DNA of 64,000 bases from a virus. A model generated the notes under the pieces. That model was not told the DNA's origin and did not search any database. It saw only the letters and a list, made by a program, of their open reading frames with translations. The position numbers were made by a program, and so were the translations under genes. Where the stretch lies: positions 89,712 to 153,711 of IMG/VR virus record IMGVR_UViG_3300046318_000491; one strand, given 5' to 3'. The stretch's first letter is position 1. Each line of letters starts with the position of its first letter. This document shows positions 1-64,000 of this stretch, piece after piece.

Positions 1-2381
1 TCACTGTACCCGTAAAGAACTACTCTAGGGTTTATTGTCGCGTCATTAGCTAGGCCAGGGTAGTTAAGCAGTGCGCCAGAGAACCCGGGTGCACTTAGTC
101 TAATGTCATCTACATAATTAATTCTCGAAGTCTGAGCCTCTAGGTCAATGTCAATCCACGTCTTAGGGGCCTGGACTGATGCAGTATCAGGCCTAGATGC
201 GGTGTCATACCAAGACTGGCTACCGTATTTAGATCCTCCATAAAAGAACTTGTTTTGACTAGACAGCATCACGGAGTCGAGCATGTAGGAAGTGGTATCT
301 AAGTCGCCTACAGTATTCTTTAGCCACGCCGGGATCGCAAGTTTAAATGATTTTTTTGCCTCTAGAGCAGCAGAATCCAAGTCTTTATATTGCTGATACA
401 GCTTTGCGCTGCTAATTTTGATTGTGTAAGGTACTCTGAAATACTCTTTAGACTTTTGATTTTTTAGAGTACCAGTGGCATCAATAACTGACAGATTTGG
501 CATATAAGAGGCCATAGTCAAGGCACCAGAATATAGGTACACATTGGCGTCGATCTCGTCTAGGCTTAATGTCAACTTTTTAGTATGCGGTACCGAGGCC
601 CACGATGCTTTAGTGGAGTCGTCTATCACATCCGAGATGCTGAGGAATGTGCCGTTATCAAACTTAAACTTAAGGTCTGATATGTCAAACTCTGGAACAT
701 TGATTTTGTATATTTTTTGATTAGTTAGAGGTAACGACTGAGCCTCTGGGGGAGTACTAGGGCTTCTTCCAAATACAGCAACTGTAAAAGTATCGGTAGT
801 TACTTCAGTAACCTTGACGATCTTTCTGTATTTTTGTTCAATCTTCTGAGCTTTAGTGTCTAAGTACTCGACCAAATGGCCTGGCTCTAGCCCCGTCTCA
901 ACGTCGCCATCAGTAGGCTGGTCTGACCTCCAGTTGTAGACATAATCACCGACTTTTAGTTCGTGACCGACAGAAGTAACAATAACTGAGGTTACGTCCT
1001 CGGATAGTGTAATTGCTGTAGGTACAAGCTCCTTACCAACCGGGTTAGAAAATATATCAAAGTTTAGATACAGTAGGCGGCCATATTTAATGGCTGGCTC
1101 TATAAGGGAGTAGTTGGCAGTACCGTAAACATACTTGTCAGTGGTAGCCCCCACACCCCAGGATACGGAGATGCCGTATGTACTTTTCGCAGCATAATCC
1201 TGAATAACAGAAACCTCTGCTACTCCAATCGAACTATCCGACTCCCAGCCTGCCGCCGAGTGCACCTCGCTCTGCGAGTCGTCCAAGTATTCAAAGCTTG
1301 GGTTATGGATTACGTTATAAATTTTAGCTGATACGTAATTAATACCCTCGTTAGAAAAATAACCGTGGTCAAATAGGGCTTTAGAGTAGTCATTTAAATA
1401 GAGACCCGCTACGTTTTCATCATGGTAGAGAGCATGACCGGTGAAGCTAGTTGCATACTCTATGTCAATATTCGGACCAAAGTTCTCGTACTTAAAGCTA
1501 GCAAAGTCTGCTTCTATAACTGTAATAAATGCAGGTCCAGTGGAGAAACTAAAGCCGGTCTCGGAGACTGATCTAAATACCTGAGCGTCCTCGCTGCTTA
1601 CTGCAGTCGACTCTACATCGCTAGCTGTTTTTGCAAAAACTAAAGTCTTATTAATATTTCTAATCGAGTCAGAGACATCTACTAGTGTGTAAGTCCCATT
1701 AAACGTGGAGTCCACGCCGCTGATCGTTACGCTATCTCCGGCTCGAAAACCGTGAGCATCGTTTGTGGTTAAATAAGCATAATTACTAACAAGTTCCTTG
1801 TTCGTAATTACATAGGTGTGGGTGTTGTAAGAGGTCGTACCAGTGACTGCAATACGGACTCGGTCGCCAGTTTTATATCCATGGTCACTAGCGAGAACTA
1901 TTGCAATATCATTTTTTCTATAGATACCAGAGACTGCAACTTCTGGCTCTCGGTAGGACCTATAGAGACCAACGTAAACACCGGTAGTATCGTCGATATC
2001 GCTATCGCCCAGGTTCTCACTTTCGATAAAGGTACCGAAAAGCTTTTTAGTTCCGATATTACGTTCTACACCAGGGCTAGAGATATTCCAATAACCGATT
2101 GTCCCCGAATACGCATTGATATCACCACGTACGAATACATCGGAGAACTCGGCAACTCCAGTTCCGTCAATTTTCCAACCGGACAACCCTTCAGAGAAGT
2201 TTCCGCTTTGGATACTATTCGTTATTAACTCTGTAGTAGAGGCTAGGTTTGCTCCAGTAACTACACCGTCAGCAATTCCAGTTATAACATTTGCCTGAGA
2301 CTGAAGAGCCTTGACATCTTTATTAATCCCTGCAACGTATGAACTAAAGCTATTAGTTCTTTTTATACGACTACTCGCCAA
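1..2381 (-). CDS. Minor tail protein, 3' end cut by window edge
   Basis: About 793 residues are visible; the C-terminus lies beyond the left edge. The start is a TTG at 2381, six bases after a good AGGTGG Shine-Dalgarno sequence, and overlaps the preceding tail gene by 11 bp; no ATG fits the frame. The protein is Ser/Thr/Asp-rich and beta-rich. It carries the same small repeat family as its upstream neighbours, for example HGYKTGDRVRIAV, HGFRAGDSVTISGV and VGHELKVGDYVY. Its place after the tape measure, Dit-like and hub-like genes indicates a distal tail or tip component, possibly receptor-contacting. Function beyond virion tail is inferred from position and repeats only. Confidence 0.8.
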   Translation of the reverse strand, partial: MASSRIKRTNSFSSYVAGINKDVKALQSQANVITGIADGVVTGANLASTTELITNSIQSGNFSEGLSGWKIDGTGVAEFSDVFVRGDINAYSGTIGYWNISSPGVERNIGTKKLFGTFIESENLGDSDIDDTTGVYVGLYRSYREPEVAVSGIYRKNDIAIVLASDHGYKTGDRVRIAVTGTTSYNTHTYVITNKELVSNYAYLTTNDAHGFRAGDSVTISGVDSTFNGTYTLVDVSDSIRNINKTLVFAKTASDVESTAVSSEDAQVFRSVSETGFSFSTGPAFITVIEADFASFKYENFGPNIDIEYATSFTGHALYHDENVAGLYLNDYSKALFDHGYFSNEGINYVSAKIYNVIHNPSFEYLDDSQSEVHSAAGWESDSSIGVAEVSVIQDYAAKSTYGISVSWGVGATTDKYVYGTANYSLIEPAIKYGRLLYLNFDIFSNPVGKELVPTAITLSEDVTSVIVTSVGHELKVGDYVYNWRSDQPTDGDVETGLEPGHLVEYLDTKAQKIEQKYRKIVKVTEVTTDTFTVAVFGRSPSTPPEAQSLPLTNQKIYKINVPEFDISDLKFKFDNGTFLSISDVIDDSTKASWASVPHTKKLTLSLDEIDANVYLYSGALTMASYMPNLSVIDATGTLKNQKSKEYFRVPYTIKISSAKLYQQYKDLDSAALEAKKSFKLAIPAWLKNTVGDLDTTSYMLDSVMLSSQNKFFYGGSKYGSQSWYDTASRPDTASVQAPKTWIDIDLEAQTSRINYVDDIRLSAPGFSGALLNYPGLANDATINPRVVLYGYS

Positions 2382-5300
2382 TTCGATCCACCTGCCAATC
2401 TGTAACAATAGCTAGATCGATTTGCTCCGGGAAAGCCGGATTATTTGGCACAGTCACTTTGACAGAGTCGATCTTTCGAACAATAACATCCTTGCGAGGC
2501 TCTAGCGTACTCTCTAGACGGTGCTTTACGAAGTCATCATTTACAATGATAGAACACCAGTCACCAGGTGAGTACGACCCAACTACTGGGTTCAATGAGC
2601 CATTCACTGTAATAATGAAATTTCCAGCGGGTGGCTTTGATTCATAAGCAAATCGTTTAGCAGTTCTATATAGATCGAGTTCGCTGTCATAGTTGCCCCA
2701 GCTGTCGATATTAGTTTTATCGTTACCAATTAATGGCCAGTCAGCTTTTTCTGCTTTATCCAAAAGTGGCCAGCCATCAGCTAACAAGTCTTCCGAGACC
2801 GCTCCAGAGTAGGCGGCATCACCGCCTCCGGCTTGACCATTAGCACTAGATACGAAAACACGAGTTGCAGAGTTTTCTGCGTTCTCGGCGAAGCTAATAT
2901 TAGAGATGTTTCCAGGGTACTCAAACACAACTTTATCTGCGCCGAAAGCAATAGGAGGTGCTGACTGCCCCGGAGCCAGGCCAGGCTTACGATCCTGAGG
3001 TCGATTGCCATTTGGATTGTACGGGTCATCCTGTAGAGGTAGCGAGTTTATATATTTAGTTAAGCTTGCCGGGTACAGAGGAATTAATCTAAAAATTCTC
3101 TTAAACTTCTTATTACCAGTAGTTGGATCAATGTAAAGTTCGCAGTCGATTCTGTAATCAAACCCCGTAATAGTGTTTGAATACTCTTCTAGGTGCTGGC
3201 CCAGATTTACTAGATCAGAGCCCCTAAGTGGAGTGTTCTTGCTATTCAACGCACTGTAGAGGCTAGTGGAGAACTCTACCCCTCCTAGGTTGGCGCTTTG
3301 AGAGTATTCTCCATAGGTTCTAGTGAACGCGATAGGCTCCCTAGAAATCATAGGCGAAGGCAGAATTACGCCAATAGCCGTCTCATCGGCCACGTCAGTA
3401 ATAGACGCAGCGGTAGATAGGGTAACTGTTCCAGTAGAAGCTAGGGCTTTTGTCTTTGTAGTCGGTAGAGTGACTGTCTTAATAAATGACAAAGTTCTAG
3501 GAGTAGCGGTAACTAAAATAGCCGTACCAGTTAGCTGGCTAGAGACGGCACTAGGGAAGCTAGACAGTTCTATAGTATCTCCGACAACAAACCTGTGGTA
3601 ATAGCCAGTGGCAACGGTAAGAGTGACGGTAGTCTTTGTTGTATTTTTCGCGATTGAGTAATGCGAAACTTCAACCGAATCAGAGCCAGGAACAGTGTAA
3701 GTAAGAGTATCTTCAGAAGGAACGCTTGTTATCTGTATTGGCTCATTATTGCCATTCAGAGAAAGCGTGTTTTTACCATAAGTCCAAACGTTAACCCAGT
3801 CGCCTACAGCAAGCCCGTGTCCAGGTGATGTCAAGGTTGCCACGGACGAGGAGGCCCTAGCCAGAGCAGTAATATCTCTGGTCTCGGAGGAAATTGACCC
3901 GTAATCCAGAACTGCAACACCGGCGACGTTATGCGAAGACGTAGCTTTAACTTGACTATTAGGGTATACAAAAGGTTTAGGGTCAAAGGCATGAAGAACT
4001 TTATGAGGGCTTCTTAGCGTTATATCTGTCCATCGTTCTTGACCAGTGGGTGACTCGGTACTCGGGTCTTTTACTACCTTAAGAACCTGCATATCCTTAC
4101 CGTTGAAGATAGAGTACTTATTAGTACCGCTGTCTTTTAGCCCCGAGATTTTAAAAGTATCTCCGACAAAAACCTCTGGTGATGCAGTAGACGGACCGTT
4201 CTTGTTGAATACAGCAGTAATCTTCTTCTTAACAGTGGCAGTCACATTGAAGCCAGATACTGGCGTATTGGCAGGGATCGCGACTGACTGAGTGGTTTTA
4301 ACCCAGAAAGTCTCTTTATTGGTCGTCATCTTTTTGATGACGCCAGTGTCATTGTAGACAGAGTACTTTACGATCTGCTTTGCAGAGATCTTCGATGGGT
4401 CGGTGTGTGCACCCATGTAGACGTTACCCTTGTCAGAACCGTGTCGAGTAGCAAGCGGTGTGCTTGAGGTTGACTTCGCCGAGTCCCAGGTCCAACTAAT
4501 ACTGTACTTACCATCGCAGGGGACATCGATGTAGTAGTTTAGGGGGATTCCAGTTGAGCCGCGAAGGGTTCCGTACCCTAAGGTGTACTCGTCTGCTTTA
4601 AATTTTTTATTCTTAAGGTATGTATCTACGATAGGTTTTACAGCTACAGTACGAGTTCCGGTGGTTGTGCCTTGTAGGCCCCACATGTTAATTGTTATGA
4701 CTTTATTCTTTTGCTTAGAAGAGCCGCTAGTACCAAGGGCTTTTTGAGATGTAAAGCCGCTCAGGACCACTTTTGATGTTTTAGCCAGCTCGGGGTTGAC
4801 ATCGAGATACATCCTAGCAACGCCAGTTTTCTTTTTAACATTGGTGCACTTAAACTCAATTTTGTACGGAGCAAGATTTTTTGCCTCTACAACTGATGGC
4901 TGATCTGACGACTGGTCCGGAAGCCCTTCAATAGTTACGCTGTCTCCGATACTAAAATTAGTAGCGTTAGCTCCTGTAGTCGTAAATACTACATAGTCAT
5001 CGCCAGTAGCATTCATTTCTGTCTGAATAGACCCGATTGACACGGCAAAAGTCTGCTCGGTATCTTCGTTACCCTGTTCCGCGGAGTCAGCAATAAAGTT
5101 GTCTGTAACTACCCTAGTCACAACGGTGTAAGGGCTAGTGGCCTTGTCAACTTTATTCTTAGTCTTAGGGAAGGAGATGTTTCGAACAATTACTTCGCTA
5201 CTCACGTCAATATCGCCAGGCACGTAGTACTTAAAAGTATTCTCGGTGGCCTCAATAATTTTTACTGTTCCACCGTTACTGTCATAGTTAGAGTACGTGG

Positions 5301-7569
5301 AGTCAGAGAATGTGACAATTATGTTATCTCCGACAGCCAAGTTGTGGTCATCAGAGATGGCAGTCACTAGATTACCATCGGTGTGGATCTGCCTAATAGT
5401 CGCTTCAACGATTGGCGTGCCGCTAATTCTAGCTTTGGTACGAGTTAAAAGTCCCTTCTTAGGAGACTTCTTGACATCGTAGAAAGGAGTGGTTGCATCT
5501 GCAAGCTTGTAGACAATAGTGTCTCCGTCGCTATTGCCTTTCACGACTACGGAACGGCCGCCATAGATTTTATCTGTAGCCGCGTCGGTGAAGTTCACCT
5601 TTACGGTGTCGCCAACGCGGAACACGTGACGATCAACCGTATTCACGTAGACAGTGCCGGCTCGGTCTTTAGTAGAGATACCGGTGTCATACTCAAGCGA
5701 CGCAATTTGCGCGGTTGAGTCAGGTTCTGCGAGATTAACTGTAGAGAGTTGATCATAGCCTGGATCCATAGTAATCCACGAGGTACCGTAAACCGAAGCA
5801 GTAGAGCCGCTAACTGATGTTTTAGCGATATCAGCATCAATATTTTTAATAAAAGATAGGGTCCACTGAGAAGAACTCTCGTTTGCAGGAGTAACCTTTT
5901 CAATCTGATGGGTGCCCTTAATGACAGAGTTGGTAGAAGTTACGGTTATAAACTCGCTCTCCAAAATATCTGGATCTTCATTGAAGTAGAGCAAAACAGT
6001 ATTATCGTCGCCATCTGCTTCGTAGGCAACAATAGTCTTTGGGGTACCTTGGTCCGAGTCAATAACAATGTTGTAGCCATCGTAAAGAGGTGTAGGCCAG
6101 TTAATAGCGTCAACGCCAGAAATTTTAATTCTATCTCCAGCACCGTACCCATGGCTGTCTCGAGGATATAGCTTCAGCTGAGTCCTAGGAGTAGCTAGAG
6201 CTACGGTGTTATTCTTTGGAACCTTAGTAGCCGTCTTAGGGATATCGTAAGCACTAGAGGTATATTTAGGGTCTAGGAATTGGATGCTATATCCGCTGGC
6301 CACGTTGGTGATATTCATGTTGTTGTCACCAGTGGAGCTCCAGTCCATAGTGTTGACAACCTTGCCACCAATAGTTCTCTGAACCGGCGCGGCATTAGCG
6401 ATTTTAACTGCCACTACATCATTTTTTATGAATCGGTGTCTGGTTTTAAACCATAGCGTAACTATTCCGCTAGAGCGTTGAACATACGTGACCTGTACTG
6501 GAGAGCTGCTGATAATCTCGCGATACTGAATTTTGTCTTTAATTATTTCTACAGTAGTATAGGACTTATTCTCGACTGGAAGAATGCTAATTCTATCGTC
6601 TGCACTGACTCGGTTTGCAATCTTTACTTTAAAGGTGTATAGGGTAGGAGTATCACTTACAACAAATTCACCAAATAAAACATCATCAATATTTGCAAGA
6701 TTGACAGTTTGTCCTTTGGCAAGTTTATGGACCTTAGATGTTGTTATCGTAGCCTCGCCGGTATAGGTTCCGGTAGATGTAATTGAGTACCCAACTACGC
6801 TGACTGCTTTAGCGATTCCCGGAGCCAAAATTTCGTTTGGGAAATCAATGTCAATAAAGTCCTCGAAAGCGTTATTGATAAGCTCTCGAACATACTCGTA
6901 TGTATCTGCACGAAGAGAAACTCCAACATTGCTGTAAGCAGAGATTCTTGGCTTAGGTATGGCGGTTAGATTTATGTAGAACCCGGAGATGGTGGGGTCA
7001 GACGGGGCCGAAGGGGTAGTAGTTGTACTAAGAATAGAGTAAGGGCCATTGAACTTAGTAACAGCTCTGTCTTTAAAAACAACGTAAGCCATGTTGCTGT
7101 TGCCATTTTGGTCTTTAACTGGTGGCGGACTTTTCATCGTGCGGTCTACAATGCTTACATACGCAAAGCCAGCATCCTTAGTGACTTCACCAGTAAAGTT
7201 TGAAGAGTAAGTTTTCCAAACTAGGCGGTGGTTCAGGTAACTAGTAAATTCTGAAGCCGAGACAGTTAAGCTTCTGGAGACTAAATCGTAACTACGGCCC
7301 CAGATGATGCCGCCCCAGACGCATACGTTGTCGCGCACAACGTACAGAGCTGTCTTGCCTGGTAAAGTTGTTTTATATAGGTCCAGGTTATTTGTTTGGC
7401 CTGAAATTGTAATGCGACCGTCAAAAGTTCCGGCCTGCTTTAAGGCAAGCTCGTAAGAAACGTCTTCAAAAGGAATTTCACCAATTACGGTATTAGACAT
7501 AATATCTACCGTGTAGTACTTGTAGCGTACAGCAGTAGCACTAGTTACTGGCATCAAGCTGTCGGGCAT
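2371..7569 (-). CDS. Large minor tail / baseplate hub-like protein (1732 aa)
   Basis: Residues 1 to about 330 resemble the tail-tip or hub domain of actinobacteriophage minor tail proteins (early SYELALKQAGTFDGRI segment, then VWGGIIWGRSYD). A long middle part repeats a module of roughly 70-100 residues with the signature H-x-h-x3-(G/D)-D-x-h-x-h, e.g. HKLAKGQTVNL, HRFIKNDVVAV, HVFRVGDTVKV, HNLAVGDNIIV, HGLAVGDWVNV, HRFVVGDTIEL. The last 230 residues return to a compact tail-like domain ending WQVDRIGE. The ATG follows AAGGA at good spacing. It sits between the Dit-like gene and the next minor tail gene. A structural role in the tail tip is well supported; an enzymatic or receptor-binding role is not visible. 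Confidence 0.85.
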   Translation of the reverse strand: MPDSLMPVTSATAVRYKYYTVDIMSNTVIGEIPFEDVSYELALKQAGTFDGRITISGQTNNLDLYKTTLPGKTALYVVRDNVCVWGGIIWGRSYDLVSRSLTVSASEFTSYLNHRLVWKTYSSNFTGEVTKDAGFAYVSIVDRTMKSPPPVKDQNGNSNMAYVVFKDRAVTKFNGPYSILSTTTTPSAPSDPTISGFYINLTAIPKPRISAYSNVGVSLRADTYEYVRELINNAFEDFIDIDFPNEILAPGIAKAVSVVGYSITSTGTYTGEATITTSKVHKLAKGQTVNLANIDDVLFGEFVVSDTPTLYTFKVKIANRVSADDRISILPVENKSYTTVEIIKDKIQYREIISSSPVQVTYVQRSSGIVTLWFKTRHRFIKNDVVAVKIANAAPVQRTIGGKVVNTMDWSSTGDNNMNITNVASGYSIQFLDPKYTSSAYDIPKTATKVPKNNTVALATPRTQLKLYPRDSHGYGAGDRIKISGVDAINWPTPLYDGYNIVIDSDQGTPKTIVAYEADGDDNTVLLYFNEDPDILESEFITVTSTNSVIKGTHQIEKVTPANESSSQWTLSFIKNIDADIAKTSVSGSTASVYGTSWITMDPGYDQLSTVNLAEPDSTAQIASLEYDTGISTKDRAGTVYVNTVDRHVFRVGDTVKVNFTDAATDKIYGGRSVVVKGNSDGDTIVYKLADATTPFYDVKKSPKKGLLTRTKARISGTPIVEATIRQIHTDGNLVTAISDDHNLAVGDNIIVTFSDSTYSNYDSNGGTVKIIEATENTFKYYVPGDIDVSSEVIVRNISFPKTKNKVDKATSPYTVVTRVVTDNFIADSAEQGNEDTEQTFAVSIGSIQTEMNATGDDYVVFTTTGANATNFSIGDSVTIEGLPDQSSDQPSVVEAKNLAPYKIEFKCTNVKKKTGVARMYLDVNPELAKTSKVVLSGFTSQKALGTSGSSKQKNKVITINMWGLQGTTTGTRTVAVKPIVDTYLKNKKFKADEYTLGYGTLRGSTGIPLNYYIDVPCDGKYSISWTWDSAKSTSSTPLATRHGSDKGNVYMGAHTDPSKISAKQIVKYSVYNDTGVIKKMTTNKETFWVKTTQSVAIPANTPVSGFNVTATVKKKITAVFNKNGPSTASPEVFVGDTFKISGLKDSGTNKYSIFNGKDMQVLKVVKDPSTESPTGQERWTDITLRSPHKVLHAFDPKPFVYPNSQVKATSSHNVAGVAVLDYGSISSETRDITALARASSSVATLTSPGHGLAVGDWVNVWTYGKNTLSLNGNNEPIQITSVPSEDTLTYTVPGSDSVEVSHYSIAKNTTKTTVTLTVATGYYHRFVVGDTIELSSFPSAVSSQLTGTAILVTATPRTLSFIKTVTLPTTKTKALASTGTVTLSTAASITDVADETAIGVILPSPMISREPIAFTRTYGEYSQSANLGGVEFSTSLYSALNSKNTPLRGSDLVNLGQHLEEYSNTITGFDYRIDCELYIDPTTGNKKFKRIFRLIPLYPASLTKYINSLPLQDDPYNPNGNRPQDRKPGLAPGQSAPPIAFGADKVVFEYPGNISNISFAENAENSATRVFVSSANGQAGGGDAAYSGAVSEDLLADGWPLLDKAEKADWPLIGNDKTNIDSWGNYDSELDLYRTAKRFAYESKPPAGNFIITVNGSLNPVVGSYSPGDWCSIIVNDDFVKHRLESTLEPRKDVIVRKIDSVKVTVPNNPAFPEQIDLAIVTDWQVDRIGE

Positions 7570-7606
7570 GGGTATCCTTAACGTCTATCGTCTTTATAAG
7601 ACTATT

Positions 7607-9004
7607 TTACCCTATCCAGCCGGAGCGGTATTGCAGTGTCATAGTACCGGTCCCGCCAGTTTTATTAAGCACAACCGTGTTACCACCAGGAGTGAATTTA
7701 ATCCAGTCTACGGTAGCATCCAGCATTGACCGAGACTCGTCTGGAACGCCGCGGTACGTCGTGGAGTTATTATATGTGTCAATTACCAAGGTGTCCGTTG
7801 AAGCTAAAGTTACCGTACCACTGCCGCTAGCTGAAGTCACCTGCTTAGATACCGTACCGCCATATCCCGTAGGTTGATTAGATATGACCTTAGCTGCGGT
7901 AAAAGTGGTAGTTGTGGGCACGGTCGATATCGTATATTGGCCATCTAAAAGCGGATTACTGGAGCCAGAAATGTAAACGACAGCATTAGCTAATAACCCA
8001 TGAGCTGAAGATGTTGTTACGGTAGCAACGTTAGTAGTGTGACTAATAAAGGTAATGTTTACTAGCGGCTTGACATAGCTAATGCTTTCAGGGGTGGTCT
8101 CTGTAATTGTAGCGTTAGATATATTGTAATCAGTGCCCGCCAAAGTAACGGTCACGGAGTCGCCTACAAAGAACCCATGAGAAGGGATTGTCAGCTTAGC
8201 CACACCGCTTTGAAGCTGTTTGCTGGTCACGCCAGTGGTAGTGAAGGTGGTAGATCTAAGATCTTTAATAACTTTAATACGCTGAACCGGACCGCCATTT
8301 GTAGACGTAATATAGGCAGGGGCAGTGATAGGACCGGTTAGGGTGATTAGTGTAGATACAGGAGCATTTCCAAAATTATTAAAATACGTACCAGAACTAG
8401 TTACCGATTCTCCATCGTACCCTGCCGTATACCCTGGCCCGGGAGTTTCTGGGCCGTCCCAACTGTATTTGAGAGGGTCACCAGCTTTAAGCTGGACTTC
8501 AAAGTCGATTCGACCACGCGGGCTAACGTTAGAGATTAGTGGCTGGCCAGAAAGACGAACATACATAGCAGTTTTGTTTGGGTACTCATCGACAAACAGC
8601 CAAGCACCGGTATACACCAAATTAATAGCATCTAGAAGTCGCCTTCTGGCATACTGCGTTACGTAGGCATCCGGCACTAGGACCGATCCTTTAAGCGTGA
8701 CAACTTTCGCGGTCCATCGGCCGCGCACATCATACGAGCCATCATCTAGGCCACGAGGAATGTCGGGAATCTCTACGTTAGAAGCATTCCACCAGCCATC
8801 AATATCAGTACATACCCAAACAAGATCGACGCTCTTCGTAAGCCCCGTCTCCGGATTAAAGACTGAAGCAGTTTCAATGGTGTTCAGGGTAAGGCCATTA
8901 AGCCTAATATCTGCTTTAAGTTTTAGACCTTCAATAAAGGGGCGAGGTACTTTACTTAAGCCAATATTTACGGCCTTATTTTCTTGACTCTGACTGTACG
9001 CCAT
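7607..9004 (-). CDS. Distal tail (Dit-like) minor tail protein
   Basis: 465 aa, directly after the tape measure gene, whose stop overlaps this start as TAATG. Residues 1-190 match the usual actinophage Dit-like protein that joins tube to tip: IRLNGLTLNTI, WWNASNVEIPDIPRGLDDGSYDVRGRW and a VQLKAGDPLKY segment. The C-terminal half adds one copy of the tail repeat seen in the next two genes (TSSAHGLLANAVVYISG) and a beta-rich tail ending GGTGTMTLQYRSGW. The added repeat suggests domain traffic between adjacent tail genes. The family assignment is by sequence pattern and position. Confidence 0.82.
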   Translation of the reverse strand: MAYSQSQENKAVNIGLSKVPRPFIEGLKLKADIRLNGLTLNTIETASVFNPETGLTKSVDLVWVCTDIDGWWNASNVEIPDIPRGLDDGSYDVRGRWTAKVVTLKGSVLVPDAYVTQYARRRLLDAINLVYTGAWLFVDEYPNKTAMYVRLSGQPLISNVSPRGRIDFEVQLKAGDPLKYSWDGPETPGPGYTAGYDGESVTSSGTYFNNFGNAPVSTLITLTGPITAPAYITSTNGGPVQRIKVIKDLRSTTFTTTGVTSKQLQSGVAKLTIPSHGFFVGDSVTVTLAGTDYNISNATITETTPESISYVKPLVNITFISHTTNVATVTTSSAHGLLANAVVYISGSSNPLLDGQYTISTVPTTTTFTAAKVISNQPTGYGGTVSKQVTSASGSGTVTLASTDTLVIDTYNNSTTYRGVPDESRSMLDATVDWIKFTPGGNTVVLNKTGGTGTMTLQYRSGWIG

Positions 9005-12000
9005 TAGACAGATGCTCCCTTACGCATTTCAAACTGTAGTCGGTTAGCCACTAGTGTAGCAATCTCGTACTCACTCATGCCTGGAGCTGCATTTACTGAA
9101 ATATTAATTCCAGGACCAGACACGCTCTGACCGGCATTGATTGCTCTCAGTAGCTCCAAGTTCTTTGCCGTAGAAGCAGCGTTAACTACATATTCTCCGT
9201 TAGATAACATAGCCGGGATCATGTCCGAGCGAGGACCTCCAGGACCTGAAACAGGACCGCCAGATCCGTCAGCAAAACGAGCAATGCCGCCATCAGCAAA
9301 CTGACGAACTCTTCCTATCAAACCGCCATCGGCCTTTTTAGTAGTGATAACGTACGTAGTTGCGCCCATTGCTTTTTCAAAATCTGACTTTAGGTTTGCA
9401 ATACTTGACTTGTCCCAGACGCCCTTGATGTTTACTTCAGCCGCGACGTCCTTAGTTCCTAGCTTGCTCTGCTCGGCAATAAGCTGATCAATTGTGATGC
9501 CAGCCTCTTCGGCAATTTCAGAAATACTCTTAACACCGGCGGTTATGCTTCCAGAGTAGTAGTTGTATAAGGTGCCCTGTCCTTGGAACTTTCTGCTTAT
9601 AAGATTACTTAGGGCACGAGGGTCAGTTACAGCAGCAGCTACTGCGGTGGCCTTCTTTTGCGCTTCAGCCGCCTTGACCACCTGATCCTGATAAGTCTTT
9701 AGGGCCTTTTCATTAACCTTAAGCGAGTTGCCAGTACCGGTAACAAGGGAAGCAACTAGGGCTGATCCACCCTTACCCATGGCAACTAGCTCGTTAAGTG
9801 CACCCTGGGACATCTTCTTAGAAAGAAGAGCGATGTTTTTCGACCATGCAGCTAGATCTCTTTGCTGCTTTAGTAGGTCATCTTTGTATTTGTTTAAGCT
9901 AAATCCGGCGTCTCCGGATGCAGTAACTACTACGTCAGAGTACTTTTTAAGATCTTCAGCGCTTTGCTCTAGAGGTCCCTTAACATCAATAAAGGTCTGA
10001 ACAGCATCTCTCATTGTCTGGTTGAACTTAGCACGTTCAGCTCTAGCCTTAGCTAGTAGGTATGACCCTTCACCTAATGCATAGTCGAGACGCTTCTGAG
10101 CATTAACAGTGCCATCTGCGTTGTAAATAGTATCGCCGAGAGCTTTAGCCTGAGCCTCTAGAGACTTAGTCATATCTTCGCTGGCGTCAAGCATTCCAAG
10201 AGTGGCTTCTTTGCTCATACCCTGGGTGACAACCAAGTTTCTATAGTTGCGCTGGATTTCCGGAAGACTCTTTTTTGCGATTTTAGCTAAAGTGTCTCCG
10301 TAAGACTTAAACGCTGCAGTGGCTGCAGTTACTGCAGTAGCAGCAGCTTCTTCCTGCACGATCTGTTGAGCAGATACCCACTCGCCATTGTGAGCCGCCA
10401 TCTCGGCGGCTGTCTCGGCACGCTCTTTAGCTAGAGTTGCATATAGGCCGTTGACCTGGCTCATATCTTGTATAGATGCCTTCTCGGCATCAGTAACTGT
10501 TAGCAACGCGTTAGCCCACTGCGATGAGGCGTCAGCTGCAGATAGAGTGTGCTTAGCTGCGTCCCTAAATGATCCGCTAAGGGCTGTAACTGATTTTTTA
10601 ACACGATCGGCGTTGATTGCTGCAGTAATTCCAATAGCTGCCGCGATAGCCGCACCGACTGCAACAATTGCAAGGATAGCTAAGCCTATAGGGCCAGTAA
10701 TAGCGGTCCACATGGCGGAGGCGATGGCAGTTACTCCAGCCATAGTTCCGCCAAGGCCAATGTAGGAAGCTCCTAGGCCAGTGTTCGAGGCGATTACAAC
10801 ACCATTAGCAATGCTTTCACCGTATTTTTTAGCTACTAGCACTGCTTGAATAGCTGACATGACCTTCATGGCTGCCATGACGGTGCCAAAACCAATCATG
10901 TAGACCTTCTTAAATAGAAGGCCCAGCGTGATCAGTGCGCCCATCCCACCGATGATCGGACCAAGAACTTGCATAAGCGGCTGAATAGATTTTAGGAATC
11001 CTGCCATAGCCTTAAAGACACCGCTAATAATTTCTAGGTATGTCTTTATCTGTCCGGAGTCTGTAAACGACGCGGCGATCTCTGCAACTGATACGAGTAT
11101 CTCGGCAAGAATTGGTCCAGTACCGGCTGCCGCCATAATAATCTGTCGGAGAGAGTCTTGCCCCTGAGATAGAGTATCCCAGAACAACTTGACATCAGGA
11201 GAAGTTCCTAAATCCTTAAGCACGCTGAAGAAGCCAGCGAATGCGTTAGTAATGGCTAGGGTGTTTTCAGCAGTTGCTTTGAAGTATGCCTTAGAGCTAA
11301 ATTCTCCCGCTGCGGTGCCCAGTTCGCGCATCCACTTACTAGAGGCTTTAAGTTGCTCGACTAGCATGTAGCCGCCAGTACCAGGTCCAGTATTTGCCTT
11401 AATCATAGCCTTTAGGCCAGCGAATACATTGCCGATTATAGAGCCAAACATAGCTGCCGTTTGGGCAGCTTTTTTAAAGTAAGCACTAATGTTTGCAAAG
11501 TTGCCAGCAAGGTTTTTGGCCATGTTGGTAGTTGATGTAGATAGGAAGTCTCTAAACATATTAAAGACTGGAGACGTTGCCCTATAGAGGGTTAAGAATG
11601 ACTTAATTAGGTTACCAAAAATGGTTCCCAGAGCCATTACGGTCTTGCTTGTTCCAATAAATATGTCTCGGATTCCGGCCAAACTCGTTGGGTTAAATAG
11701 CGAGTTACCTAGACGCGAAGATGCTTCACCTAACGCTTGGCCAACTTGTTTGTAGCCCTGGATAAGCATCGTAAATGCGCCAGAGCTGAACATTTTCTGT
11801 ATCTGAGTCTGAAGTACCGGTAGGAAGCTGCCAGCGGCGGCTTCATTAAGGCCCTTTAGTTGCTTTTGTATAGAAACTAGATACTGAGCAAACTCTTTCT
11901 GGCTTTTAGTTAGCCCGGCATATGGGTCAGTGCCAGTTTTACCTTTTTTCTTAGGGTTCTTTTTTTCGTCTTCGAGGTCTTTAGATCGATCCAAGGCTCG

Positions 12001-12648
12001 GCGATATGCTAAATCTGCTTGTCTATACGCAAGCTCTGCTTCTCGTCTAGCTCTATTATCTGGAGGAAGGTTCTGAACACGAGCAAGATTCTCTCTAGCT
12101 TTTTCTAGGGCTAGAGCAGCATCCTCCTCTTTAAGGGCAGCTTCTTCGGCATCAAATGCTAGTTGCTGCATTTCTTCACGAAGGTCTTTTACAGTTTTAG
12201 TCGTGCTAGTATTTGCCTTACCGGCAGCAGCTACCGCCTGCGATACACCACTAAATGCTGCCTTACCAACTAAGGTAGCGACCTTAATCTGAGCCATAGC
12301 GTTAGCTAGGATAATACCCGTGGAAGCAGCGCCGCCAGCTGCGCCTACGAAGGCACCTAAGCCGCCGACTAAAGAGCTTAGGGACTGAGCCAAAGCCATA
12401 ACCCCGGACTGTACGTAGTAGCTACTACGGATCATCTTGTGGAATGACTTAGAGACATCCTGGGATGTCCTAGCAAACTCGCTGCGAGCAGACTTACCAA
12501 AGCTATCGGTAAACTCTTGCGCTATATCTTTTCCAGCACGCTTTGTTGACGAGCGTGTACGGGAGTTATTGAGACCATCCTCAATATCTTTGGCAACACC
12601 AGAGGTTATCGCTTTAACGATAATCTCGGCTGATCCTACTACTGCCAT
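9004..12648 (-). CDS. Tape measure protein
   Basis: 1214 aa, the longest gene of the core tail block, just downstream of the two chaperone-like frames. It has an Ala/Lys/Ser-rich N-terminus, a charged coiled-coil at about 150-235, several hydrophobic alpha-helical stretches between about 540 and 700 (likely membrane-active during DNA entry), and the classic C-terminal motif of actinophage tape measures: FADGGIARFADGSGGPVSG followed by SDMIPAMLSNGEYVV. Using about 0.15 nm per residue, the tail would be near 180 nm long (inference). No lysozyme or peptidase motif is obvious inside it. Confidence 0.95.
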   Translation of the reverse strand: MAVVGSAEIIVKAITSGVAKDIEDGLNNSRTRSSTKRAGKDIAQEFTDSFGKSARSEFARTSQDVSKSFHKMIRSSYYVQSGVMALAQSLSSLVGGLGAFVGAAGGAASTGIILANAMAQIKVATLVGKAAFSGVSQAVAAAGKANTSTTKTVKDLREEMQQLAFDAEEAALKEEDAALALEKARENLARVQNLPPDNRARREAELAYRQADLAYRRALDRSKDLEDEKKNPKKKGKTGTDPYAGLTKSQKEFAQYLVSIQKQLKGLNEAAAGSFLPVLQTQIQKMFSSGAFTMLIQGYKQVGQALGEASSRLGNSLFNPTSLAGIRDIFIGTSKTVMALGTIFGNLIKSFLTLYRATSPVFNMFRDFLSTSTTNMAKNLAGNFANISAYFKKAAQTAAMFGSIIGNVFAGLKAMIKANTGPGTGGYMLVEQLKASSKWMRELGTAAGEFSSKAYFKATAENTLAITNAFAGFFSVLKDLGTSPDVKLFWDTLSQGQDSLRQIIMAAAGTGPILAEILVSVAEIAASFTDSGQIKTYLEIISGVFKAMAGFLKSIQPLMQVLGPIIGGMGALITLGLLFKKVYMIGFGTVMAAMKVMSAIQAVLVAKKYGESIANGVVIASNTGLGASYIGLGGTMAGVTAIASAMWTAITGPIGLAILAIVAVGAAIAAAIGITAAINADRVKKSVTALSGSFRDAAKHTLSAADASSQWANALLTVTDAEKASIQDMSQVNGLYATLAKERAETAAEMAAHNGEWVSAQQIVQEEAAATAVTAATAAFKSYGDTLAKIAKKSLPEIQRNYRNLVVTQGMSKEATLGMLDASEDMTKSLEAQAKALGDTIYNADGTVNAQKRLDYALGEGSYLLAKARAERAKFNQTMRDAVQTFIDVKGPLEQSAEDLKKYSDVVVTASGDAGFSLNKYKDDLLKQQRDLAAWSKNIALLSKKMSQGALNELVAMGKGGSALVASLVTGTGNSLKVNEKALKTYQDQVVKAAEAQKKATAVAAAVTDPRALSNLISRKFQGQGTLYNYYSGSITAGVKSISEIAEEAGITIDQLIAEQSKLGTKDVAAEVNIKGVWDKSSIANLKSDFEKAMGATTYVITTKKADGGLIGRVRQFADGGIARFADGSGGPVSGPGGPRSDMIPAMLSNGEYVVNAASTAKNLELLRAINAGQSVSGPGINISVNAAPGMSEYEIATLVANRLQFEMRKGASV

Positions 12649-12690
12649 ACACGCTCACCTCCTCGGTAGCTAGTTTTAATATTTATTTAG

Positions 12691-13107
12691 TTATCCAATA
12701 GGAGCATCTAGTAGACCGCCAAATGGATTGGAAGACTCTGGATTGAAGTCAGTAGCTGGAACAAAAGGCTTTATTTCTTGACCGTCATAGTCGTATTCCA
12801 TTCCGTCGGAATCTGAAGATGACTCTTTTGTCTTTGGTGCAGCGTAGTGGTATTTAGTTTTATATAGACTTTCGAAGACATGTATCCTTCGAGCGTCCGT
12901 CATTTGAGCTTGTTCCACGGTTGAGTAGTTAAAATCTTCCTCGTAGAAATAATGAATGACATCTAGCATGTCAGAGATATCCATCTCCGAAAGTTTTAAA
13001 CCATTCACTATTGCTTTTCCGTTAATATAAGGCCAGAGGTCTACTGCCCAGTTGAGGAGCCCTCTGGCTGCGCTTCCGGGCGGTTGCTGTACGATTCCAA
13101 AAGCCAA
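12691..13107 (-). CDS. Tail assembly chaperone, downstream frame (-1)
   Basis: 138 aa from a TTG that lacks a Shine-Dalgarno sequence. The frame is open well upstream of that TTG and overlaps the end of the 13041-13391 gene in the -1 frame, the layout of the G/GT tail chaperone pair. Expression may therefore need a -1 frameshift within about 13041-13107. I see no canonical slippery heptamer there; GCTTTTG at the TTG is the closest. Residues about 45-80 (SDMLDVIHYFYEEDF) fit the helical downstream chaperone domain. Independent TTG initiation remains possible. Confidence 0.65.
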   Translation of the reverse strand: MAFGIVQQPPGSAARGLLNWAVDLWPYINGKAIVNGLKLSEMDISDMLDVIHYFYEEDFNYSTVEQAQMTDARRIHVFESLYKTKYHYAAPKTKESSSDSDGMEYDYDGQEIKPFVPATDFNPESSNPFGGLLDAPIG

Positions 13108-13391
13108 GCAACAATTTCGCTTAGGGTCTCTACAGAAACAACTCGGTCTTTATCCTCTAGAAGAGCGTCAAAACGAGCAAAGCTCTCGTCTTTCAGAACC
13201 TTCTTGAAAAATGTACCAATGGTACGGGCTGATGCAGCAGGGTCATCTGACGAGGCATCTTCAACGATAGAAAGCATAACCTTACCCTGCATACGCGGGA
13301 CGCAGTGGAACTCTTCTTCGTATAGTTTAAATGAAAGCGGCTGAGCTTCTTCTGCAGTAGCTCCAGTACCAAAATCCTTGAATCTAGTCAT
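13041..13391 (-). CDS. Tail assembly chaperone, upstream frame
   Basis: 116 aa located immediately before the tape measure region, the standard position of the upstream tail assembly chaperone. It is rich in Glu, Asp and Phe, with a central CVPRMQGKVMLSIVEDASSDD segment and a helical C-terminus ending in a Pro/Gly/Ser tail, as is common for these chaperones. It overlaps the next frame by 67 bases. Assignment rests on size, position and the overlap rather than on a strong motif. Confidence 0.72.
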   Translation of the reverse strand: MTRFKDFGTGATAEEAQPLSFKLYEEEFHCVPRMQGKVMLSIVEDASSDDPAASARTIGTFFKKVLKDESFARFDALLEDKDRVVSVETLSEIVAWLLESYSNRPEAQPEGSSTGQ

Positions 13392-13428
13392 CTTGTTATC
13401 TTTCTCGCCATAGCGTATAGTGTCGTTT

Positions 13429-13441
13429 GGTGCAATGCACC
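13429..13441. repeat. Small palindrome in gene-free gap
   Basis: GGTGCAATGCACC, a 6-bp dyad around one base, in the 98-bp gap between the gp10-like gene and the chaperones. It could be an operator or a minor RNA hairpin. No convincing promoter was seen in the gap. Confidence 0.4.
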
Positions 13442-13489
13442 TACGTCTATTTTACTACAGTGTTATATTGCTTAGTTTGCGAGAAAAAG

Positions 13490-13900
13490 CTACTTCCACC
13501 TGAAATGGCGTAACTCTCTAGTGAGGTAAGGGTTAGATTTTGTGCCCGGATGACGGACTGGACCAGGGGTACGGATTACACGCCCCCTAGAGCCGAAGAC
13601 TAAGACACCGCCTGCTTCTTTTGGCAGAATTAAATGAGCTCTAGTTCCTTGATGGTGGTCCAAGGCATATGGCACTGTCCAGGAGCCGATTTGCATAAAC
13701 TGGCCGGTAGAATTTCCTTGATGTCTTTTATGGATAGATTTTTGCAATCGTCCAGTCTGATAGCCGACATTAGATTTAGCACCTAGTACAGCTTTTTCTC
13801 CAGCTATCTCTAGCTCTCTCCATAGTCCGCCGGAGCTAGTATTTAGCTCCCTATGCAACGCTAGTCTGTCTAGCTGCAGATTGACAAATTGAAAGTCCAT
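13490..13900 (-). CDS. HK97 gp10-like tail completion / connector protein
   Basis: 136 aa, basic. The pattern W-R-E-L-E-I-A-G-E-K-A, the QTGRLQKSIHKRH segment and the later VPYALDHHQGTRAHLILP stretch match HK97 gp10-family head-tail connector proteins. It overlaps the upstream connector gene by one base (stop-start sharing), indicating translational coupling. It acts at the head-tail joint or tail terminator complex; the exact ring is not resolvable from sequence. Confidence 0.75.
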   Translation of the reverse strand: MDFQFVNLQLDRLALHRELNTSSGGLWRELEIAGEKAVLGAKSNVGYQTGRLQKSIHKRHQGNSTGQFMQIGSWTVPYALDHHQGTRAHLILPKEAGGVLVFGSRGRVIRTPGPVRHPGTKSNPYLTRELRHFRWK

Positions 13901-14406
13901 TATGGAATAGCCATTGTTACGGTCATAGTAGTGGTCTGGAACCCGCCTTCCGGAGCAGAAGCATCAAGGGTGGCAATAACGCCGATACCGTAACCGGTTT
14001 CGTCCCACTGGTCGAGTAGGTTAATTGATTCCATGAGAACCCAAGCATCGTAGGCAAGAGTTTCAGAGGAAACCTGAATCTTTTCTGGTGATGGTGGACG
14101 ACCATTTTGACCCACAATCGGGGTCTCGCGGGCGATTTGAATATTTAGAGTTGCGCTACGAGGAACGTGACACCGCTGAGGCTCCCCGACCTGGGCACCG
14201 GGAGTACCTAGATACATTTGAACAAACGAAACGACTAGCTGCTCGCAGTCAATTGCTGGTTGCCCCATGGTCCAGTATTTGCGCCTAGGTAGGTTGACGT
14301 TATATGACTGAAAAATAGTTTCAACGCGTTCCAATACGCCCTGCATCATGTCACGGAGGTTTGTTGCATCCTCCGACACTCCAGTGAAGTCAATTTGAGT
14401 AGCCAA
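13900..14406 (-). CDS. Putative tail terminator / minor connector protein
   Basis: 168 aa lying between the head-tail adaptor and the gp10-like gene, the usual position of the tail terminator or stopper. Visible features: an N-terminal helix (DLRDMM...VETIFQSYNVNLP), a central beta region with LNIQIARETPIVGQNG, and a C-terminal TTTMTVTMAIP strand. No catalytic motif. The role is assigned by synteny and size. Confidence 0.6.
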   Translation of the reverse strand: MATQIDFTGVSEDATNLRDMMQGVLERVETIFQSYNVNLPRRKYWTMGQPAIDCEQLVVSFVQMYLGTPGAQVGEPQRCHVPRSATLNIQIARETPIVGQNGRPPSPEKIQVSSETLAYDAWVLMESINLLDQWDETGYGIGVIATLDASAPEGGFQTTTMTVTMAIP

Positions 14407-14418
14407 TTTCTCTCCTTA

Positions 14419-15531
14419 TTAGCTGTACATTTGAGTTTTGAGGTTGCCGGTAGCAAGCTCGACTAGATTTTCTACACCGTCAATAGTCTTTGTAGCGTAT
14501 AAAGTCCATGTTCCAGGGTCTACCATGCCGATAGCCGCTAGTGCCTTATCGTAAGAGACGTCAAAAGATACCGACTCTGCGCCAGAATTTAAGGTAATAC
14601 TGTCAGCATCTAAATTCACTGACTTAGCACCGCTATACCCGCGGAGAGTGACCTGGGGTGTCCAGCCGGAGCTAGGGAAAAAATTACTGAAGTCTAGGCT
14701 ATCAATACCAGTCGAAGACCACGCTGCAGCATCCCCCTTGACAAGAATTAGGTCAAAATCTGCATTGGCAGTGAGCACGGCAGTTTTAGGGGTGTAGCGG
14801 CGTGCACGTGGTTGATCAGGAGAAAATACCTTCGACTTACGACGTGCATTATCGGGGTTGGTGACTTTTAGAAATAAATCAATTTCATAAAGCCCGGTGC
14901 GCAACTCGTCGATAAATTCCTGATTATCAAGAATGGTATAGGAGACACCTTGACGAGTTACAGAAGTAACGCGCTGAGGGAGCTCGCAGTCAGAATCGCC
15001 AGACCATAAACGAGCAAACTCTAGGGCAAGCTTACGTGCAGCCATACGACCGGCAACTGGAACAGGGGTTCCATATGAATACGTAATTTCTGTATTACAA
15101 GGAGTCCACGGAGTGCCAGCCTGGATGTGGATCGTTGAGTGGTCAACTAGGTAATAGCTAGAAGGGTCAAGAACTTTACCAGTGCGGTTTCTAATAGAGT
15201 GAATTTTAGTTACAGGGCGGCCGCGCAAACGAATACGGGAATCTGGAGACATACCGTCAGCAGTAAGCTCCGAGTACTCGTCGTAGTCACCAGAGGGGAT
15301 ATTGTAAACATCTCCACCAAATAGGATTGGAGAGTTGGTCTTAATAGAAGGCCCCATGCGGTTATTACGCAGGGTACATGTGTAGCGCTCGGTTACAGTG
15401 GTTTCGCCAGTAAATTTACGGCCCGACATGGCCCAGAGTAGGTACGATGCTACACGGCAGGCTTCTTCAGTAAATTCCGTGTATGCGTAGTCACCCAGCT
15501 CTTCAGGCTGTACCCAAAAGTTGTTAGACAT
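14419..15531 (-). CDS. Head-to-tail adaptor with C-terminal extension
   Basis: 370 aa. Residues 1 to about 250 resemble actinophage head-to-tail adaptors: an N-terminal helical start (WVQPEELGDYAYTEFTEEACRVASYLLWAMSGRKF), conserved YTCTLRN, and a VPVAGRMAARKLALEFARLW helix. From about 265 to 370 there is an added beta-rich domain (DFDLILVKGDAAAWSS...), not usual for the compact adaptor family and possibly an external decoration. It lies between the major tail protein and the terminator-like gene. Confidence 0.75.
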   Translation of the reverse strand: MSNNFWVQPEELGDYAYTEFTEEACRVASYLLWAMSGRKFTGETTVTERYTCTLRNNRMGPSIKTNSPILFGGDVYNIPSGDYDEYSELTADGMSPDSRIRLRGRPVTKIHSIRNRTGKVLDPSSYYLVDHSTIHIQAGTPWTPCNTEITYSYGTPVPVAGRMAARKLALEFARLWSGDSDCELPQRVTSVTRQGVSYTILDNQEFIDELRTGLYEIDLFLKVTNPDNARRKSKVFSPDQPRARRYTPKTAVLTANADFDLILVKGDAAAWSSTGIDSLDFSNFFPSSGWTPQVTLRGYSGAKSVNLDADSITLNSGAESVSFDVSYDKALAAIGMVDPGTWTLYATKTIDGVENLVELATGNLKTQMYS

Positions 15532-15551
15532 ATATACCTCTCTATAAGTTT

Positions 15552-15595
15552 AAACGGGTGGCAAACCAGTGATTAGACCAGTTCGCCACCCGTTT
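15552..15595 (-). terminator. Hairpin after the major tail protein gene
   Basis: An 11-bp perfect stem (AAACGGGTGGC / GCCACCCGTTT) between the major tail protein stop and the adaptor gene. The U-tract on the minus strand is weak, so it may be a partial terminator or an mRNA end-protecting hairpin that raises tail protein dosage. Confidence 0.6.
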
Positions 15596-15606
15596 CTTTA
15601 GCTTAT

Positions 15607-16734
15607 TTAAGCTGGGTCTTCGTTAGAAGATAGGATGTTGTCGATGGCTGCATCAGCATTGTATGTGATGCTTCCAGGAACGTTAGGTACACCGTCACCC
15701 TGACCAAGATCAGCTGAGCTTACCTGAGTATAGGTAGGGACCTGAGTTACTGACTTAGTAGTAGTTACACGAGCGCCAGCAGGAATTGCTGGAGTGGTGG
15801 TTGCAGTGATCTCGGTAAAGGCAGCTGCCTCTGTGTCGAATGCAACAGTGTATGGAGATGAGCTAGATACAGTCAAACCGCCAGAGATCTTGCCATTTAG
15901 ACCAGCAGAGATGTTCTGTAGGAAGATCTCGTCGCCAGCTGCAATCTTAGGGTCACCAGAGAAGGTCAGTGTAGCTGTGCCATCAACGATCTTAGCCTTT
16001 GTAAGAGTAACTGAGCTAGGGTCCTTAGCAGTAACTGACGTGAAGTAGACGTTCTCGTTGTTGGTGTTATCTGACCACTGGTAGAAGCCATTTAGAGCAG
16101 TTGGTGCCCATGAAGCGCGTGCATATGAGTATGGACGCTCCGCGGCAATGGGGAATTCCCAACGACCATCAGGACCTGACTGGAAGTTAACGTTTCCAAG
16201 ACCGAAGCCTTCGAAGGTGTTAGCCATTAGACCGTTTTCAATAACGCGGTCGCCTGACTGACGCATCTTGGCGTATGGGAATACCCAGTGGAAGTAAGGA
16301 AGAACGCCTGAACGCTTTCCGTCCTTTACTGCGTGTGACCAAGCCTCGATTGCAACACCGTTACCTGCAGGGTCATCGCCTACACCAGGTGCAGCCCAAC
16401 CAACAGACTTAACGTCGCCCTGACCAATATCCTTGCGAAGCAATAGACCACCAGATAGAAGAGCAGTCAGCTCTGGATCTGGCTCACAAATTGCAAGTTC
16501 CATGGTGATGCGCTTTAGAGTGTCCGGAGCTTTGTATGTTACACATACAACGCCGTTTGCACCCTTTTCAGTGATTTCATCGCCCTCTTCGTATTCTGGA
16601 GTGAACGAGATTCTCATAAATGCTGAGGTGGTGTAGCTGTCGCCAGGACCGCTCAGCAAGGTACCAGTAGAATCCAGACGGGTGACACGGATTGACACAC
16701 CCTGGATGCTAGCTGCATATTCTTGAGTAGCCAT
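15607..16734 (-). CDS. Major tail protein
   Basis: 375 aa. Residues 1-230 fit actinophage tail tube subunits: N-terminal MATQEYAASIQGVSIRVTRL, a loop FTPEYEEGDEITEKGANGVVCV, then AICEPDPELTALLSGG and FEGFGLGNVNFQSGPDGRW. Residues about 240-345 form an appended beta-rich, Thr/Ser-rich domain that may project from the tube. A strong hairpin follows the gene, in keeping with high expression. Confidence 0.85.
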   Translation of the reverse strand: MATQEYAASIQGVSIRVTRLDSTGTLLSGPGDSYTTSAFMRISFTPEYEEGDEITEKGANGVVCVTYKAPDTLKRITMELAICEPDPELTALLSGGLLLRKDIGQGDVKSVGWAAPGVGDDPAGNGVAIEAWSHAVKDGKRSGVLPYFHWVFPYAKMRQSGDRVIENGLMANTFEGFGLGNVNFQSGPDGRWEFPIAAERPYSYARASWAPTALNGFYQWSDNTNNENVYFTSVTAKDPSSVTLTKAKIVDGTATLTFSGDPKIAAGDEIFLQNISAGLNGKISGGLTVSSSSPYTVAFDTEAAAFTEITATTTPAIPAGARVTTTKSVTQVPTYTQVSSADLGQGDGVPNVPGSITYNADAAIDNILSSNEDPA

Positions 16735-16753
16735 AAAGCTATTCTCCTTGTTG

Positions 16754-17629
16754 TTACGCTGTTAGATCGACTCGAACAGCTAGGTGGATTGATGTATCAA
16801 AGTAAGCCGCAGCTGGGCGGATTGCCTTGAGACGCATGTCATTCGCATTACCCGACACATCGTAAGCCTGGCTTAGATTGTCGTTCACGACATCGACATC
16901 GCCAACATAAGTCTTGACGGTGCCGGTGGCGTAAATCCATTTGTTGGTGGCTGACGCTGCCGCGTTAGTGTCACCATCTGGTCCAGTTCCTGTGTAACCC
17001 GAACCAACGATAACTGGGGTGCCGCCTAGGGTTTGTAGGTGCTCCTTGCCAGCTTCGTGAAAAAGCATGTTTGAGTTGCTAGCAAGAAGTGCTGCAACAT
17101 CGCGAGTCATGTGGATGATGCCCTGTTCGCCACCATCTGAAGCCAAACCGATCGAGTGCTCTAGAAGAGCAAGTGCACGGCGTGGAGAAAGAGCAGCTCC
17201 GCTATTAAGAATCGTTGCTGAAGCAGAAGAAAGAGCAACGTTTGCGTGGCTTTCTCCCTTACGAACTGCACCATCCCAAAGCTCAACTTCCATGGCGTGC
17301 TGAGTAACGCCGTCAAGCTGTCGCTTTAAACGCTCAATGCGGTCGATGCCGTTGAAACCTAGAGTAGAGCGAAGCTCTTCTGCCTCGATGAACCAAGGCT
17401 TGATTTCGGTGTAGTAAGTCGGTACGCCAGCAGCTACTACTTCACCATCTGTAGAGTCAGTGTCATCCCAGTTGGTTGCCGAGTAAAGTGTTGTTTCCCA
17501 CTCCTGTGAGAAGCCACGGACCCACTGGTCCTCTGATGGACCGTTCTCAGGCTTGATTACGGCAAGTAGGCCGAATGCAGAAGGCACAATCTTGGGTGCT
17601 GATACAACACCGGTCTTTGTGAAAGCCAT
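16754..17629 (-). CDS. Virion structural protein, probably head-associated
   Basis: 291 aa between the major capsid and major tail genes. It contains IIHMTRDVAALL and LGGTPVIVGSGYTGTGPDG, a pair of motifs I associate with phage structural proteins at this position. Mixed alpha/beta, no signal peptide, no enzyme motif. It could be a minor capsid, cement-like or head-completion protein; I cannot choose between these from sequence. Confidence 0.65.
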   Translation of the reverse strand: MAFTKTGVVSAPKIVPSAFGLLAVIKPENGPSEDQWVRGFSQEWETTLYSATNWDDTDSTDGEVVAAGVPTYYTEIKPWFIEAEELRSTLGFNGIDRIERLKRQLDGVTQHAMEVELWDGAVRKGESHANVALSSASATILNSGAALSPRRALALLEHSIGLASDGGEQGIIHMTRDVAALLASNSNMLFHEAGKEHLQTLGGTPVIVGSGYTGTGPDGDTNAAASATNKWIYATGTVKTYVGDVDVVNDNLSQAYDVSGNANDMRLKAIRPAAAYFDTSIHLAVRVDLTA

Positions 17630-17672
17630 TTGTAGGTTCCTTAAGTAAATAAAGTCTTATATGTTTCGTATT

Positions 17673-17698
17673 GGGGGAGCCGGTTACCCGACTCCCCC
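17673..17698 (-). terminator. Hairpin after the major capsid gene
   Basis: GGGGGAG/CTCCCCC outer stem continuing through a G-U pair into CGG/CCG with a GTAA loop, 38-63 bp after the capsid stop. There is no long U-tract, so it is a weak terminator or an RNA-stabilising hairpin. Confidence 0.6.
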
Positions 17699-17735
17699 GC
17701 AACGAGGTTGCTACTATTTAGTGGCTGTTGAGTGT

Positions 17736-19874
17736 TTAGTACTCTACAGCAGCGGCAGTAGCGCCACCAGTTGTGTCGCGAAGAGCTGCAGCAACACCGT
17801 TGATTGAGATTGAAGATGTGATCTTCAGTGACTCGATACCAACCTTTGCTAGGCCTTCGAAGGTTTCCACGAACATCTTGTAGTCGTTGGTGCCAACTAG
17901 AGATGAGTCGCGGATGATACCTAGGTCTAGAGTTCCGCCGTCTAGGAACAAGAATGTTCCCTCTGCGAATAGGTACCATGAGAATGAGTCCGGGAACTCA
18001 AGTAGTGCTGCTGCACCCTGTGCGCCAAAGTAGTTCTGGTCAGGTGAAGCCACTAGAGATACGTTGCTGTTCGATAGGTAGCCCTCGATCTCTGCCTTTG
18101 ACAGAGCGATGGTGCCATCGCCTGGCATTGATAGAGTAAGGTCAGCTGCCATAGCGTCGATAACCCAGTCAGGCACGATGGCCTTTAGCTGAGTACCAGC
18201 GTCGATACGGTGACGTGAACGGTAAGCAACTGCTGCACGGCGGATCTGGACTAGGAAGTCACGACCGAAACCGATTAGTGAAGAAGTAGTAACAGCGGTT
18301 GAAGCGTTACCAATCTTAGTTAGCAAGTTAACTTCTGCCTGACGAGCGTGCTCAACGAGCGCAAGCTCATTGTGGCGAGCGATTAGCTCTGGGTACGCAC
18401 GGGTCATCAAGTTACCGAACTGTAGCTGTAGGGTTACAGCGTCAGTGGTTGCAGTCAGTTCAGCAGCAGAAGAAACAGTCAAGCTGTTCTTTGTGTCACC
18501 GTCTGGCTCTGCGTCCACTGCAGCAGTCCATACACCAACAGCGTTAGCGTAGTCACCTGAAGCGAATGATGGAGGAGTTACGAAGCGGATACCGCCACGG
18601 TCTGCCTGGAACTTAGGAAGTGAGTCGCGAACTGGACGGACAGTGGTTGAACCAAGACCGAAAATGTCGTACTTAACTTCGAAAGGAGCACCGTGACCAC
18701 CAGAAGCAACAAGAGCTGAGTCAGCAGCAAAAGCTGAGATCTTAGCTGAGTTAGCCTCTGCATCGGTAGTTAGGGTGCGTGCCTCGTCAAACTGAGTGGT
18801 GATAGATGCAACGATGTGCTGCTCTCCGTCGCCACCGTTTACACGACGCAATGAGTGGATACGCTTTTCCATAGCCTGAGCTACTTCGGTCATATCGTTG
18901 ATAGTGCTGCCTGCGGTGTAGCCAGGGATGTCAGCGCCAGCGGTGATTGCCACTACTGACTCTGCGATCTGAACTACAGGCTGACGGTCAGCTGGAGCCT
19001 CGAAGGTTCCCTCTGCTGATGCGGTCACAGTTGCCTGCTCTTCCTGCTGAATCTCTTCAGCGATAGGTGATGTTTCTAGAATGGTTTCTTCGGCTGAAGC
19101 CTCCGAGCCTTCGACTGCCTCAACAACAGCGGTTTCTTCCGCTACTGCTGCTTCAGTCTCAACGATTGCTTCTTCAACTGCTGCGTCAGCTACTACTGCT
19201 TCTTCGACTACAGGGGCCTCAGCTTCAACAGCTGCTTCCTCTACGGTCTCTTCAGTAGCAACCTCTTCAACAGACGCATCTGCAACGATGGTCTCTTCGG
19301 TTACTTCTACCGACTCTACGGTTGATAGTTCAGAATCTGATTCCTGATCAATTGATGCTTCGACAACAGCTTCCTCGGCAATAGCTTCAACAGCTACTTC
19401 CTCGGCTACTGGTGTCTCCTCTGAAGAAAGTTCAGCAGAAGCCTTCATAGACTTCTTTGCTTCTTCTTCTTCGTCGGTCTCTTTGGCTTCTTCAGTAGGA
19501 GCTTCCTCAGTTTCCACTGGGGCTTCTTCTACTGGAGCTTCCTCCGCTGGCATGTCCTCTACGGGCATGTCTTCGTTAGTTGGCTCATCCATAGCCATTT
19601 CCTCTCCAGACGCCTCGGCAATACCCTTAACACGGGCAGTAGCCTCAGCCGCGCGGGCTGCTAGCTCTTCGGCAAGTGCCTCTCGACGAGCCAGCTCACC
19701 CTTCACGATGTCAAGAGAGTCGGCAAGCGACGTCATAGCATCAACTGTTTCAGGAGTCGGGTCTTCACCCTCAACCATTTCGAACTGGCTGACAATATCT
19801 GCCTGTAGCTCCGCGACTTGTTCGTCGCCAAGCTCAGCGATAGTATCTAGCTGAGTCTTAATCTGGTCGTACAC
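17736..19874 (-). CDS. Major capsid protein with long acidic scaffold-like N-terminus
   Basis: 712 aa from the GTG at 19874, chosen because AGGAGG lies four bases upstream; a longer reading from 19970 has no such signal. Three parts: residues 1 to about 85 form a helical, coiled-coil-prone scaffold-like segment; about 85-290 is extremely rich in Glu, Ala and Val with many EEAP, VEEA and AEE repeats; about 300-712 is the HK97-fold-like shell domain (FEVKYDIFGLGSTTVRPVRDSLPKF, FVTPPSF, IVPDWVIDAM, FLDGGTLDLGIIRDS). The N-terminal part is probably the delta/scaffold region removed by the protease encoded just upstream. The unusual acidic tract is discussed in the findings. Confidence 0.9.
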   Translation of the reverse strand: MYDQIKTQLDTIAELGDEQVAELQADIVSQFEMVEGEDPTPETVDAMTSLADSLDIVKGELARREALAEELAARAAEATARVKGIAEASGEEMAMDEPTNEDMPVEDMPAEEAPVEEAPVETEEAPTEEAKETDEEEEAKKSMKASAELSSEETPVAEEVAVEAIAEEAVVEASIDQESDSELSTVESVEVTEETIVADASVEEVATEETVEEAAVEAEAPVVEEAVVADAAVEEAIVETEAAVAEETAVVEAVEGSEASAEETILETSPIAEEIQQEEQATVTASAEGTFEAPADRQPVVQIAESVVAITAGADIPGYTAGSTINDMTEVAQAMEKRIHSLRRVNGGDGEQHIVASITTQFDEARTLTTDAEANSAKISAFAADSALVASGGHGAPFEVKYDIFGLGSTTVRPVRDSLPKFQADRGGIRFVTPPSFASGDYANAVGVWTAAVDAEPDGDTKNSLTVSSAAELTATTDAVTLQLQFGNLMTRAYPELIARHNELALVEHARQAEVNLLTKIGNASTAVTTSSLIGFGRDFLVQIRRAAVAYRSRHRIDAGTQLKAIVPDWVIDAMAADLTLSMPGDGTIALSKAEIEGYLSNSNVSLVASPDQNYFGAQGAAALLEFPDSFSWYLFAEGTFLFLDGGTLDLGIIRDSSLVGTNDYKMFVETFEGLAKVGIESLKITSSISINGVAAALRDTTGGATAAAVEY

Positions 19875-19994
19875 TGTACCTCCTAGGCCAGTTATTTTGA
19901 CATGCACGGTTGTGCATATCGGTGAACAGTCAAGGCGAGGGACTCTGCGCAGGTACGCGAGGCGCTCCACCTATCACTAATTTTACCTTACTTT

Positions 19995-22900
19995 TTAGGT
20001 AAGGAGTCGGAGCAATGTAGCCATTTGAGATTGAACCTCGGCCTGGCTATACACGTCTGCTCCAGACATGTAGGACTTAAGCTCTTGCGTAGCAATAGCG
20101 CCATCCTCTTTACCGATCTTTGCTTCGACTCGAGTGATCATGTCTTTCATGAGACTCTTGAGTCCAGCAGGTAGATCGCTAAACTTTAACTTGTCATTTT
20201 CACTACCGAAAGGGAGTGGAAGGTTAGAAATAACCTTTCCCAGCTCCGCTGCTGTAGCTTTGACATTCTCTAAGGACTCGGCATTTAAGGCCTTAGAATC
20301 AATTCTATCAATTAAGCCTAGTAGCTCTGTGCTGGCTTTAGTTGACTCTAGATAGTTCCCAGCGAAGTCCATATCCTCGGCGTGCTGCACCTTCTGTAAT
20401 GCATCCTGAAGACCAGTAGCACCTAGGTTCTGCTTTAGACGAGCAAGCACCTTGCGGTACTTTCCTCGAGCATCGCGAGGCTGAGTTACGGGAGTATACT
20501 TACTACGACCCTCTTCGTCGTAGACTTCCTTAGCGGTAGTCTTGCCAGTGCGGATATCTTCAGCAATCTTTATTTCTTCTTCAGTCTGCTTATCAGCTTC
20601 GGCTTTTACTTCTTTCAGCTTTTCAAGGTCTGACTCAGATATTTCTTTTGGGGTATCAGCGAGCTCCGTAATCGAGGCGATCACTGATCGCATCTTCTCT
20701 ACCGAAGCGGCAGCCTCACGGGTGGAAGCTGACTTCCACTCCTGGGGAATAAGGTTGAACTGCTTTAATGCACGCGCACGCTTAGTGATGTGCTTACGGG
20801 CCGGGGCACATGCTGCGCCCTTAAGTAGGTTGTATGCCTGAAGAGCATTCTTCAAGTCGCCTTCGTTGCGGATCGGCAACATACCATTAGGCATAGCACC
20901 ACCACTAGCAATAAGCGACTCTAGCTCTTCACCAGAAATCTTTGATAGCTCGGCAGCAGCGGCAGCTATAAGCGCTTTGTGGCGCAGCTCGTCTACCTTT
21001 GCAGAAGCCAGCATGCTGCTCTCTTTGTTCCACTCTTCCGGAACTAGGTGACGAGCGTTTAGCTGGCGGGCACGCTTTTTGATGTGCTTCTTTACATCAG
21101 CCTTGTGAGATTCTTTCGCGCGGCCGTATGCCTGAATCCCATTGCGTAAATCTTCTACGTTTTGGATCGGGAATGAGCCGTCAGGAAGCGCCTTGCCTTC
21201 TTCGGCGAGCGCCATACGCTGGTCACGATTTAGGGCAGCAAAGTCAGCCCATACCTTGTGCTTAGCTGCTGCAAGGCGAGAATCAATATCAAGAGCTGCG
21301 GTTGTCATGCTTAGCTCGCTCATGCGATTTGCACGCTCTACGAGAGACATAACTGCGTCACTTTTCATAACAGCCATGTAGTGAGCACCAGCTGCAACTA
21401 ATGCAAATACCTTGCCTGATGCAACAAGTGCACGGGCAATAGGGAACCCTGGAACGTTAACCTGGCAAACAGCGACAAGCTCAAGCTGTCCGTTAATTGG
21501 ACGCCAGTCGCCTGAAGGCGCAGATGCACGTAGGGCACGGATTTGAGCTTCGGTCGCGTCTGGGCGCAGCGAGCCTGAGACCCAGATTCCGTAGTCATCT
21601 TCACCAGCGTGAACATCAGCAATCGCAGATGCAGTGTCATCATAGTGCTTAGCTGCAGCCCGAGCGTCAGCCTGAAGAGACGCATGACCACCAGCAAGAG
21701 TCAGTTGACCTACCGGAACGTCAGCTCCACTAAGGGTGCGTACCACACCAGTGTGGAAGTAAGCGTACTTGCTCTTTGAGCGTGGAGGTCGAGTCGAGCG
21801 AGGCATACCGATGTGGTTCACATGCCAAGCTGCGATGTGTCCGTAAATCTTGCCATCAGGATCGATGGTCATAGGAGTGGCTTTTTTGAAACCAGGATTC
21901 TGGAACCACTCAGTCGGAGGGGTTACCGGGATCTCTGAGTCTAAAAAACCTGAGGCAATTAGAGCTTCCTCTGCAACGAATGTGTCAACAGACTCTTCGT
22001 AGATTCCGTCTTCTGGAACCATCGTTTCCTCCTGGATGCCCGCAGCGTTATCTTCAACAGAAATGGTGCATTCCTGGAAAGCTGGCTTAGCTACAATTGT
22101 AGCAGCCATTACACGTGCGTGATTTATGGTAAGTTTCTGCTTGCCAATGTCCTCTGGACCTTCAGCATTTTCAGTGACCTCTGGCTTGTCTTCTTTAGCC
22201 TCGAACTGGTCGAGGTCTGCAGATACGCCACGGATAAAGCCGTTGCGCACTAGACGCTCTGCTTCGCGACCGTAAGGTCCAGTATCAAACACGCCATAAG
22301 CGTTTCCAATACCATTTTCGATTCTCTCCATATAGTCGATACGGCCGACTACTACCGAACCATTGTGACCTTCGCCAGTCTTGATCTGCCAAAGCAGAGG
22401 AAGGGGGAGCTCGCGAATTTCAATTGCGTTGGCGTCAAACTTACGACCATCGCCAGACTCCATGTTCTCCGGGATAAGAAGTGGGATGATGAACTTAGAT
22501 CCAGCATCTCCAGCAGACGCGACCAGACCGGTAAAACGCTCTCGTACTTCAGCCGCGCGGGCTGCAAGTGCGGACGCCTCGATTATGGCAAGATCAAATG
22601 TTTCGCTACTGTAACTGCTGGCTTCATTACCAGGGTTCATTCGGCTACCTGTGTAAACGCCAGTTGCTTCCTTGTGACGAAGCTGGCAGTAGCCCTTAGC
22701 GCGAACACCCATGTACTTTGAAAGATGGCGAACGCAACGAGTCCAGTCGCCAGGAGTGCCCCAGCGGATCTTGGCAGCGCCCTTACCGGTAGTCCAGTAT
22801 TGGCGAAGCTCTTCTGCATTGCCTCGGTTACGGTCTAGGCCTCCTGCAGCTGCAACTGCACTAGCAGCCTTTACGCAGTTTGGAACATGCTTACCGTTTT

Positions 22901-24863
22901 TATCTTTAAAGCCAATTTGCTTGTAGCCATCCCAGCAAGGGTCTTCTGCTGCATGCTCTGTAGTTGCAGCAAGGCTGGCAACAAGTGAAACTAGGTCCTT
23001 CTGCCATAGAAGCGACATGCGACCGCTGGCAGTTACATTTACGATGCCATCTACTTGCTTAAGCACATTGTTTAGGTCAGCTCCAGCTAATTCTACTACC
23101 GGTGGTGGGGTGGCCGACTTAAGGTCCATAAGGACCTGGTCATTAGAAACCCACTTACCCTCTTCACGCTTGTAAGTAGCTGGCTCAGTGGAGGCCGCGG
23201 TCTTAGGGACAATCGCAACCAAGTCCATAACCGCACTAGGATCTTCCTGAGTGACGATAGCTAGGTATTTAGGGGTGACATCAGAAGTCTCCGGGTCCAG
23301 AGCTTTTTCAACTTCAGGGCCTGCAGCAGTTATAGGGTCAGCCGCGTCATAGCGGTCAGAGATACGCTTCTCGTCTTTAGAGTCGATTGACTTGTAGCTG
23401 CTACGCTGAGAAGAAACATACTTACCCCAGTCATTGAGCAGGGAGCCTAGCATCTCGCGAGTCATCGGTGGAAGTGTTCCAGGTAGGTGAGCTGCTGGCT
23501 GATTAATAGGAGTTCTAGGCTCTCCTAGAATTCCAGAAACATCTAGTGGCTCGCCAAACTTAAAGTCGCGGAATGGGGCAGCAGGCTTAACTCGGCCGCC
23601 TTCCTGAGCGGTCTGTTTGGCATCCACGTCAATAGTATTACCGCTGTCTAGCTTTACCGAAACCTTACCGGTAGCGTTATCTACAGCAGTGATCTCGCCA
23701 GAACCGCGTTCCGCGTCACCGCCTACAACTACTCGATTCCCAGCCTTAGCGAACAGGCCACCCGCATCGCGAACCTGAGAGGAAGCACGAGCTGACCTCT
23801 CGTCAGGAGTATCCACTCCGTCTTGATTGTTGCCGGCTGAAGGCGACTTAGATGCAGCAGCAGTCATTGCGCGATCAACTAGAGTCCAGTCGATTGCTTC
23901 GAGTGCATCAGAGACCATCTGAGCCTCTTCGGGGTCGATAGCCTCTAGCGGTACTGGCGAGCCCGGGGTCTCATTCATAATCGCAGAAAGCACGATAGCT
24001 GAACTTGGGTCAATAACTACGTGAGTCTTCTCGCAATTGTCGTATGCATCGTCGAGAGCCTTGTCATAGGTATAAATATCGCTATCCACGTGGCCTAGGT
24101 TATCCCAGCAGCAGTCGTCCCAGACATGGACGCTACCGTCTAGCTCGACCTTGTAGAGTCGGTCAATGCCTTCTCCGTCATGACGAATACGTGCAATAAA
24201 TTCAGGACCATAGTTTTCATCTAGCTCGTTGATGACCTTAAAATCATTCTTTGGAGTAGAGTAATCTTCAATAGCAGCTTCATAGCCGGGAATTTCGTAG
24301 CCACCAGCAGTAAGAGCTTTTTTGTTTTCACGCTCTACGATTGCAGCAGCCCAACGCTGTCCAGCATCTCCACCCCAGAGCGCCCAAGCGATTCGGCCGT
24401 TAGATGGGAAGTGCTCTTCGCCTGGTGCCCAGCCCTTGCCCTTTTTGTCAACTTCGTGACGAGGGAAGTACTTAGCGATGTGGCGAATCTTCTCGATACC
24501 AATCTGGCCACCCTTTGCAAGAGTGCGTGCAGTGTTCAAGCCGACAGGTGTTCCGCCACGCTTTGCTTCACGACGCCAGTTAAGAGCTTTTTTAGCTTCT
24601 GCCTGAACACCACCAGGAATGGTGTACATACGGGTCGATGAGGCAACAATAGTCTCTACGTTCGATGTAACAATAGCCGCTGAGACAAGGTCATACAGTT
24701 CGTTGGTTAGTGGGCTGTTCCCATCCGCCCATTCGCGTGAAGCCGATAGTTCAGAGACGTCACCGGTTTCAACTACTAGATTTAGGGTAGTGTCAATTAC
24801 TACACCTTTAGAGTCGCCGCCAAATAGTGCTAGCGAACCATTCGAACCGATGAACTGCAACAT
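19995..24863 (-). CDS. Capsid maturation protease, multi-domain (1622 aa)
   Basis: A very long form of the actinophage capsid maturation protease. Residues about 90-185 carry a small charged module (LNWRREAKRGGTPVGL ... WALWGGDAGQRWA). About 640-740 has Cys-containing modules (CWDGYKQIGFKDKNGKHVPNC and a YWTTGKGAAKIRWG segment). About 795-1180 is the protease-like core: IPLLIPENMESGDGRKFD, NGFIRGVSADLDQFEA, WFQNPGF, KIYGHIAAWHVNHIG, then VNVPGFPIARALVASG. Two diverged copies of a DGSFPI...HIKKRA...P-E-W module lie at about 1206-1274 and 1309-1377. The C-terminus is helical. It precedes the major capsid gene, so it likely cleaves the capsid's N-terminal region and may act as scaffold. Confidence 0.8.
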   Translation of the reverse strand: MLQFIGSNGSLALFGGDSKGVVIDTTLNLVVETGDVSELSASREWADGNSPLTNELYDLVSAAIVTSNVETIVASSTRMYTIPGGVQAEAKKALNWRREAKRGGTPVGLNTARTLAKGGQIGIEKIRHIAKYFPRHEVDKKGKGWAPGEEHFPSNGRIAWALWGGDAGQRWAAAIVERENKKALTAGGYEIPGYEAAIEDYSTPKNDFKVINELDENYGPEFIARIRHDGEGIDRLYKVELDGSVHVWDDCCWDNLGHVDSDIYTYDKALDDAYDNCEKTHVVIDPSSAIVLSAIMNETPGSPVPLEAIDPEEAQMVSDALEAIDWTLVDRAMTAAASKSPSAGNNQDGVDTPDERSARASSQVRDAGGLFAKAGNRVVVGGDAERGSGEITAVDNATGKVSVKLDSGNTIDVDAKQTAQEGGRVKPAAPFRDFKFGEPLDVSGILGEPRTPINQPAAHLPGTLPPMTREMLGSLLNDWGKYVSSQRSSYKSIDSKDEKRISDRYDAADPITAAGPEVEKALDPETSDVTPKYLAIVTQEDPSAVMDLVAIVPKTAASTEPATYKREEGKWVSNDQVLMDLKSATPPPVVELAGADLNNVLKQVDGIVNVTASGRMSLLWQKDLVSLVASLAATTEHAAEDPCWDGYKQIGFKDKNGKHVPNCVKAASAVAAAGGLDRNRGNAEELRQYWTTGKGAAKIRWGTPGDWTRCVRHLSKYMGVRAKGYCQLRHKEATGVYTGSRMNPGNEASSYSSETFDLAIIEASALAARAAEVRERFTGLVASAGDAGSKFIIPLLIPENMESGDGRKFDANAIEIRELPLPLLWQIKTGEGHNGSVVVGRIDYMERIENGIGNAYGVFDTGPYGREAERLVRNGFIRGVSADLDQFEAKEDKPEVTENAEGPEDIGKQKLTINHARVMAATIVAKPAFQECTISVEDNAAGIQEETMVPEDGIYEESVDTFVAEEALIASGFLDSEIPVTPPTEWFQNPGFKKATPMTIDPDGKIYGHIAAWHVNHIGMPRSTRPPRSKSKYAYFHTGVVRTLSGADVPVGQLTLAGGHASLQADARAAAKHYDDTASAIADVHAGEDDYGIWVSGSLRPDATEAQIRALRASAPSGDWRPINGQLELVAVCQVNVPGFPIARALVASGKVFALVAAGAHYMAVMKSDAVMSLVERANRMSELSMTTAALDIDSRLAAAKHKVWADFAALNRDQRMALAEEGKALPDGSFPIQNVEDLRNGIQAYGRAKESHKADVKKHIKKRARQLNARHLVPEEWNKESSMLASAKVDELRHKALIAAAAAELSKISGEELESLIASGGAMPNGMLPIRNEGDLKNALQAYNLLKGAACAPARKHITKRARALKQFNLIPQEWKSASTREAAASVEKMRSVIASITELADTPKEISESDLEKLKEVKAEADKQTEEEIKIAEDIRTGKTTAKEVYDEEGRSKYTPVTQPRDARGKYRKVLARLKQNLGATGLQDALQKVQHAEDMDFAGNYLESTKASTELLGLIDRIDSKALNAESLENVKATAAELGKVISNLPLPFGSENDKLKFSDLPAGLKSLMKDMITRVEAKIGKEDGAIATQELKSYMSGADVYSQAEVQSQMATLLRLLT

Positions 24864-24866
24864 AGT

Positions 24867-25229
24867 TTAGTTATCCTCTGCTGGAACTTCAGAATTAGAT
24901 CGGAGTAGTTCAGCATTTTCTTTTAGAACGTCTAGGGTTAACTCGCCACTGTCGTAAAGCTTAAGAGCTTTAGGGGTAATAGAGTCGTAGTTATCGAAAT
25001 CAAATTCATCGTTGATAACAATTGACTTGTCTGCTGACCAGTCAAGCTGATACACGTCGTCTCCGGACAACTCGTCAATACGGCTGTCCTCGCGAGTAGT
25101 GGGGGCCCAGTCGGAATCTACACGATCTAGGATGCCCAGCGGGGTAAAGCAGTATGCAGCATCGATTGCCTGAGTTTCTGGGTTTACGTAGAACCACACA
25201 TCGATGACGCTGCTAGTTGGTTGTGCCAT
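24867..25229 (-). CDS. Hypothetical acidic protein in head operon
   Basis: 120 aa from ATG at 25229 (MAQPTSSV); an earlier in-frame start at 25268 is possible, and neither has a strong ribosome site. Asp/Glu-rich, with VWFYVNPETQAIDAAYCF near the N-terminus and LKLYDSGELTLDVLKE near the end. No family recognised. It sits 4 bp upstream of the capsid protease gene, suggesting a head-assembly or chaperone-like role by context only. Confidence 0.65.
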   Translation of the reverse strand: MAQPTSSVIDVWFYVNPETQAIDAAYCFTPLGILDRVDSDWAPTTREDSRIDELSGDDVYQLDWSADKSIVINDEFDFDNYDSITPKALKLYDSGELTLDVLKENAELLRSNSEVPAEDN

Positions 25230-25295
25230 TTTTATTCTTTCTGCGCAGGAAAAGGCGAAGTATTCCATTCACCATGGCTAATCTCTATTTTAGCA

Positions 25296-25511
25296 CTATT
25301 TATCGTTATTGTTATTAGGGTCTAGCGGTAACTTGTTTAGTTCGCGATATACGATCTCTTCGGTGGCTTCAGGGATCTGAAAAATTAGGGCAGAGAGCTC
25401 TTCGTCTGACAGCTTCTCTAGATCAAGGATGCCACCAACTTGACCCTTTTCATCAGAGATATCTAAAGTGTAGGGAAACTTAGTCTTAAATAGGCGCGGT
25501 GGGTTAGACAA
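25296..25511 (-). CDS. Small hypothetical protein
   Basis: 71 aa, acidic, with SDEELSALIFQIPEATEEIVYRELN. It overlaps the end of the previous gene by 8 bp, so the two are probably translated together within the head operon. Not recognised. Confidence 0.6.
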   Translation of the reverse strand: MSNPPRLFKTKFPYTLDISDEKGQVGGILDLEKLSDEELSALIFQIPEATEEIVYRELNKLPLDPNNNNDK

Positions 25512-25767
25512 CTTCTTCTCCTCTGGACTCGACGCGGTCTAGGAATGCTAGTACTTCATCTGAAAGGCCATCCAAGGATGTAGAAGCAGGGTCTAGCATA
25601 TTCATCTCTTCAATTATTGACTTTTTAAAGTCATAAGAAGTGTAAAAATAGCCAATGTCATTGGCAGTTTTGTCCCAGGTCTTTCCATTACGGCTATAAA
25701 AGTCCGACTCTTCAGCCATATGAAGAGCTTCACCAAACCTGTGAGATAGAAGTTTATTTTCAGTCAT
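25504..25767 (-). CDS. Small hypothetical protein
   Basis: 87 aa, acidic, following the ADP-ribosyltransferase-like gene by 14 bp. Contains FGEALHMAEESDFYSRNGK and a C-terminal LSDEVLAFLDRVESRGEE helix. Not recognised. The placement just downstream of a toxin-like effector makes an immunity or chaperone role conceivable, but nothing in the sequence shows it. Confidence 0.6.
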   Translation of the reverse strand: MTENKLLSHRFGEALHMAEESDFYSRNGKTWDKTANDIGYFYTSYDFKKSIIEEMNMLDPASTSLDGLSDEVLAFLDRVESRGEEVV

Positions 25768-25781
25768 ATGCCAATCCTACA

Positions 25782-28643
25782 CTAAAATTTCTCTACTTGA
25801 AGTACGCCTCGGTTAAAGAAAGTAAAGTAGCTCGTGCCGCCACCCATGATAATTTCAATACCGTCAAACCCGAGTAGACCAGCGATATTGCTATAGTTGC
25901 TTCCATTTTGATTAAACGCAGGGAACGATGCTCTGATTTTAGCTACTTCATTGGCAATTTCATCTGAGCCAAGATCCAAGTCTGGGAACATTTCGTTCTG
26001 AACTTTCTCTTGAAGCAACTTAATTAGCGCATTGTCAATCATATTGACATCTATACCACTGGCGTCCGTTGCTGCCTTAGCAGGGTCGACTAACTTACTA
26101 CTAGACGGTGTCGGCCTACCGGACTGGTCCATAACATAGATCTTTGCTTCTGGTTTAATCGCCATGTTAAGAACCCCTCCACCGCTAGAGTACCCACTAG
26201 CAGTTGATCGGTCAGTAGCGGCATACAAACCATCGCCGTACATTTTGGTAGATGAATAGTAAGGAACGTCATCCTCTACAAACTTCATCATCAAGTCTTT
26301 GGCTGAGTCATTCCTGTGAGGAGAGATTCCTCGGAACAGCTTAGGTAGAGCTGGATCTAGCTTGTCCACTAGCTCTGGCTTATTGGTCTGAAAACCTAAC
26401 CAGCGAGCAATCTTGTGACCCTCTTTAGGACCGAAACCAGCGAGGAATCCGTGTGCGCCATCAGCGTCTTCAGGCGAGCCCTTCTGAAGCTCTTCTTCGT
26501 GTAGATCTAGGAAGTCAAGGATCTTCTTAAAGAATCCTGCCTTCCCTTCTCGCCACTTCTTGCTTATCTGACGCTTGGTTAAACCCTTAGACTTTAGAAG
26601 TTCACGGAACCACTCAGGGGCCTCGCCGGTTAGAGCATACTTAGCAAATAGCTCGGCAAAGTCCTCGGTCTCATGATCCGCGCCGCGGCCACTGATTGGA
26701 GCAGTTCTAATGCTCTTCTCTGTTGAGGCGGGGGCTGCGGCTGCTGGCTTAGGAGTTGCAGCAGTGTCTAACCCTAAACGAGTAAGAATATCGTCACGTC
26801 GGTTCTTAAGGGTATTCTGCAACTGAGCCTTGACCACTGGGTCAGAAATTATCTGATCAACCAGGCTATCAATGTCCTGCGGCGTAATCTGCTGAAGAAT
26901 GGCAGCACTGTCTACCTTCTGCTGCTGAGTCATATCGCCAAAGACCTGAGCCACACTGTAGCCCGAATTTTTGTCGACAAATGAGTCTAGCTCTATAACA
27001 GTGTCGCTAAACAAAGTACCCTTAGGAGCACCCTGAGCACGGAAAAGCAAGGAGCCGCCAGGATCTACGCGAACGGGGGTGCCATTAGCATCGGTAAGAA
27101 TATTACCCTGACTTATGCTAGCCCCGATAACGTCCCAGTTGGCTAGCCATGCATCCATAGCGAATCCGCGCTGAACTTCAGCAAGATACTTAGGGTCTTT
27201 TATGCGCGTGGCAAGGTCGTTAGTGCTTCCAGGAAGTATGTGCGAATAAGTAATGTCCGCGCCGTTTTGGTTTCCCGGGAGAATAGACACAGCCCCGATG
27301 CCGGCTAGGTTGTAGAACGCAGCAGCTAAGCGCTCGTTCTCTCCGTGAAGCTGAGATTTAGGGACTTTTAGGTATATAGAGTCACCCGAGACAGGGTCGG
27401 TGTACGTTCCACCAGGATTCGAGCCAGCCTGTGGGCCGGTCTGAGTCCAATTACTTACATCTCGCTTATTAAACTGTTCGCGTAGCACATCGGCAGTAGT
27501 GGTGGAAAGAATAACGTCAGCTGGCCTAGGCGTGGCATCGTCAGGGATTACTTCATAGTCACCGCCACCATACTTCGAGATATCTGCTAGAAGCTCGGAT
27601 TCACCGTTGCTAGTAGGGCCGCCCCAGTAGCGGTGCTGGATCTTGTGACCAGCCTCGTGGGCAATAACATGGCTATAAGCTTCGTCACGTGTAGTGATAT
27701 CAGTAGACCAGTAGGAATCTGGACGACCGATATTGTCAGCTTCTTTATTGAGACGCTGCACGTATAGATTGATGAAGTCAGAGGTTGAATAAGTAAAGCC
27801 AATAGTCTTATCATTCAGCTGAGAGCTAATATCGGCCGGAACCAAGCTCTTCTCCGAAAGAAGGTTAATCTTTACGGCTTCTTTGTAGAGTCCACCCTTT
27901 TGGAGGTTGCGGATACCTAGAAGAGTGGCCTTAACATCTTCAAGACTTGCCTTTGGTACGAGCGAGCCAGCAGGGGCTTCCGTATCCATGTGGATGTGGA
28001 TCTCGTGCTTACTTGATGTATTCACAACTCGAATGAAAGACTTGGCTGCATTAGTGCTACGGTCGTTTAGGTCTTTAGCTGCTTTTACGGCAGCACGGTA
28101 CTTAACTTCAGAATCGCTTAGGTTGTATTTCTTATAAGTGTTTGAGTAAAGCTCCTTTAGGGATTCTCCCTCGAGCTTTGCACCCTGAATTTCCCAGCCT
28201 GGTTCGTTGTTGAAGTAGTCAATTTTTGGCATGTTGGTACGGAAAGCTACCTTAGCCTCTTCAAATGCCTGATCTACAGTTTTAGCTGCAGTACCGCTGC
28301 GAGTAAGCCCTAGAAACTTAGCATTAACGCGAGCAGTACCTCGGGCAGATAGGAAGTCATCACCTTTATATGGGATAGGGGTGAAGGCTTCACTCGGGTC
28401 GAAGCTGTCGTAGTGGAACTGGAACAACGCAGTCAACGCATCGACATACTGGTCTTCATCGCCAGCATTTCTAGCAATTCGGACATCGCTTAATAGATCA
28501 GTAAATGTCTCATGGTTATGACGAGCAGGGATGGTTTCAAACATCTTCTGCTCTACAGCATTGAGAATTTTCCAGTCTGGATTAGACGGAACATTTCTTG
28601 GACGACCGACTCCACGCTTTTTAGGGGTACGAAGCTTTGACAA
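25782..28643 (-). CDS. Metallopeptidase / kinase-like / ADP-ribosyltransferase protein, -1 frame extension
   Basis: 953 aa counted from a TTG without ribosome site; the frame is open upstream into the end of the preceding gene and is probably entered by -1 frameshift (see 28676-28724). Domains: HEAGH zinc metallopeptidase motif at 329-333; a kinase-like domain at about 405-560 (GSNPGGTYTD, YLKVPKSQLHGENERLAAAFYNLAG, FAMDAWLANWDVIG, then catalytic-looking N514 and D527 in a DPGG context); a second helical region with ETEDFAELFAKYALTG near 660; an ADP-ribosyltransferase-like C-terminus from about 768 (LFRGISPHRN, GDGLYAATDRSTASGY, FDGIEI ... YFTFFNRG). This mix is seen in MuF-type phage head proteins and polymorphic toxins; injection with DNA and action on host targets is inference. 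Confidence 0.78.
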   Translation of the reverse strand: MSKLRTPKKRGVGRPRNVPSNPDWKILNAVEQKMFETIPARHNHETFTDLLSDVRIARNAGDEDQYVDALTALFQFHYDSFDPSEAFTPIPYKGDDFLSARGTARVNAKFLGLTRSGTAAKTVDQAFEEAKVAFRTNMPKIDYFNNEPGWEIQGAKLEGESLKELYSNTYKKYNLSDSEVKYRAAVKAAKDLNDRSTNAAKSFIRVVNTSSKHEIHIHMDTEAPAGSLVPKASLEDVKATLLGIRNLQKGGLYKEAVKINLLSEKSLVPADISSQLNDKTIGFTYSTSDFINLYVQRLNKEADNIGRPDSYWSTDITTRDEAYSHVIAHEAGHKIQHRYWGGPTSNGESELLADISKYGGGDYEVIPDDATPRPADVILSTTTADVLREQFNKRDVSNWTQTGPQAGSNPGGTYTDPVSGDSIYLKVPKSQLHGENERLAAAFYNLAGIGAVSILPGNQNGADITYSHILPGSTNDLATRIKDPKYLAEVQRGFAMDAWLANWDVIGASISQGNILTDANGTPVRVDPGGSLLFRAQGAPKGTLFSDTVIELDSFVDKNSGYSVAQVFGDMTQQQKVDSAAILQQITPQDIDSLVDQIISDPVVKAQLQNTLKNRRDDILTRLGLDTAATPKPAAAAPASTEKSIRTAPISGRGADHETEDFAELFAKYALTGEAPEWFRELLKSKGLTKRQISKKWREGKAGFFKKILDFLDLHEEELQKGSPEDADGAHGFLAGFGPKEGHKIARWLGFQTNKPELVDKLDPALPKLFRGISPHRNDSAKDLMMKFVEDDVPYYSSTKMYGDGLYAATDRSTASGYSSGGGVLNMAIKPEAKIYVMDQSGRPTPSSSKLVDPAKAATDASGIDVNMIDNALIKLLQEKVQNEMFPDLDLGSDEIANEVAKIRASFPAFNQNGSNYSNIAGLLGFDGIEIIMGGGTSYFTFFNRGVLQVEKF

Positions 28644-28675
28644 GTCAAAGTTTCTAGTAGAAGGAGTCTTTACCG

Positions 28676-28724
28676 GGGCTGAGCCTGCTCCATCGGAGCT
28701 CGAGTCAGCCCGATTTATTTTGGG
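28676..28724 (-). promoter_or_regulatory. Programmed -1 ribosomal frameshift site
   Basis: On the minus strand the slippery heptamer C CCA AAA (28724-28718) is in frame, directly before the TAA of the 1117-aa gene. After a 6-nt spacer comes a stem-loop: GGGCTGA (28711-28705) pairs with TCAGCCC (28682-28676), enclosing a second hairpin GCTCC-GAT-GGAGC (28699-28687). The -1 frame runs without stop through 25 linker codons into the downstream 953-aa frame. Heptamer, spacing and stem match the standard -1 frameshift design. Confidence 0.85.
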
Positions 28725-31700
28725 CCGCGGTTCGCCCCCATTTCGACGACTTCGATGTGTTCATCGCCGTTTTGATCCATGTAGTAGACACCCAGCCCTG
28801 GGTCTCCACCGTCCAGAGCATCTAGCTCAACAATTTCTGCAACGCTACCTAGATAATCGCCGTCTTCACTATACCAAGCGTCACCGGTGTCCATAGATGC
28901 AACGTTTCCTACAACAGGGGCAGCTGGTGTTTGATCGTCAGCTGATACGCCACTGTTACCTAGGTACGGGACGGCTGGTGCCGGGTCAGCGTCATCGCCA
29001 TCGTCATCTGGGCTAACACCGGCAGAGCCGGCATCAGACTTACGACGCTCAACGTCTCCGAAGTCCACAACACTAGCGAGTGAAGGGAGGCCACGTGCAG
29101 CAATCATAGCTGCACCCTTAGGTGAAGGAATGTAGTCGGTCGGGGTTGAGTCCTCATTGTCGGTTCCAGTTAAACGGTCCATGTACTTGGTAGCAAGAAT
29201 ATTAGCTACGGTGCCATTAGCAAAGCGCACGCGAGCAGTATCCTGATACCCAGCTACAGAAGGGTTTAGAGCAATGATAGTACCGACAGATTCTTCACCC
29301 TGTGAGTTATAGTAGCGAACCTTGTCACCCTGCTCGATGATCGTGCGGCCATTTCTAGATGCCCATGGGCGACGCTGAATGTCTCGGAGGTCAAACCCTT
29401 CAGACATCAATTGCTTCTCTAGCACACTTGGCAACTGCGCAAATTTGGCTTGCTGCGGGTGACCAGAGTAGCGAGTCTTAATTCCAGACTTTAACTTATT
29501 GATTAGAAGACTACGCGAGCCTTCGTTGTCTGGTAGGTGGCCTAGTGCCTGAACCAAGGTCTGTAGAACCTGATCACCGTCAGTGTCATAGTCATTCTCT
29601 AGTACTTCCCAGAAATTCTGTAAGTAGTTCTTTAGAACAGATCCATAGGTCTTGCTGTTCTTTGCAAGGTTAAGCTCGCGTGGGCGACCTTCTAGGAATT
29701 TATCAACTAGCTCGTCTGGAGTTAGAAGCTTGAACGAGGTCTTAGTGTAATCCTCTGGAGTGAAGGCACGTCCAGCTGCAGACTTGTTGCGGAAGAAACG
29801 GACACGACGCTCTAAAGGCGACTTCTCTCCAAACCACTTACGTAGTTCCTCTGATTTAGGGTTTCCAGGAGTAGAACGGCCTAGAAGCTGGTCACGAAAT
29901 ACGTACAAACCATTCTTTTCGCCGAATAAGCCCTTGAAAGAGTCCTTGTAGTCGTAGTGGTAGAAGGTTTGCTCTTCGCCAGTAGCCAAGTCCTTGAACT
30001 TATAACGTTCCATAAACTTGTTGTCGAAAGTTCGCTCTACGGCTGTTTCGTACTGATATGTTTTACCGTCATTGTCAGTGAATTGGGAGCGCTCGATGAT
30101 GATAGCGTCGTCTGATCCAATAACTGCTTGAGGAAATTCTTCTAGCAAACCGTTGACGATTGCATCTGGATCTTCAGCCGGAACTGACTTTCCGTTCTTA
30201 ACCTGCATAAGAGGCTTACCATCTTCGCCGAATAGCGGGGTAATCTTTTTTGCGCGAAGCTCGTCCTGAGGGGTAATTCCAGGAGAAACGTACTGCCCCT
30301 TATCTGCGCGAGTCTTTTTTGCTGCCGCGATTGCACTGCCCTTAGGGGTTTTAGTTCCAGAAGGCTTAGTAGTGGTTCCGTCGCTGTTCTTAGTCCCCTG
30401 AGACTTAGCCTTAGCAACCTTAACCTTTGGAGCTGCTGGTGTCTTTGTTTTTGCAGCAGGAGCGGCAGGTGCTGATGGTGCTGTCGGGGCATTGTCTGGT
30501 ACCGCTGGCTGTGCAGCAGGTGCAGCAGGTGCAGCAGGTGCTGCATTGTCAGACGGGCGGTCAATGTTAGCCTGCTGGCTACGGCTGAAGGTTTCCATGC
30601 GAGTCTTGCCATCTTCATCAACAAAAGTGACTCGGGTGGCTGGTTTGCCGTTGAAGTCAACAGCATCGTTAGAGACCTTAGTTACATCACCGCGGAAGAT
30701 TCCGTTAGTGCTGTACAGCTTATCGCCATTTTTGACATCTGTAGCATTAATAAATTTAGATGTACCTGGAGCTGTAGGAACCGGAGCAGCTGGAGCGGTA
30801 TCTGCTGGCTTAGCCGCCTTGTTCGCGGTAGGCTTTGCTGGTGCAACATCCTGGTAGTCGGTGATAGCTTTAACTTCGTCATCATTGCTGATCTCTAGGT
30901 CGCGGCGGTTGCCCTTGTCATCTACCGCTGGGATATTGATAGCTGTCTGGTCCGAGTTCCAGTCTGCATCACCATCAAGCTTGAGGGTGTCAAGAGTCTT
31001 AGGGTCGATAATGTAGTCGCCCTTCTTAAGGTCAAGACCAAACTTGTACTCCTGCTGTAGGGGCTGAATGTTAAAGTCCCAACCAGAGCCCGCTGGAGCC
31101 TGAGCTGCATTAACTTTATTTAGAAGATCATCAAGACTAGGAACTTCGTCACCATAAGCAACATCTCCCATGATGTCTTTCACTATGTCATCAACCGAAC
31201 TGACGGGAGCTGCGTCAGGAGTAGTGGCACTTTCAGCTGGAAGAACATCCATGTCGCCATCAGCAAGATCTTTTATGTTGCTAGCAGGGACTTCTTTACC
31301 GCCAGCCGAGTCCCGACGCCATGTGTCAGGACCGGTCTTGGTGGCGGTAATCTCAGCGCCGCCCTTGCCGTCGGTGTTTACGCGGTCCTTAAGCTTTACA
31401 GTAGTACCTACTGGAGCTTCATCAATTGCCTTATCGTTGGCAGCCTTTCGAGCGTCGTACGCAGCTCCCGGGGCAGCAGCATCTCCAAGGTCATGACCAA
31501 TAAGCTTTGCAACCTCGTCTTGAGGCATAAGACCTTCTGCCCCCGGAGCAAGCTTCGCAAGAGGTGACTTGTCACGCTCGGACTGAATGGTTGCCTTCTG
31601 GTCATCGGTAGGAGCGTCAGTAGCAAGTTTGATATCTGACTCGGTTGCAGGACGACGGTTCATGTCCGCTATATCCTGAATGTCAGAGTCTAGGCGCTCG

Positions 31701-32068
31701 GTTGCGCTGGTAGCAGTCTTTTTAGTAATGCCCTGCTTCTTAAGAACTGAATCGGGAATAGAAGCGTCGAACTGCTCTGCATTGCGAGAGGTTACGTCGT
31801 AGATGTAGTAATTGCCGTCTGCTTCTTTTACAAGCTGGCGTGCATAACCTGCACGCTCTGAAGCACCGATGTAGACACCGCGCTGGTCTTGGACACTGCC
31901 GTCTGACATGCGGACCTTGGCTAGAAGGCCTCGACCCATCTCCATCCACTGGCCCTTGCCATCGCGGAGCTGGATTCGCCAAAAGCCCTTGTTAGCACCA
32001 TCGTTGAATCCGAGAGCTGTCGCTGCTGCGATAACGGCCTTTGACTTGAACTTGTCTAGATAAGACAT
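28715..32068 (-). CDS. Large head-associated protein (1117 aa), 0-frame product
   Basis: The N-terminus has GFWRIQLRDGKGQWMEMGRGL and VYIGASERAGYARQLVKEADGNYYIYDV, a small beta domain found in some actinophage head-region proteins. Two Pro/Ala-rich linkers (about 380-430 and 490-600) separate this from a C-terminal part with an AFTPEDYTKTSF, VDKFLEGRPRELNLA and helical segments, then an acidic tail. It lies after portal and Dps and before the protease. It ends at a canonical -1 slippery site, so a minority product of about 2095 aa fused to the metallopeptidase / kinase-like / ART protein is expected. Its own role is unknown; a head-internal or portal-linked protein is the best guess. Confidence 0.72.
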   Translation of the reverse strand: MSYLDKFKSKAVIAAATALGFNDGANKGFWRIQLRDGKGQWMEMGRGLLAKVRMSDGSVQDQRGVYIGASERAGYARQLVKEADGNYYIYDVTSRNAEQFDASIPDSVLKKQGITKKTATSATERLDSDIQDIADMNRRPATESDIKLATDAPTDDQKATIQSERDKSPLAKLAPGAEGLMPQDEVAKLIGHDLGDAAAPGAAYDARKAANDKAIDEAPVGTTVKLKDRVNTDGKGGAEITATKTGPDTWRRDSAGGKEVPASNIKDLADGDMDVLPAESATTPDAAPVSSVDDIVKDIMGDVAYGDEVPSLDDLLNKVNAAQAPAGSGWDFNIQPLQQEYKFGLDLKKGDYIIDPKTLDTLKLDGDADWNSDQTAINIPAVDDKGNRRDLEISNDDEVKAITDYQDVAPAKPTANKAAKPADTAPAAPVPTAPGTSKFINATDVKNGDKLYSTNGIFRGDVTKVSNDAVDFNGKPATRVTFVDEDGKTRMETFSRSQQANIDRPSDNAAPAAPAAPAAQPAVPDNAPTAPSAPAAPAAKTKTPAAPKVKVAKAKSQGTKNSDGTTTKPSGTKTPKGSAIAAAKKTRADKGQYVSPGITPQDELRAKKITPLFGEDGKPLMQVKNGKSVPAEDPDAIVNGLLEEFPQAVIGSDDAIIIERSQFTDNDGKTYQYETAVERTFDNKFMERYKFKDLATGEEQTFYHYDYKDSFKGLFGEKNGLYVFRDQLLGRSTPGNPKSEELRKWFGEKSPLERRVRFFRNKSAAGRAFTPEDYTKTSFKLLTPDELVDKFLEGRPRELNLAKNSKTYGSVLKNYLQNFWEVLENDYDTDGDQVLQTLVQALGHLPDNEGSRSLLINKLKSGIKTRYSGHPQQAKFAQLPSVLEKQLMSEGFDLRDIQRRPWASRNGRTIIEQGDKVRYYNSQGEESVGTIIALNPSVAGYQDTARVRFANGTVANILATKYMDRLTGTDNEDSTPTDYIPSPKGAAMIAARGLPSLASVVDFGDVERRKSDAGSAGVSPDDDGDDADPAPAVPYLGNSGVSADDQTPAAPVVGNVASMDTGDAWYSEDGDYLGSVAEIVELDALDGGDPGLGVYYMDQNGDEHIEVVEMGANRGPK

Positions 32069-32165
32069 AAGTATCCTTCTGTTGATACTGAAAACTAAGA
32101 TAAGGTTAGCGCAAGAAAACGCCTATTAAAAGTTTACAGAACGTTGAGCCATGCTATTTGCTTAG

Positions 32166-32205
32166 GTAAAAAGAAACCCACCACGGAAGAAGTGGTGGGG
32201 TCTTT
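32166..32205 (-). terminator. Terminator after dps
   Basis: Minus-strand stem CCCACCAC / GTGGTGGG with a 7-nt loop followed by TTTCTTTTT, 9-47 bp after the dps stop. A good intrinsic terminator that would partly insulate portal and dps from the head genes downstream. Confidence 0.8.
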
Positions 32206-32213
32206 AATTAGTT

Positions 32214-32705
32214 CTAGCGCATCCCTAGCGTGGCTTTTAGCTGCCAGGTCCACTTGCTGTAGATGTCTAGAAGCTCTGCCGCGTAGTTTGCAATCTGCTG
32301 AGCATCTAGGGCATTAGCGATATCAAATAGCTTAGATGCCTCTGATGCAAGAGTTGAGTTGACCATGAGCAGCGACCCAAGCATTGCCTTGGCGTCACCA
32401 CCGTTGATTCGTTCCTCCTTGATGCAGGAGATTTCGCAGAAGTCAGTTAGTAGGTAAGGGGCATCGAATCCATTTACAAGTAGGTACTCGGCTAGCTTGT
32501 CGATAGTACCGTCAAAGCTTTCGTAGATCTCTGCAAAAAATTCGTGAAACTGAGTGAACTCCGGGCCCATGACATTCCAGTGATACCCGTGAGCCAAGAA
32601 CTTGGCGGTTACGTTATCTGAAAGAAGGTGAGCTAGCTGGAACCCTAGTTCTTCTTTAGTAGGGCCTGCCATTTCGGCAGCATCTACTACGGTCATGTTT
32701 TCCAT
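32214..32705 (-). CDS. dps: Dps / ferritin-like DNA-protection protein
   Basis: 163 aa, full length for Dps. The signature HWNVMGPEFTQFHEFFAEIY and following D-x-x-A-E give ferroxidase ligands H42, H54, D69 and E73, with the same spacing (12, 15, 4) as bacterial Dps proteins. It should form a hollow 12-mer that oxidises and stores iron using H2O2 and may bind DNA. No long basic N-terminal tail is present, so DNA binding is uncertain. It sits one base from the portal stop and before a terminator, inside the virion operon. Together with KatG four genes upstream it suggests defence against oxidative damage. Confidence 0.92.
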   Translation of the reverse strand: MENMTVVDAAEMAGPTKEELGFQLAHLLSDNVTAKFLAHGYHWNVMGPEFTQFHEFFAEIYESFDGTIDKLAEYLLVNGFDAPYLLTDFCEISCIKEERINGGDAKAMLGSLLMVNSTLASEASKLFDIANALDAQQIANYAAELLDIYSKWTWQLKATLGMR

Positions 32706-32706
32706 A

Positions 32707-34440
32707 TTATGCCTCTGGTTCTGCTAGGGGTGGGGCTGCGCTAGGTGCAATAGGTTCAGCTGGGGCTGCCTCGGTAGGCTGCCCGCCCTGAAGTAGCTGA
32801 TCGATCTCTGGTGACATAGGAGCAACAGAATTAGCCTGCTGATTTTCCTTTACCAACTTGATAATCTCCGGTGCGACCGCAGCCAAAAGGTTCTCGGTGA
32901 ACTCCGGGGTAATAGCTCCCTTACTCACAACTAGGCGCATTGCAAGTTCATTAGGAGTCGGAGCATCCTGATCCGAGAATCCGTGAGCACGACGCCAAGT
33001 ATCAAAGCTGACGGCCATCTTATCAAAACCAGCATCAGCATCTGCAGCACGGTCGTTACGAGTAGCAACGTGCGATGGGTCATACCAAATCTGAATTCGG
33101 TTAACGTCTACATCTTCATAACCTAGCGACTTCAAGTATGGTCGCATGTAGACAACAGTCAGTGCGTCAACAATGAGTAGCATCAGAGGCTCGATGTGCG
33201 CCTTGTAGAGGGCTTCGTCGATCTGAAGAGCGTTAGAGTACTTAACGTTTGCTAGGCCCGTCACGACGTCCTTAGGGACGTCTAGACCCTGCATGATGCG
33301 CTCTAGTACACGGTCGGCACGAGAGACAAGCGAGTCGTCGAATGAACGCTCGAACTTGAACTGCTTGATCTTGTCGCCAAGTTCTGCAGGACCGCGGATG
33401 ATAAGTGGAACAACGGCGCTCGCTGAGTCCTCGTCCTTAATCGGAGTGGTCATTGCATCGATGAGCTGATCTTCAAAGTCGTCAGCAGCTTCTTCGGTAT
33501 TGTAGAGCTCGTTGTATTCGCCATCTTCATCGTACGGGTAGTCCGGGTCTGGAGATGCTGCCACTGATAGACCGTCTGGCAAGTAAAGAGCACCAGCGTT
33601 GAGGCGCGAACGTGCAGTTGCACGGAAGGTACGGTTTAGAAGTAGAAGCTCAGCGCAGAGATCGAGTAGGCCTCGTAGTGAAGAGTCCGCTTCCATAGAG
33701 TAGCGAGGGTGTGCCTTCCAGATACGTCCGATAAACGCGTCCTTAGGTAGGCGAAGAGCATTCTTAGAGGCAGTCATTGAAGAGCTGCCACCAACATCAC
33801 GAATAGGGTTAATAACGTACTGACCCTTCGCATCAACCTGCAGCTCGTCAACTGAGCGCATGTCCCAGGTCTCTGGCAGCCCTGAGCCGATACGCTCTGG
33901 AATCTGAACTAGGTAGCACTCGCCAGTAACCTGTAGGTTTAGAGCTGCATCTTTAAGAAGGCCAGCCTGGCCTCCGTAAGCTGAGTCAAGACGAGCAAGC
34001 GCACGCTGAGCAGCAGATGCAATGTCTTTTTCTAAGGTCTCTGACTTGTCAATAGGAATTGGAGCTTCGGCAGGGTCATCTACAACAGCAGCGTAAAGGC
34101 GGATGCGAGATACCACAGACGCAACAAGATTGAACGCATATTTCACCTCTCCAATGGCATCGTAGTATTCCCAAGCTTCTGTCTGCCATGAGCCAGCAGC
34201 CCCTTGACGGCGAGCCTTGAAGCGTTCGGCCTCTGTCTTGTCATCCATCTTTACCTGAACTGCAGCAGCAGTCAGAGGTCGTGCAGAATTAAAAGGAGCA
34301 GCCTCGGCATAAACAAGACCGAAAGAATCTACAGAGATTCCAGGTGCAATAGGGGTGGCACTACGTGGAGCAGACGCTCGTAGGCCAGTCGCGCTACGGC
34401 GCTGGCCTTCGTTCTTTGGGGTACGTTTAAAAATTCCCAA
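32707..34440 (-). CDS. Portal protein
   Basis: 577 aa. Position after TerL and the pattern WEYYDAIGEVKYAFNLVASVVSRIRLYAAV, HPRYSMEADSSLRGLLDLCAELLLLNRTFRATARSRL split segments, FERSFDDSLVSRADRVLERIMQGLDVPKDVVTG and IQIWYDPSHVATRNDRA are typical of actinophage portals. It forms the dodecameric ring at the packaging vertex. The C-terminus is a Pro/Ala/Glu-rich tail. The short gap to dps (1 base) implies coupled translation. Confidence 0.93.
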   Translation of the reverse strand: MGIFKRTPKNEGQRRSATGLRASAPRSATPIAPGISVDSFGLVYAEAAPFNSARPLTAAAVQVKMDDKTEAERFKARRQGAAGSWQTEAWEYYDAIGEVKYAFNLVASVVSRIRLYAAVVDDPAEAPIPIDKSETLEKDIASAAQRALARLDSAYGGQAGLLKDAALNLQVTGECYLVQIPERIGSGLPETWDMRSVDELQVDAKGQYVINPIRDVGGSSSMTASKNALRLPKDAFIGRIWKAHPRYSMEADSSLRGLLDLCAELLLLNRTFRATARSRLNAGALYLPDGLSVAASPDPDYPYDEDGEYNELYNTEEAADDFEDQLIDAMTTPIKDEDSASAVVPLIIRGPAELGDKIKQFKFERSFDDSLVSRADRVLERIMQGLDVPKDVVTGLANVKYSNALQIDEALYKAHIEPLMLLIVDALTVVYMRPYLKSLGYEDVDVNRIQIWYDPSHVATRNDRAADADAGFDKMAVSFDTWRRAHGFSDQDAPTPNELAMRLVVSKGAITPEFTENLLAAVAPEIIKLVKENQQANSVAPMSPEIDQLLQGGQPTEAAPAEPIAPSAAPPLAEPEA

Positions 34441-34452
34441 GGGGTCTCCCTG

Positions 34453-34752
34453 TTAGTCGAGACGTGTCGCGATAACCCCAACGATTGCTGAGATAGACAA
34501 CACTAATGATACCACATACGCAAGTAGCGGGACTACTAGGAAGAGTCCTACAAGAAAAAGTGTAGCCCAAATACTCATGCACCAGTTGCAGGTGAATAGA
34601 TATCCTAGTTTTGTTTCTGGTGAATATTTTTTCCAGACCTTTTCACGCAGCGGTTCTAGAATTACATCAGTGGTTAGTAGTCGAGTTAGTCGATATGAAG
34701 CCAAAACCATGATGATGTATGTAAAAAAAGTTACTTCAGTTACTGGTGTCAT
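34453..34752 (-). CDS. DUF1360-like small membrane protein
   Basis: 99 aa with an N-terminal hydrophobic helix, ASYRLTRLLTTD, and a FTCNWCMSIW motif, then two more hydrophobic helices. This order (ASYRLTRL ... LGYL-x2-CxWC) matches the DUF1360 family, common between TerL and portal in actinophages. Predicted in the cytoplasmic membrane; function unknown. Confidence 0.75.
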   Translation of the reverse strand: MTPVTEVTFFTYIIMVLASYRLTRLLTTDVILEPLREKVWKKYSPETKLGYLFTCNWCMSIWATLFLVGLFLVVPLLAYVVSLVLSISAIVGVIATRLD

Positions 34753-35112
34753 CTAGTCTCTCATCGATGTGATTGTTTTGTAAGCATTCCAGCTTCGAAG
34801 GCGGGATCCGCACCCGCAGTTGGTGTCCTTTTTGAATGCTAGCATCTTTCCGGTCTCAGTCACAACGCGGTAATCGCCTTTTTTATGCATCGGCGGTAAG
34901 AATTCAGTATATTTTTCACGAAAAATGATCTGTGCACCGTCCGGCGAGTCTTGAGCGACAACAATTAGCTCGTCTGTGACTACAACACGCGTTGTTGCGA
35001 TGTAGTGAGCCCCTTCAGTGGCTGGAGCGGAGGTCAAAGACGTAACATCGTCAGTAAAATCGGCTGAAACTACCGCCAAGTGAGCTGGAAATATATCTAC
35101 AAGTACTTTCAT
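34753..35112 (-). CDS. Conserved hypothetical with CGCGSRLRSW motif
   Basis: 119 aa. The C-terminal NCGCGSRLRSWNAYKTI is a motif I associate with actinophage proteins located between terminase and portal. Beta-rich N-terminal half. It overlaps the TerL stop by 4 bases (ATGA type), hence translational coupling. The two cysteines might bind metal; function not known. Confidence 0.65.
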   Translation of the reverse strand: MKVLVDIFPAHLAVVSADFTDDVTSLTSAPATEGAHYIATTRVVVTDELIVVAQDSPDGAQIIFREKYTEFLPPMHKKGDYRVVTETGKMLAFKKDTNCGCGSRLRSWNAYKTITSMRD

Positions 35113-36524
35113 CGGACTCTGAATGTCCCGCCACGGCCAGGAGAGCCCCTTCCGGTAGTAGGAAGACCGATTTTTCGGTCTCCCATGCTCTTTGCGCGGA
35201 TTTTTCCACCCGAAAAGCCCGGTGGTGGCTTAATTAGCAGTGCTGTAAGGCCATGAACAAGAGCATCAACGCGGTCAGGTGATTTACCCTCTCCAGGTAC
35301 CCAAGAAATCATCTGAGACTCTAAATCAGCCAAAAATCCAACGTGGTGAACGCGATTTTGCTCGTAAGCTAGGGTAATTGGCTCTGCTCGGAGTGCTTTT
35401 CCTTGCTTGGAGTGGACTTCAAGTACTTTAATTGTAGGGTCGATGGTGTTGATCGCGTTGCGTACAAGAGCACCGCCCTGATTAACTTCTGCAACAACGG
35501 GACAACCCCACTTTCGCGCCATTTGAACAACTTTATTGGCCCAAACGTCGGGCGAACCGTGTACTGAAGCGTCTTCAAGCACCCAGGCCTGTCGCTTATA
35601 TAGATCATGCTCTGCAGTAGACGCTACGACGACTATACCACACTCATCGCGAGGGTTTTCGGCAACAGATGGGTCAACACCGATACAGCGTAGAGGTGTA
35701 TTTAGTGGGTAGAAGCCCTCACGTCCAGATTCGATAGATTCTTCGGTCCAGAGAGCACCTTCCATGGCCTCAAGCATTTCACCATAAAGCTCCTGACGGG
35801 CAAGAGAGGTTCCCTGGTATACGCCAAGCATCGTGTCAAGGTACGCGCCGGCCAAGTTACCAGCGTTATCCATGGTAGAACCACGAGTAATTTTTACAAT
35901 GTCACCTTTTAGCGACTCTTCAATGAGCTTATACAGAAGCGGGGTACGCTTTGGCGTGGTAGTTACAAGAATCTGTGGGTTCATACCAAGACGAGTACCA
36001 ACGCGAAGGTTGTCGAACGCGGTCATGCCTGCAGCATCTGGAGTTTGACGCCAAGCTGCGATCTCATCGCCCCATGCGTGAGTAAACTGAGGACCACGGA
36101 GTGAGTCAGGTTCATCGGCGGTGAAAAGGGAAGCGGTGTTTCCATTAGGCCAAGTTAGACGACGCTTTGATGGCTCATAGAGTGGACGTTCAGATGGAGG
36201 AGTAACGTTTAGAACGCCAGACTCACCTTCAACGATAACGTCACGCACGTCTGCAGCGGTACGAGCAACGAGACCGAAGCGACGCTGACCAGTGTTAGTG
36301 TATTTGGCTTGCTCTCTCACCCATTCGGAGGCTAAGCGAGTCTTACCAAAACCACGACCTGCAAGTACAAGCCAAACGTTCCAATCGCCAGCGGGAGCTT
36401 GCTGCTCCGGACGACCCCAGACAGACCAGTCCCAAAGTAGGACCTCGGGATCCATGCCAGCTAAAGCTTCGGCTCTTTCGTCAGGAGGAAGCTCCGAGAG
36501 CTGCTCCATAATACTTTTACCCAT
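35109..36524 (-). CDS. terL: Terminase large subunit
   Basis: 471 aa. Walker A-like LAGRGFGKTRLASEW near residues 50-64, an acidic Walker B-like FTHAWGDEIAAW near 150, ATPase coupling TTTPKR near 190, and a nuclease domain beginning CIGVDPSVAE with further acidic residues downstream. These are the features of the phage DNA packaging motor that cuts concatemers and pumps DNA through the portal. It follows a strong terminator after KatG. A TAAGAT box preceded by GG lies just upstream but no -35 partner was found. The only TerS-like gene in the window is 23 kb away. Confidence 0.95.
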   Translation of the reverse strand: MGKSIMEQLSELPPDERAEALAGMDPEVLLWDWSVWGRPEQQAPAGDWNVWLVLAGRGFGKTRLASEWVREQAKYTNTGQRRFGLVARTAADVRDVIVEGESGVLNVTPPSERPLYEPSKRRLTWPNGNTASLFTADEPDSLRGPQFTHAWGDEIAAWRQTPDAAGMTAFDNLRVGTRLGMNPQILVTTTPKRTPLLYKLIEESLKGDIVKITRGSTMDNAGNLAGAYLDTMLGVYQGTSLARQELYGEMLEAMEGALWTEESIESGREGFYPLNTPLRCIGVDPSVAENPRDECGIVVVASTAEHDLYKRQAWVLEDASVHGSPDVWANKVVQMARKWGCPVVAEVNQGGALVRNAINTIDPTIKVLEVHSKQGKALRAEPITLAYEQNRVHHVGFLADLESQMISWVPGEGKSPDRVDALVHGLTALLIKPPPGFSGGKIRAKSMGDRKIGLPTTGRGSPGRGGTFRVR

Positions 36525-36543
36525 TGTTTTATCTTACCCTATA

Positions 36544-36575
36544 AGAAAACCCCCGCTTGCACGGGGGCTATCTTA
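36544..36575 (-). terminator. Terminator between katG and terL
   Basis: Minus-strand stem CCCCCG / CGGGGG with a short loop, then TTTTCTTATA. It lies 7-38 bp after the katG stop, so katG transcripts mostly end here and terL depends on read-through or its own weak start. Confidence 0.8.
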
Positions 36576-36581
36576 TTTGTT

Positions 36582-38789
36582 TTAGGAATCAAACCGATCC
36601 GCGGTCATAACCTTGATCCACACATCGAGGAAGCTGAGAACAAAGTCCTCGTTTGCATCATCCGAAGCAAAAACTTCAGCGATTGCACGTAGAACAGAGT
36701 TCGACGCGAAGACTAGGTCAGCGCGAGTTGCTGTCCACTTACGTTCGCCATTCTTGTAGGCGTGTGAACCGTAGATACCAGGCTGTCCAGCCTTAGGTGC
36801 CCAAGCGATGTCGTTGCTTAATAGATTGCGGAAGTACGAGTTGTCTAGAACTCCAGGGGTGTCGGTTAGAACACCGTGAGTTGAGTCACCATGGGTTACA
36901 CCTAGAACTCGAAGACCGCCAACAAGAACTGTCATCTCTGTAGGAGTCAATCCTAGTAGAGCCGCCTTCTCGATTAGTAGACGTTCTGCAACATCCTCGT
37001 TACCAGGTGCCCAGTTGCGGAAACCATCCGCGATTGGACGTAGGTGCTCGAATGATTCGATATCTGTCTGTTCCTGAAGAGCGTCTCCACGTTCAAATGA
37101 AAGCGTAAATGGCACGTGAACCGGAACTCCACCAAGCTTAGCTGCCTGACTTACTGCGTAGCTGCCAGCGTAGACAATGAGGTCTGCTAGAGAGATATCT
37201 CGAGCGCCACTTGCAACCGAGTTCAAAGTCATCTGAAGCGTGCGAAGTGTATTGAGGGTCTTCTCTAGCTTCTCTGGCTCGTTAACTTCCCAGCTACGCT
37301 GAGGCTCTAGTGCAATACGTGCACCGTTAGCTCCACCGCGCTTATCAGTGTTGCGGAAGGTTGAAGCAGATGCCCATGCAGTCTTAACTAGCTCGGGGAT
37401 TGTCAACCAACCATCGTGCAGGTGGGCAGCTAGAAGGTCATCAAGAACCGCCCAAGATTCCCAGGACATGTCTGTCTCTGACAATGGAATTGGATCCTGC
37501 CAGATTAGAACTTCTCCTGGAACTTCTGCACCGTGGTAGCGAGATATCGGTCCCATGTCACGGTGAGTCAGCTTGAACCATGCGCGTGCGAATACGTCTG
37601 AGAAGTAGTCGAAGTCCTCTAGGAACTTGCGTGAGATGCGGTCGTACTCTTCATCGCCAAAGCGTAGTGCTAGGTCGGTGGTGAGCATGCGGATCTCGAC
37701 GAAGTCGTCCTTATGGGCGTGAGGAGCTAGATGGATTTCATCAGCTACCGGACGCCACTGCTTAGCCCCTGCAGGAGATTCTTCAAGCTCCCACTTATCA
37801 TAGCCATAGACCATCTCTAGGTAGCTATTGTCCCACTTTGTCGGGGTTGGGGTCCAAGTAACTTCAAGTCCAGAAGAGATAGCGTCCTCTGAGTGACCCT
37901 TGCCCTGTGAGTTTGCCCAGCCGAAACCAGCCTGGTGCAAGTCTGCACCTTCTGGCTCCTTGCCAACCTGGTTCGCTGAACCTGCACCGTGAGTCTTACC
38001 GAAAGCGTGACCACCTGCAATAAGCGCCACGGTCTCTTCGTCGTTCATCGCCATGCGCTTGAAGGTCTCACGGATGTCAGCGGCAGCAGCCTTAAAGTCT
38101 GGGTTGCCGTCTGGGCCCTCTGGGTTCACATAGATAAGGCCCATCTGTACAGCTGCAAGAGGGTTCTCTAGAGTGCTAGCTTCGCGTGACTCGTCGTAAC
38201 GCTTGTTGGTTAGCCACTCGGTCTCTGAACCCCAATAAGTGTTATCTGGTTCCCAAACATCGGCACGTCCTCCGGCAAAACCGAAAGTCTTGAAGCCCAT
38301 GTCTTCGAGTGCAACGTTACCGGCAAGGATCATTAGGTCAGCCCAAGAGATCTTCTTGCCGTACTTCTGCTTGATTGGCCACATCAAACGACGCGCCTTA
38401 TCGAGGTTTACGTTGTCAGGCCAGCTGTTGAGAGGGGCAAAACGCTGGAGGCCCTGACCTGCACCACCGCGGCCATCTGAGGTGCGGTAGGTTCCGGCTG
38501 AGTGCCAAGCCATGCGAATAAATAGTGGGCCGTAGTGTCCGTAGTCTGCCGGCCACCAAGGCTGAGAGTCGTGCATTACTGCAACAATGTCTGCCTTAAC
38601 TGCATCTAGGTCTAGAGTCTTGAACTCTTCAACATAGTTGAAGCTCGGGTCCATGGGATTACTTAGCGGCGAGTTGTGTAGTAGTGAGCCAACACTTAGC
38701 TGGTTTGGCCACCACTTCTTTGCAGCGGTTTCTGGTGATGCGCTTGCCGTCAACCCGTGCGGGATTGGGCACTTTACGTCTTCTGTCAT
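36582..38789 (-). CDS. katG: Catalase-peroxidase KatG
   Basis: 735 aa, full length for bacterial KatG (about 720-740). Both halves of the duplicated peroxidase fold are present. Distal haem pocket R92, W95, H96 ([13 protein letters not shown]); proximal haem ligand H261 ([10 protein letters not shown]); and the residues of the Met-Tyr-Trp cofactor needed for catalase activity (W95, Y220 in [12 protein letters not shown]246 in KRMAMND). It should therefore degrade H2O2 and act as peroxidase in the cytoplasm. Its ATG overlaps the TAA of the upstream 70-aa phage gene, and a terminator separates it from terL, so it is embedded in the late operon rather than a stray host fragment. Reading frame is intact and residues conserved, suggesting selection. 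Confidence 0.97.
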
Positions 38790-39001
38790 TATGCTCCTAG
38801 TATAAGAACTACTGCGTCAGCAATTAGTTCGGCTTGCTTGATCTGCTTCTCTTCTTCTGAAACGTACCAACCGCCAACAACAGTCGGGGTAATGTCGGTA
38901 TAGGTGCCATCAGTTTTAGCTTTTGTGATAGACGCCACTAGGAAAGCAAATTTTGCTTCCTGTAGGTCTAGATCATATAAATCAAGTAGATTTTTCGACA
39001 T
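38789..39001 (-). CDS. Small hypothetical protein, coupled to katG
   Basis: 70 aa behind a strong GGAGGGG ribosome site. Helical, with [21 protein letters not shown] and a Lys/Glu-rich C-terminal helix. Its TAA overlaps the katG ATG, so katG translation is coupled to it. Not recognised. Confidence 0.65.
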
Positions 39002-39003
39002 TT

Positions 39004-39387
39004 TTATTCCCCTCCTTCGATCTGGTTTGCAGCTTCAGTAGCAGCTAGAGCAGCGGCATCCTGAGCCTTGTTTGCAAGAACGGATTCGGTGATGTCGTTC
39101 CAGCCGTTTTCCTGATCCCTAGGGCCAAAGAATGTTTCTAAGGTAGTTAGCAAAATGCCCTGAGCCTCGTCGCGAGAGGCTTCATCGTTTGCCTGAACCT
39201 CGGCACGAAGTTCCTTATGCTCTTCAAAGATATCAATGAAGGCTACTGCTCCTGAAGAAAAGTGGACGCTATTACCGGCAACAGAACCAACACCTGCTTC
39301 TTTAAGATTTGTAAGGATTTTGATCTTTGACTTCTCTAGGTCAAGTTCGGTGTTGACGCCAAGGATGCTGTATAGGTTGAAGCTCAT
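39004..39387 (-). CDS. Hypothetical acidic protein
   Basis: 127 aa, Glu/Ala-rich and helical, beginning MSFNLYSILGVNTELDLEKSKIKIL. It starts 2 bp after the preceding stop and ends 2 bp before the next start, part of the same tightly packed block ahead of katG. No motif recognised. Confidence 0.65.
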   Translation of the reverse strand: MSFNLYSILGVNTELDLEKSKIKILTNLKEAGVGSVAGNSVHFSSGAVAFIDIFEEHKELRAEVQANDEASRDEAQGILLTTLETFFGPRDQENGWNDITESVLANKAQDAAALAATEAANQIEGGE

Positions 39388-39389
39388 TA

Positions 39390-39893
39390 TTAACTCGATT
39401 CTGTGTAGCGAAGACGCTCGGCAGGGATGAGCCCTGCGTTAGCAAACTTCTTTAGGTGGTAGTTGGCATTTGATCGTGACCAGTTCATGTAGGACATCAG
39501 GACCTTACGAGGTGACCCGTCACAGGCAAACTCTGCGTAGTAGTACTGCGCAAGAGTGGTGGTGTCTTTCAGGGACAAAGTATCTAACTTAGCTCCTAGA
39601 AAATGGTTGTAACTGTAAACAAGATCCCGCATAACTTCGGGGATACGCAACTTAGTAAGCGCATAGGTTGTGATCTTCTCTGGCTTAGTTGCTTCGATTA
39701 GGCTCATTGAATCAAGCTTTAGTCGGTTACCGTCAAATACGAATGTGTATTCAGCGCGGAAGCCTAGAGCTGGGTACTCGATTAGTCGAGTTGTCATTTC
39801 TGGCAGTGAGAGCTGATTTCCATCGCTATCAACTGGCCCAAACTTAATTAGCTTGCCATCAGTCTTACTAGATGCCTTACCTAGATTAATCAT
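39390..39893 (-). CDS. Putative HTH protein of actinobacterial type
   Basis: 167 aa. The C-terminal 60 residues (TTTLAQYYYAEFACDGSPRK ... NWSRSNANYHLKKFANAGLIPAER) have the layout of the small actinobacterial HTH domain in which a helix pair is followed by S-R-x-x-x-x-x-x-L-K-x-A-x-x-x-G-L-I. The N-terminal half is beta-rich and unrecognised. It overlaps the upstream HTH gene by one base and may act with it as a regulator or small-terminase-like DNA binder. Confidence 0.6.
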   Translation of the reverse strand: MINLGKASSKTDGKLIKFGPVDSDGNQLSLPEMTTRLIEYPALGFRAEYTFVFDGNRLKLDSMSLIEATKPEKITTYALTKLRIPEVMRDLVYSYNHFLGAKLDTLSLKDTTTLAQYYYAEFACDGSPRKVLMSYMNWSRSNANYHLKKFANAGLIPAERLRYTESS

Positions 39894-40444
39894 TACTTAA
39901 CTCGATTCTCTTGAACGATCGGGGTGTAAACCTTAGAGGTTGCGGTTACCGGCTTCTTGTAGCCATAGCGTACAAGGCGGAAACGGAGTGCACCGTGAGT
40001 TACGCCGAGACGCTTTGCCAAACGGTAGAGGGTTACGCCCTCAACAGTGTGAGCGTAGTTGAGCAGCTTGGTATACTCTTCTGCTTCCTCACGGTACTTC
40101 TTGCCGTTAGAGCGGACCTGCTGAGCGTATGGCTGCAATTCAAGCAGACGTGCAAGGGTAGCTGGGGTTGGCTCTACGTAAACTGGCTTTGGTCGCTCCG
40201 GCTTTAGTGGCGGAGTCGGGATAGAGATGTTTAGCTCACGTTCTTCTGACGGAGTTTTAGAAATCTGTCGTACTCGTTCGCGAGTTAGGCTGGACGCATT
40301 TGCGATTGCTTCGAGAGTCCAGTCATTTGCGCGTAGTTCGCGGATTAGTTGATTACGGTCCTCGTCATTGATGAGAGTACCAAAAGTATCTTTAATATCT
40401 GCAGGTAGCTGCTGATTCTTTTTAACATAAACGCTATCTGTCAT
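39893..40444 (-). CDS. Two-HTH DNA-binding protein (sigma region 4-like plus second HTH)
   Basis: 183 aa. The N-terminal HTH, WTLEAIANASSLTRERVRQI at about 41-60, carries the LTRERVRQI motif of sigma70 region 4.2. A Pro-rich linker follows, then a second HTH at about 138-160 (TLYRLAKRLGVTHGALRFRL). It is the first gene after the best promoter in the window (40472-40500) and heads the katG/terL/head operon. A late-gene regulator or a small-terminase-like DNA binder both fit; there is no sigma region 2, so it is not a full sigma factor. Confidence 0.7.
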   Translation of the reverse strand: MTDSVYVKKNQQLPADIKDTFGTLINDEDRNQLIRELRANDWTLEAIANASSLTRERVRQISKTPSEERELNISIPTPPLKPERPKPVYVEPTPATLARLLELQPYAQQVRSNGKKYREEAEEYTKLLNYAHTVEGVTLYRLAKRLGVTHGALRFRLVRYGYKKPVTATSKVYTPIVQENRVK

Positions 40445-40471
40445 GGCGTTCCTTTCGTCTTTGTGTAAATC

Positions 40472-40500
40472 ACTGTACTAGGTTAGCTTTTCGCTGTCAA
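40472..40500 (-). promoter_or_regulatory. Promoter of the late operon
   Basis: Minus strand TTGACA, 17-bp spacer, TACAGT, about 28 bp before the ATG at 40444, followed by an AAAGGA ribosome site. Near-consensus sigma70/SigA type. Confidence 0.85.
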
Positions 40501-40507
40501 ATATTTT

Positions 40508-40777
40508 TTAAAACTTTCTTGGACGGCCTTCAGCAAGATCGATAGGGACCTCGATCATTTCAACAATGTAGTACTCTCCGTCGGTATAGCTAGAGATTTC
40601 AACGTCAACAACATTGATCACTGACTCGACGACTGAAACCATCTGCTTAACTTCTTGAACGTTGGAGGCGATAGGGCAGTCAATGAGGACCACGCAGTCT
40701 GCCATTTCGAAAAGTCCGCTAGTGGGAAGGGCGTCTCTTAATTCGTCCGCGTTACTTACGAGAAGCTTTACGGTCAT
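40508..40777 (-). CDS. Hypothetical protein
   Basis: 89 aa from ATG at 40777 (MTVKLLVSN), chosen because GGAG lies six bases upstream; a start four codons earlier is possible. Mixed alpha/beta: ADCVVLIDCPIASNVQEVKQMVSVVESVINVV in its middle. Overlaps the small membrane protein gene upstream. Not recognised. Confidence 0.6.
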   Translation of the reverse strand: MTVKLLVSNADELRDALPTSGLFEMADCVVLIDCPIASNVQEVKQMVSVVESVINVVDVEISSYTDGEYYIVEMIEVPIDLAEGRPRKF

Positions 40778-40931
40778 ACTCATCTCCATCGTCTAATAGG
40801 TCACTGTTCAGATCCGATTCGTTTCCGAACACGGCCACAACGATACCAAAGAACAATACCAATAGCAAGCCAACAAACGCAACTATACACATGATGATCA
40901 GTAAAACGGAGGAGATGGTAGGGACGTTCAT
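40752..40931 (-). CDS. Small single-pass membrane protein
   Basis: 59 aa: short polar N-terminus, one strong hydrophobic segment (about residues 9-34, VLLIIMCIVAFVGLLLVLFF), then an acidic cytoplasmic-type tail ending in Arg/Lys. It overlaps the next gene by 26 bp and lies just after the gene ending at 40935. It could be a holin-like or membrane accessory protein; no lysis context is visible. Confidence 0.5.
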   Translation of the reverse strand: MNVPTISSVLLIIMCIVAFVGLLLVLFFGIVVAVFGNESDLNSDLLDDGDEYDRKASRK

Positions 40932-40934
40932 TAT

Positions 40935-41198
40935 TTATCGCTTCCCGTGGCGACGGCCGTAGCCGTGGGTTGGAGGGTAGATGGCACCTAGAAGTGGCTC
41001 TATGTCGTGATCGTGACCGCAGTCGGCGTGGTGCTTATCGTGGTGGTGTGCAAACTTGGCATCTCGGCGAGCTTTGTGCTCTTCTTCGTGTTGCTTGATT
41101 TGCTTGCTGACTTTGTCAGTGTAGTAGAGCAAGAATAGACCGACGCAGCCATAAATAAGCGCAATTATGGCGAAAATAGTTTCTTGTAGAGTGATCAT
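40935..41198 (-). CDS. Membrane protein with His-rich tail
   Basis: 87 aa: one transmembrane helix at about 5-27, then a charged helix (QIKQHEEEHKARRDAKF), then HHHDKHHADCGHDHDIE, a His/Asp/Cys-rich stretch likely to bind metal. The start is ATG at 41198 with AAGG seven bases upstream. Not recognised; a metal-handling or membrane-signalling role is only suggested by composition. Confidence 0.65.
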   Translation of the reverse strand: MITLQETIFAIIALIYGCVGLFLLYYTDKVSKQIKQHEEEHKARRDAKFAHHHDKHHADCGHDHDIEPLLGAIYPPTHGYGRRHGKR

Positions 41199-41199
41199 G

Positions 41200-41227
41200 A
41201 TTCTACCTTAGCATACAAAGAAGTCAA
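41200..41227 (-). promoter_or_regulatory. Promoter-like sequence abutting the 41198 start
   Basis: TTGACT, 16 bp, TAGAAT on the minus strand. The -10 ends one base before the ATG, so a transcript from here would start inside the gene. It may be a chance match or serve downstream genes. Confidence 0.35.
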
Positions 41228-41316
41228 GTGGTGCATCGACATAGTTGGACGAATTTTTCAAAAATTTGTGGAGGCCGATTTTAAAAAAGGGGGGTCTTCA
41301 GGATGGGAGGAATTTG

Positions 41317-41344
41317 TTGTATTTGCAAACGGATATGGTATAGT
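41317..41344 (+). promoter_or_regulatory. Plus-strand promoter in gene-less region
   Basis: TTGTAT, 16 bp, TATAGT with the same GG directly before the -10 as the phage's minus-strand early promoters. It is the only convincing plus-strand promoter seen, and no credible plus-strand gene follows. Confidence 0.6.
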
Positions 41345-41712
41345 AGGCGTCTACTGCTTTTGGCGTGTGAGTGGGTAGCAGCTATATATCGACCTCTTCG
41401 AAAACGTTTCCTGATTTCGGTCTGAGAGTTGGTCGAATCTTCCTACGAAATCCGTGACGGACTGCCTTGGGTCTTGCCTCTCTTCTCTACCAGCCAGTTC
41501 CCCCCCTCAGCCCTCCAATACAAACATCTGATTACACATCAAAGATTACGACAGCCCTCGACTCCTCTGCTCATGACTTCAAACAAGTAGTCATCTACTT
41601 CATCACAAGTGCTATGCCACTAACATCTAACGAGCATAGAACAACATTCATTCAAAGTAACCCGGATCGAAATCTTCTCAAGAAACTTTCAATGAATGTC
41701 ATCTAACAACGA

Positions 41713-41729
41713 CAGAAAAAATAAATACC
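41713..41729 (-). repeat. 17-bp early repeat, copy 1 (orphan)
   Basis: GGTATTTATTTTTTCTG on the minus strand. Unlike the other 14 copies, no promoter or gene follows on the minus strand. Confidence 0.85.
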
Positions 41730-41884
41730 TACACCACCCGACCAAATCTCTGACGACATCAAACATCTACACGACTAGCAAGGCTATGCTCATCATTTCC
41801 ACAAGAACTGGGAACAATGCCCATGCTCTCTCTGCTCTGCTCACATACGCCCGCCTAAGCCCGCTACGCTTATGCTCTTATTTA

Positions 41885-41905
41885 TTCAATGAATAGGGGG
41901 TTGAA
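41885..41905 (-). other. Hairpin with C-rich loop in gene-less region
   Basis: Minus strand TTCAA / TTGAA, 11-nt loop CCCCCTATTCA. An alternative pairing TATTCA/TGAATA competes with it. Weak, but the C-run in a loop recalls the 44.4 and 46.6 kb elements. Confidence 0.35.
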
Positions 41906-42040
41906 CTGCTATGACTGACCAGCCTGAACTCTCTAGGACTACCCAACGGCAAGCACATACGAGCCAGCAAAGCCCGTGTTAGTCCACGCACGCCCGTGTA
42001 GTCCTAACTCCTCTACAACGCCCACACAAGGCTTACGGCA

Positions 42041-42080
42041 GGCAAAAGAAAACCCCCACCAGCGAACTGGCAGGGGCTTT
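42041..42080 (-). terminator. Terminator of the last early unit
   Basis: Minus strand GCCCCTGCCAG-TTCG-CTGGTGGGGG followed by TTTTCTTTT, right after the 42092 stop. It ends early-region transcription before the gene-less gap. Confidence 0.85.
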
Positions 42081-42091
42081 CGTTTGAACTG

Positions 42092-42253
42092 TTAGAAGGT
42101 GCGGAAGGTGAAGGTGCGACCGTCTGTCATTAGAGACTTAGTTGCCTCGATGATTTCAATGGCACGCTTGACTGAGTTAGCCTCATAGGTTGGCTGTGAA
42201 GATAGGGTTCCGTCTGCTTCGTAAACGGTGATTTCGATTCCAGTGAAACGCAT
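42092..42253 (-). CDS. Small hypothetical protein
   Basis: 53 aa from ATG at 42253, with AGAAGGA nine bases upstream. It reads MRFTGIEITVYEADGTL, a beta hairpin, then VKRAIEIIEATKSLM, a helix. This strand-strand-helix plan also appears in the 43160-43330 product, and both may belong to one small actinophage family. Own promoter, repeat and terminator. Confidence 0.7.
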   Translation of the reverse strand: MRFTGIEITVYEADGTLSSQPTYEANSVKRAIEIIEATKSLMTDGRTFTFRTF

Positions 42254-42306
42254 TTTGTTTTTCCTTCTGTAGCCCTCCACCCCCTTGGCTTCCTGACTAC
42301 ATAAGT

Positions 42307-42336
42307 AGTCTATCACACCAATACCAAAAAACGCAA
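42307..42336 (-). promoter_or_regulatory. Early promoter (42253 gene)
   Basis: TTGCGT, 18 bp, TAGACT on the minus strand, 38 bp downstream of a 17-bp repeat copy. Confidence 0.75.
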
Positions 42337-42374
42337 ATCAAATCCCGTGCCTCACCCCCGTGTCTGACTTTCGA

Positions 42375-42391
42375 CAGAAAAAATAAATACC
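42375..42391 (-). repeat. 17-bp early repeat, copy 2
   Basis: Exact GGTATTTATTTTTTCTG on the minus strand, between the upstream unit's terminator and the promoter at 42307. Confidence 0.95.
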
Positions 42392-42421
42392 CCTCGGCGA
42401 GCGCGAAATCCGAACGGCAAA

Positions 42422-42450
42422 AGAAAAAACCCCCGCCGAAGCGAGGGTCT
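42422..42450 (-). terminator. Early-unit terminator
   Basis: Minus strand CCCTCGC-TTCG-GCGGGGG then TTTTTTCTTTT, after the small membrane protein gene. Confidence 0.85.
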
Positions 42451-42463
42451 TTCAGAAATCTAT

Positions 42464-42634
42464 TTAGGAATGGTCTAACTTCCAACCAAGCCAAGTGAAG
42501 CCAACGGCGAGCGCAAACAATAGAAACTCCACAATGGCGGGCGCACCGCCTACGGCATAGCCGAACAGCCAGACAAATCCCAAGCCTACGGCAAGCCCAT
42601 AGGCGACCACAGCGAACTCTCGGTAGGCTTTCAC
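42464..42634 (-). CDS. Small two-helix membrane protein
   Basis: 56 aa from a GTG that overlaps the upstream TGA (GTGA). Two hydrophobic helices: about 7-26 (FAVVAYGLAVGLGFVWLFGY) and about 34-52. Third gene of a three-gene unit. Could be holin-like by size; no other support. Confidence 0.6.
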   Translation of the reverse strand: MKAYREFAVVAYGLAVGLGFVWLFGYAVGGAPAIVEFLLFALAVGFTWLGWKLDHS

Positions 42635-42753
42635 TTCTCCGACCGCCTACGAGCCAGATACGCCTCATGCTGGGCATGGCGGAAAGTGTAGAACGCTTTA
42701 TCGCTCAACCACGCCCAAAGGCGATAGACAGCCGTGTGATAAGTCTTACGCAT
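42631..42753 (-). CDS. Small basic protein
   Basis: 40 aa, rich in Arg, His, Tyr and Trp (TAVYRLWAWLSDKAFYTFRH). Its ATG overlaps the upstream TAA (TAATG) and its stop overlaps the next GTG, so the three genes are translated as a chain. Not recognised. Confidence 0.55.
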   Translation of the reverse strand: MRKTYHTAVYRLWAWLSDKAFYTFRHAQHEAYLARRRSEK

Positions 42754-42947
42754 TATGAACCTGCCTTTGCTTGACGCTTTGCCTGACCTGCCAACTTACG
42801 CTTTACATAGCGACTGACTTCGACCTCAACTGGCTTAGGCTTACGGCACTCGCCACAAACCTGCTTTGATGAGTAGTAGTAGCCAACCTCTGTGTGAAAC
42901 TGTTCACCGCAGTTGTAGCAGTGAAGCCAAACCTTGTTGCCTGACAT
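42753..42947 (-). CDS. Zinc-ribbon protein
   Basis: 64 aa. CYNC near the N-terminus and CGEC about 22 residues later form a two-knuckle zinc ribbon, followed by a very basic tail (VKRKLAGQAKRQAKAGS) likely to contact nucleic acid. AAGGGG lies five bases before the ATG. First gene of its unit. Function unknown; an RNA polymerase- or ribosome-binding modulator is one option. Confidence 0.7.
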   Translation of the reverse strand: MSGNKVWLHCYNCGEQFHTEVGYYYSSKQVCGECRKPKPVEVEVSRYVKRKLAGQAKRQAKAGS

Positions 42948-42986
42948 CTGAACCCCTTACCCCAATCCCTCTGACTGGATACTCCC

Positions 42987-43016
42987 AGTCTACTCTAACC
43001 CTCTGACAAAACGCAA
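42987..43016 (-). promoter_or_regulatory. Early promoter (42947 operon)
   Basis: TTGCGT, 18 bp, TAGACT on the minus strand; repeat copy 46 bp upstream of the -35. Confidence 0.75.
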
Positions 43017-43062
43017 CACCTCTCCGCGTGTGTCGCCGTGCCCCCGCCCGTGCCAACGCTGA

Positions 43063-43079
43063 CAGAAAAAATAAATACC
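43063..43079 (-). repeat. 17-bp early repeat, copy 3
   Basis: Exact GGTATTTATTTTTTCTG on the minus strand. Confidence 0.95.
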
Positions 43080-43114
43080 GCACGCCAGCGAAAAAATCGC
43101 CAGCCAGCGAGCAA

Positions 43115-43146
43115 AGAAAAAACCCCCTGCCTCTCGGCAAGGGGTT
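43115..43146 (-). terminator. Early-unit terminator
   Basis: Minus strand CCCCTTGCC-GAGA-GGCAGGGGG then TTTTTTC, just after the 43160 stop. Confidence 0.85.
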
Positions 43147-43159
43147 AGTTCGTTTACTT

Positions 43160-43330
43160 CTATCGGTGACCTACAACGCTAAAGGTCATAGTATTACCGC
43201 TACCTGCGATAAGTTCCTCGGTACGTTCGATAATCTCCTGTGCCTTGTCCCACGAGTGGCACTCGTAGACTGGCTCAATGTAGTTTCCGTCTGGCTCTGT
43301 AATCTTGATTACAAGTGAGTTGATAGTCAT
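43160..43330 (-). CDS. Small hypothetical protein
   Basis: 56 aa: MTINSLVIKITEPDGNYIEP, then WDKAQEIIERTEELIAG, then a final strand. Same strand-strand-helix-strand plan as the 42092-42253 product. It follows the 107-aa gene by 12 bp in one unit. Not recognised. Confidence 0.65.
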   Translation of the reverse strand: MTINSLVIKITEPDGNYIEPVYECHSWDKAQEIIERTEELIAGSGNTMTFSVVGHR

Positions 43331-43342
43331 TCGTGCGCCCCC

Positions 43343-43666
43343 TTACAAGGTCTTTAGGTAGTCGTATTCGGTGGTCTTTAGAGTTGCCTCGTAAGCCTCT
43401 GGGAATAGCGACTTCATTAGTTCACGGTCAAAGTGTGTGTTAGCACCGTTCACAACACGAACGGCAACTACGCCCTCAACAACGCCAGCCTTTGCCTCGC
43501 CTAGAGCCTCACGCAAGATAGCCTCTGCCTTTGACTTTAGGGCCTTAGCCTTTGCCTCTGCCGCTTTTGCTTTGTTGAAAGTGGTGAGAGCCTTGATAGC
43601 CTTTGCTGAAAGTTCTACGCCCTCTACGGTCTTGTTGCTCTTTACTGCTACAACTGTGTTAGCCAT
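43343..43666 (-). CDS. Helical protein, paralogue-like to the 49179 gene
   Basis: 107 aa from ATG at 43666 after AAGGGG. A Lys/Ala-rich coiled-coil (FNKAKAAEAKAKALKSKAEAI) is followed by LREALGEAKAGVVEGVVAV and a conserved-looking FDRELMKSLFPEAYEATLK end. This plan (helix, ALG.A..G...G, F....L....PE.Y) is common in small phage proteins near recombination or YqaJ-like nuclease genes. The 49179-49559 product begins MANT and ends alike. Function unproven. Confidence 0.65.
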   Translation of the reverse strand: MANTVVAVKSNKTVEGVELSAKAIKALTTFNKAKAAEAKAKALKSKAEAILREALGEAKAGVVEGVVAVRVVNGANTHFDRELMKSLFPEAYEATLKTTEYDYLKTL

Positions 43667-43712
43667 TTGGCTACCCCTTATCTTTTCTACCAGCCTTGTT
43701 GCTGATGTATTC

Positions 43713-43741
43713 AGCATACAGGCATTACTTCCGAAAGTCAA
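43713..43741 (-). promoter_or_regulatory. Early promoter (43666 operon)
   Basis: TTGACT, 17 bp, TATGCT on the minus strand; repeat copy 49 bp upstream. Confidence 0.75.
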
Positions 43742-43790
43742 ATCCAAATCCACAAATCTTTTCCCGTGTCGTCGCCCGCCGGGTTGTCGG

Positions 43791-43807
43791 CAGAAAAAAT
43801 AAATACC
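43791..43807 (-). repeat. 17-bp early repeat, copy 4
   Basis: Exact GGTATTTATTTTTTCTG on the minus strand. Confidence 0.95.
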
Positions 43808-43840
43808 CATACCCGGTAGCAAAATAAATCCGAACGGCAA

Positions 43841-43871
43841 AGAAAAAAGGCTGAGCATTTCTGCCCAGCCT
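43841..43871 (-). terminator. Early-unit terminator
   Basis: Minus strand AGGCTG / CAGCCT stem then TTTTTTCTTT, 16 bp after the DUF3846-like gene. Confidence 0.8.
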
Positions 43872-43886
43872 CTCGTCTTGAAACTT

Positions 43887-44234
43887 CTACGCTAACGCCC
43901 TCAAGTTCGCACCCGCACTCGCAAGGTTGCGAATCATTCGAGCGTTGTCCTCGGTGAGTCCTAGAGTGTCGCCGTCTTCGTCTGTCCCACCCGTAAACAC
44001 TACGCTGCCCTGAATGTCGTAGTTCCCACCAACGGTAGCAAAGAAAACAGTTCCTATTGCGTTTGGTTCTGGTTCGTTCCTCAAGAGAAACTCCTCGTTC
44101 ACCCACATAATCAAGTTCTCGTTGATGTCGATAGCCTCGATCCAGCCGTCTACGCCTGCTTGTAGTTCCTCTAGAGAAACTCCAGTCTCCGTGACATTGT
44201 AGTTTGCGTCTACTACTAGAGCCAACTTTTCCAT
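43887..44234 (-). CDS. DUF3846-like protein
   Basis: 115 aa from ATG at 44234 after GGGG. Features of DUF3846: VDGWIEAIDI near residue 30, LIMWVNEEFLL near 43, then PNAIGTVFFATVGGNYDIQGSVVFTGG and LTEDN. This family occurs in many actinophages and plasmids and has no established activity. Single-gene unit with own promoter and terminator. Confidence 0.8.
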   Translation of the reverse strand: MEKLALVVDANYNVTETGVSLEELQAGVDGWIEAIDINENLIMWVNEEFLLRNEPEPNAIGTVFFATVGGNYDIQGSVVFTGGTDEDGDTLGLTEDNARMIRNLASAGANLRALA

Positions 44235-44274
44235 TTGAATCCCCAATCCATAAACCACTCTGGCTTATGTTCTA

Positions 44275-44303
44275 AGTTTACCAATACCCACTGACATTTT
44301 CAA
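44275..44303 (-). promoter_or_regulatory. Early promoter (DUF3846 gene)
   Basis: TTGAAA, 17 bp, TAAACT with GG before the -10; repeat copy 47 bp upstream. Confidence 0.8.
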
Positions 44304-44350
44304 CTTCTCACCGTGCGTGTTTCTTCGTTCGTTCGTTGTTGCGGTATACG

Positions 44351-44367
44351 CAGAAAAAATAAATACC
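44351..44367 (-). repeat. 17-bp early repeat, copy 5
   Basis: Exact GGTATTTATTTTTTCTG on the minus strand. Confidence 0.95.
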
Positions 44368-44401
44368 CACCGCACGCACCAAAATTATTCGAGCGAGCAA
44401 C

Positions 44402-44432
44402 AAAAAACCCGATAGCACAATCACTATCGGGT
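44402..44432 (-). terminator. Early-unit terminator
   Basis: Minus strand CCCGATAG-TGATTGTG-CTATCGGG then TTTTTTG. It ends the 3' UTR that carries the C-rich-loop hairpins. Confidence 0.85.
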
Positions 44433-44445
44433 CTCTCGGAGAAAG

Positions 44446-44501
44446 AAACGAGGGGGCGTTTCCGTTATCTCTGTCGCTACCAAAGGGGGATAAGGTAGCG
44501 A
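44446..44501 (-). ncRNA. Tandem C-rich-loop hairpins (6C RNA-like), 3' UTR
   Basis: Minus-strand RNA between the zinc-ribbon stop (44509) and the terminator. Hairpin A (44501-44474): 8-bp stem TCGCTACC / GGTAGCGA with 12-nt loop TTATCCCCCTTT. Hairpin B (44461-44446): AAACG / CGTTT with loop CCCCCT. Two adjacent hairpins exposing C-runs followed by a terminator is the plan of the actinobacterial 6C RNA. The loop of A can pair with AAAGGGG ribosome sites used by this phage. Confidence 0.6.
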
Positions 44502-44508
44502 GTTCTAT

Positions 44509-44736
44509 TTAGTTGTTGGGGTCGTAGTCGGCGTAGTAGTCGTCTCGCAAGTCTTCCTTGCTAGGCACTTCGACTTCTAGGACTGAACGGCACTTAGGAC
44601 ATTCGGCTGTCACAGTAGTTCCGTAGTCGTCTGTCTGACCGTCTAGTTCCATTTCTTCGTCGCAGTGTGAGCAGAAAAACCAAGCGGTGTAATCGGTAGA
44701 GTCAATCCCTGACCCTTTCATTGAAAACCCAGGCAT
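44509..44736 (-). CDS. Zinc-ribbon protein
   Basis: 75 aa with CSHC and CPKC knuckles about 24 residues apart, and an acidic, Tyr-rich C-terminus (RDDYYADYDPNN). Its ATG overlaps the TAA of the 50-aa zinc protein upstream (TAATG). Its mRNA carries the C-rich-loop hairpins in the 3' UTR. Function unknown. Confidence 0.7.
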   Translation of the reverse strand: MPGFSMKGSGIDSTDYTAWFFCSHCDEEMELDGQTDDYGTTVTAECPKCRSVLEVEVPSKEDLRDDYYADYDPNN

Positions 44737-44888
44737 TAGTGGTTCATCTCAAATCCTGCTGAATACTCGACGCCCGCTGGAGTTGGGTCGTAGCAATCCT
44801 GACATACGCCACCTGCTACATAGTATTCGGCAACCATTGGGTTGCTCTCTGTAATCTTGCTCTCGCAGTTTGGACACTTCTCTGACAT
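44736..44888 (-). CDS. Tiny zinc-ribbon protein
   Basis: 50 aa: CPNC near the N-terminus and CQDC about 23 residues later, with an acidic rest. A ribosome site (AAGGGG) precedes the ATG at 44888. First gene of a two-gene unit of zinc ribbons. Confidence 0.65.
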   Translation of the reverse strand: MSEKCPNCESKITESNPMVAEYYVAGGVCQDCYDPTPAGVEYSAGFEMNH

Positions 44889-44931
44889 CTGAAACCCCTT
44901 GTCTGCCAACCCCTTGTTGGCTACAAGAACT

Positions 44932-44960
44932 ACATTACAGGATACCTACGACAAACGCAA
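44932..44960 (-). promoter_or_regulatory. Early promoter (44888 operon)
   Basis: TTGCGT, 17 bp, TAATGT on the minus strand; repeat copy 50 bp upstream. Confidence 0.75.
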
Positions 44961-45010
44961 ATCGAAACGCCGAAAACTTTTCCGTGTCGCCAACCCCGCG
45001 AGCGCGTTCA

Positions 45011-45027
45011 CAGAAAAAATAAATACC
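45011..45027 (-). repeat. 17-bp early repeat, copy 6
   Basis: Exact GGTATTTATTTTTTCTG on the minus strand. Confidence 0.95.
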
Positions 45028-45060
45028 CCTCGGCAGACGAGAAACTCGGCGAGCAAGGCA

Positions 45061-45090
45061 AAAAGAAAACCCCCGCATTTCTGCGAGGGT
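45061..45090 (-). terminator. Early-unit terminator
   Basis: Minus strand CCCTCGCA-GAAA-TGCGGGGG then TTTTCTTTT. Confidence 0.85.
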
Positions 45091-45119
45091 TGTCTTGAAA
45101 CTGTATCTGATTTGGCGTA

Positions 45120-45344
45120 TTACTCGCCTACGATTCTGTCTATCAAGCGTGAGACCTGCGGTGAGAATGTAAGCATTAGGGCAATGATTACGCCTAGCCC
45201 CAAGCCATTCTGGAAAACTTCTTCACTTGAAACGGTAGGCTCTGCCCCTGCGATTACCAACCATAGGTAGGCAAGCGTGTAAACCCCTGCGACTACTGGA
45301 ATAGAGATAATCCCTACAACTGCTCTGCGAATGTAAAACTTCAT
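45120..45344 (-). CDS. Small two-pass membrane protein
   Basis: 74 aa: short basic N-terminus, hydrophobic helix at about 9-32 (VGIISIPVVAGVYTLAYLWL), an acidic loop, a second helix at about 46-60 and a charged end. Own promoter but no 17-bp repeat upstream. Function unknown. Confidence 0.65.
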   Translation of the reverse strand: MKFYIRRAVVGIISIPVVAGVYTLAYLWLVIAGAEPTVSSEEVFQNGLGLGVIIALMLTFSPQVSRLIDRIVGE

Positions 45345-45384
45345 TTTGAATCCCCTTTTCTAGTTAGGCTTTCTAACTACTTAC

Positions 45385-45413
45385 AGTTTACCCTACAACT
45401 TTTTGAATGTCAA
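45385..45413 (-). promoter_or_regulatory. Internal early promoter (45344 gene)
   Basis: TTGACA, 17 bp, TAAACT on the minus strand, starting 10 bp after the upstream gene's stop. There is no terminator and no 17-bp repeat here, unlike most other units. Confidence 0.8.
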
Positions 45414-45422
45414 GCATTTCTT

Positions 45423-45587
45423 TTAGTAGTTCTCATTGACATACTCAACCAGTTCATCTTGCGACTTACCAGCACGAATCAAGTCCTTGACTTCTTCGTC
45501 TTCGGCAAGCAACTCAAACATAACCGTAGTCTCACCTGACAAGACAATCAACTTCTCGAACAACGATAGTTCTCTATTTAGAATCAT
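45423..45587 (-). CDS. Small hypothetical acidic protein
   Basis: 54 aa from ATG at 45587 after AAAGGGG. MILNRELSLFEKLIVLSGETTVMFELL then an acidic helix and NENY end. All helix by appearance. No terminator follows, so its transcript may run into the membrane-protein gene. Confidence 0.6.
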   Translation of the reverse strand: MILNRELSLFEKLIVLSGETTVMFELLAEDEEVKDLIRAGKSQDELVEYVNENY

Positions 45588-45614
45588 TTGAATCCCCTTT
45601 GTTTGGATAGTCAT

Positions 45615-45643
45615 ACTTTATCACCAAGCACCGACATTTTCAA
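45615..45643 (-). promoter_or_regulatory. Early promoter (45587 gene)
   Basis: TTGAAA, 17 bp, TAAAGT on the minus strand; repeat copy 39 bp upstream. Confidence 0.8.
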
Positions 45644-45682
45644 CTTCCAACGAACCCGTGTCATCTCGCTGTCGCCGGCAGT

Positions 45683-45699
45683 CAGAAAAAATAAATACC
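45683..45699 (-). repeat. 17-bp early repeat, copy 7
   Basis: Exact GGTATTTATTTTTTCTG on the minus strand. Confidence 0.95.
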
Positions 45700-45732
45700 C
45701 TCGGATTTCGAGAAAAAGATTTCGCGCAAACG

Positions 45733-45765
45733 CAAAAAAAAACGCCTGCCTTTCGGCAAGCGCTT
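45733..45765 (-). terminator. Early-unit terminator
   Basis: Minus strand GCGCTTGCC-GAAA-GGCAGGCG then nine T residues. Confidence 0.85.
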
Positions 45766-45774
45766 CTTTTTAGT

Positions 45775-45903
45775 TCAACTACATAACTGTCCAGCAAACC
45801 AACTATCAAACTCGCTCTCGCAGTCCTCGCATAAAGGGTGAACGGTTGTTATGTCTTCGACTTCTATCGCCGTGTCACATTGGTAACACTCTGTCTTAGC
45901 CAT
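45775..45903 (-). CDS. Tiny zinc-ribbon protein
   Basis: 42 aa: CYQC and CEDC knuckles about 19 residues apart, acidic. The ATG overlaps the upstream TAA (TAATG). Third gene of a three-gene unit. Confidence 0.6.
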   Translation of the reverse strand: MAKTECYQCDTAIEVEDITTVHPLCEDCESEFDSWFAGQLCS

Positions 45904-46148
45904 TAGTCAATACCCCAACAATCGGCACACTTCGGAACAGTAAACCCTGAACCATTTGCCTTGTTGTTCTCGTAGTGGAGGTGGAGGCTCTCGTCTAGCA
46001 CAATCGTCTTATCACATTGACGGCACGACACTTCGTAAGTGTTCTCAGTCATCATTCGTGAACGGTTATACATCTTCGAGATTTCGTAGTTGATTTCGTC
46101 ATCTGACATTTCGACGGCAGACTTACTCAAGTTCGTAGTCCGTGTCAT
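45903..46148 (-). CDS. Zinc-ribbon protein
   Basis: 81 aa from ATG at 46148 (a TTG one codon earlier is possible). An N-terminal helical segment (MSDDEINYEISKMYNRS) precedes CRQC and CADC knuckles. It overlaps the end of the 93-aa gene by 26 bp. Its C-terminal ribbon resembles the 42-aa protein downstream, so the pair may be duplicates. Confidence 0.62.
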   Translation of the reverse strand: MTRTTNLSKSAVEMSDDEINYEISKMYNRSRMMTENTYEVSCRQCDKTIVLDESLHLHYENNKANGSGFTVPKCADCWGID

Positions 46149-46404
46149 CAAGCCAAGTTTCTAGACGGTGTCCGTCGATTACTGCCCACGCTGGAGCGGC
46201 AGTCAATCCCTTGTAACCCACGCCATCTGGCATACTAATCAAACGATTCGGCTCGCCATTGTTGTAATGCTCAATCGCTTCAACGCAAACTGGAACCATT
46301 GACAACGGCACAGGTGGAAAAAAGTTGCCACGCAAGTGCCAAGTGATTTGTTCTTCTAGTGGAATACCAGTTTCGGCGATTCCTTCGGCATACATTCTAC
46401 CCAT
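46123..46404 (-). CDS. Conserved actinophage hypothetical protein
   Basis: 93 aa from ATG at 46404 after AGGGG. The segment TWHLRGNFFPPVPLSMVPVC, then AIEHYNNGE and GLTAAPAWAVIDGHRLETWLDD matches a small protein family I know from actinophages that has no assigned function. First gene of its unit. Confidence 0.7.
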   Translation of the reverse strand: MGRMYAEGIAETGIPLEEQITWHLRGNFFPPVPLSMVPVCVEAIEHYNNGEPNRLISMPDGVGYKGLTAAPAWAVIDGHRLETWLDDTDYELE

Positions 46405-46449
46405 TTACTTCCCCTAATCTTTCGGTGTAGCCCTATTGCTACATCTGTA

Positions 46450-46478
46450 ATCTTACTCTACTTCCAACGACTTCGCAA
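46450..46478 (-). promoter_or_regulatory. Early promoter (46404 operon)
   Basis: TTGCGA, 17 bp, TAAGAT on the minus strand; repeat copy 29 bp upstream. Confidence 0.75.
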
Positions 46479-46507
46479 CTCTCGTTCGTTGTGTGTCCCG
46501 CAGCTCG

Positions 46508-46524
46508 CAGAAAAAATAAATACC
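46508..46524 (-). repeat. 17-bp early repeat, copy 8
   Basis: Exact GGTATTTATTTTTTCTG on the minus strand. Confidence 0.95.
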
Positions 46525-46561
46525 GCCTACACAAACAAAAATCGAAAAGCAAAACGGTAAA

Positions 46562-46598
46562 AGAAAAAGTGGTATCAGACGGGGGGTCCAATACCACT
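46562..46598 (-). terminator. Terminator with C6 loop
   Basis: Minus strand GTGGTAT / ATACCAC outer stem with GGAC / GTCT inside and a C-run at the tip, then TTTTTCTTTT. The terminator itself exposes CCCCCC. Confidence 0.85.
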
Positions 46599-46605
46599 TC
46601 TCTTT

Positions 46606-46667
46606 GAGGCGAGCGAAAGGGGGATAACTCTCGCCTCCATCAGTTAGGGAGGTTACTCGACCTAACT
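46606..46667 (-). ncRNA. Tandem C-rich-loop hairpins (6C RNA-like), 3' UTR
   Basis: Minus-strand RNA after the 46678 stop. Hairpin A (46667-46642): AGTTAGG / CCTAACT with loop TCGAGTAACCTC, placing ACCTCC at the stem edge. Hairpin B (46637-46606): 8-bp GAGGCGAG / CTCGCCTC with loop AGTTATCCCCCTTTCG, which contains the same 12-mer TTATCCCCCTTT as the element at 44474. The terminator with a C6 tip follows. Stem sequences differ between loci but the loop is identical, as expected for a functional loop. Confidence 0.6.
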
Positions 46668-46677
46668 AACTTCTACT

Positions 46678-47013
46678 CTACACTAAAGTTTTTGAAAACT
46701 CGTCGTGTTCAACATCTTGATACGTGTAAACGCCTGTGTCTGCGTTTACGAATACAGTTGGAGCATCTGCCCACTCCGAGCCAGTCACCTTGCCTGTGTA
46801 AATCCCGAATGACAGTTCGCCATCATAGTTGCCAATCTTTGCGAACTCGTAGAAAATCTGTGCGGTGAGATAACTAGGGTCGCCAATACGCCCTGAACGC
46901 TCTAGCACGCTACGAACAGCAAGAATGTTGTCATCGCCTGACCAATGTCCATAAAATACAACTGGAATCTCGAACTGCTCTGACGAGACTTCGATAAATG
47001 CTCTGTTTCCCAT
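46678..47013 (-). CDS. Hypothetical protein
   Basis: 111 aa from ATG at 47013 after AAGGGG. MGNRAFIEVSSEQFEIPVVFYGHWSGDD, later YLTAQIFYEFAKIG and FGIYTGKVTG, resembles a small phage family with a beta core and no known function. Single-gene unit whose 3' UTR carries three hairpins with C-rich loops. Confidence 0.65.
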   Translation of the reverse strand: MGNRAFIEVSSEQFEIPVVFYGHWSGDDNILAVRSVLERSGRIGDPSYLTAQIFYEFAKIGNYDGELSFGIYTGKVTGSEWADAPTVFVNADTGVYTYQDVEHDEFSKTLV

Positions 47014-47052
47014 TTGAATCCCCTTATCTGTAACCAATCTGGCTACATACAT

Positions 47053-47081
47053 AGATTACCATGCTCATGCGAGAAAGTCAA
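47053..47081 (-). promoter_or_regulatory. Early promoter (47013 gene)
   Basis: TTGACT, 17 bp, TAATCT with GG before the -10; repeat copy 49 bp upstream. Confidence 0.8.
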
Positions 47082-47130
47082 ACCTCGCTCACTTCAAACG
47101 AATCGTGTGTTCGCACGTGCGGCAGCGCGG

Positions 47131-47147
47131 CAGAAAAAATAAATACC
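47131..47147 (-). repeat. 17-bp early repeat, copy 9
   Basis: Exact GGTATTTATTTTTTCTG on the minus strand. Confidence 0.95.
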
Positions 47148-47180
47148 ACCGGCAACGACGCAAATTGTTTCGCAAGGCAT

Positions 47181-47210
47181 AAAAAAACTCCCCGCCTTTC
47201 AGCGAGGAGT
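47181..47210 (-). terminator. Early-unit terminator
   Basis: Minus strand ACTCCTCGC-TGAAAG-GCGGGGAGT then TTTTTTTAT after the SSB gene. Confidence 0.85.
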
Positions 47211-47226
47211 TCTTTCGTTTGAAGTT

Positions 47227-47619
47227 CTATACTAACTCTGGCTCTGGCTCAAAGTCACGAACCAAAACATTTCGAGTAAATACGCTCGAACCCCAGTTCA
47301 AGTCGTGTCCTACTGCCTCTGCCTCAAGTTCAACGGAAGTTCCTGAACGCTCACCGTTATCCCAATCACGCACACGCAATACGCCCTGAACCATAATGCG
47401 GTCGCCCTTGTTCACCGAACCAGAAACATTTATAGCAAGTTGCTTGAAAGCGGTAATCGTATACCAGTTGGTCTCGCCATCTACCCACTTGTCTAATGCT
47501 CTGTCGAATCGGCGGTTGCTACTTGCTAGTCGGAATGATGTAATCGCCAAGCCCTCGGCTGTGACGATGTGTCGTGGTGTAGTTGCTACTAGTCCAGCAA
47601 CGCTAATGGTCTCTGCCAT
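47227..47619 (-). CDS. ssb: Single-stranded DNA-binding protein
   Basis: 130 aa with the SSB OB-fold order: ISVAGLVATTPRH, ITSFRLASSNRRFDRALDKWVDGETNWYTITAFKQLAINVSGSV split across strands, KGDRIMVQGVLRVRDWDN, then VELEAEAVGHDL. The W-Y-T-I-T-A-F-K-Q-L-A stretch is typical. Binds ssDNA during phage replication and recombination. The C-terminus ends EPEPELV, acidic but lacking the DDDLPF-type tip, so partner recruitment may differ from host SSB. Single-gene unit. Confidence 0.9.
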   Translation of the reverse strand: MAETISVAGLVATTPRHIVTAEGLAITSFRLASSNRRFDRALDKWVDGETNWYTITAFKQLAINVSGSVNKGDRIMVQGVLRVRDWDNGERSGTSVELEAEAVGHDLNWGSSVFTRNVLVRDFEPEPELV

Positions 47620-47660
47620 TTTTCCCTTTCAGTAGATTACTGAATTTCATCTACATAAGA

Positions 47661-47689
47661 ATCTTACCAGACTGCTACGACAAATACAA
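47661..47689 (-). promoter_or_regulatory. Early promoter (ssb)
   Basis: TTGTAT, 17 bp, TAAGAT with GG before the -10; repeat copy 41 bp upstream. Confidence 0.8.
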
Positions 47690-47730
47690 CTTACAAACAA
47701 CTCCGCGTCTGCTCGCTCGACGGAAGTTGT

Positions 47731-47747
47731 CAGAAAAAATAAATACC
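47731..47747 (-). repeat. 17-bp early repeat, copy 10
   Basis: Exact GGTATTTATTTTTTCTG on the minus strand. Confidence 0.95.
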
Positions 47748-47774
47748 CTCTTGCGGTAAAAAAATAATCCCCAG

Positions 47775-47818
47775 AAAAAACTAAAAGACCAGAAAAGCAC
47801 AATGCGTTATCTGGTCTT
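47775..47818 (-). terminator. Early-unit terminator
   Basis: Minus strand AAGACCAGA / TCTGGTCTT, 9 bp, then TTAGTTTTTT. Confidence 0.8.
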
Positions 47819-47825
47819 GAAGTTT

Positions 47826-47962
47826 GACCCCAGGGTCTGTGTTTAGCGACACTGCTGTCGGTTTCCCTAACATAGTAGCGAAGTTTTTAGGCGAAGAAAT
47901 AGAGTCTAGAATACTCAATCACCGCAACCCACTCACCGACCTCCGTGGTTCAATGTGTTAGG
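47826..47962 (-). ncRNA. Structured 3' UTR segment, possible small RNA
   Basis: About 140 nt of non-coding minus-strand sequence before the terminator. CCTAACA (47962-47956) can pair with TGTTAGG (47872-47866), enclosing smaller stems such as GAGT/ACTC. Two further hairpins follow: CGACA-GCAG-TGTCG (47860-47847) and GACCC/GGGTC (47837-47826). It is not a tRNA: no T-arm fits. Confidence 0.4.
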
Positions 47963-47971
47963 CAAGTCTAT

Positions 47972-48091
47972 TTAGTTTTCGTCGTCGTGAGAGAAATACT
48001 TATTGGAACACTCAACGCACATACCAAGTTCTTCGGCATGAACGTCGGCTTCAATCATCTCGCCACATACGTCGCAAGGCAACTTACTCAT
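47972..48091 (-). CDS. Tiny zinc-ribbon protein
   Basis: 39 aa: CDVC and CVEC knuckles about 19 residues apart, with an acidic SHDDDEN end. Its ATG overlaps the upstream stop by 8 bp. Same style as the other tiny ribbons in this region. Confidence 0.6.
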   Translation of the reverse strand: MSKLPCDVCGEMIEADVHAEELGMCVECSNKYFSHDDEN

Positions 48092-48308
48092 CTTCGCTGA
48101 ACTCATCTAGAGCGTCGCGTGCCACGCTCCAAGTCGCCCCCATGTCGCGGAGCAAATCCTTTTCTTCCAAGTAGTGTTCCTGAATGAACTCAATGGCAAG
48201 TTCCAATGCGTTCACCGCACTCTCGGTAACTACCTCTAGTTCAATCTCGGTGTCTACTATCGAACTGATAGCGGCACACAAGTTCAGTTCGTCCTGACGC
48301 TTGCTCAT
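48084..48308 (-). CDS. Small helical hypothetical protein
   Basis: 74 aa, acidic, entirely helical in appearance (AVNALELAIEFIQEHYLEEKDLLRD split by a short turn). Preceded by AAAGGGG and a clear promoter. Not recognised. Confidence 0.65.
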   Translation of the reverse strand: MSKRQDELNLCAAISSIVDTEIELEVVTESAVNALELAIEFIQEHYLEEKDLLRDMGATWSVARDALDEFSEDE

Positions 48309-48335
48309 TCTCTTACCCCTTTCTTAGGTAATCTC

Positions 48336-48365
48336 ACTTTACCATAACCCTCGGACAAAATACAA
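48336..48365 (-). promoter_or_regulatory. Early promoter (48308 operon)
   Basis: TTGTAT, 18 bp, TAAAGT with GG before the -10; repeat copy 38 bp upstream. Confidence 0.8.
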
Positions 48366-48403
48366 AACATTCTTCCCGTGTTTTCCGCGAGCGCGAATGT
48401 TGT

Positions 48404-48420
48404 CAGAAAAAATAAATACG
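48404..48420 (-). repeat. 17-bp early repeat, copy 11 (one mismatch)
   Basis: CGTATTTATTTTTTCTG on the minus strand; the first base differs from the other copies. Confidence 0.92.
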
Positions 48421-48429
48421 ACCTACGGC

Positions 48430-48468
48430 AAAAAAAACGCCGACCAAAAAAGTCGGCGTTCGTTTTTT
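48430..48468 (-). terminator. Bidirectional terminator
   Basis: Perfect 9-bp AACGCCGAC / GTCGGCGTT with an A/T loop, T-runs on both strands. Ends the XRE operon on the minus strand. Confidence 0.85.
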
Positions 48469-48473
48469 GTTTG

Positions 48474-48770
48474 TTAGTGCGAAATCAAATCTGCGTATTC
48501 ATCTACACGCTTCAACAAATCTTCTGCGGTGTTTGGAATGTCCAACCCAGCCAGTCGCATGCTTGTCTTCATGACCAAATCTGCGGTGCTAAGTCCGAGA
48601 GCGAGAGCAAGATTCTCAATCACTTCTGATGAGGCTTCTTTTTGCCCTCGTTCGACTTCTGACAAATACCCCAGAGCGATAAACCCTGATGTGCTCAAAT
48701 CTCGTAGCGTCTTCTTTTTGGCGGTGCGTTGCTCACGCAAGACCTCGCCCAATGCTTCACGAAATAACAT
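48474..48770 (-). CDS. XRE-family regulator, ClgR-like
   Basis: 98 aa. The HTH segment LREQRTAKKKTLRDLS ... GFIALGYLSEVERGQKEASSEV, then LALALGLSTADLV is close to the DNA-binding domain of actinobacterial ClgR, the activator of Clp protease genes. The phage protein could mimic host ClgR to change protein turnover, act as a phage repressor, or serve as antitoxin for the HicA-like gene directly upstream, whose stop is adjacent to this ATG. The strong match is to the HTH; the role is inference. Confidence 0.82.
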   Translation of the reverse strand: MLFREALGEVLREQRTAKKKTLRDLSTSGFIALGYLSEVERGQKEASSEVIENLALALGLSTADLVMKTSMRLAGLDIPNTAEDLLKRVDEYADLISH

Positions 48771-48986
48771 TTACTTCCCTCCCTTGCGGTGCTTGTCCAA
48801 CGGCAGACCTGCTTTGCGTAGTTGCGACTTCAAGTTCAACACGCCACGAGCGTTAGATGGCGTGCTGGCAGAGTAGAAACGCTCGCCAGTCGGTGCTGTC
48901 CAGCATAGGTGGTCGTTCTTTGTGCGCTCAACAGTCCAGCCAAGTTTCTCAGCCAAGACCCTAAGTTGTTTGATGTCTTTTCTCAT
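48771..48986 (-). CDS. HicA-like protein
   Basis: 71 aa from ATG at 48986 (an ATG one codon earlier and longer starts are possible). The plan matches HicA mRNA interferases: LGWTVERTKNDHLCWTAPTG, with the conserved His in the position of the usual GSHH, then LKSQLRKAGL. Its stop directly precedes the XRE regulator's ATG, with GGAGGG inside its end, so the pair resembles a hicA-antitoxin arrangement with an XRE partner in place of HicB. Toxicity is not shown by sequence. Confidence 0.68.
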   Translation of the reverse strand: MRKDIKQLRVLAEKLGWTVERTKNDHLCWTAPTGERFYSASTPSNARGVLNLKSQLRKAGLPLDKHRKGGK

Positions 48987-49023
48987 CATTCCCCTTTTCG
49001 TGATGTATCTCATCACTAAGACC

Positions 49024-49052
49024 ATTCTACTCTAGACCCCTGACATTTTGGA
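49024..49052 (-). promoter_or_regulatory. Weak early promoter (HicA-like/XRE operon)
   Basis: -10 TAGAAT at the usual place, but the -35 position reads TCCAAA or CCAAAA, not TTG. Possibly activator-dependent or repressed. Repeat copy about 40 bp upstream. Confidence 0.5.
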
Positions 49053-49091
49053 ATACCCACGCCAAAAGTTTTCGTGTCTGGTCGAACCCTC

Positions 49092-49108
49092 CAGAAAAAA
49101 TAAATACC
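49092..49108 (-). repeat. 17-bp early repeat, copy 12
   Basis: Exact GGTATTTATTTTTTCTG on the minus strand. Confidence 0.95.
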
Positions 49109-49130
49109 TGCCCTGCCAAAAAAATCGGGG

Positions 49131-49169
49131 CAAAAAAAAAACGCTGACGATTTCTCGCCAGCGTTCTTT
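49131..49169 (-). terminator. Early-unit terminator
   Basis: Minus strand AACGCTGGCGA-GAAA-TCGTCAGCGTT with one G-U pair, then ten T residues. Confidence 0.85.
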
Positions 49170-49178
49170 TCGGTGTTT

Positions 49179-49559
49179 TTAGAGAATGTCAATCCTCAAA
49201 GTTGATTCCCCTGCGCCACGCTCGATGGTGTAGCGAGGCTTGATGATGTCGTAAATCTCTGGCATCTCCAACTTCAAAGCCTCCCAGTCGAATGACGCTG
49301 ATGACTGGACAACCTTGACGCTAATCAGACGCTTGCCCTTTGCGTCTGTGCCAATCAGGGTGGTGGCAGTCTTGCCCACGAAATCTAAAATAGCGTCTCG
49401 TGCTGTATCCCCAAGTTCCTTGGACTGCTTGGCAATGTTGCGTGCCTCGCGAAGCGTGTTCACTTCGGTCTGAATCTTGCGAGGTAGGACAAGCAAGTTG
49501 TCCTTGGTGGTGCTGGTAATGCTGGTGGTCGCCTTAGCAACCTTGGTGGTGTTAGCCAT
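49179..49559 (-). CDS. Helical hypothetical protein, similar in plan to the 43343 gene
   Basis: 126 aa from ATG at 49559 after a strong AGGAGG. MANTTKVAKATTSITSTTKD, a central helix, then ILDFVGKTATTLIGTDAKGKRL, VVQSSASFDWEALKLEMPEIYDII and a beta end. The F-x4-L-x4-PE-I-Y motif is like the FDRELMKSLFPEAY end of the 107-aa protein at 43343. Both could be accessory proteins for recombination or nuclease activity, but this is a guess from motif style. Confidence 0.65.
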   Translation of the reverse strand: MANTTKVAKATTSITSTTKDNLLVLPRKIQTEVNTLREARNIAKQSKELGDTARDAILDFVGKTATTLIGTDAKGKRLISVKVVQSSASFDWEALKLEMPEIYDIIKPRYTIERGAGESTLRIDIL

Positions 49560-49603
49560 TTGATTTCCTCCTGTGTTTGTTATCAGTGGGTCTAACAAAA
49601 TCT

Positions 49604-49633
49604 ACTTTACCAGAGTCCTCCGACATTTTACAA
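49604..49633 (-). promoter_or_regulatory. Early promoter (49559 gene)
   Basis: TTGTAA, 18 bp, TAAAGT with GG before the -10; repeat copy 48 bp upstream. Confidence 0.8.
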
Positions 49634-49681
49634 ATCCAAGTGCGTGTTTCGTGGATTATTTTTTTCGGGGTCGGAAAGTTC

Positions 49682-49698
49682 CAGAAAAAATAAATACC
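49682..49698 (-). repeat. 17-bp early repeat, copy 13
   Basis: Exact GGTATTTATTTTTTCTG on the minus strand. Confidence 0.95.
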
Positions 49699-49708
49699 CT
49701 CCGTCGAA

Positions 49709-49732
49709 AGAAAAACGAGGCTTACGCCTCGC
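49709..49732 (-). terminator. Terminator overlapping a stop codon
   Basis: Minus strand GCGAGGC-GTAA-GCCTCGT then TTTTC. The 5' stem arm encodes the last residues of the Api92-like gene and its TAA (49724-49722) falls in the loop. Confidence 0.75.
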
Positions 49733-50579
49733 TCTCCTCGTCCAATGTCGGGAACAACTTTTGACCCGTGTTCTCGTCCACGACCCAGAATGAATCTGAA
49801 TCCTCTGCGGTTAGTTCGTCCAACTTGTCTTGGGCAACTTCCCACGCACCCTCCGCTGAAGTTGCTCGCACAATGTATCGGCGTTCAACGACAACAACGA
49901 AGTCCGTTTCCTGACGAGGGCAGTCCTCGTAAAAGTCTTCCTCGTCTCCGTTTTCGCAAGCCCAGCAGGCTCGACCCAATGCGTCATAGTCGGCGTGGCT
50001 CTGCGGAATGTCCCACTCCCTCGTCATGATTAGCGACTTTGTAGGCACGCCGTTCTCGTCTACATCATCTCCGTCTGACGAAGTGAACTCCGCACCCCAG
50101 CCCTGTTCCTCCTCGCAAGAAAAGTCGAACGAAAGTTCTGGGTGCTGTCGAACGATAGCCGTGAATACCTGCTCTGGGATTCCCCATGCCGTTTCAAACG
50201 AGTAGCCCAAGTAAGCCGCTTTATCGTCCGTCATGTCCGTCAAGTTCACGCTACCAGCGTCCCACTTCACGCCCCAGTTGCTGACATTCCAGTCATACCA
50301 GCCGTCTGATTCGTGTTTCATAGCAATAGCCATGCGGTCTTCCATGCTCATCTCGGCGTATCCGTCTGGCTTGTAATCGCTCGCCCCGAAGTAGCGTGGC
50401 TTGTTCTCTGGTTCAATGAAGTTCCAGAACGATAGCGGTGAGGCGTTCTCGTCCTTGTATTCAAGCACGCCGTCCTCGCTGATTCCGCTAGGGGCAATCT
50501 TGCTCGCCTTATCACGAAACGCAATCAGGTCTTTAGCCGTGCCGTTTACATTCATGTTGTTGTAGACCCAGTTAGGCAT
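49722..50579 (-). CDS. Api92-like / ferredoxin-fold phage protein
   Basis: 285 aa from ATG at 50579, chosen because MPNWVYNNMNVNG is the usual N-terminus of the Api92-like family (ferredoxin-like fold). Middle: SPLSFWNFIEPE, YDWNVSNWGVKWDAG, and YSFETAWGIPEQVF, typical of the family. An acidic region with CWACENG and a C-terminal VVVVERRYIVRATSAEGAWEVA domain are added, so the protein is longer than simple members. Function of the family is unknown. Confidence 0.8.
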   Translation of the reverse strand: MPNWVYNNMNVNGTAKDLIAFRDKASKIAPSGISEDGVLEYKDENASPLSFWNFIEPENKPRYFGASDYKPDGYAEMSMEDRMAIAMKHESDGWYDWNVSNWGVKWDAGSVNLTDMTDDKAAYLGYSFETAWGIPEQVFTAIVRQHPELSFDFSCEEEQGWGAEFTSSDGDDVDENGVPTKSLIMTREWDIPQSHADYDALGRACWACENGDEEDFYEDCPRQETDFVVVVERRYIVRATSAEGAWEVAQDKLDELTAEDSDSFWVVDENTGQKLFPTLDEESEA

Positions 50580-50581
50580 TT

Positions 50582-50875
50582 CTACCACGCACCCTTGTCT
50601 ACATCAAGCCTGTGAGCGTCAATCATTTCATTCACAGTTTCACCTGCGAACATCTTGGCTACCGCCAATCGTGTTGCGAGTTCTGGCTCGTTCAACTTCT
50701 GTGCCAACTTCTCTGCCAACGCCAGCACCTTATACATGGTTGGGTCGCAGTAGCCATCTCGGCAGTAGTCCTCTACCAGCACGCCAATCGTGGCAAGTGC
50801 CATGCCAGCAATCTCGTGGTCGTCTAGTTCCATGTGGTCTAGTTCGTCCATGTTTCCTGAACAGTTATTACACAT
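50582..50875 (-). CDS. Hypothetical protein with N-terminal CNNC
   Basis: 97 aa from ATG at 50875 after AAAGGGG. MCNNCSGNMDELDHMELDDHEIAG is Cys- and acid-rich; the rest is helical (YKVLALAEKLAQKLNEPELATRLAVAK). The next gene starts right at its stop. Not recognised. Confidence 0.65.
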   Translation of the reverse strand: MCNNCSGNMDELDHMELDDHEIAGMALATIGVLVEDYCRDGYCDPTMYKVLALAEKLAQKLNEPELATRLAVAKMFAGETVNEMIDAHRLDVDKGAW

Positions 50876-50906
50876 TTGAAATCCCCTTTCTTGGAATCGT
50901 ATTAGA

Positions 50907-50935
50907 ACTTTACCATAGACTTCCGACAAATACAA
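50907..50935 (-). promoter_or_regulatory. Early promoter (50875 operon)
   Basis: TTGTAT, 17 bp, TAAAGT with GG before the -10; repeat copy 48 bp upstream. Confidence 0.82.
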
Positions 50936-50983
50936 ACACCATTCGTTAGAAGTTTCTCTTTCTTTTTTGCGACTCGGAACTGA

Positions 50984-51000
50984 CAGAAAAAATAAATACC
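50984..51000 (-). repeat. 17-bp early repeat, copy 14
   Basis: Exact GGTATTTATTTTTTCTG on the minus strand. Confidence 0.95.
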
Positions 51001-51095
51001 ACCCCGCTGAAAAAAAATCCCGCTGAACTTTCCACGAGACCAATCCGTGTTCGTTGGAAGTGGAATGGCATTTTGTAATCGCACGAGCAAACAAA

Positions 51096-51131
51096 AAACC
51101 CCCAACAATCCGTGAGGACTATCGGGGGCTA
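51096..51131 (-). terminator. Terminator after the VWA gene
   Basis: Minus strand CCCCCGAT ... GTTGGGGG then TTTTTTG, with extra pairing inside. Confidence 0.8.
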
Positions 51132-51138
51132 AGTGGTG

Positions 51139-51187
51139 TCCACTAGCGAACCAACGAAAGGACGAACAAACGCAATCCGCTAGTGGA
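51139..51187 (-). other. Long 3' UTR hairpin after the VWA gene
   Basis: Perfect 10-bp stem TCCACTAGCG / CGCTAGTGGA around a 29-nt loop, between the VWA stop and its terminator. Likely an mRNA 3'-end stabiliser or a regulatory structure. Confidence 0.55.
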
Positions 51188-51199
51188 ACTCTGCTTCCC

Positions 51200-52954
51200 C
51201 TAAACGCTCGCTTTCATGAGTGCGTCCGTTGCGCTCTTGCCAATCGCAAACGCAATCTCCTTGGTCTCCAGTCCGTCTAAGACCACGCCGTTTCCACCGA
51301 CCAACTGCGCACCTAAACCACGCCCACATTCCTTTGGCGTAATCCAGAGAACTGCCACGCCGTTTTCCTTACACAAGCGAGCCGTCTCTTTCGCTCGGTT
51401 AGTTTCCTCGCCTGTGTAATGTCCGTCTGAAACGACAACCAACAAACGCACGCCGTTTCCGTTGGTCAAGTCAAGTGCGCCGTCAAGTGCTTTGAACGCC
51501 TTGCCAAAAAGTTCCGTTCCGTCTGGTGCGGTATAGACCGAAACCTTTTCCAATCGCTGACCGACCTTGAGAGTCGGGAATACGCCAGAGCCATAGTAGA
51601 CCATAGCGGTCTTGGCTTGAACTCGGCGACCTGCTTCGCCAAGAACCCAAGCCGTAGTTGCCATGCTCTCCATAGCCGAACCCATAGAACCGCTAATGTC
51701 CACCATGATTCCGATAGAGAGTGTCGGGTCGTCTGTGTGCTTGCGTGTCTTGTGCTTCCATGCTGGATTCAAGTCTCGCACGCCCTTGGCTTTCAACGCT
51801 TCGTTCTGAACAAGCACTCGTGCCTTTAGGCGACCAACTGGCTCGTGAGACTTGATTACAGTTTCCGAGCGTTCACGATACTTTGCCTTTTCCAACATCT
51901 GACCAATCTTGACTGCGCTTGCTCGCTCGTGTCCAGTTGGGTTGCGCTGTTCTTGTAGGCGTGAACGAGAACCAGAACCCTCTGACCCAGTTGCCTTGGC
52001 AAAAACTTCTTTGGCTTCCTGCTTCGATTCGCTCTGACGCTTCGATTCGCTCTGACGCTCTTTGGCTTCCTGCTTCCAATCCTCTTGGGTCTGCTGGTCT
52101 GACAAGTCCATAGACGCTGACATGGCTGTCTCACCTGCGTCTGATTCCATAGCGTCCATGAGTTCCTTTAGAAACTCTGGCACGCCACCCTGACCTGATT
52201 CGCCCTCTGGGTCTGCCTCTTTCAAAAGGTCGTTCCACTTTTCGGCGAGCGCAATCCCACGAGCAATCTCGCTCGTGTGTAGCGACTGGAACTCCACCCA
52301 GATAGAACGCAAGTTGTTGAACAAGTCCATGCCAATCACTTCGACAACCTTGTCGAAAGTTGATTTCACATCTGACAACTTGACAACTCCTGCGTCCACT
52401 CGTGCCAACGCTAATGCTGATACATGAGCGCACGCACGAATCTCTGTAAGATTCGCTATGGCTTCCTCGTCTACTCCCTGTAATGCGAGACCAAGTGCTG
52501 ACGAGCGCAAGAACAACTGATTCTCTGGCATTTGAATAACGCCCTTGCGTTCGATTCGTGATTCGTCTAGCAACTGAAAAGTGTTGAATACCTTTTCGTC
52601 CATAGACTTTAGGGCTGTCTTATCCCAGAGTGAGTAGCGAGCGTGAAGTGCCTCGTGATAAATCACGCCAGTTGGCTCTGCCCAATCGTATTGGGTTGTT
52701 CGCTCTGTAAAGTCGCCAACCATTTTCGGGGTCGTTGCTTTACCAAACGCCTGTGGAATGTTGATTTCGATTTCGGCTGTGTCTGTAAGGAAACAAGCAA
52801 GTGCCACGCCCATACCTGCGTCCTCACCTGCGTAAACTGCCAAGTCGTTTCGACCTGACCATGCGTTTACAACTGTGCCAATCTCTGCGCAAGTCTTTAG
52901 CCACTCTGGGGTAGTTGCGCTGGTGCGTGTTGCTAGTCGTGAAAAGTGAGACAT
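51200..52954 (-). CDS. VWA-domain protein with HExxH motif (CobT-like partner)
   Basis: 584 aa. The N-terminal region holds HEALHARYS at residues 100-108, an HExxH zinc motif. Residues about 250-345 are low-complexity and charged with a QSESKRQSESKQ repeat. The C-terminal 180 residues form a von Willebrand A domain with MIDAS DISGS (near 420) and later VVVSDGHYTGEE. VWA proteins of this kind pair with MoxR/CobS-type AAA ATPases, and such an ATPase lies 106 bp upstream in the same orientation. The pair probably remodels a protein complex; target unknown. Own promoter with an embedded inverted repeat. Confidence 0.85.
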   Translation of the reverse strand: MSHFSRLATRTSATTPEWLKTCAEIGTVVNAWSGRNDLAVYAGEDAGMGVALACFLTDTAEIEINIPQAFGKATTPKMVGDFTERTTQYDWAEPTGVIYHEALHARYSLWDKTALKSMDEKVFNTFQLLDESRIERKGVIQMPENQLFLRSSALGLALQGVDEEAIANLTEIRACAHVSALALARVDAGVVKLSDVKSTFDKVVEVIGMDLFNNLRSIWVEFQSLHTSEIARGIALAEKWNDLLKEADPEGESGQGGVPEFLKELMDAMESDAGETAMSASMDLSDQQTQEDWKQEAKERQSESKRQSESKQEAKEVFAKATGSEGSGSRSRLQEQRNPTGHERASAVKIGQMLEKAKYRERSETVIKSHEPVGRLKARVLVQNEALKAKGVRDLNPAWKHKTRKHTDDPTLSIGIMVDISGSMGSAMESMATTAWVLGEAGRRVQAKTAMVYYGSGVFPTLKVGQRLEKVSVYTAPDGTELFGKAFKALDGALDLTNGNGVRLLVVVSDGHYTGEETNRAKETARLCKENGVAVLWITPKECGRGLGAQLVGGNGVVLDGLETKEIAFAIGKSATDALMKASV

Positions 52955-52996
52955 GATTTCGTCCTTTCGTTGTCTCTTGCTTTGTTGCTAAATCCA

Positions 52997-53025
52997 ACCT
53001 TACCAGAGTTGGTAGGGGAACGCAA
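52997..53025 (-). promoter_or_regulatory. Promoter of the VWA gene
   Basis: TTGCGT, 17 bp, TAAGGT with GG before the -10, on the minus strand. The -35 lies inside the loop of the 53011-53040 inverted repeat. Confidence 0.75.
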
Positions 53026-53040
53026 GTTCATTCCCCTACC
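53011..53040 (-). promoter_or_regulatory. 10-bp inverted repeat around the VWA -35 box
   Basis: GGTAGGGGAA and TTCCCCTACC separated by 10 bp. No T-run follows, so an operator is more likely than a terminator; as RNA it could also attenuate read-through from the AAA gene. Confidence 0.65.
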
Positions 53041-53060
53041 TTTTCTAGTAGAACGGATTA

Positions 53061-54089
53061 CTAGATTTTCGCTGGCATTACTGCTTCGCCGAAAACTCGT
53101 GTGAATACATCTGCCACGACTGACCTGTCAATCTCTGGTGCGCTGGCAAGTAGATTCTGAATCGCCCACTTTGAACCAAACAAGTTGGTCAAGTCTCGGA
53201 ACGCAAGCAACTCTCGGAACTGTGGAGACCATGAAGTCTCACCGTTCGACTGCTTCTTGGCAAGATTCTGTGAAGCCGAAACTGCTGTCGCTGGAACGCC
53301 CAACTTCTTAGCCAATGCCCAGTCTGTTGTCATTTCAACCTGAACGCTGAATCGTGATAGCAACGCTTCTGAAAGTCGAACTCCAGGTGCGTTAGGGTTG
53401 GTCGCACCAATGACGAAAAATCCGTCCTTTGCCTTGACTGTGCCTCGCTCTGGATTCTGGGTAATGGTGATTTCCTTGCGTCCGTCCATGAGACCATAAA
53501 CGGCAGACAAGACCTTTGGGTCAATGAGACCAATCTCGTCAATCAAAAGAACCTTGCCCTCCTCTGCTGACTTGACCAATGCGCCGTCCACCCATTCAAA
53601 AGAACCACTTGGGGTCTGAACATAGCCACCAATGAAGTCTGAAAGTTCGGTGTCGCCTGAACCAAGAACTGTGTAAAGGTCGTCTGGGAACGCACCCTCA
53701 ACGCACGCTGTCTTACCAGTTCCAGGTGCGCCATAGAGTAGAACATACTGACCTGCGCCACGAGCCTTGCGTAGAACCTCAATGTCTGTGTGGTCGCCCC
53801 AAGGACGAGCGTAGTAGTCCTGACCATTTGGTCGAACATACTTCTCTGCCCCTGCTAATGCTTCCACATTCACATTCCCTCTAGTAGACTTTGGCTTCGG
53901 AGTGCCAGTTCCGATTTTAGCACGAACATTTGCTCGTGCGCTGGCTGGCATAAGTGAGTCCAAACCTGCTGGAACTGCGCTTGGCTTTTCGTGCTGAATC
54001 GCAACGCCATAAATCAGACTTGATAGGTCTGGGTATAGCGTGTCAATAGTTTCCTCTGGTGCTGTTGCTGGTGCTGTAATGGTAGTCAT
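53061..54089 (-). CDS. AAA+ ATPase, MoxR/CobS-like
   Basis: 342 aa. Walker A GAPGTGKT at 120-127, Walker B VLLIDEIGLID near 180-190, sensor-1 IGATNPN, and an Arg-finger-like LSRFSVQVEM region. The N-terminal 80 residues are a disordered-looking Lys/Thr/Pro linker. It precedes the VWA/HExxH gene, the classic MoxR-VWA pairing; ATP-driven remodelling of the partner's target is expected. It follows the 178-aa gene by 24 bp and is probably transcribed with it. Confidence 0.9.
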   Translation of the reverse strand: MTTITAPATAPEETIDTLYPDLSSLIYGVAIQHEKPSAVPAGLDSLMPASARANVRAKIGTGTPKPKSTRGNVNVEALAGAEKYVRPNGQDYYARPWGDHTDIEVLRKARGAGQYVLLYGAPGTGKTACVEGAFPDDLYTVLGSGDTELSDFIGGYVQTPSGSFEWVDGALVKSAEEGKVLLIDEIGLIDPKVLSAVYGLMDGRKEITITQNPERGTVKAKDGFFVIGATNPNAPGVRLSEALLSRFSVQVEMTTDWALAKKLGVPATAVSASQNLAKKQSNGETSWSPQFRELLAFRDLTNLFGSKWAIQNLLASAPEIDRSVVADVFTRVFGEAVMPAKI

Positions 54090-54113
54090 GATTTTTCCGT
54101 CCTTTTTCTCTGA

Positions 54114-54650
54114 CTAAACTGTGGCTGGTGCTGGAGTGATAAACAACTTCTCTGGGAATCCAAGGGCAACTCGTGTCTTTTGGATTCGGCGTAGTGCGCT
54201 CGCTGGTGCTTTGTAATCACGAACATCTGTGAAATCTACATCTGTCATTTCAAAAACGATAGGGCGATTTCCACGCAAGGTCTTTAGACCATACATCATT
54301 TGACGCTTTAGAGTTCGCTCTACCTGCTCTGCCATGTTCAACGCCTTGTCCTCTGGTGCGAGAGTAGCCATTTCCTTGTCAATGCGAATACGATTCATGC
54401 GCCACTGCTTTCGTGGAGACCACTCTGAAACTGTGCGAGAAACAATCGCCATGTCTACTGGCTCGCCCTTTTCGTTAGTTCCCTGTGGGGTAATAAGAAT
54501 CTGGGTTGTCTGGTCTCCCTTGTCATTTGGAAACTCTAGGTAGATTCCCCTGCCCATAATACGAGGCTTATTTGAAGTCTCGCCTAGTGCTACTGCTTCT
54601 GCGACTTCTGGGGCTAGTTCCCCAAAAGTTCCCAATGAATCTGGATTCAT
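54114..54650 (-). CDS. Hypothetical protein of the AAA-VWA module
   Basis: 178 aa from ATG at 54650 after AAAGGA. N-terminal helix (LGTFGELAPEVAEAVALGE), a beta part with RGIYLEFPNDKGDQTTQILITP, then WSPRKQWRMNRIRIDKEM and a basic C-terminal region. No family recognised. It heads the operon leading into the AAA ATPase, so it may be an adaptor or substrate. Confidence 0.65.
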   Translation of the reverse strand: MNPDSLGTFGELAPEVAEAVALGETSNKPRIMGRGIYLEFPNDKGDQTTQILITPQGTNEKGEPVDMAIVSRTVSEWSPRKQWRMNRIRIDKEMATLAPEDKALNMAEQVERTLKRQMMYGLKTLRGNRPIVFEMTDVDFTDVRDYKAPASALRRIQKTRVALGFPEKLFITPAPATV

Positions 54651-54695
54651 GATTCGTCCTTTCAATCTGTGTCGCTGGATTTTTCCAACAAGTTC

Positions 54696-54725
54696 AACTT
54701 ACCATAGTTCGTTGGAAGTTGTCAA
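54696..54725 (-). promoter_or_regulatory. Promoter of the 54650-AAA operon
   Basis: TTGACA, 18 bp, TAAGTT with GG before the -10. The inverted repeat TTGGAA (54712-54717) / TTCCAA (54731-54736) flanks the -35, and GGAATGAACTTG is shared with the VWA promoter. Confidence 0.8.
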
Positions 54726-54753
54726 GTTCATTCCAAACTATTTTTTGGCGTGT

Positions 54754-55287
54754 CTAAAAGTGGAAGTCCACTGGGATTAGAAACTGGTTGTCTGGGCGTG
54801 TGGCTACTCGCGTTGTGAAGTAGCGCAAGTTTCCTGTCCAGTTCTCTATGTCATAGATACCTGTGTCGCAAGTCCATTCATCATCTAGGATTTGCGCCAA
54901 CTTCTTGGTAGCCCACAAGTCCATGTTGAGACCACTTGCGTAAGGGTCATAAGAATAGGTAGTTAGGTCAATCGCCTTTGACTTGTATTCACGAATGGAA
55001 GCCATTCGTTCCTCTAGGTAGCGAGTGATTACTTCCTCTGCTCGTGCTGGGTCATCTGAATAGCGCAAGTGGTTGGGATTAGTATCTGGGGTCTTGAACT
55101 CCCCATTCTCATTCACATCACCAAAGACTGCGCCAGACCAACGTCCTGCGAAGTTTAGGGAGTCTGAGTTGCTGGCGTTATGCCAATCAGACCAGCGAGG
55201 CTCGCCATCGCTGAAGTGGCTTTCGACATTACTAAACGCTTCCTCTGGGGTCTCTGCCTCCACGAGGATAATCTGGCATACGTGCAT
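54754..55287 (-). CDS. Hypothetical protein
   Basis: 177 aa. MHVCQIILVEAETPEEAFSNV looks like a ferredoxin-fold start; then WSDWHNASNSDSLNFAGRWSG, a helical middle and WATKKLAQILDDEW ... IENWTGNLRYFTTRV near the end. Phage-type hypothetical. First gene after the right-most copy of the early repeat. Confidence 0.65.
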   Translation of the reverse strand: MHVCQIILVEAETPEEAFSNVESHFSDGEPRWSDWHNASNSDSLNFAGRWSGAVFGDVNENGEFKTPDTNPNHLRYSDDPARAEEVITRYLEERMASIREYKSKAIDLTTYSYDPYASGLNMDLWATKKLAQILDDEWTCDTGIYDIENWTGNLRYFTTRVATRPDNQFLIPVDFHF

Positions 55288-55319
55288 TTTTCGTCCTTTC
55301 AGTTATAAAACTTACTTGA

Positions 55320-55348
55320 ACTTTACCAGATACCTCTGACATTTTCAA
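55320..55348 (-). promoter_or_regulatory. Early promoter (55287 gene)
   Basis: TTGAAA, 17 bp, TAAAGT with GG before the -10; repeat copy 25 bp upstream. Confidence 0.82.
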
Positions 55349-55373
55349 ATCGCCGCGCTCGCGGTATTCGTGT

Positions 55374-55390
55374 CAGAAAAAATAAATACC
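55374..55390 (-). repeat. 17-bp early repeat, copy 15
   Basis: Exact GGTATTTATTTTTTCTG on the minus strand, starting 3 bp after the stop of the 55690 gene with no terminator between. Confidence 0.95.
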
Positions 55391-55393
55391 TGA

Positions 55394-55690
55394 CTACTCG
55401 TCGAATTCCAACGGGTCATACTCTTCCGTTGAATCGAAGATGTCCGATAGAGGTGTAACTGCTGAGTCTGGTTCTAATACATTGCTGGCGCATTCGGTGC
55501 ACACCAACCACTGGGTCTCATCGTCTAGCGCTACAGCAAATGGGAAGTAGGCACCCGCTATGTGTCCGACGTCTTCAAAGCATGCAGCACATTCAGCACC
55601 GTCGAGGTCTTCAATCTCTAACAGTCCTGCTTGTATACCGTGGTCGACATCGGTGTTGTTTTCCATCACGTGGAGTTCTACGTTTCTCAT
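55394..55690 (-). CDS. Acidic zinc-ribbon-like protein
   Basis: 98 aa, very acidic. CAAC and CTEC knuckles about 30 residues apart with hydrophobic strands between (GAYFPFAVALDDETQWLV). A later ATG (MENNTDVDHG) is possible. Not recognised further. Confidence 0.6.
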   Translation of the reverse strand: MRNVELHVMENNTDVDHGIQAGLLEIEDLDGAECAACFEDVGHIAGAYFPFAVALDDETQWLVCTECASNVLEPDSAVTPLSDIFDSTEEYDPLEFDE

Positions 55691-55770
55691 AGGGTTATGT
55701 TACCCCGTTCTCCAGATGGTGATTCGGGAGAAGCGCTCGCCGCAGTCAAGAGCACGCCGTTCGTTAGAAG

Positions 55771-56079
55771 TTAGCGGATCTTGCTGAGCTGCTCGTCAAC
55801 GTTCTTCTTCCGTCGAGGTGGGAGGAGCTTCGTTAGAAGTTGCAGCGGGGTGAGCTTCTCATCAGTTGGGACCGAGCCGTATTTGTGTAGAAGCTTCAAG
55901 AGCAGGCCGGCAATGAACAGGTCATCACTGAATGCCATCCATGGGAAGAGAAGATCGAACGGATCGATCGGGATCACCAGGTATGTGAGACATATAGTCG
56001 CGATGACTTTAACCCACCAGGGTGCCCGTTGGAACTGAGCAATGTACTGACGAAGAGCATTCTTGATTCTAGTACGCAT
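55771..56079 (-). CDS. DUF1232-like (YkvA-type) membrane protein
   Basis: 102 aa from ATG at 56079 (an earlier in-frame ATG at 56103 is less likely). WWVKVIATICLTYLVIPIDPFDLLFPWMAFSDDL holds the Y-L-x-x-P-I-D pattern of DUF1232, with one hydrophobic helix. The C-terminus is basic. It overlaps the oxygenase gene by 11 bp. Function of the family is unknown. Confidence 0.7.
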   Translation of the reverse strand: MRTRIKNALRQYIAQFQRAPWWVKVIATICLTYLVIPIDPFDLLFPWMAFSDDLFIAGLLLKLLHKYGSVPTDEKLTPLQLLTKLLPPRRKKNVDEQLSKIR

Positions 56080-56776
56080 CCCGCAGGCCGTCCCTGGTTC
56101 CATCGCGACGCAGGCCTTGTTCGTTGTAAGTTGAGATGAAAGATGGCAGCACGTACCGCTTTGGTCCAGCCAATGGTGGCTTCACGCCGTGAGGGTAACC
56201 CTCCGTTGCTGCAAACAACATCATCGAACCAGCCGGCACATGCAGCTCGATGTTCCTTGTTGGGAAGATGAGCTCGCCTCCGTTGTATTCGTCATTGATG
56301 TACATGATCGCTGCGTACATCACGAGAGGGTCCGTGTGGTTGTCGACATGTACTCGCAGCTCTGCTCCCTCGTACTGACGCTGGATAGTACCCAGGCCGT
56401 TGAAGTATAGGTGTTCATATGGCCTGAGGATATCTTCTACCTGCTGGTTCAACTTCTCACTGATGTCCTTGATGGTCTTCAGGTGTAGGTTCTTGTCCGC
56501 CCAGTCCCATGTGATCTCAAGCTTGCCTTCTTTGTTCAAAGTCTCAATGTCACGCGTGCCGTGTTCGCGTTCCGCGTGGTCACGTAAGTGGTTCATGTAG
56601 TGGCCAAGCCACTCTTCATCCGTGTAGGTAACAACCTCATCCATGATGCGCTTTCGCTCCTCGGGACTAACGAAGTCCTTCACCATGAAGATGTGCTCAT
56701 CGAGCTCTTCAACTTCCCAGCCTTCTCGTTCGAAGTCAGCCGTCGTTAGACAGAGCAGCTCTTCTTCGGTCATCAT
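56069..56776 (-). CDS. 2OG-Fe(II) oxygenase (prolyl 4-hydroxylase type), copy A
   Basis: 235 aa. Iron ligands H143, D145 (RVHVDNH) and H196 (YPHGVKP); 2-oxoglutarate Arg R207 (KRYVLPSF). The order QRQYEGAEL, HVD, YINDEYNGGELIFP, PAGSMMLF, PHGV, RYVLPS is that of P4H-like dioxygenases. It should hydroxylate a protein or other substrate using O2 and 2-oxoglutarate. A second gene of the same family precedes it with ATGA overlap; the two are clear paralogues with an added N-terminal region of about 110 residues each. Substrate unknown; virion, host protein or cell-wall component possible. Confidence 0.88.
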   Translation of the reverse strand: MMTEEELLCLTTADFEREGWEVEELDEHIFMVKDFVSPEERKRIMDEVVTYTDEEWLGHYMNHLRDHAEREHGTRDIETLNKEGKLEITWDWADKNLHLKTIKDISEKLNQQVEDILRPYEHLYFNGLGTIQRQYEGAELRVHVDNHTDPLVMYAAIMYINDEYNGGELIFPTRNIELHVPAGSMMLFAATEGYPHGVKPPLAGPKRYVLPSFISTYNEQGLRRDGTRDGLRDAY

Positions 56777-57405
56777 GCTATCTCCCGGGTTTGTATAAAT
56801 GATGGCAGCACGTATCGTACGGGACCAGGTCCTACAGAATGCACGCCGTGTTTGTATTCAGCAGTTGTTGGAAAGATGACCACGGATCCGGCCGGCGGCC
56901 TAACTTCCAACGAACGTGTTGGGAAGTAGAGCTCGCCGCCAGTGTAATCATCGTTCAAATAAAATATTACAGCAAATACAACTGCAGGTTCTGAGTCCCC
57001 GTCCGTATGAAGTTTGAGCTCGGATCCTTCGTATTGGCGCTGAGCTCCGCCGGCCCCTCTAAAAACTAAATCTTCGTGCGAAGTTACAAGCTGCGAAGTC
57101 TTCTTGTTTAACCCATCAATGATCCGGGTGTTCTTCACATGAATGCTTTTATCTAGCCAGGCCGCGTCCAGAGTGAAGACGCCATCTTCGAGAAGTTCTT
57201 CCATAGGCCTGCCGAACTGGCGCAATGAGTACTCACGCATGCCGGTGAGATATCTTTCGCTCCACTGTTCGGAAGTGTAACCTTCGAGCTCTTCGATGAG
57301 CTCGCGGCATTCGTCGGAAGTTAGTGCGCCGCGGACCAGGTAGATCTGGTCATCAAGAATTTCGGGGGTCCAACCAATCCGTTGGAAATCAGATAGCTGC
57401 AGCAT
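56773..57405 (-). CDS. 2OG-Fe(II) oxygenase (prolyl 4-hydroxylase type), copy B
   Basis: 210 aa. Ligands H133, D135 (KLHTDGD) and H186 (YKHGVHS), Arg R197 (VRYVLPSF). It shares QRQYEG, the YLNDDYTGGELYFPTRS core and the N-terminal W-(T/E)-x-E-x-L-D-x-x-I-(Y/F) start with copy A, so the pair is a tandem duplication that has diverged. All catalytic residues are kept in both. Hetero-oligomer or different substrates are possible. Confidence 0.88.
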   Translation of the reverse strand: MLQLSDFQRIGWTPEILDDQIYLVRGALTSDECRELIEELEGYTSEQWSERYLTGMREYSLRQFGRPMEELLEDGVFTLDAAWLDKSIHVKNTRIIDGLNKKTSQLVTSHEDLVFRGAGGAQRQYEGSELKLHTDGDSEPAVVFAVIFYLNDDYTGGELYFPTRSLEVRPPAGSVVIFPTTAEYKHGVHSVGPGPVRYVLPSFIQTREIA

Positions 57406-57426
57406 ATGTCAACCATACCCTAAGGA

Positions 57427-58290
57427 TTAATCAATTGCAAATAGATTTGTCTCTGCGGCGAGTCGCTTGAGACTTTGGTACTCAGGGGCACCGTTAGCTT
57501 CGGATCCCACACGTCCAATGTTTCGTTGGAAGCGGGCGAAGGCGCTCGCAGTAGCTGCATCCCACTTTCCCTCTTCAGCTCCAGTGATGTCCGTTAGAAG
57601 TGAGAGCGCTAACTGCACAGCAGTTACGTGCTTGTTCTTAGATCCCGGCTGCAGCTTCCTAACATCAACCGTTAGAAGTTGAGCTGCAGCTTCATCGAGC
57701 TGAGCTATCTCGACTCGAGCTTCGCGATCCGTTAACTTCGAACGAAGCTTTACAAGCGTACTGATGCAGGCCGCTGCAGCTGTACGTACAAACAAACGAA
57801 TTCCTCGTTCGAAGTTAGCTGGCCGCAAGAAAGCTACAACATCCGTTGCATGTCGGATCTTTTGATGCACGCCGTCGAACTGTTGGTAAGAAGATGATCC
57901 GGTTACATTGCCCTCGATGGTAAGGAACCGTCCGTTAGAAGTGAACTCCCGGGTGTCTATAACCACGCCGCAGTGTGGCGCAGCAAAGATCGATCCGTTA
58001 CTTGTTGCGATTGATGCGAAGCTGAAGATCGCAATGTCCCCTGGCTGCGGCTTTCTTCGGAGCAGGCCGCGACGTGTGAATTCAGCGAGCGCGGATGGAG
58101 TATAGACAAATGACGGTAAATGCTGGCCGCTCTCCCGGGCAATCACATCAATGAATGCACCCGACCAAACCGTCGCGTCATATCCAACGCGCTCGCCGAA
58201 ACTGTTTCGCCCGAGTAGCTCTGACTTGTAACCCACATACTTGCGGGCCGTCATGATTAAGGCAGTAGCTGCCGGGCTAATTCTCTTCAC
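57427..58290 (-). CDS. CHAP-like lysin with PG-binding domain; nucleophile replaced by Ser
   Basis: 287 aa. Residues about 10-160 follow the CHAP/amidase plan: TARKYVGYKS, a VWSGAFIDVIARE segment where a W-C-A-x-F-V is expected, PQPGDIAIFSF, and PHCGVVI with H106. The catalytic Cys position is Ser43. Residues about 210-285 resemble a peptidoglycan-binding repeat (LQPGSKNKHVTAVQLAL ... WDAATASAFARFQRNIG). Likely endolysin or virion-associated hydrolase, but the Cys-to-Ser change predicts loss of the classical mechanism. No signal peptide. Confidence 0.75.
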   Translation of the reverse strand: MKRISPAATALIMTARKYVGYKSELLGRNSFGERVGYDATVWSGAFIDVIARESGQHLPSFVYTPSALAEFTRRGLLRRKPQPGDIAIFSFASIATSNGSIFAAPHCGVVIDTREFTSNGRFLTIEGNVTGSSSYQQFDGVHQKIRHATDVVAFLRPANFERGIRLFVRTAAAACISTLVKLRSKLTDREARVEIAQLDEAAAQLLTVDVRKLQPGSKNKHVTAVQLALSLLTDITGAEEGKWDAATASAFARFQRNIGRVGSEANGAPEYQSLKRLAAETNLFAID

Positions 58291-58302
58291 GTGGTGAGTC
58301 TA

Positions 58303-58719
58303 TCACACCAGTGGTGAATCCTCATCGTATATAACATCGCTGTCATCAAACAGCTCGCTTGGGTCCACCGCCTGGGAAGGATCTGGTTCTGGCAGCGGAA
58401 TTGGTTCTGGCAGTGTGTCCGTCGAAGGATCGAAGGTGCCAACAGGGACTCCGTCTTCCATGATGATCACCGGTTCAACTTGAGCGCTAGCTACCTCAGG
58501 TCCAATGTATCTGACCTCGAACAATGGCGCAAGTATGTCCGGTACATCATCCGGGCCGCGATTGGGATCAGCCGTTAGTCGATCGTGCATGATCAACGTA
58601 TCTTGAGCTGACAGCATCAACCGGTTGAATTCATTCAACGACTCTTCCGTTGTTGCAAGCTGCATCAACTGCTGAGCTAGCAGCTGAGCTACAGCTGCAA
58701 CTTCTTCCTTAGATGTCAT
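58303..58719 (-). CDS. Hypothetical protein with acidic C-terminus
   Basis: 138 aa: helical N-terminal half (AQLLAQQLMQLATTEESLNEF), then a Pro/Asp/Glu-rich C-terminal half. Shares ATGA overlap with the 63-aa gene upstream and lies 12 bp before the lysin-like gene. Not recognised. Confidence 0.6.
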   Translation of the reverse strand: MTSKEEVAAVAQLLAQQLMQLATTEESLNEFNRLMLSAQDTLIMHDRLTADPNRGPDDVPDILAPLFEVRYIGPEVASAQVEPVIIMEDGVPVGTFDPSTDTLPEPIPLPEPDPSQAVDPSELFDDSDVIYDEDSPLV

Positions 58720-58907
58720 CCGTTATTCGTTCCTTCTTGATCCGGGCCGTTACTTTCAACGAACTCTTGGATCTGATGGTACAGGTTTTGAGCTTCTTGC
58801 GCAAGGGTAGTTATTCGGATGTGCTCGATGCGTGTTGATGCATTCTCGATATCCGCTTTGAGGTTTTCGTACAACATCCAGGCCGCTTGCTTAATGTCTT
58901 CGTGCAT
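58716..58907 (-). CDS. Small helical hypothetical protein
   Basis: 63 aa, helical (AAWMLYENLKADIENASTRIEHI). Two bases after the TerS-like stop and coupled to the next gene by a 4-bp overlap. Not recognised. Confidence 0.6.
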   Translation of the reverse strand: MHEDIKQAAWMLYENLKADIENASTRIEHIRITTLAQEAQNLYHQIQEFVESNGPDQEGTNNG

Positions 58908-58909
58908 TG

Positions 58910-59860
58910 TTAGTCCTGGCCGCTTTCTTCAGATGATCCGTCAGAAGCTACTGTAGCTGCAGCTTCAGACTTCTCACCGTCCGTTACAACTTCTGCATCA
59001 ATGATCTCTTTGTCCGGTTCTATGTGCAGGCCTGCTTCCGCTAAGCGGGCTGCGGTTGAAATGGCACCTTGTGCTAGACGCTCCAACCGTTCTGCAATGA
59101 CAGAAGCTGCAGGCCGTACATCAATGTTGATGTTGGTATCTATCTCCACGCCGCCTCGAACACCAGCTCGGTCAAGGATCTCCGTTGCAGCTTTGAGCTT
59201 CACCGGTTCTGACTCCGCGTTCTCCATGAGATCTTCAAGGAGGTCAACCGCGTAAGGCGCTGCCTGCACCAACTTCGCACGAGCTCGTTCAATGTCATCT
59301 GTAGTCTTGTGTTTAACAGATCGGAGATGGATACGACACAGGCCGTCATCCTTTGGCCGGCCGCTGCTCCACAACATACAACGAATCGAGTCATCTTTGA
59401 TCTGGCGGCAGCGATGCGGTTGAGCTAAAGGTTGGCGCTTATCGTTGGTCCGTCCCTCTTCCTGCTCTTTTAAGTAGAGGCGGGTACTGTGGATAACCCA
59501 AGGTGGAACCAAGTAGTCCGTTGCTTCTTCAGCTAACAGGTCCAGGCCGGTAATGAAATCTGAGTTGTTATCCGTTGGGACAACAAGTAATGGACGCTTT
59601 TCGGCAAGAGACTGAAGGCGGCGCTCCATCCTACTTTCAACGCTTCGTGCGAAGATGAGTCCGGTAGCTTGGCCCGTTGTCGAGTAGACAGGATCCCAAG
59701 ACATACGCGCTCGCCGAAGGATAGCACGGTTTGAGAAGTTATCTTCACACACGCCGCGGTCAACTTCCTCGATGCCAAGTTGGCTGAGGTCGGGGCGGAG
59801 GTCAATAGGTTCATCAACCTGTGGTTTTAGATCCGCTGGATCTTCGTCTTTGTCGAACAT
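58910..59860 (-). CDS. Terminase small subunit-like zinc protein
   Basis: 316 aa. The middle has HRCRQIKDDSIRC ... GLCRIHL, a C-x8-C-xn-C-x2-H zinc motif common in actinophage small terminase-like proteins. A helical domain follows (AAPYAVDLLEDLMENAESEPVKLKAATEILDRAGV), which is the usual TerS-type repeat ending in LDRAG. The C-terminus is acidic. It lies far from TerL but next to a structured intergenic region that could be a packaging site. DNA binding is expected; TerS identity is likely but not certain. Confidence 0.7.
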   Translation of the reverse strand: MFDKDEDPADLKPQVDEPIDLRPDLSQLGIEEVDRGVCEDNFSNRAILRRARMSWDPVYSTTGQATGLIFARSVESRMERRLQSLAEKRPLLVVPTDNNSDFITGLDLLAEEATDYLVPPWVIHSTRLYLKEQEEGRTNDKRQPLAQPHRCRQIKDDSIRCMLWSSGRPKDDGLCRIHLRSVKHKTTDDIERARAKLVQAAPYAVDLLEDLMENAESEPVKLKAATEILDRAGVRGGVEIDTNINIDVRPAASVIAERLERLAQGAISTAARLAEAGLHIEPDKEIIDAEVVTDGEKSEAAATVASDGSSEESGQD

Positions 59861-59884
59861 CGTTCTCTCCGTTAGAAGTTGTTG

Positions 59885-59915
59885 GTTAGGTTACCCTAAC
59901 TTGTACAACTTTCAA
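59885..59915 (-). promoter_or_regulatory. Promoter with operator-like palindrome (TerS-like operon)
   Basis: TTGAAA, 16 bp, TAACCT on the minus strand. The -10 lies inside the palindrome GTTAGG-GTAA-CCTAAC (59900-59885), the layout of a repressor-controlled promoter. Confidence 0.7.
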
Positions 59916-59918
59916 GCC

Positions 59919-59981
59919 GTCGTTATTTAAGCGACGATGGCCTAAGTTACCGGGGAGAGGTCTTGAACCTAAGCCACCGTC
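59919..59981 (-). other. Two mutually exclusive hairpins upstream of the TerS-like promoter
   Basis: Hairpin 1: 16-bp helix GACGGTGGCTTAGGTT (59981-59966) with AACTTAGGCCATCGTC (59948-59933), no mismatches but three G-U pairs, 17-nt loop. On the plus strand those become A-C mismatches, so the pairing is favoured in minus-strand RNA. Hairpin 2: CGTCG / CGACG (59919-59936) uses part of hairpin 1's 3' arm, so only one can form. Could be an RNA switch or attenuator, or part of a packaging site. Confidence 0.6.
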
Positions 59982-59990
59982 CTACTAATT

Positions 59991-60128
59991 TTACCCGATG
60001 TCAAATCGTGTGAGTTTGAGCATGCCGTTGTTGAAAAGTTTTTTTGCTCGTGGAGAGGGAGACAGAAGCGTTTTGCTCTTTACATTAACAACGAAGGTAT
60101 CCTCGCCGTACTTGTATTTAGTCAACAT
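59991..60128 (-). CDS. Very small hypothetical protein
   Basis: 45 aa: YKYGEDTFVVNVKSKTLLSP, then RAKKLFNNGMLKLTRFDIG. It overlaps the end of the HTH gene. The sequence looks protein-like (alternating hydrophobics, basic), but no well-placed ribosome site is present, so expression would be coupled. Confidence 0.45.
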   Translation of the reverse strand: MLTKYKYGEDTFVVNVKSKTLLSPSPRAKKLFNNGMLKLTRFDIG

Positions 60129-60387
60129 CCTTGTATGTTTTATTGTTCATTCGTCCGCTTAGTAATTTAAAACGTCCCTTTTCATCTCGGGTGAACCTCA
60201 TCGAGTGGGCTTGACTCTTATCGAACTTCTCTTGCTTCTTCTTAATTTGTACAAATTCTACATCTTTGAGGTAGACATAACCGGGGTGGGCTAACTTAAG
60301 CGAGCCGTCCTCTAACCAGTTGTAGATGGTCTTATAGGAAACGCCTAGCATGCTGGCAGCAATCTTAATCTTAATCATCTTGTCCAT
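60118..60387 (-). CDS. MerR/excisionase-like HTH protein
   Basis: 89 aa. IKIAASMLGVSYKTIYNWLEDGSL is a winged-helix HTH of the MerR/AlpA kind, followed by a short wing and a basic tail. ATG at 60387 has AGAGG six bases upstream. No dimerisation helix, so closer to excisionase-like small regulators. Confidence 0.75.
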   Translation of the reverse strand: MDKMIKIKIAASMLGVSYKTIYNWLEDGSLKLAHPGYVYLKDVEFVQIKKKQEKFDKSQAHSMRFTRDEKGRFKLLSGRMNNKTYKDVD

Positions 60388-60426
60388 AAGGTGCCTCTCA
60401 CTCTATGAATAGTATATGACCTTAAA

Positions 60427-60852
60427 TTAGATTTTTAGGTAATCGGCGCATATCCCGTATGCATCGTAGTTGAGTGGGGTAGAAGTCAAATCCACTATCA
60501 CAGAGGAAGTGGTGACTGGTTGACCTGGATAAGTCCAGATATACCCTTGGCTAGTTAGAGTGAAGTTATCTTCTTGATGCCAGAAGAAGTTCAACTGAGG
60601 GAACACTGTTACAAGAAACTCTAGGGCTTCAAGATTCTTACAGTGAATCCATGAAGCATGGCCTGTCTCAATCAGAAACTCTTCGCTTGTCAGATACTCT
60701 GGTCCAGAGTGGCCTAACCATAGTCGACCATTTAACTTCCACAAATCGAACTCTATCTCATAGCCATCCGCTAAGGCTTCTCGTAGATAGGACTCTTGGT
60801 TCTCTCGATAGGATGGTCCGTTGGTGTTTCCCCGGTGAGCAATCTTAATCAT
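60427..60852 (-). CDS. Short glycerophosphodiester phosphodiesterase-like protein
   Basis: 141 aa, against about 240 for typical GDPD enzymes. Core motifs are present: AHRGN, ENQES, EIEFDLW (E and D metal ligands) and LGHSG. The C-terminal half of the barrel is shortened. It overlaps the upstream fusion gene by 8 bp. In phage and bacterial glycan clusters such proteins are found near nucleotidyltransferases; a role in phosphodiester chemistry of surface glycans is inference. Confidence 0.72.
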   Translation of the reverse strand: MIKIAHRGNTNGPSYRENQESYLREALADGYEIEFDLWKLNGRLWLGHSGPEYLTSEEFLIETGHASWIHCKNLEALEFLVTVFPQLNFFWHQEDNFTLTSQGYIWTYPGQPVTTSSVIVDLTSTPLNYDAYGICADYLKI

Positions 60853-62182
60853 TTAAGTAGGCTTCCAAATCTTCAGGGGTTCCAATACCATTCATTGAAT
60901 CTATATTGAAGACCGTAAACTTCTTACCAGCAAGTAGGGCTTCGTTGTATACGGGGCAGATGTAGAATTCACCATTTGTTCGAAGGTTCTTGTGAATCAT
61001 CTGTTCTGCAAAAGTAACATAGTCTGAACCTTTTGTCCACAAATAAATGCCTGCCGTTGCGTGTTCACTAATCACTTGCTTCTCTGCTACCGATGTCACA
61101 TAGCCGAAGTCATCTACATCAGCGTAAGACCACTTTGGGTTGTCAGCCTTGAACACAACTATGCTTCCATCAATCGGACTAGCTTGCGCTAGTGTCAAGA
61201 AAAGGTCAGAATCCCAGTTAGTTATCTGGTCAGAGTTGGCAATCACTAAGGGGAAGTCATTGTCGATTAGGTGCTTTGCCGTAAGGGAAGTCACTGCTGC
61301 CCCTTCGGTAACCCCGTTGATTTGGACTATCTCGCAGTTGGGGGTTATGGAAGTTAGGAGTTCTTCTAGGTTGTAGTCCTCGTAGTGTTCTCTTTGAACG
61401 ATGTAAATGTAGTTGCCATCTATGGCTATATCTTCTACAACTCTTTGGATCATTGGCTTACCATCAACATCGATTAGAGGCTTTGGTAAATCGTATCCGG
61501 CGTCAGCAAATCTACTGCCTAGTCCCGCCATTGGGATTAGAACATTCACTGCCTTCTTTTCATGAGTAGCTAAGCTCATTGCCATTCGAACCTTGGATTC
61601 AGTTAGGTCAGATCTATCACAGATACCGACGAGGGTTGCCTTAGATGATAAGGCTGCTGCTCTTCCAATATTACTATCTTCGAATATCACGGTATTTTTT
61701 GGTGACACTTCTAGTAAGTTCATGGCCTTGAGATATATCTCTGGTGAAGGCTTGGGGTCACTAACATCTTCGTTACTTAGGGAGACGTCAATAAACTCGG
61801 AGATGCCGAGGCTGGTTAGGCATGTATCTAAAGTTGCCCTGATGCTATTACTTGCTACTGCTACTAAGAACCCATTGGACTTGAGGAGACTGAATATAGA
61901 TATCAGTTCGCCATCTGGTGCTAGCGACTCAAAAGACTTTGCTGAATGCTGTTGCTTAGACTGCCAGATGGGAAAGTGTAATGACTCCGGTAAGTTCTTT
62001 AGCTTCGTTAGAAGTGCAAGCTTTGTTCCCGTAGTCAATCCTTCGTAGGTAATGTCCTGCTCTTGCTTAGATATCGCATACTTCTGATCAACTTCTGCGA
62101 GTGCTTTGTTTAAAGATTCGTAGTGCAGCTCTTTACTATCAACTAGCACCCCATCTAAATCGAAGACTATTAAATTAGCCAT
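60845..62182 (-). CDS. HAD phosphatase-nucleotidyltransferase fusion
   Basis: 445 aa with two intact domains. Residues 1-205: HAD hydrolase (FDLDGVLVD at 7-15, VASNS near 113, DSNIGRAAA near 170), of the sugar-phosphatase type. Residues about 212-445: nucleotidyltransferase (LIPMAGLGSRF, LPKPLIDVDGKPMI, later NSDQ metal site and GEFYICPVYN). Together they could dephosphorylate and activate a sugar to NDP-sugar for the glycosyltransferase encoded just upstream. The fusion order HAD-NT is intact, not a frameshift. Confidence 0.85.
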   Translation of the reverse strand: MANLIVFDLDGVLVDSKELHYESLNKALAEVDQKYAISKQEQDITYEGLTTGTKLALLTKLKNLPESLHFPIWQSKQQHSAKSFESLAPDGELISIFSLLKSNGFLVAVASNSIRATLDTCLTSLGISEFIDVSLSNEDVSDPKPSPEIYLKAMNLLEVSPKNTVIFEDSNIGRAAALSSKATLVGICDRSDLTESKVRMAMSLATHEKKAVNVLIPMAGLGSRFADAGYDLPKPLIDVDGKPMIQRVVEDIAIDGNYIYIVQREHYEDYNLEELLTSITPNCEIVQINGVTEGAAVTSLTAKHLIDNDFPLVIANSDQITNWDSDLFLTLAQASPIDGSIVVFKADNPKWSYADVDDFGYVTSVAEKQVISEHATAGIYLWTKGSDYVTFAEQMIHKNLRTNGEFYICPVYNEALLAGKKFTVFNIDSMNGIGTPEDLEAYLND

Positions 62183-63164
62183 CGAGTAGTCGCTTAAGCA
62201 TTTCGTTTGATTCGAACTTACTCTTCACTTCTAAGAAGCTTCTCTCATGCGGTACCGAGATGTAAGTATGCTTTTTAGCTAAAGATAGCGTCAGGTATTG
62301 ATTGTGGAACTCTTTGATAACACCTACTGAAACAACGTCATAGTTAGCCACGGCATTGGTTAGTTCTATAACCGTCTGCCCTGGCTTCATAAATACTTGA
62401 TTAGTAAGTCCTGAACCTGATAGGGATACAAGAACCTTAACCGTTCTCATGAATTCAATCTGCTCTTTGACAGAAGTAAAGTCTTCCGGATATACAACTT
62501 CAAACGAATTCTCTTTAAAGAACTCAGCTAAAGCGCTCTCGTCATCTATTCTCATTTGATTACGGAAGGCTGGCTCTATTCTAAGTTTCTCGTCATCCGT
62601 TAACTTATACTCGCCTCGAGCATTGTATGGAACCTTAGCTCTACTAAGGATTACTTTTCGATAAGGCTCTTCGTCACTAACTGGTACAGACTTGACTAAC
62701 ATCTCCTCGGTGAGGTTGAGGGTGTCAAGGGTTGGATATATGAAAGTAGCAGTGAAGTAGTTATTTATCTTTAAGACAGTTTGATCGCCGTAGACATCGT
62801 AACTAACTCCCTCTAGATCTAAATAGTCAGTAATGAATTTAGTTTGAGTGCCCCGCTTATCGATGAGAACTACATGCAGGTCTTTCCCGTACTTATTTAA
62901 GACAGTCGTGAGGAGTCCATATGAATCAATAGTTGAGTGGAAGAAGGCTGGGTGATAAGTGAAAAGAAACTTCCTTCTATCAGATAGAAGTATCTCATTG
63001 GTTTGAGTTTCAATATCTGAGTATTCGTCTTCTACTTGAACACGACTTACATATGCTTGAGCATTGCCTGAATCATTAGGGCATATCTCTAAGTAGATAG
63101 GATCTAGAGAATCGTAAGAAGATAACTCTAGAACCGGATCTCTGTACTTAGGCTCGACGAACAT
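62175..63164 (-). CDS. Glycosyltransferase family 61-like protein
   Basis: 329 aa. YRKVILSRAK (substrate-binding R/S-R motif) and the C-terminal VSLSGSGLTNQVFMKPGQTVIEL, the counterpart of the HGAGLTN...PG...E motif of GT61 (DUF563), are visible. The usual H-G before AGL reads S-G here. It overlaps the fusion gene by 8 bp. Cytoplasmic; probably transfers a sugar to a phage or host surface structure. Confidence 0.75.
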   Translation of the reverse strand: MFVEPKYRDPVLELSSYDSLDPIYLEICPNDSGNAQAYVSRVQVEDEYSDIETQTNEILLSDRRKFLFTYHPAFFHSTIDSYGLLTTVLNKYGKDLHVVLIDKRGTQTKFITDYLDLEGVSYDVYGDQTVLKINNYFTATFIYPTLDTLNLTEEMLVKSVPVSDEEPYRKVILSRAKVPYNARGEYKLTDDEKLRIEPAFRNQMRIDDESALAEFFKENSFEVVYPEDFTSVKEQIEFMRTVKVLVSLSGSGLTNQVFMKPGQTVIELTNAVANYDVVSVGVIKEFHNQYLTLSLAKKHTYISVPHERSFLEVKSKFESNEMLKRLLDG

Positions 63165-63175
63165 TTAACTAAATC

Positions 63176-63640
63176 CTAATCATCATTGCGAACCCACCAC
63201 CCGCGTGAGTCTCGCTTTAACTTCTTTGAGTATTCTCGAAGCTCTTCAATTCTACCTACATGATGGATACGGTCATCAATCTCTAATGCCAACGCTAGAA
63301 TCTCGTTCTTGTCTACTGCATAATGCTTAGTGTTTCCAAAGATGTAGTGCTTCTTGATGTACCCCATGTTTGCGTAATAAGTTATCATCCGTGTCCCCAC
63401 TCCTAAAAGTGCCGATGCTTCTTTAGGAAGAATGATGTTATCTGGATATCCCCTAAGTATCAGTTCGAACTTGGTACATCCTGCTACTTCTCTAACTTCA
63501 TCGAGTTCAACTAAGTAGTTTCTCTTGTGCCCACTTGCACTTGGATGCTTCTTAATCCAACCATTCTTAATCCAATACCCAATCATTGGAGTCGTTACAT
63601 GTGAAAGCTTTGCTGCTTCTGCTGGAGTAATTAGTGGCAC
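63176..63640 (-). CDS. Tandem MerR-like HTH protein
   Basis: 154 aa with two copies of the same HTH-wing unit: ITPAEAAKLSHVTTPMIGYWIKNGWIKK (about 4-31) and ILPKEASALLGVGTRMITYYANMGYIKK (about 69-96), each followed by a wing. Dimer-like DNA binding by one chain is likely. Regulator of unknown targets; similar HTH proteins flank it. Confidence 0.75.
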   Translation of the reverse strand: MPLITPAEAAKLSHVTTPMIGYWIKNGWIKKHPSASGHKRNYLVELDEVREVAGCTKFELILRGYPDNIILPKEASALLGVGTRMITYYANMGYIKKHYIFGNTKHYAVDKNEILALALEIDDRIHHVGRIEELREYSKKLKRDSRGWWVRNDD

Positions 63641-63644
63641 GGAA

Positions 63645-63989
63645 TTATCGTCCTCGTTTATTGTTCAACGATTCTCTTATCTCTGTAATTCTATTCTCTG
63701 CTTCAATAACTTCCATAATCTCTGGAAGGCAAATAAGATTATGAACCGTTGATCCTCTCTTAGGAGTAACTACTGGAGTAGTTTTAATTGAATACTTACC
63801 AGCTAGATATGCAGTTCGATTATTAGATAGATTCAATAAGGTTGCTGCCCTACGAATTGATACATACTCTTCACCATCGATAGTCACTGAAGTATTAGTA
63901 AGAAAGTTGCTGTAGTCCTTGCGTGGCTCTCTGGTATTGAAATGATAAAGCACTTCATCTTTATCAAGCAGATAGATAGGCGATGGCAT
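63645..63989 (-). CDS. HTH protein, start uncertain at window edge
   Basis: 114 aa if it starts at the ATG at 63989, but the frame is open to the right edge and CAGGG lies too close to that ATG, so it may begin outside. YVSIRRAATLLNLSNNRTAYLAG is a small HTH like those of the neighbours. Basic C-terminus. Confidence 0.6.
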   Translation of the reverse strand: MPSPIYLLDKDEVLYHFNTREPRKDYSNFLTNTSVTIDGEEYVSIRRAATLLNLSNNRTAYLAGKYSIKTTPVVTPKRGSTVHNLICLPEIMEVIEAENRITEIRESLNNKRGR

Positions 63990-64000
63990 CCCTGTTGGAT

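Follow-up and report, generated by a model that had tools for sequence, protein, structure and literature searches.

What does a nearly invariant 17-bp sequence do when it stands, always in the same orientation, ahead of one small gene unit after another in a phage genome? The window analyzed here covers the final 64 kb of a 153,711-bp virus record, and it encodes tailed-phage markers (terminase, portal, tail, endolysin, SSB, and a MoxR-like ATPase). Judged by the ATPase (70% identity), the nearest annotated record is that of Actinomycetia phage DSL-LC01, whose genome was assembled from a lake metagenome (PMC10611076). The phage also encodes two WhiB-like proteins and one ClgR-like protein and, judging from these homologies and the DSL-LC01 match, its host is probably actinobacterial. 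A KatG search aimed at the host returned matches of ~56-61% identity spread over many phyla and so carries no information on this point. The small-gene array lies on the minus strand, flanked by an ATPase/VWA pair and by virion genes:

41629..55390, minus strand: array of small-gene units, each with the 17-bp element, RACACGG (11 of 15 units), a promoter, ORFs, and usually a terminator

The element, GGTATTTATTTTTTCTG, is present in 14 exact copies and one copy with a single mismatch (at 48404), all on the minus strand; dinucleotide shuffling gives an expectation of 0.15. Every position listed in the original prediction proved exact, and a search of the whole record allowing up to two mismatches returned the same 15 copies and no more, in keeping with the earlier claim that the late region and coding sequence hold none. 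A control pattern, the element read backwards, had zero matches in the full record. All copies are intergenic if the likely true gene starts are taken, as the overlaps of some of them with long ORFs stem from implausible upstream starts. The gap between the end of the element and the -35 box measures ~26-50 bp in 14 copies (25-50 bp had been predicted), and the copy at 41713 has a weak promoter candidate. Elsewhere in IMG/VR, the exact 17-mer occurs in 31 stretches, once in each, in line with chance. No near DNA match was found among phage records, no Rfam family matched the element, and a search of the open-access literature yielded no description of it. The copies are as follows, with distances running from the element start to the -10 box:

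Copy 1, 55374..55390, minus strand: -10 at 55320-55325, distance 64 bp
Copy 2, 50984..51000, minus strand: -10 at 50907-50912, distance 87 bp
Copy 3, 49682..49698, minus strand: -10 at 49604-49609, distance 88 bp
Copy 4, 49092..49108, minus strand: -10 at 49024-49029, distance 78 bp
Copy 5, 48404..48420, minus strand, one mismatch: -10 at 48336-48341, distance 78 bp
Copy 6, 47731..47747, minus strand, upstream of the SSB gene: -10 at 47661-47666, distance 80 bp
Copy 7, 47131..47147, minus strand: -10 at 47053-47058, distance 88 bp
Copy 8, 46508..46524, minus strand: -10 at 46450-46455, distance 68 bp
Copy 9, 45683..45699, minus strand: -10 at 45615-45620, distance 78 bp
Copy 10, 45011..45027, minus strand: -10 at 44932-44937, distance 89 bp
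Copy 11, 44351..44367, minus strand: -10 at 44275-44280, distance 86 bp
Copy 12, 43791..43807, minus strand: -10 at 43713-43718, distance 88 bp
Copy 13, 43063..43079, minus strand: -10 at 42987-42992, distance 86 bp
Copy 14, 42375..42391, minus strand: -10 at 42307-42312, distance 78 bp
Copy 15, 41713..41729, minus strand, array end: weak -10 candidate at 41633-41638 (score 4), distance 90 bp

Read in the direction of the genes, each unit runs from the end of its upstream neighbor, usually a terminator, through the element, RACACGG, the promoter, and the ribosome binding site to between one and three small ORFs. The element is separate from the terminator, as the copy at 55374 begins 3 nt past a stop codon with no hairpin in between. 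RACACGG lies ~20-30 bp downstream of the element, before the promoter; ACACG occurs within 47 bp downstream of the element in 11 of the 15 units here (~0.03 expected per unit) and in 79 of 203 units across ten genomes, against 4 of 203 for its reverse complement. The units share one promoter type, TTTG..ATTGTC-N12-TAnnnT, and most of the best promoters of this type are linked to an element: 12 of 14 in the whole record of this phage and 14 of 15, 27 of 28, and 6 of 6 in three other genomes. One element-free promoter (45413-45385), which follows a terminator-less gene, is among the best consensus matches in the region.

The original prediction had included neither RACACGG nor the two features on which our interpretation chiefly rests, namely, the helical phasing of the element to the promoter and the lineage-specific versions of the element in related phages. 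For the first of these, promoters were placed by a motif model lacking any distance prior. The resulting distances from element to -10 box cluster at 56-58, 66-68, 76-78, and 86-88 bp, with the gaps between almost empty, and the best-fitting period is 10.5 bp (Rayleigh R = 0.62, n = 101). Six genomes show significant phasing when taken singly (9e-4 in this phage, 5.5e-8 in G010). Pooled p-values exaggerate the significance, as orthologous units are partly dependent on one another; the single-genome values are much less affected. Since one dense peak can imitate phasing, the main peak was removed, and the remaining 47 sites still gave R = 0.61 at nearly the same phase. A model-free rule, TGTC-N12-TANNNT, gave R = 0.66 (n = 80), and TANNNT outside the TGTC-N12 context gave 0.12. 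Rotating the downstream sequence reduced R to a mean of 0.11 (maximum, 0.29), and two control distances were hardly phased (element to start codon, 0.17; T-run to -10, 0.23). Three phages kept out of training gave R = 0.68 (n = 32) at a similar phase; their sites fall mostly in the main peak and thus support a preferred distance more than periodicity.

This geometry, with the element upstream of the -35 box and whole helix turns from the promoter, is that of class I activator sites. If the transcription start is assumed to lie 7 nt past the -10 box, the element centers fall at approximately -61, -71, -82, and -92, the classical Crp class I centers being -61.5, -71.5, -82.5, and -92.5 (PMC11894529). 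The action of Crp at class I promoters likewise depends on spacing, with a periodicity of ~10.5 bp (PMC6301791). The units here resemble Escherichia coli Crp class I promoters in having a single upstream site per promoter, in its helical phasing, in its apparent centers (given the assumed start), and in a poor -35 box. They differ in that the Crp site is a palindrome, whereas the element is asymmetric, has one orientation, and would be bound by a protein that is so far putative.

The second feature emerged from relatives found via the loci around the ATPase and around the protein encoded at 54754, all of them metagenomic contigs and mostly incomplete. Nine of these contigs carry variants of the element in the matching slot, between the end of the upstream unit and the next promoter:

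GTATTTATTTTTTCT: version in G001, G002, and G010
GTATTCATTTTTTATC: version in G009
GTATCCACTTTTT: version in G011
GTATTCATTTTTTCA: version in G021
ATTTTTCATTTTT: version in G022 and G023
GTTTTCACTTTTTCA: version in G024

Aligned by eye, the versions read RTWTYYAYTTTTT. Each related contig has 10 to 38 copies, nearly all on the gene strand, with few near misses or decayed copies; together with the 15 sites of this phage, the ten genomes hold about 200 (203 units). Copies within a genome are nearly identical, and yet the version differs even where the ATPases of two phages share 80-89% identity. The SSB gene is a good example: it follows GGTATTTATTTTTTCTG here versus GTATTCATTTTTTATC in G009, where the protein is 81% identical, and the orthologues in G009 and G010 each have their own genome's version. 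The element therefore does not travel with the units; its copies have changed together, genome-wide. The simplest cause of such concerted change would be a trans-acting protein of shifting specificity.

Five close relatives that we compared (G003, G004, G005, G007, and G008) lack the element. Their promoters are partly similar to the element-linked type, which indicates that the element is dispensable in evolution. In G005, G007, and G008, whose SSB proteins are 77-81% identical to that of this phage, the slot ahead of the SSB gene holds GATC- and AGCT-rich sequence and no element. The sequence GATCGATC is enriched in these three and often occupies the same slot; it was considered as a substitute element and rejected, as it is unphased.

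Taken together, these results make it likely that the element is an orientation-specific site for a sequence-specific activator that contacts RNA polymerase from upstream. The original prediction had listed binding by an activator of the phage or of the host among several possibilities, and helical phasing and lineage-wide site replacement now support that one well. The putative activator would bind one element ahead of each small unit of this non-virion array, ~57, 67, 77, or 88 bp from the -10 box, that is, at whole helix turns. On the same face of the DNA it would touch RNA polymerase, probably the alpha C-terminal domain by analogy with class I activators, and so assist from upstream a shared promoter type with a poor -35 box. 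The units would thereby be switched on together; we infer the timing of this expression, as we do the start sites and activation over repression. The factor is probably phage encoded because related phages have changed every copy of the element in concert. A bolder extension, which we regard as possible but doubtful, is that each lineage has its own activator fitted to its own 10 to 38 sites and that the whole set has several times been rekeyed together while the genes stayed the same. If true, the small-gene array would be unreadable to a coinfecting relative, and the lineages would offer a natural series of activator-site pairs differing in specificity.

The alternative that survives best has a host protein as the activator, with the phages adapted to its versions in different hosts. 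We consider this unlikely. In its favor, none of the phage genes follows the element perfectly, and the ClgR-like, WhiB-like, and MerR-like regulators are of actinobacterial types; against it, one would expect a host site to show more degeneracy within a genome and better conservation between close phages than these near-identical, lineage-specific copies do.

Next comes direct binding of the host alpha C-terminal domain to the T/A tract, helix phased and with no dedicated factor, which is also improbable. Like UP elements, the element is an AT-rich tract upstream of a promoter; GTATTTATTTTTTC appears to fit the distal UP consensus, NNAWWWWWTTTTTN, and helical phasing would be expected from direct alpha binding too. 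To this extent, the earlier suggestion of an UP-like element retains some plausibility for this genome's version. However, UP elements are degenerate A/T tracts adjoining the -35 box, whereas the element lies farther away, ~26-50 bp upstream of it, and its copies are near-invariant over 16-17 bp where a tract binder would tolerate change. Its orientation is nearly fixed, and versions in relatives, such as GTATTCATTTTTT and GTATCCACTTTTT, insert one to three internal C residues against the consensus while keeping their phased positions.

Spacing on its own fits an activator and a phased repressor alike and cannot tell them apart, and a stoperator-like site at which a phage repressor blocks initiation or read-through has to be weighed as well. 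The stoperators of cluster A mycobacteriophages, bound by L5-type Rep, are asymmetric 13-bp sites present in more than 20 copies per genome, mostly in one orientation and intergenic, with a consensus that varies between phages (PMC6550527, PMC9283540). The element shares its asymmetry, its intergenic position, its single orientation, its many copies, and its variation between lineages with them. Stoperators serve repression and elongation stops, and helical phasing to promoters is unreported in these two papers, whereas the spacing here is phased. A read-through roadblock needs no helical phase relative to the next promoter, the site and the promoter do not overlap, and no L5-type repressor, with its helix-turn-helix and Stoperator domains, was recognized among the candidate proteins compared. 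We therefore think a repressor site very improbable.

Least credible are a recombination boundary and an opposite-strand late promoter, both raised in the original prediction, and a part of the upstream terminator: the unit-border position, the T-rich tail, and the plus-strand reading AATAAATA would suit them, but orthologous cassettes each have their own genome's version, AATAAATA and with it the T4-type TATAAATA-like octamer are missing from relatives in which the slot is retained (AAATGAATAC in G009, AAGTGGATAC in G011), the spacing is tied to the downstream minus-strand promoter and shows little phasing to the T-run upstream, a copy directly follows a stop codon, and Rfam offers no match.

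If an activator encoded by the phage is the best reading, which protein is it? Five candidates were compared against the pattern of element presence, and two deserve description:

60118..60387, minus strand: 89-aa MerR-like helix-turn-helix (HTH) protein, candidate DNA-binding factor
54754..55287, minus strand: putative 177-aa protein, first gene behind an element, with the best element co-occurrence

The 89-aa protein matches HTH_17 at 4.6e-5, under the curated cutoff, and, in the records searched, occurs in no other clade; within the clade it is also found in element-free relatives. In each of the eight element-bearing phages in which the protein was found, its HTH carries KT[ILV]YNW; the motif is altered in element-free G005, G007, and G008 and unaltered in element-free G003. 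Its single-sequence structure model was of unusable quality (pLDDT, 52). We judge this protein the best candidate for the DNA-binding factor, and a rather doubtful one. BldC offers a precedent, being a small MerR-like protein that binds AT-rich sites directionally (PMC5859096), and the phage protein is likewise small and MerR-like. BldC recognizes AATTXXXX(C) in 9-bp direct repeats, however, and none are evident in the element.

The 177-aa protein is encoded in nine of ten element-bearing records and in none of five element-free ones. It was rejected because its gene is missing from G011, where the element is present, and because its model, though confident (pLDDT, 92.7), resembles no DNA-binding fold of known structure. 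The ClgR-like protein (48474-48770) is present in all 15 clade records compared, with identities unrelated to the element (~60% in L042, where the element is absent; 45% in L040, with the same core element). The HTHs of a 183-aa two-HTH protein (39893-40444) are nearly invariant across differing elements, and a tandem MerR protein (63176-63640) is present in few records and does not track the element.

Phage proteins that bind upstream of several phage promoters and recruit host RNA polymerase are well known, as in phi29 p4, P2 Ogr, and Mu C. The likeness to these lies in upstream binding at multiple phage promoters by a phage protein, which in the present case is inferred. These proteins act at few promoters, whereas here there are 10 to 38 near-identical sites, one per unit, at several helix turns. 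We identified no homologue of any of the three.

How large phages with uncultured, probably actinobacterial hosts control transcription has been little studied. The element offers a concrete regulon of 15 sites in one genome and about 200 over ten, and the predicted mechanism comes with exact spacing rules. Relatives with altered sites provide material for finding the activator and for following the co-change of site and protein; activator-site pairs, once identified, could act as orthogonal gene switches in actinobacteria. More distant phages, studied in less depth, carry further repeats, GGGTAAAAAT, AAAAAGTAAAAAT, TTACACGGAAAAA, and TTTTCCATG; the first two were kept apart from the element, since they stand also at start and stop codons.

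Besides the 17-bp element that precedes each small gene unit of the array, the phage record carries a second dispersed repeat, ACTTCNAACGA, present in 19 copies over its whole length and in both orientations, compared with a single occurrence of the reversed pattern used as a control. The minus-strand copies located in the window are as follows:

62015, 57815, 56736, 55840, 55771, 54719, 51061, 50953 and 47225, minus strand: copies of ACTTCNAACGA

This repeat is frequent in most members of the clade, but G010, G011, and G023 lack it.

Other relatives have repeats of their own. In four more distant ones (L198, L095, L202, and L214), GGGTAAAAAT or AAAAAGTAAAAAT recurs 10 to 24 times, always in gene-strand orientation, and the copies fall in intergenic gaps, after stop codons and before start codons, without distinction. 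In Actinomycetia phage DSL-LC01 (L120) and in L067, each small gene is preceded by a near-identical repeated promoter (GATTCTAAAGATGTTATAATNGAATC and CCTGATATAATAGTAC), and in GATTCTAAAGATGTTATAATNGAATC the -10 is enclosed by a dyad.

Short repeats also occur in many copies in L124-L126 (record 40000-80000), with ACTGGTGCAACTGG, for example, found more than 20 times; these are probably coding repeats of tail-region genes.

A ClgR-like regulator and a helix-turn-helix protein are encoded in or near the array:

48474-48770, minus strand: phage-encoded ClgR-like regulator (NF041677, 1.6e-21, under the curated cut-off)
39893-40444, minus strand: 183-aa protein with a sigma-region-4-like helix-turn-helix (HTH) and a second HTH

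The ClgR-like gene lies within the array in every one of the 15 clade records compared; in actinobacteria, ClgR activates the Clp protease genes. In the 183-aa protein, the sigma-region-4-like HTH has the recognition helix LTRERVRQI, and the second HTH is almost unchanging, with whole-clade protein identity at 71 to 78%. Its gene is placed immediately ahead of the late genes. Although both regions are coded on the minus strand, the plus strand shows a GC skew of roughly -0.09 to -0.155 over the array (window 42000-54000) but of approximately 0 in the late genes.

The window also encodes a catalase-peroxidase:

36582-38789, minus strand: KatG, full-length at 735 aa (NCBIfam PRK15061, 1088 bits)

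Its best cellular matches reach ~56 to 61% identity at most and are scattered across many phyla. The large terminase gene adjoins katG.
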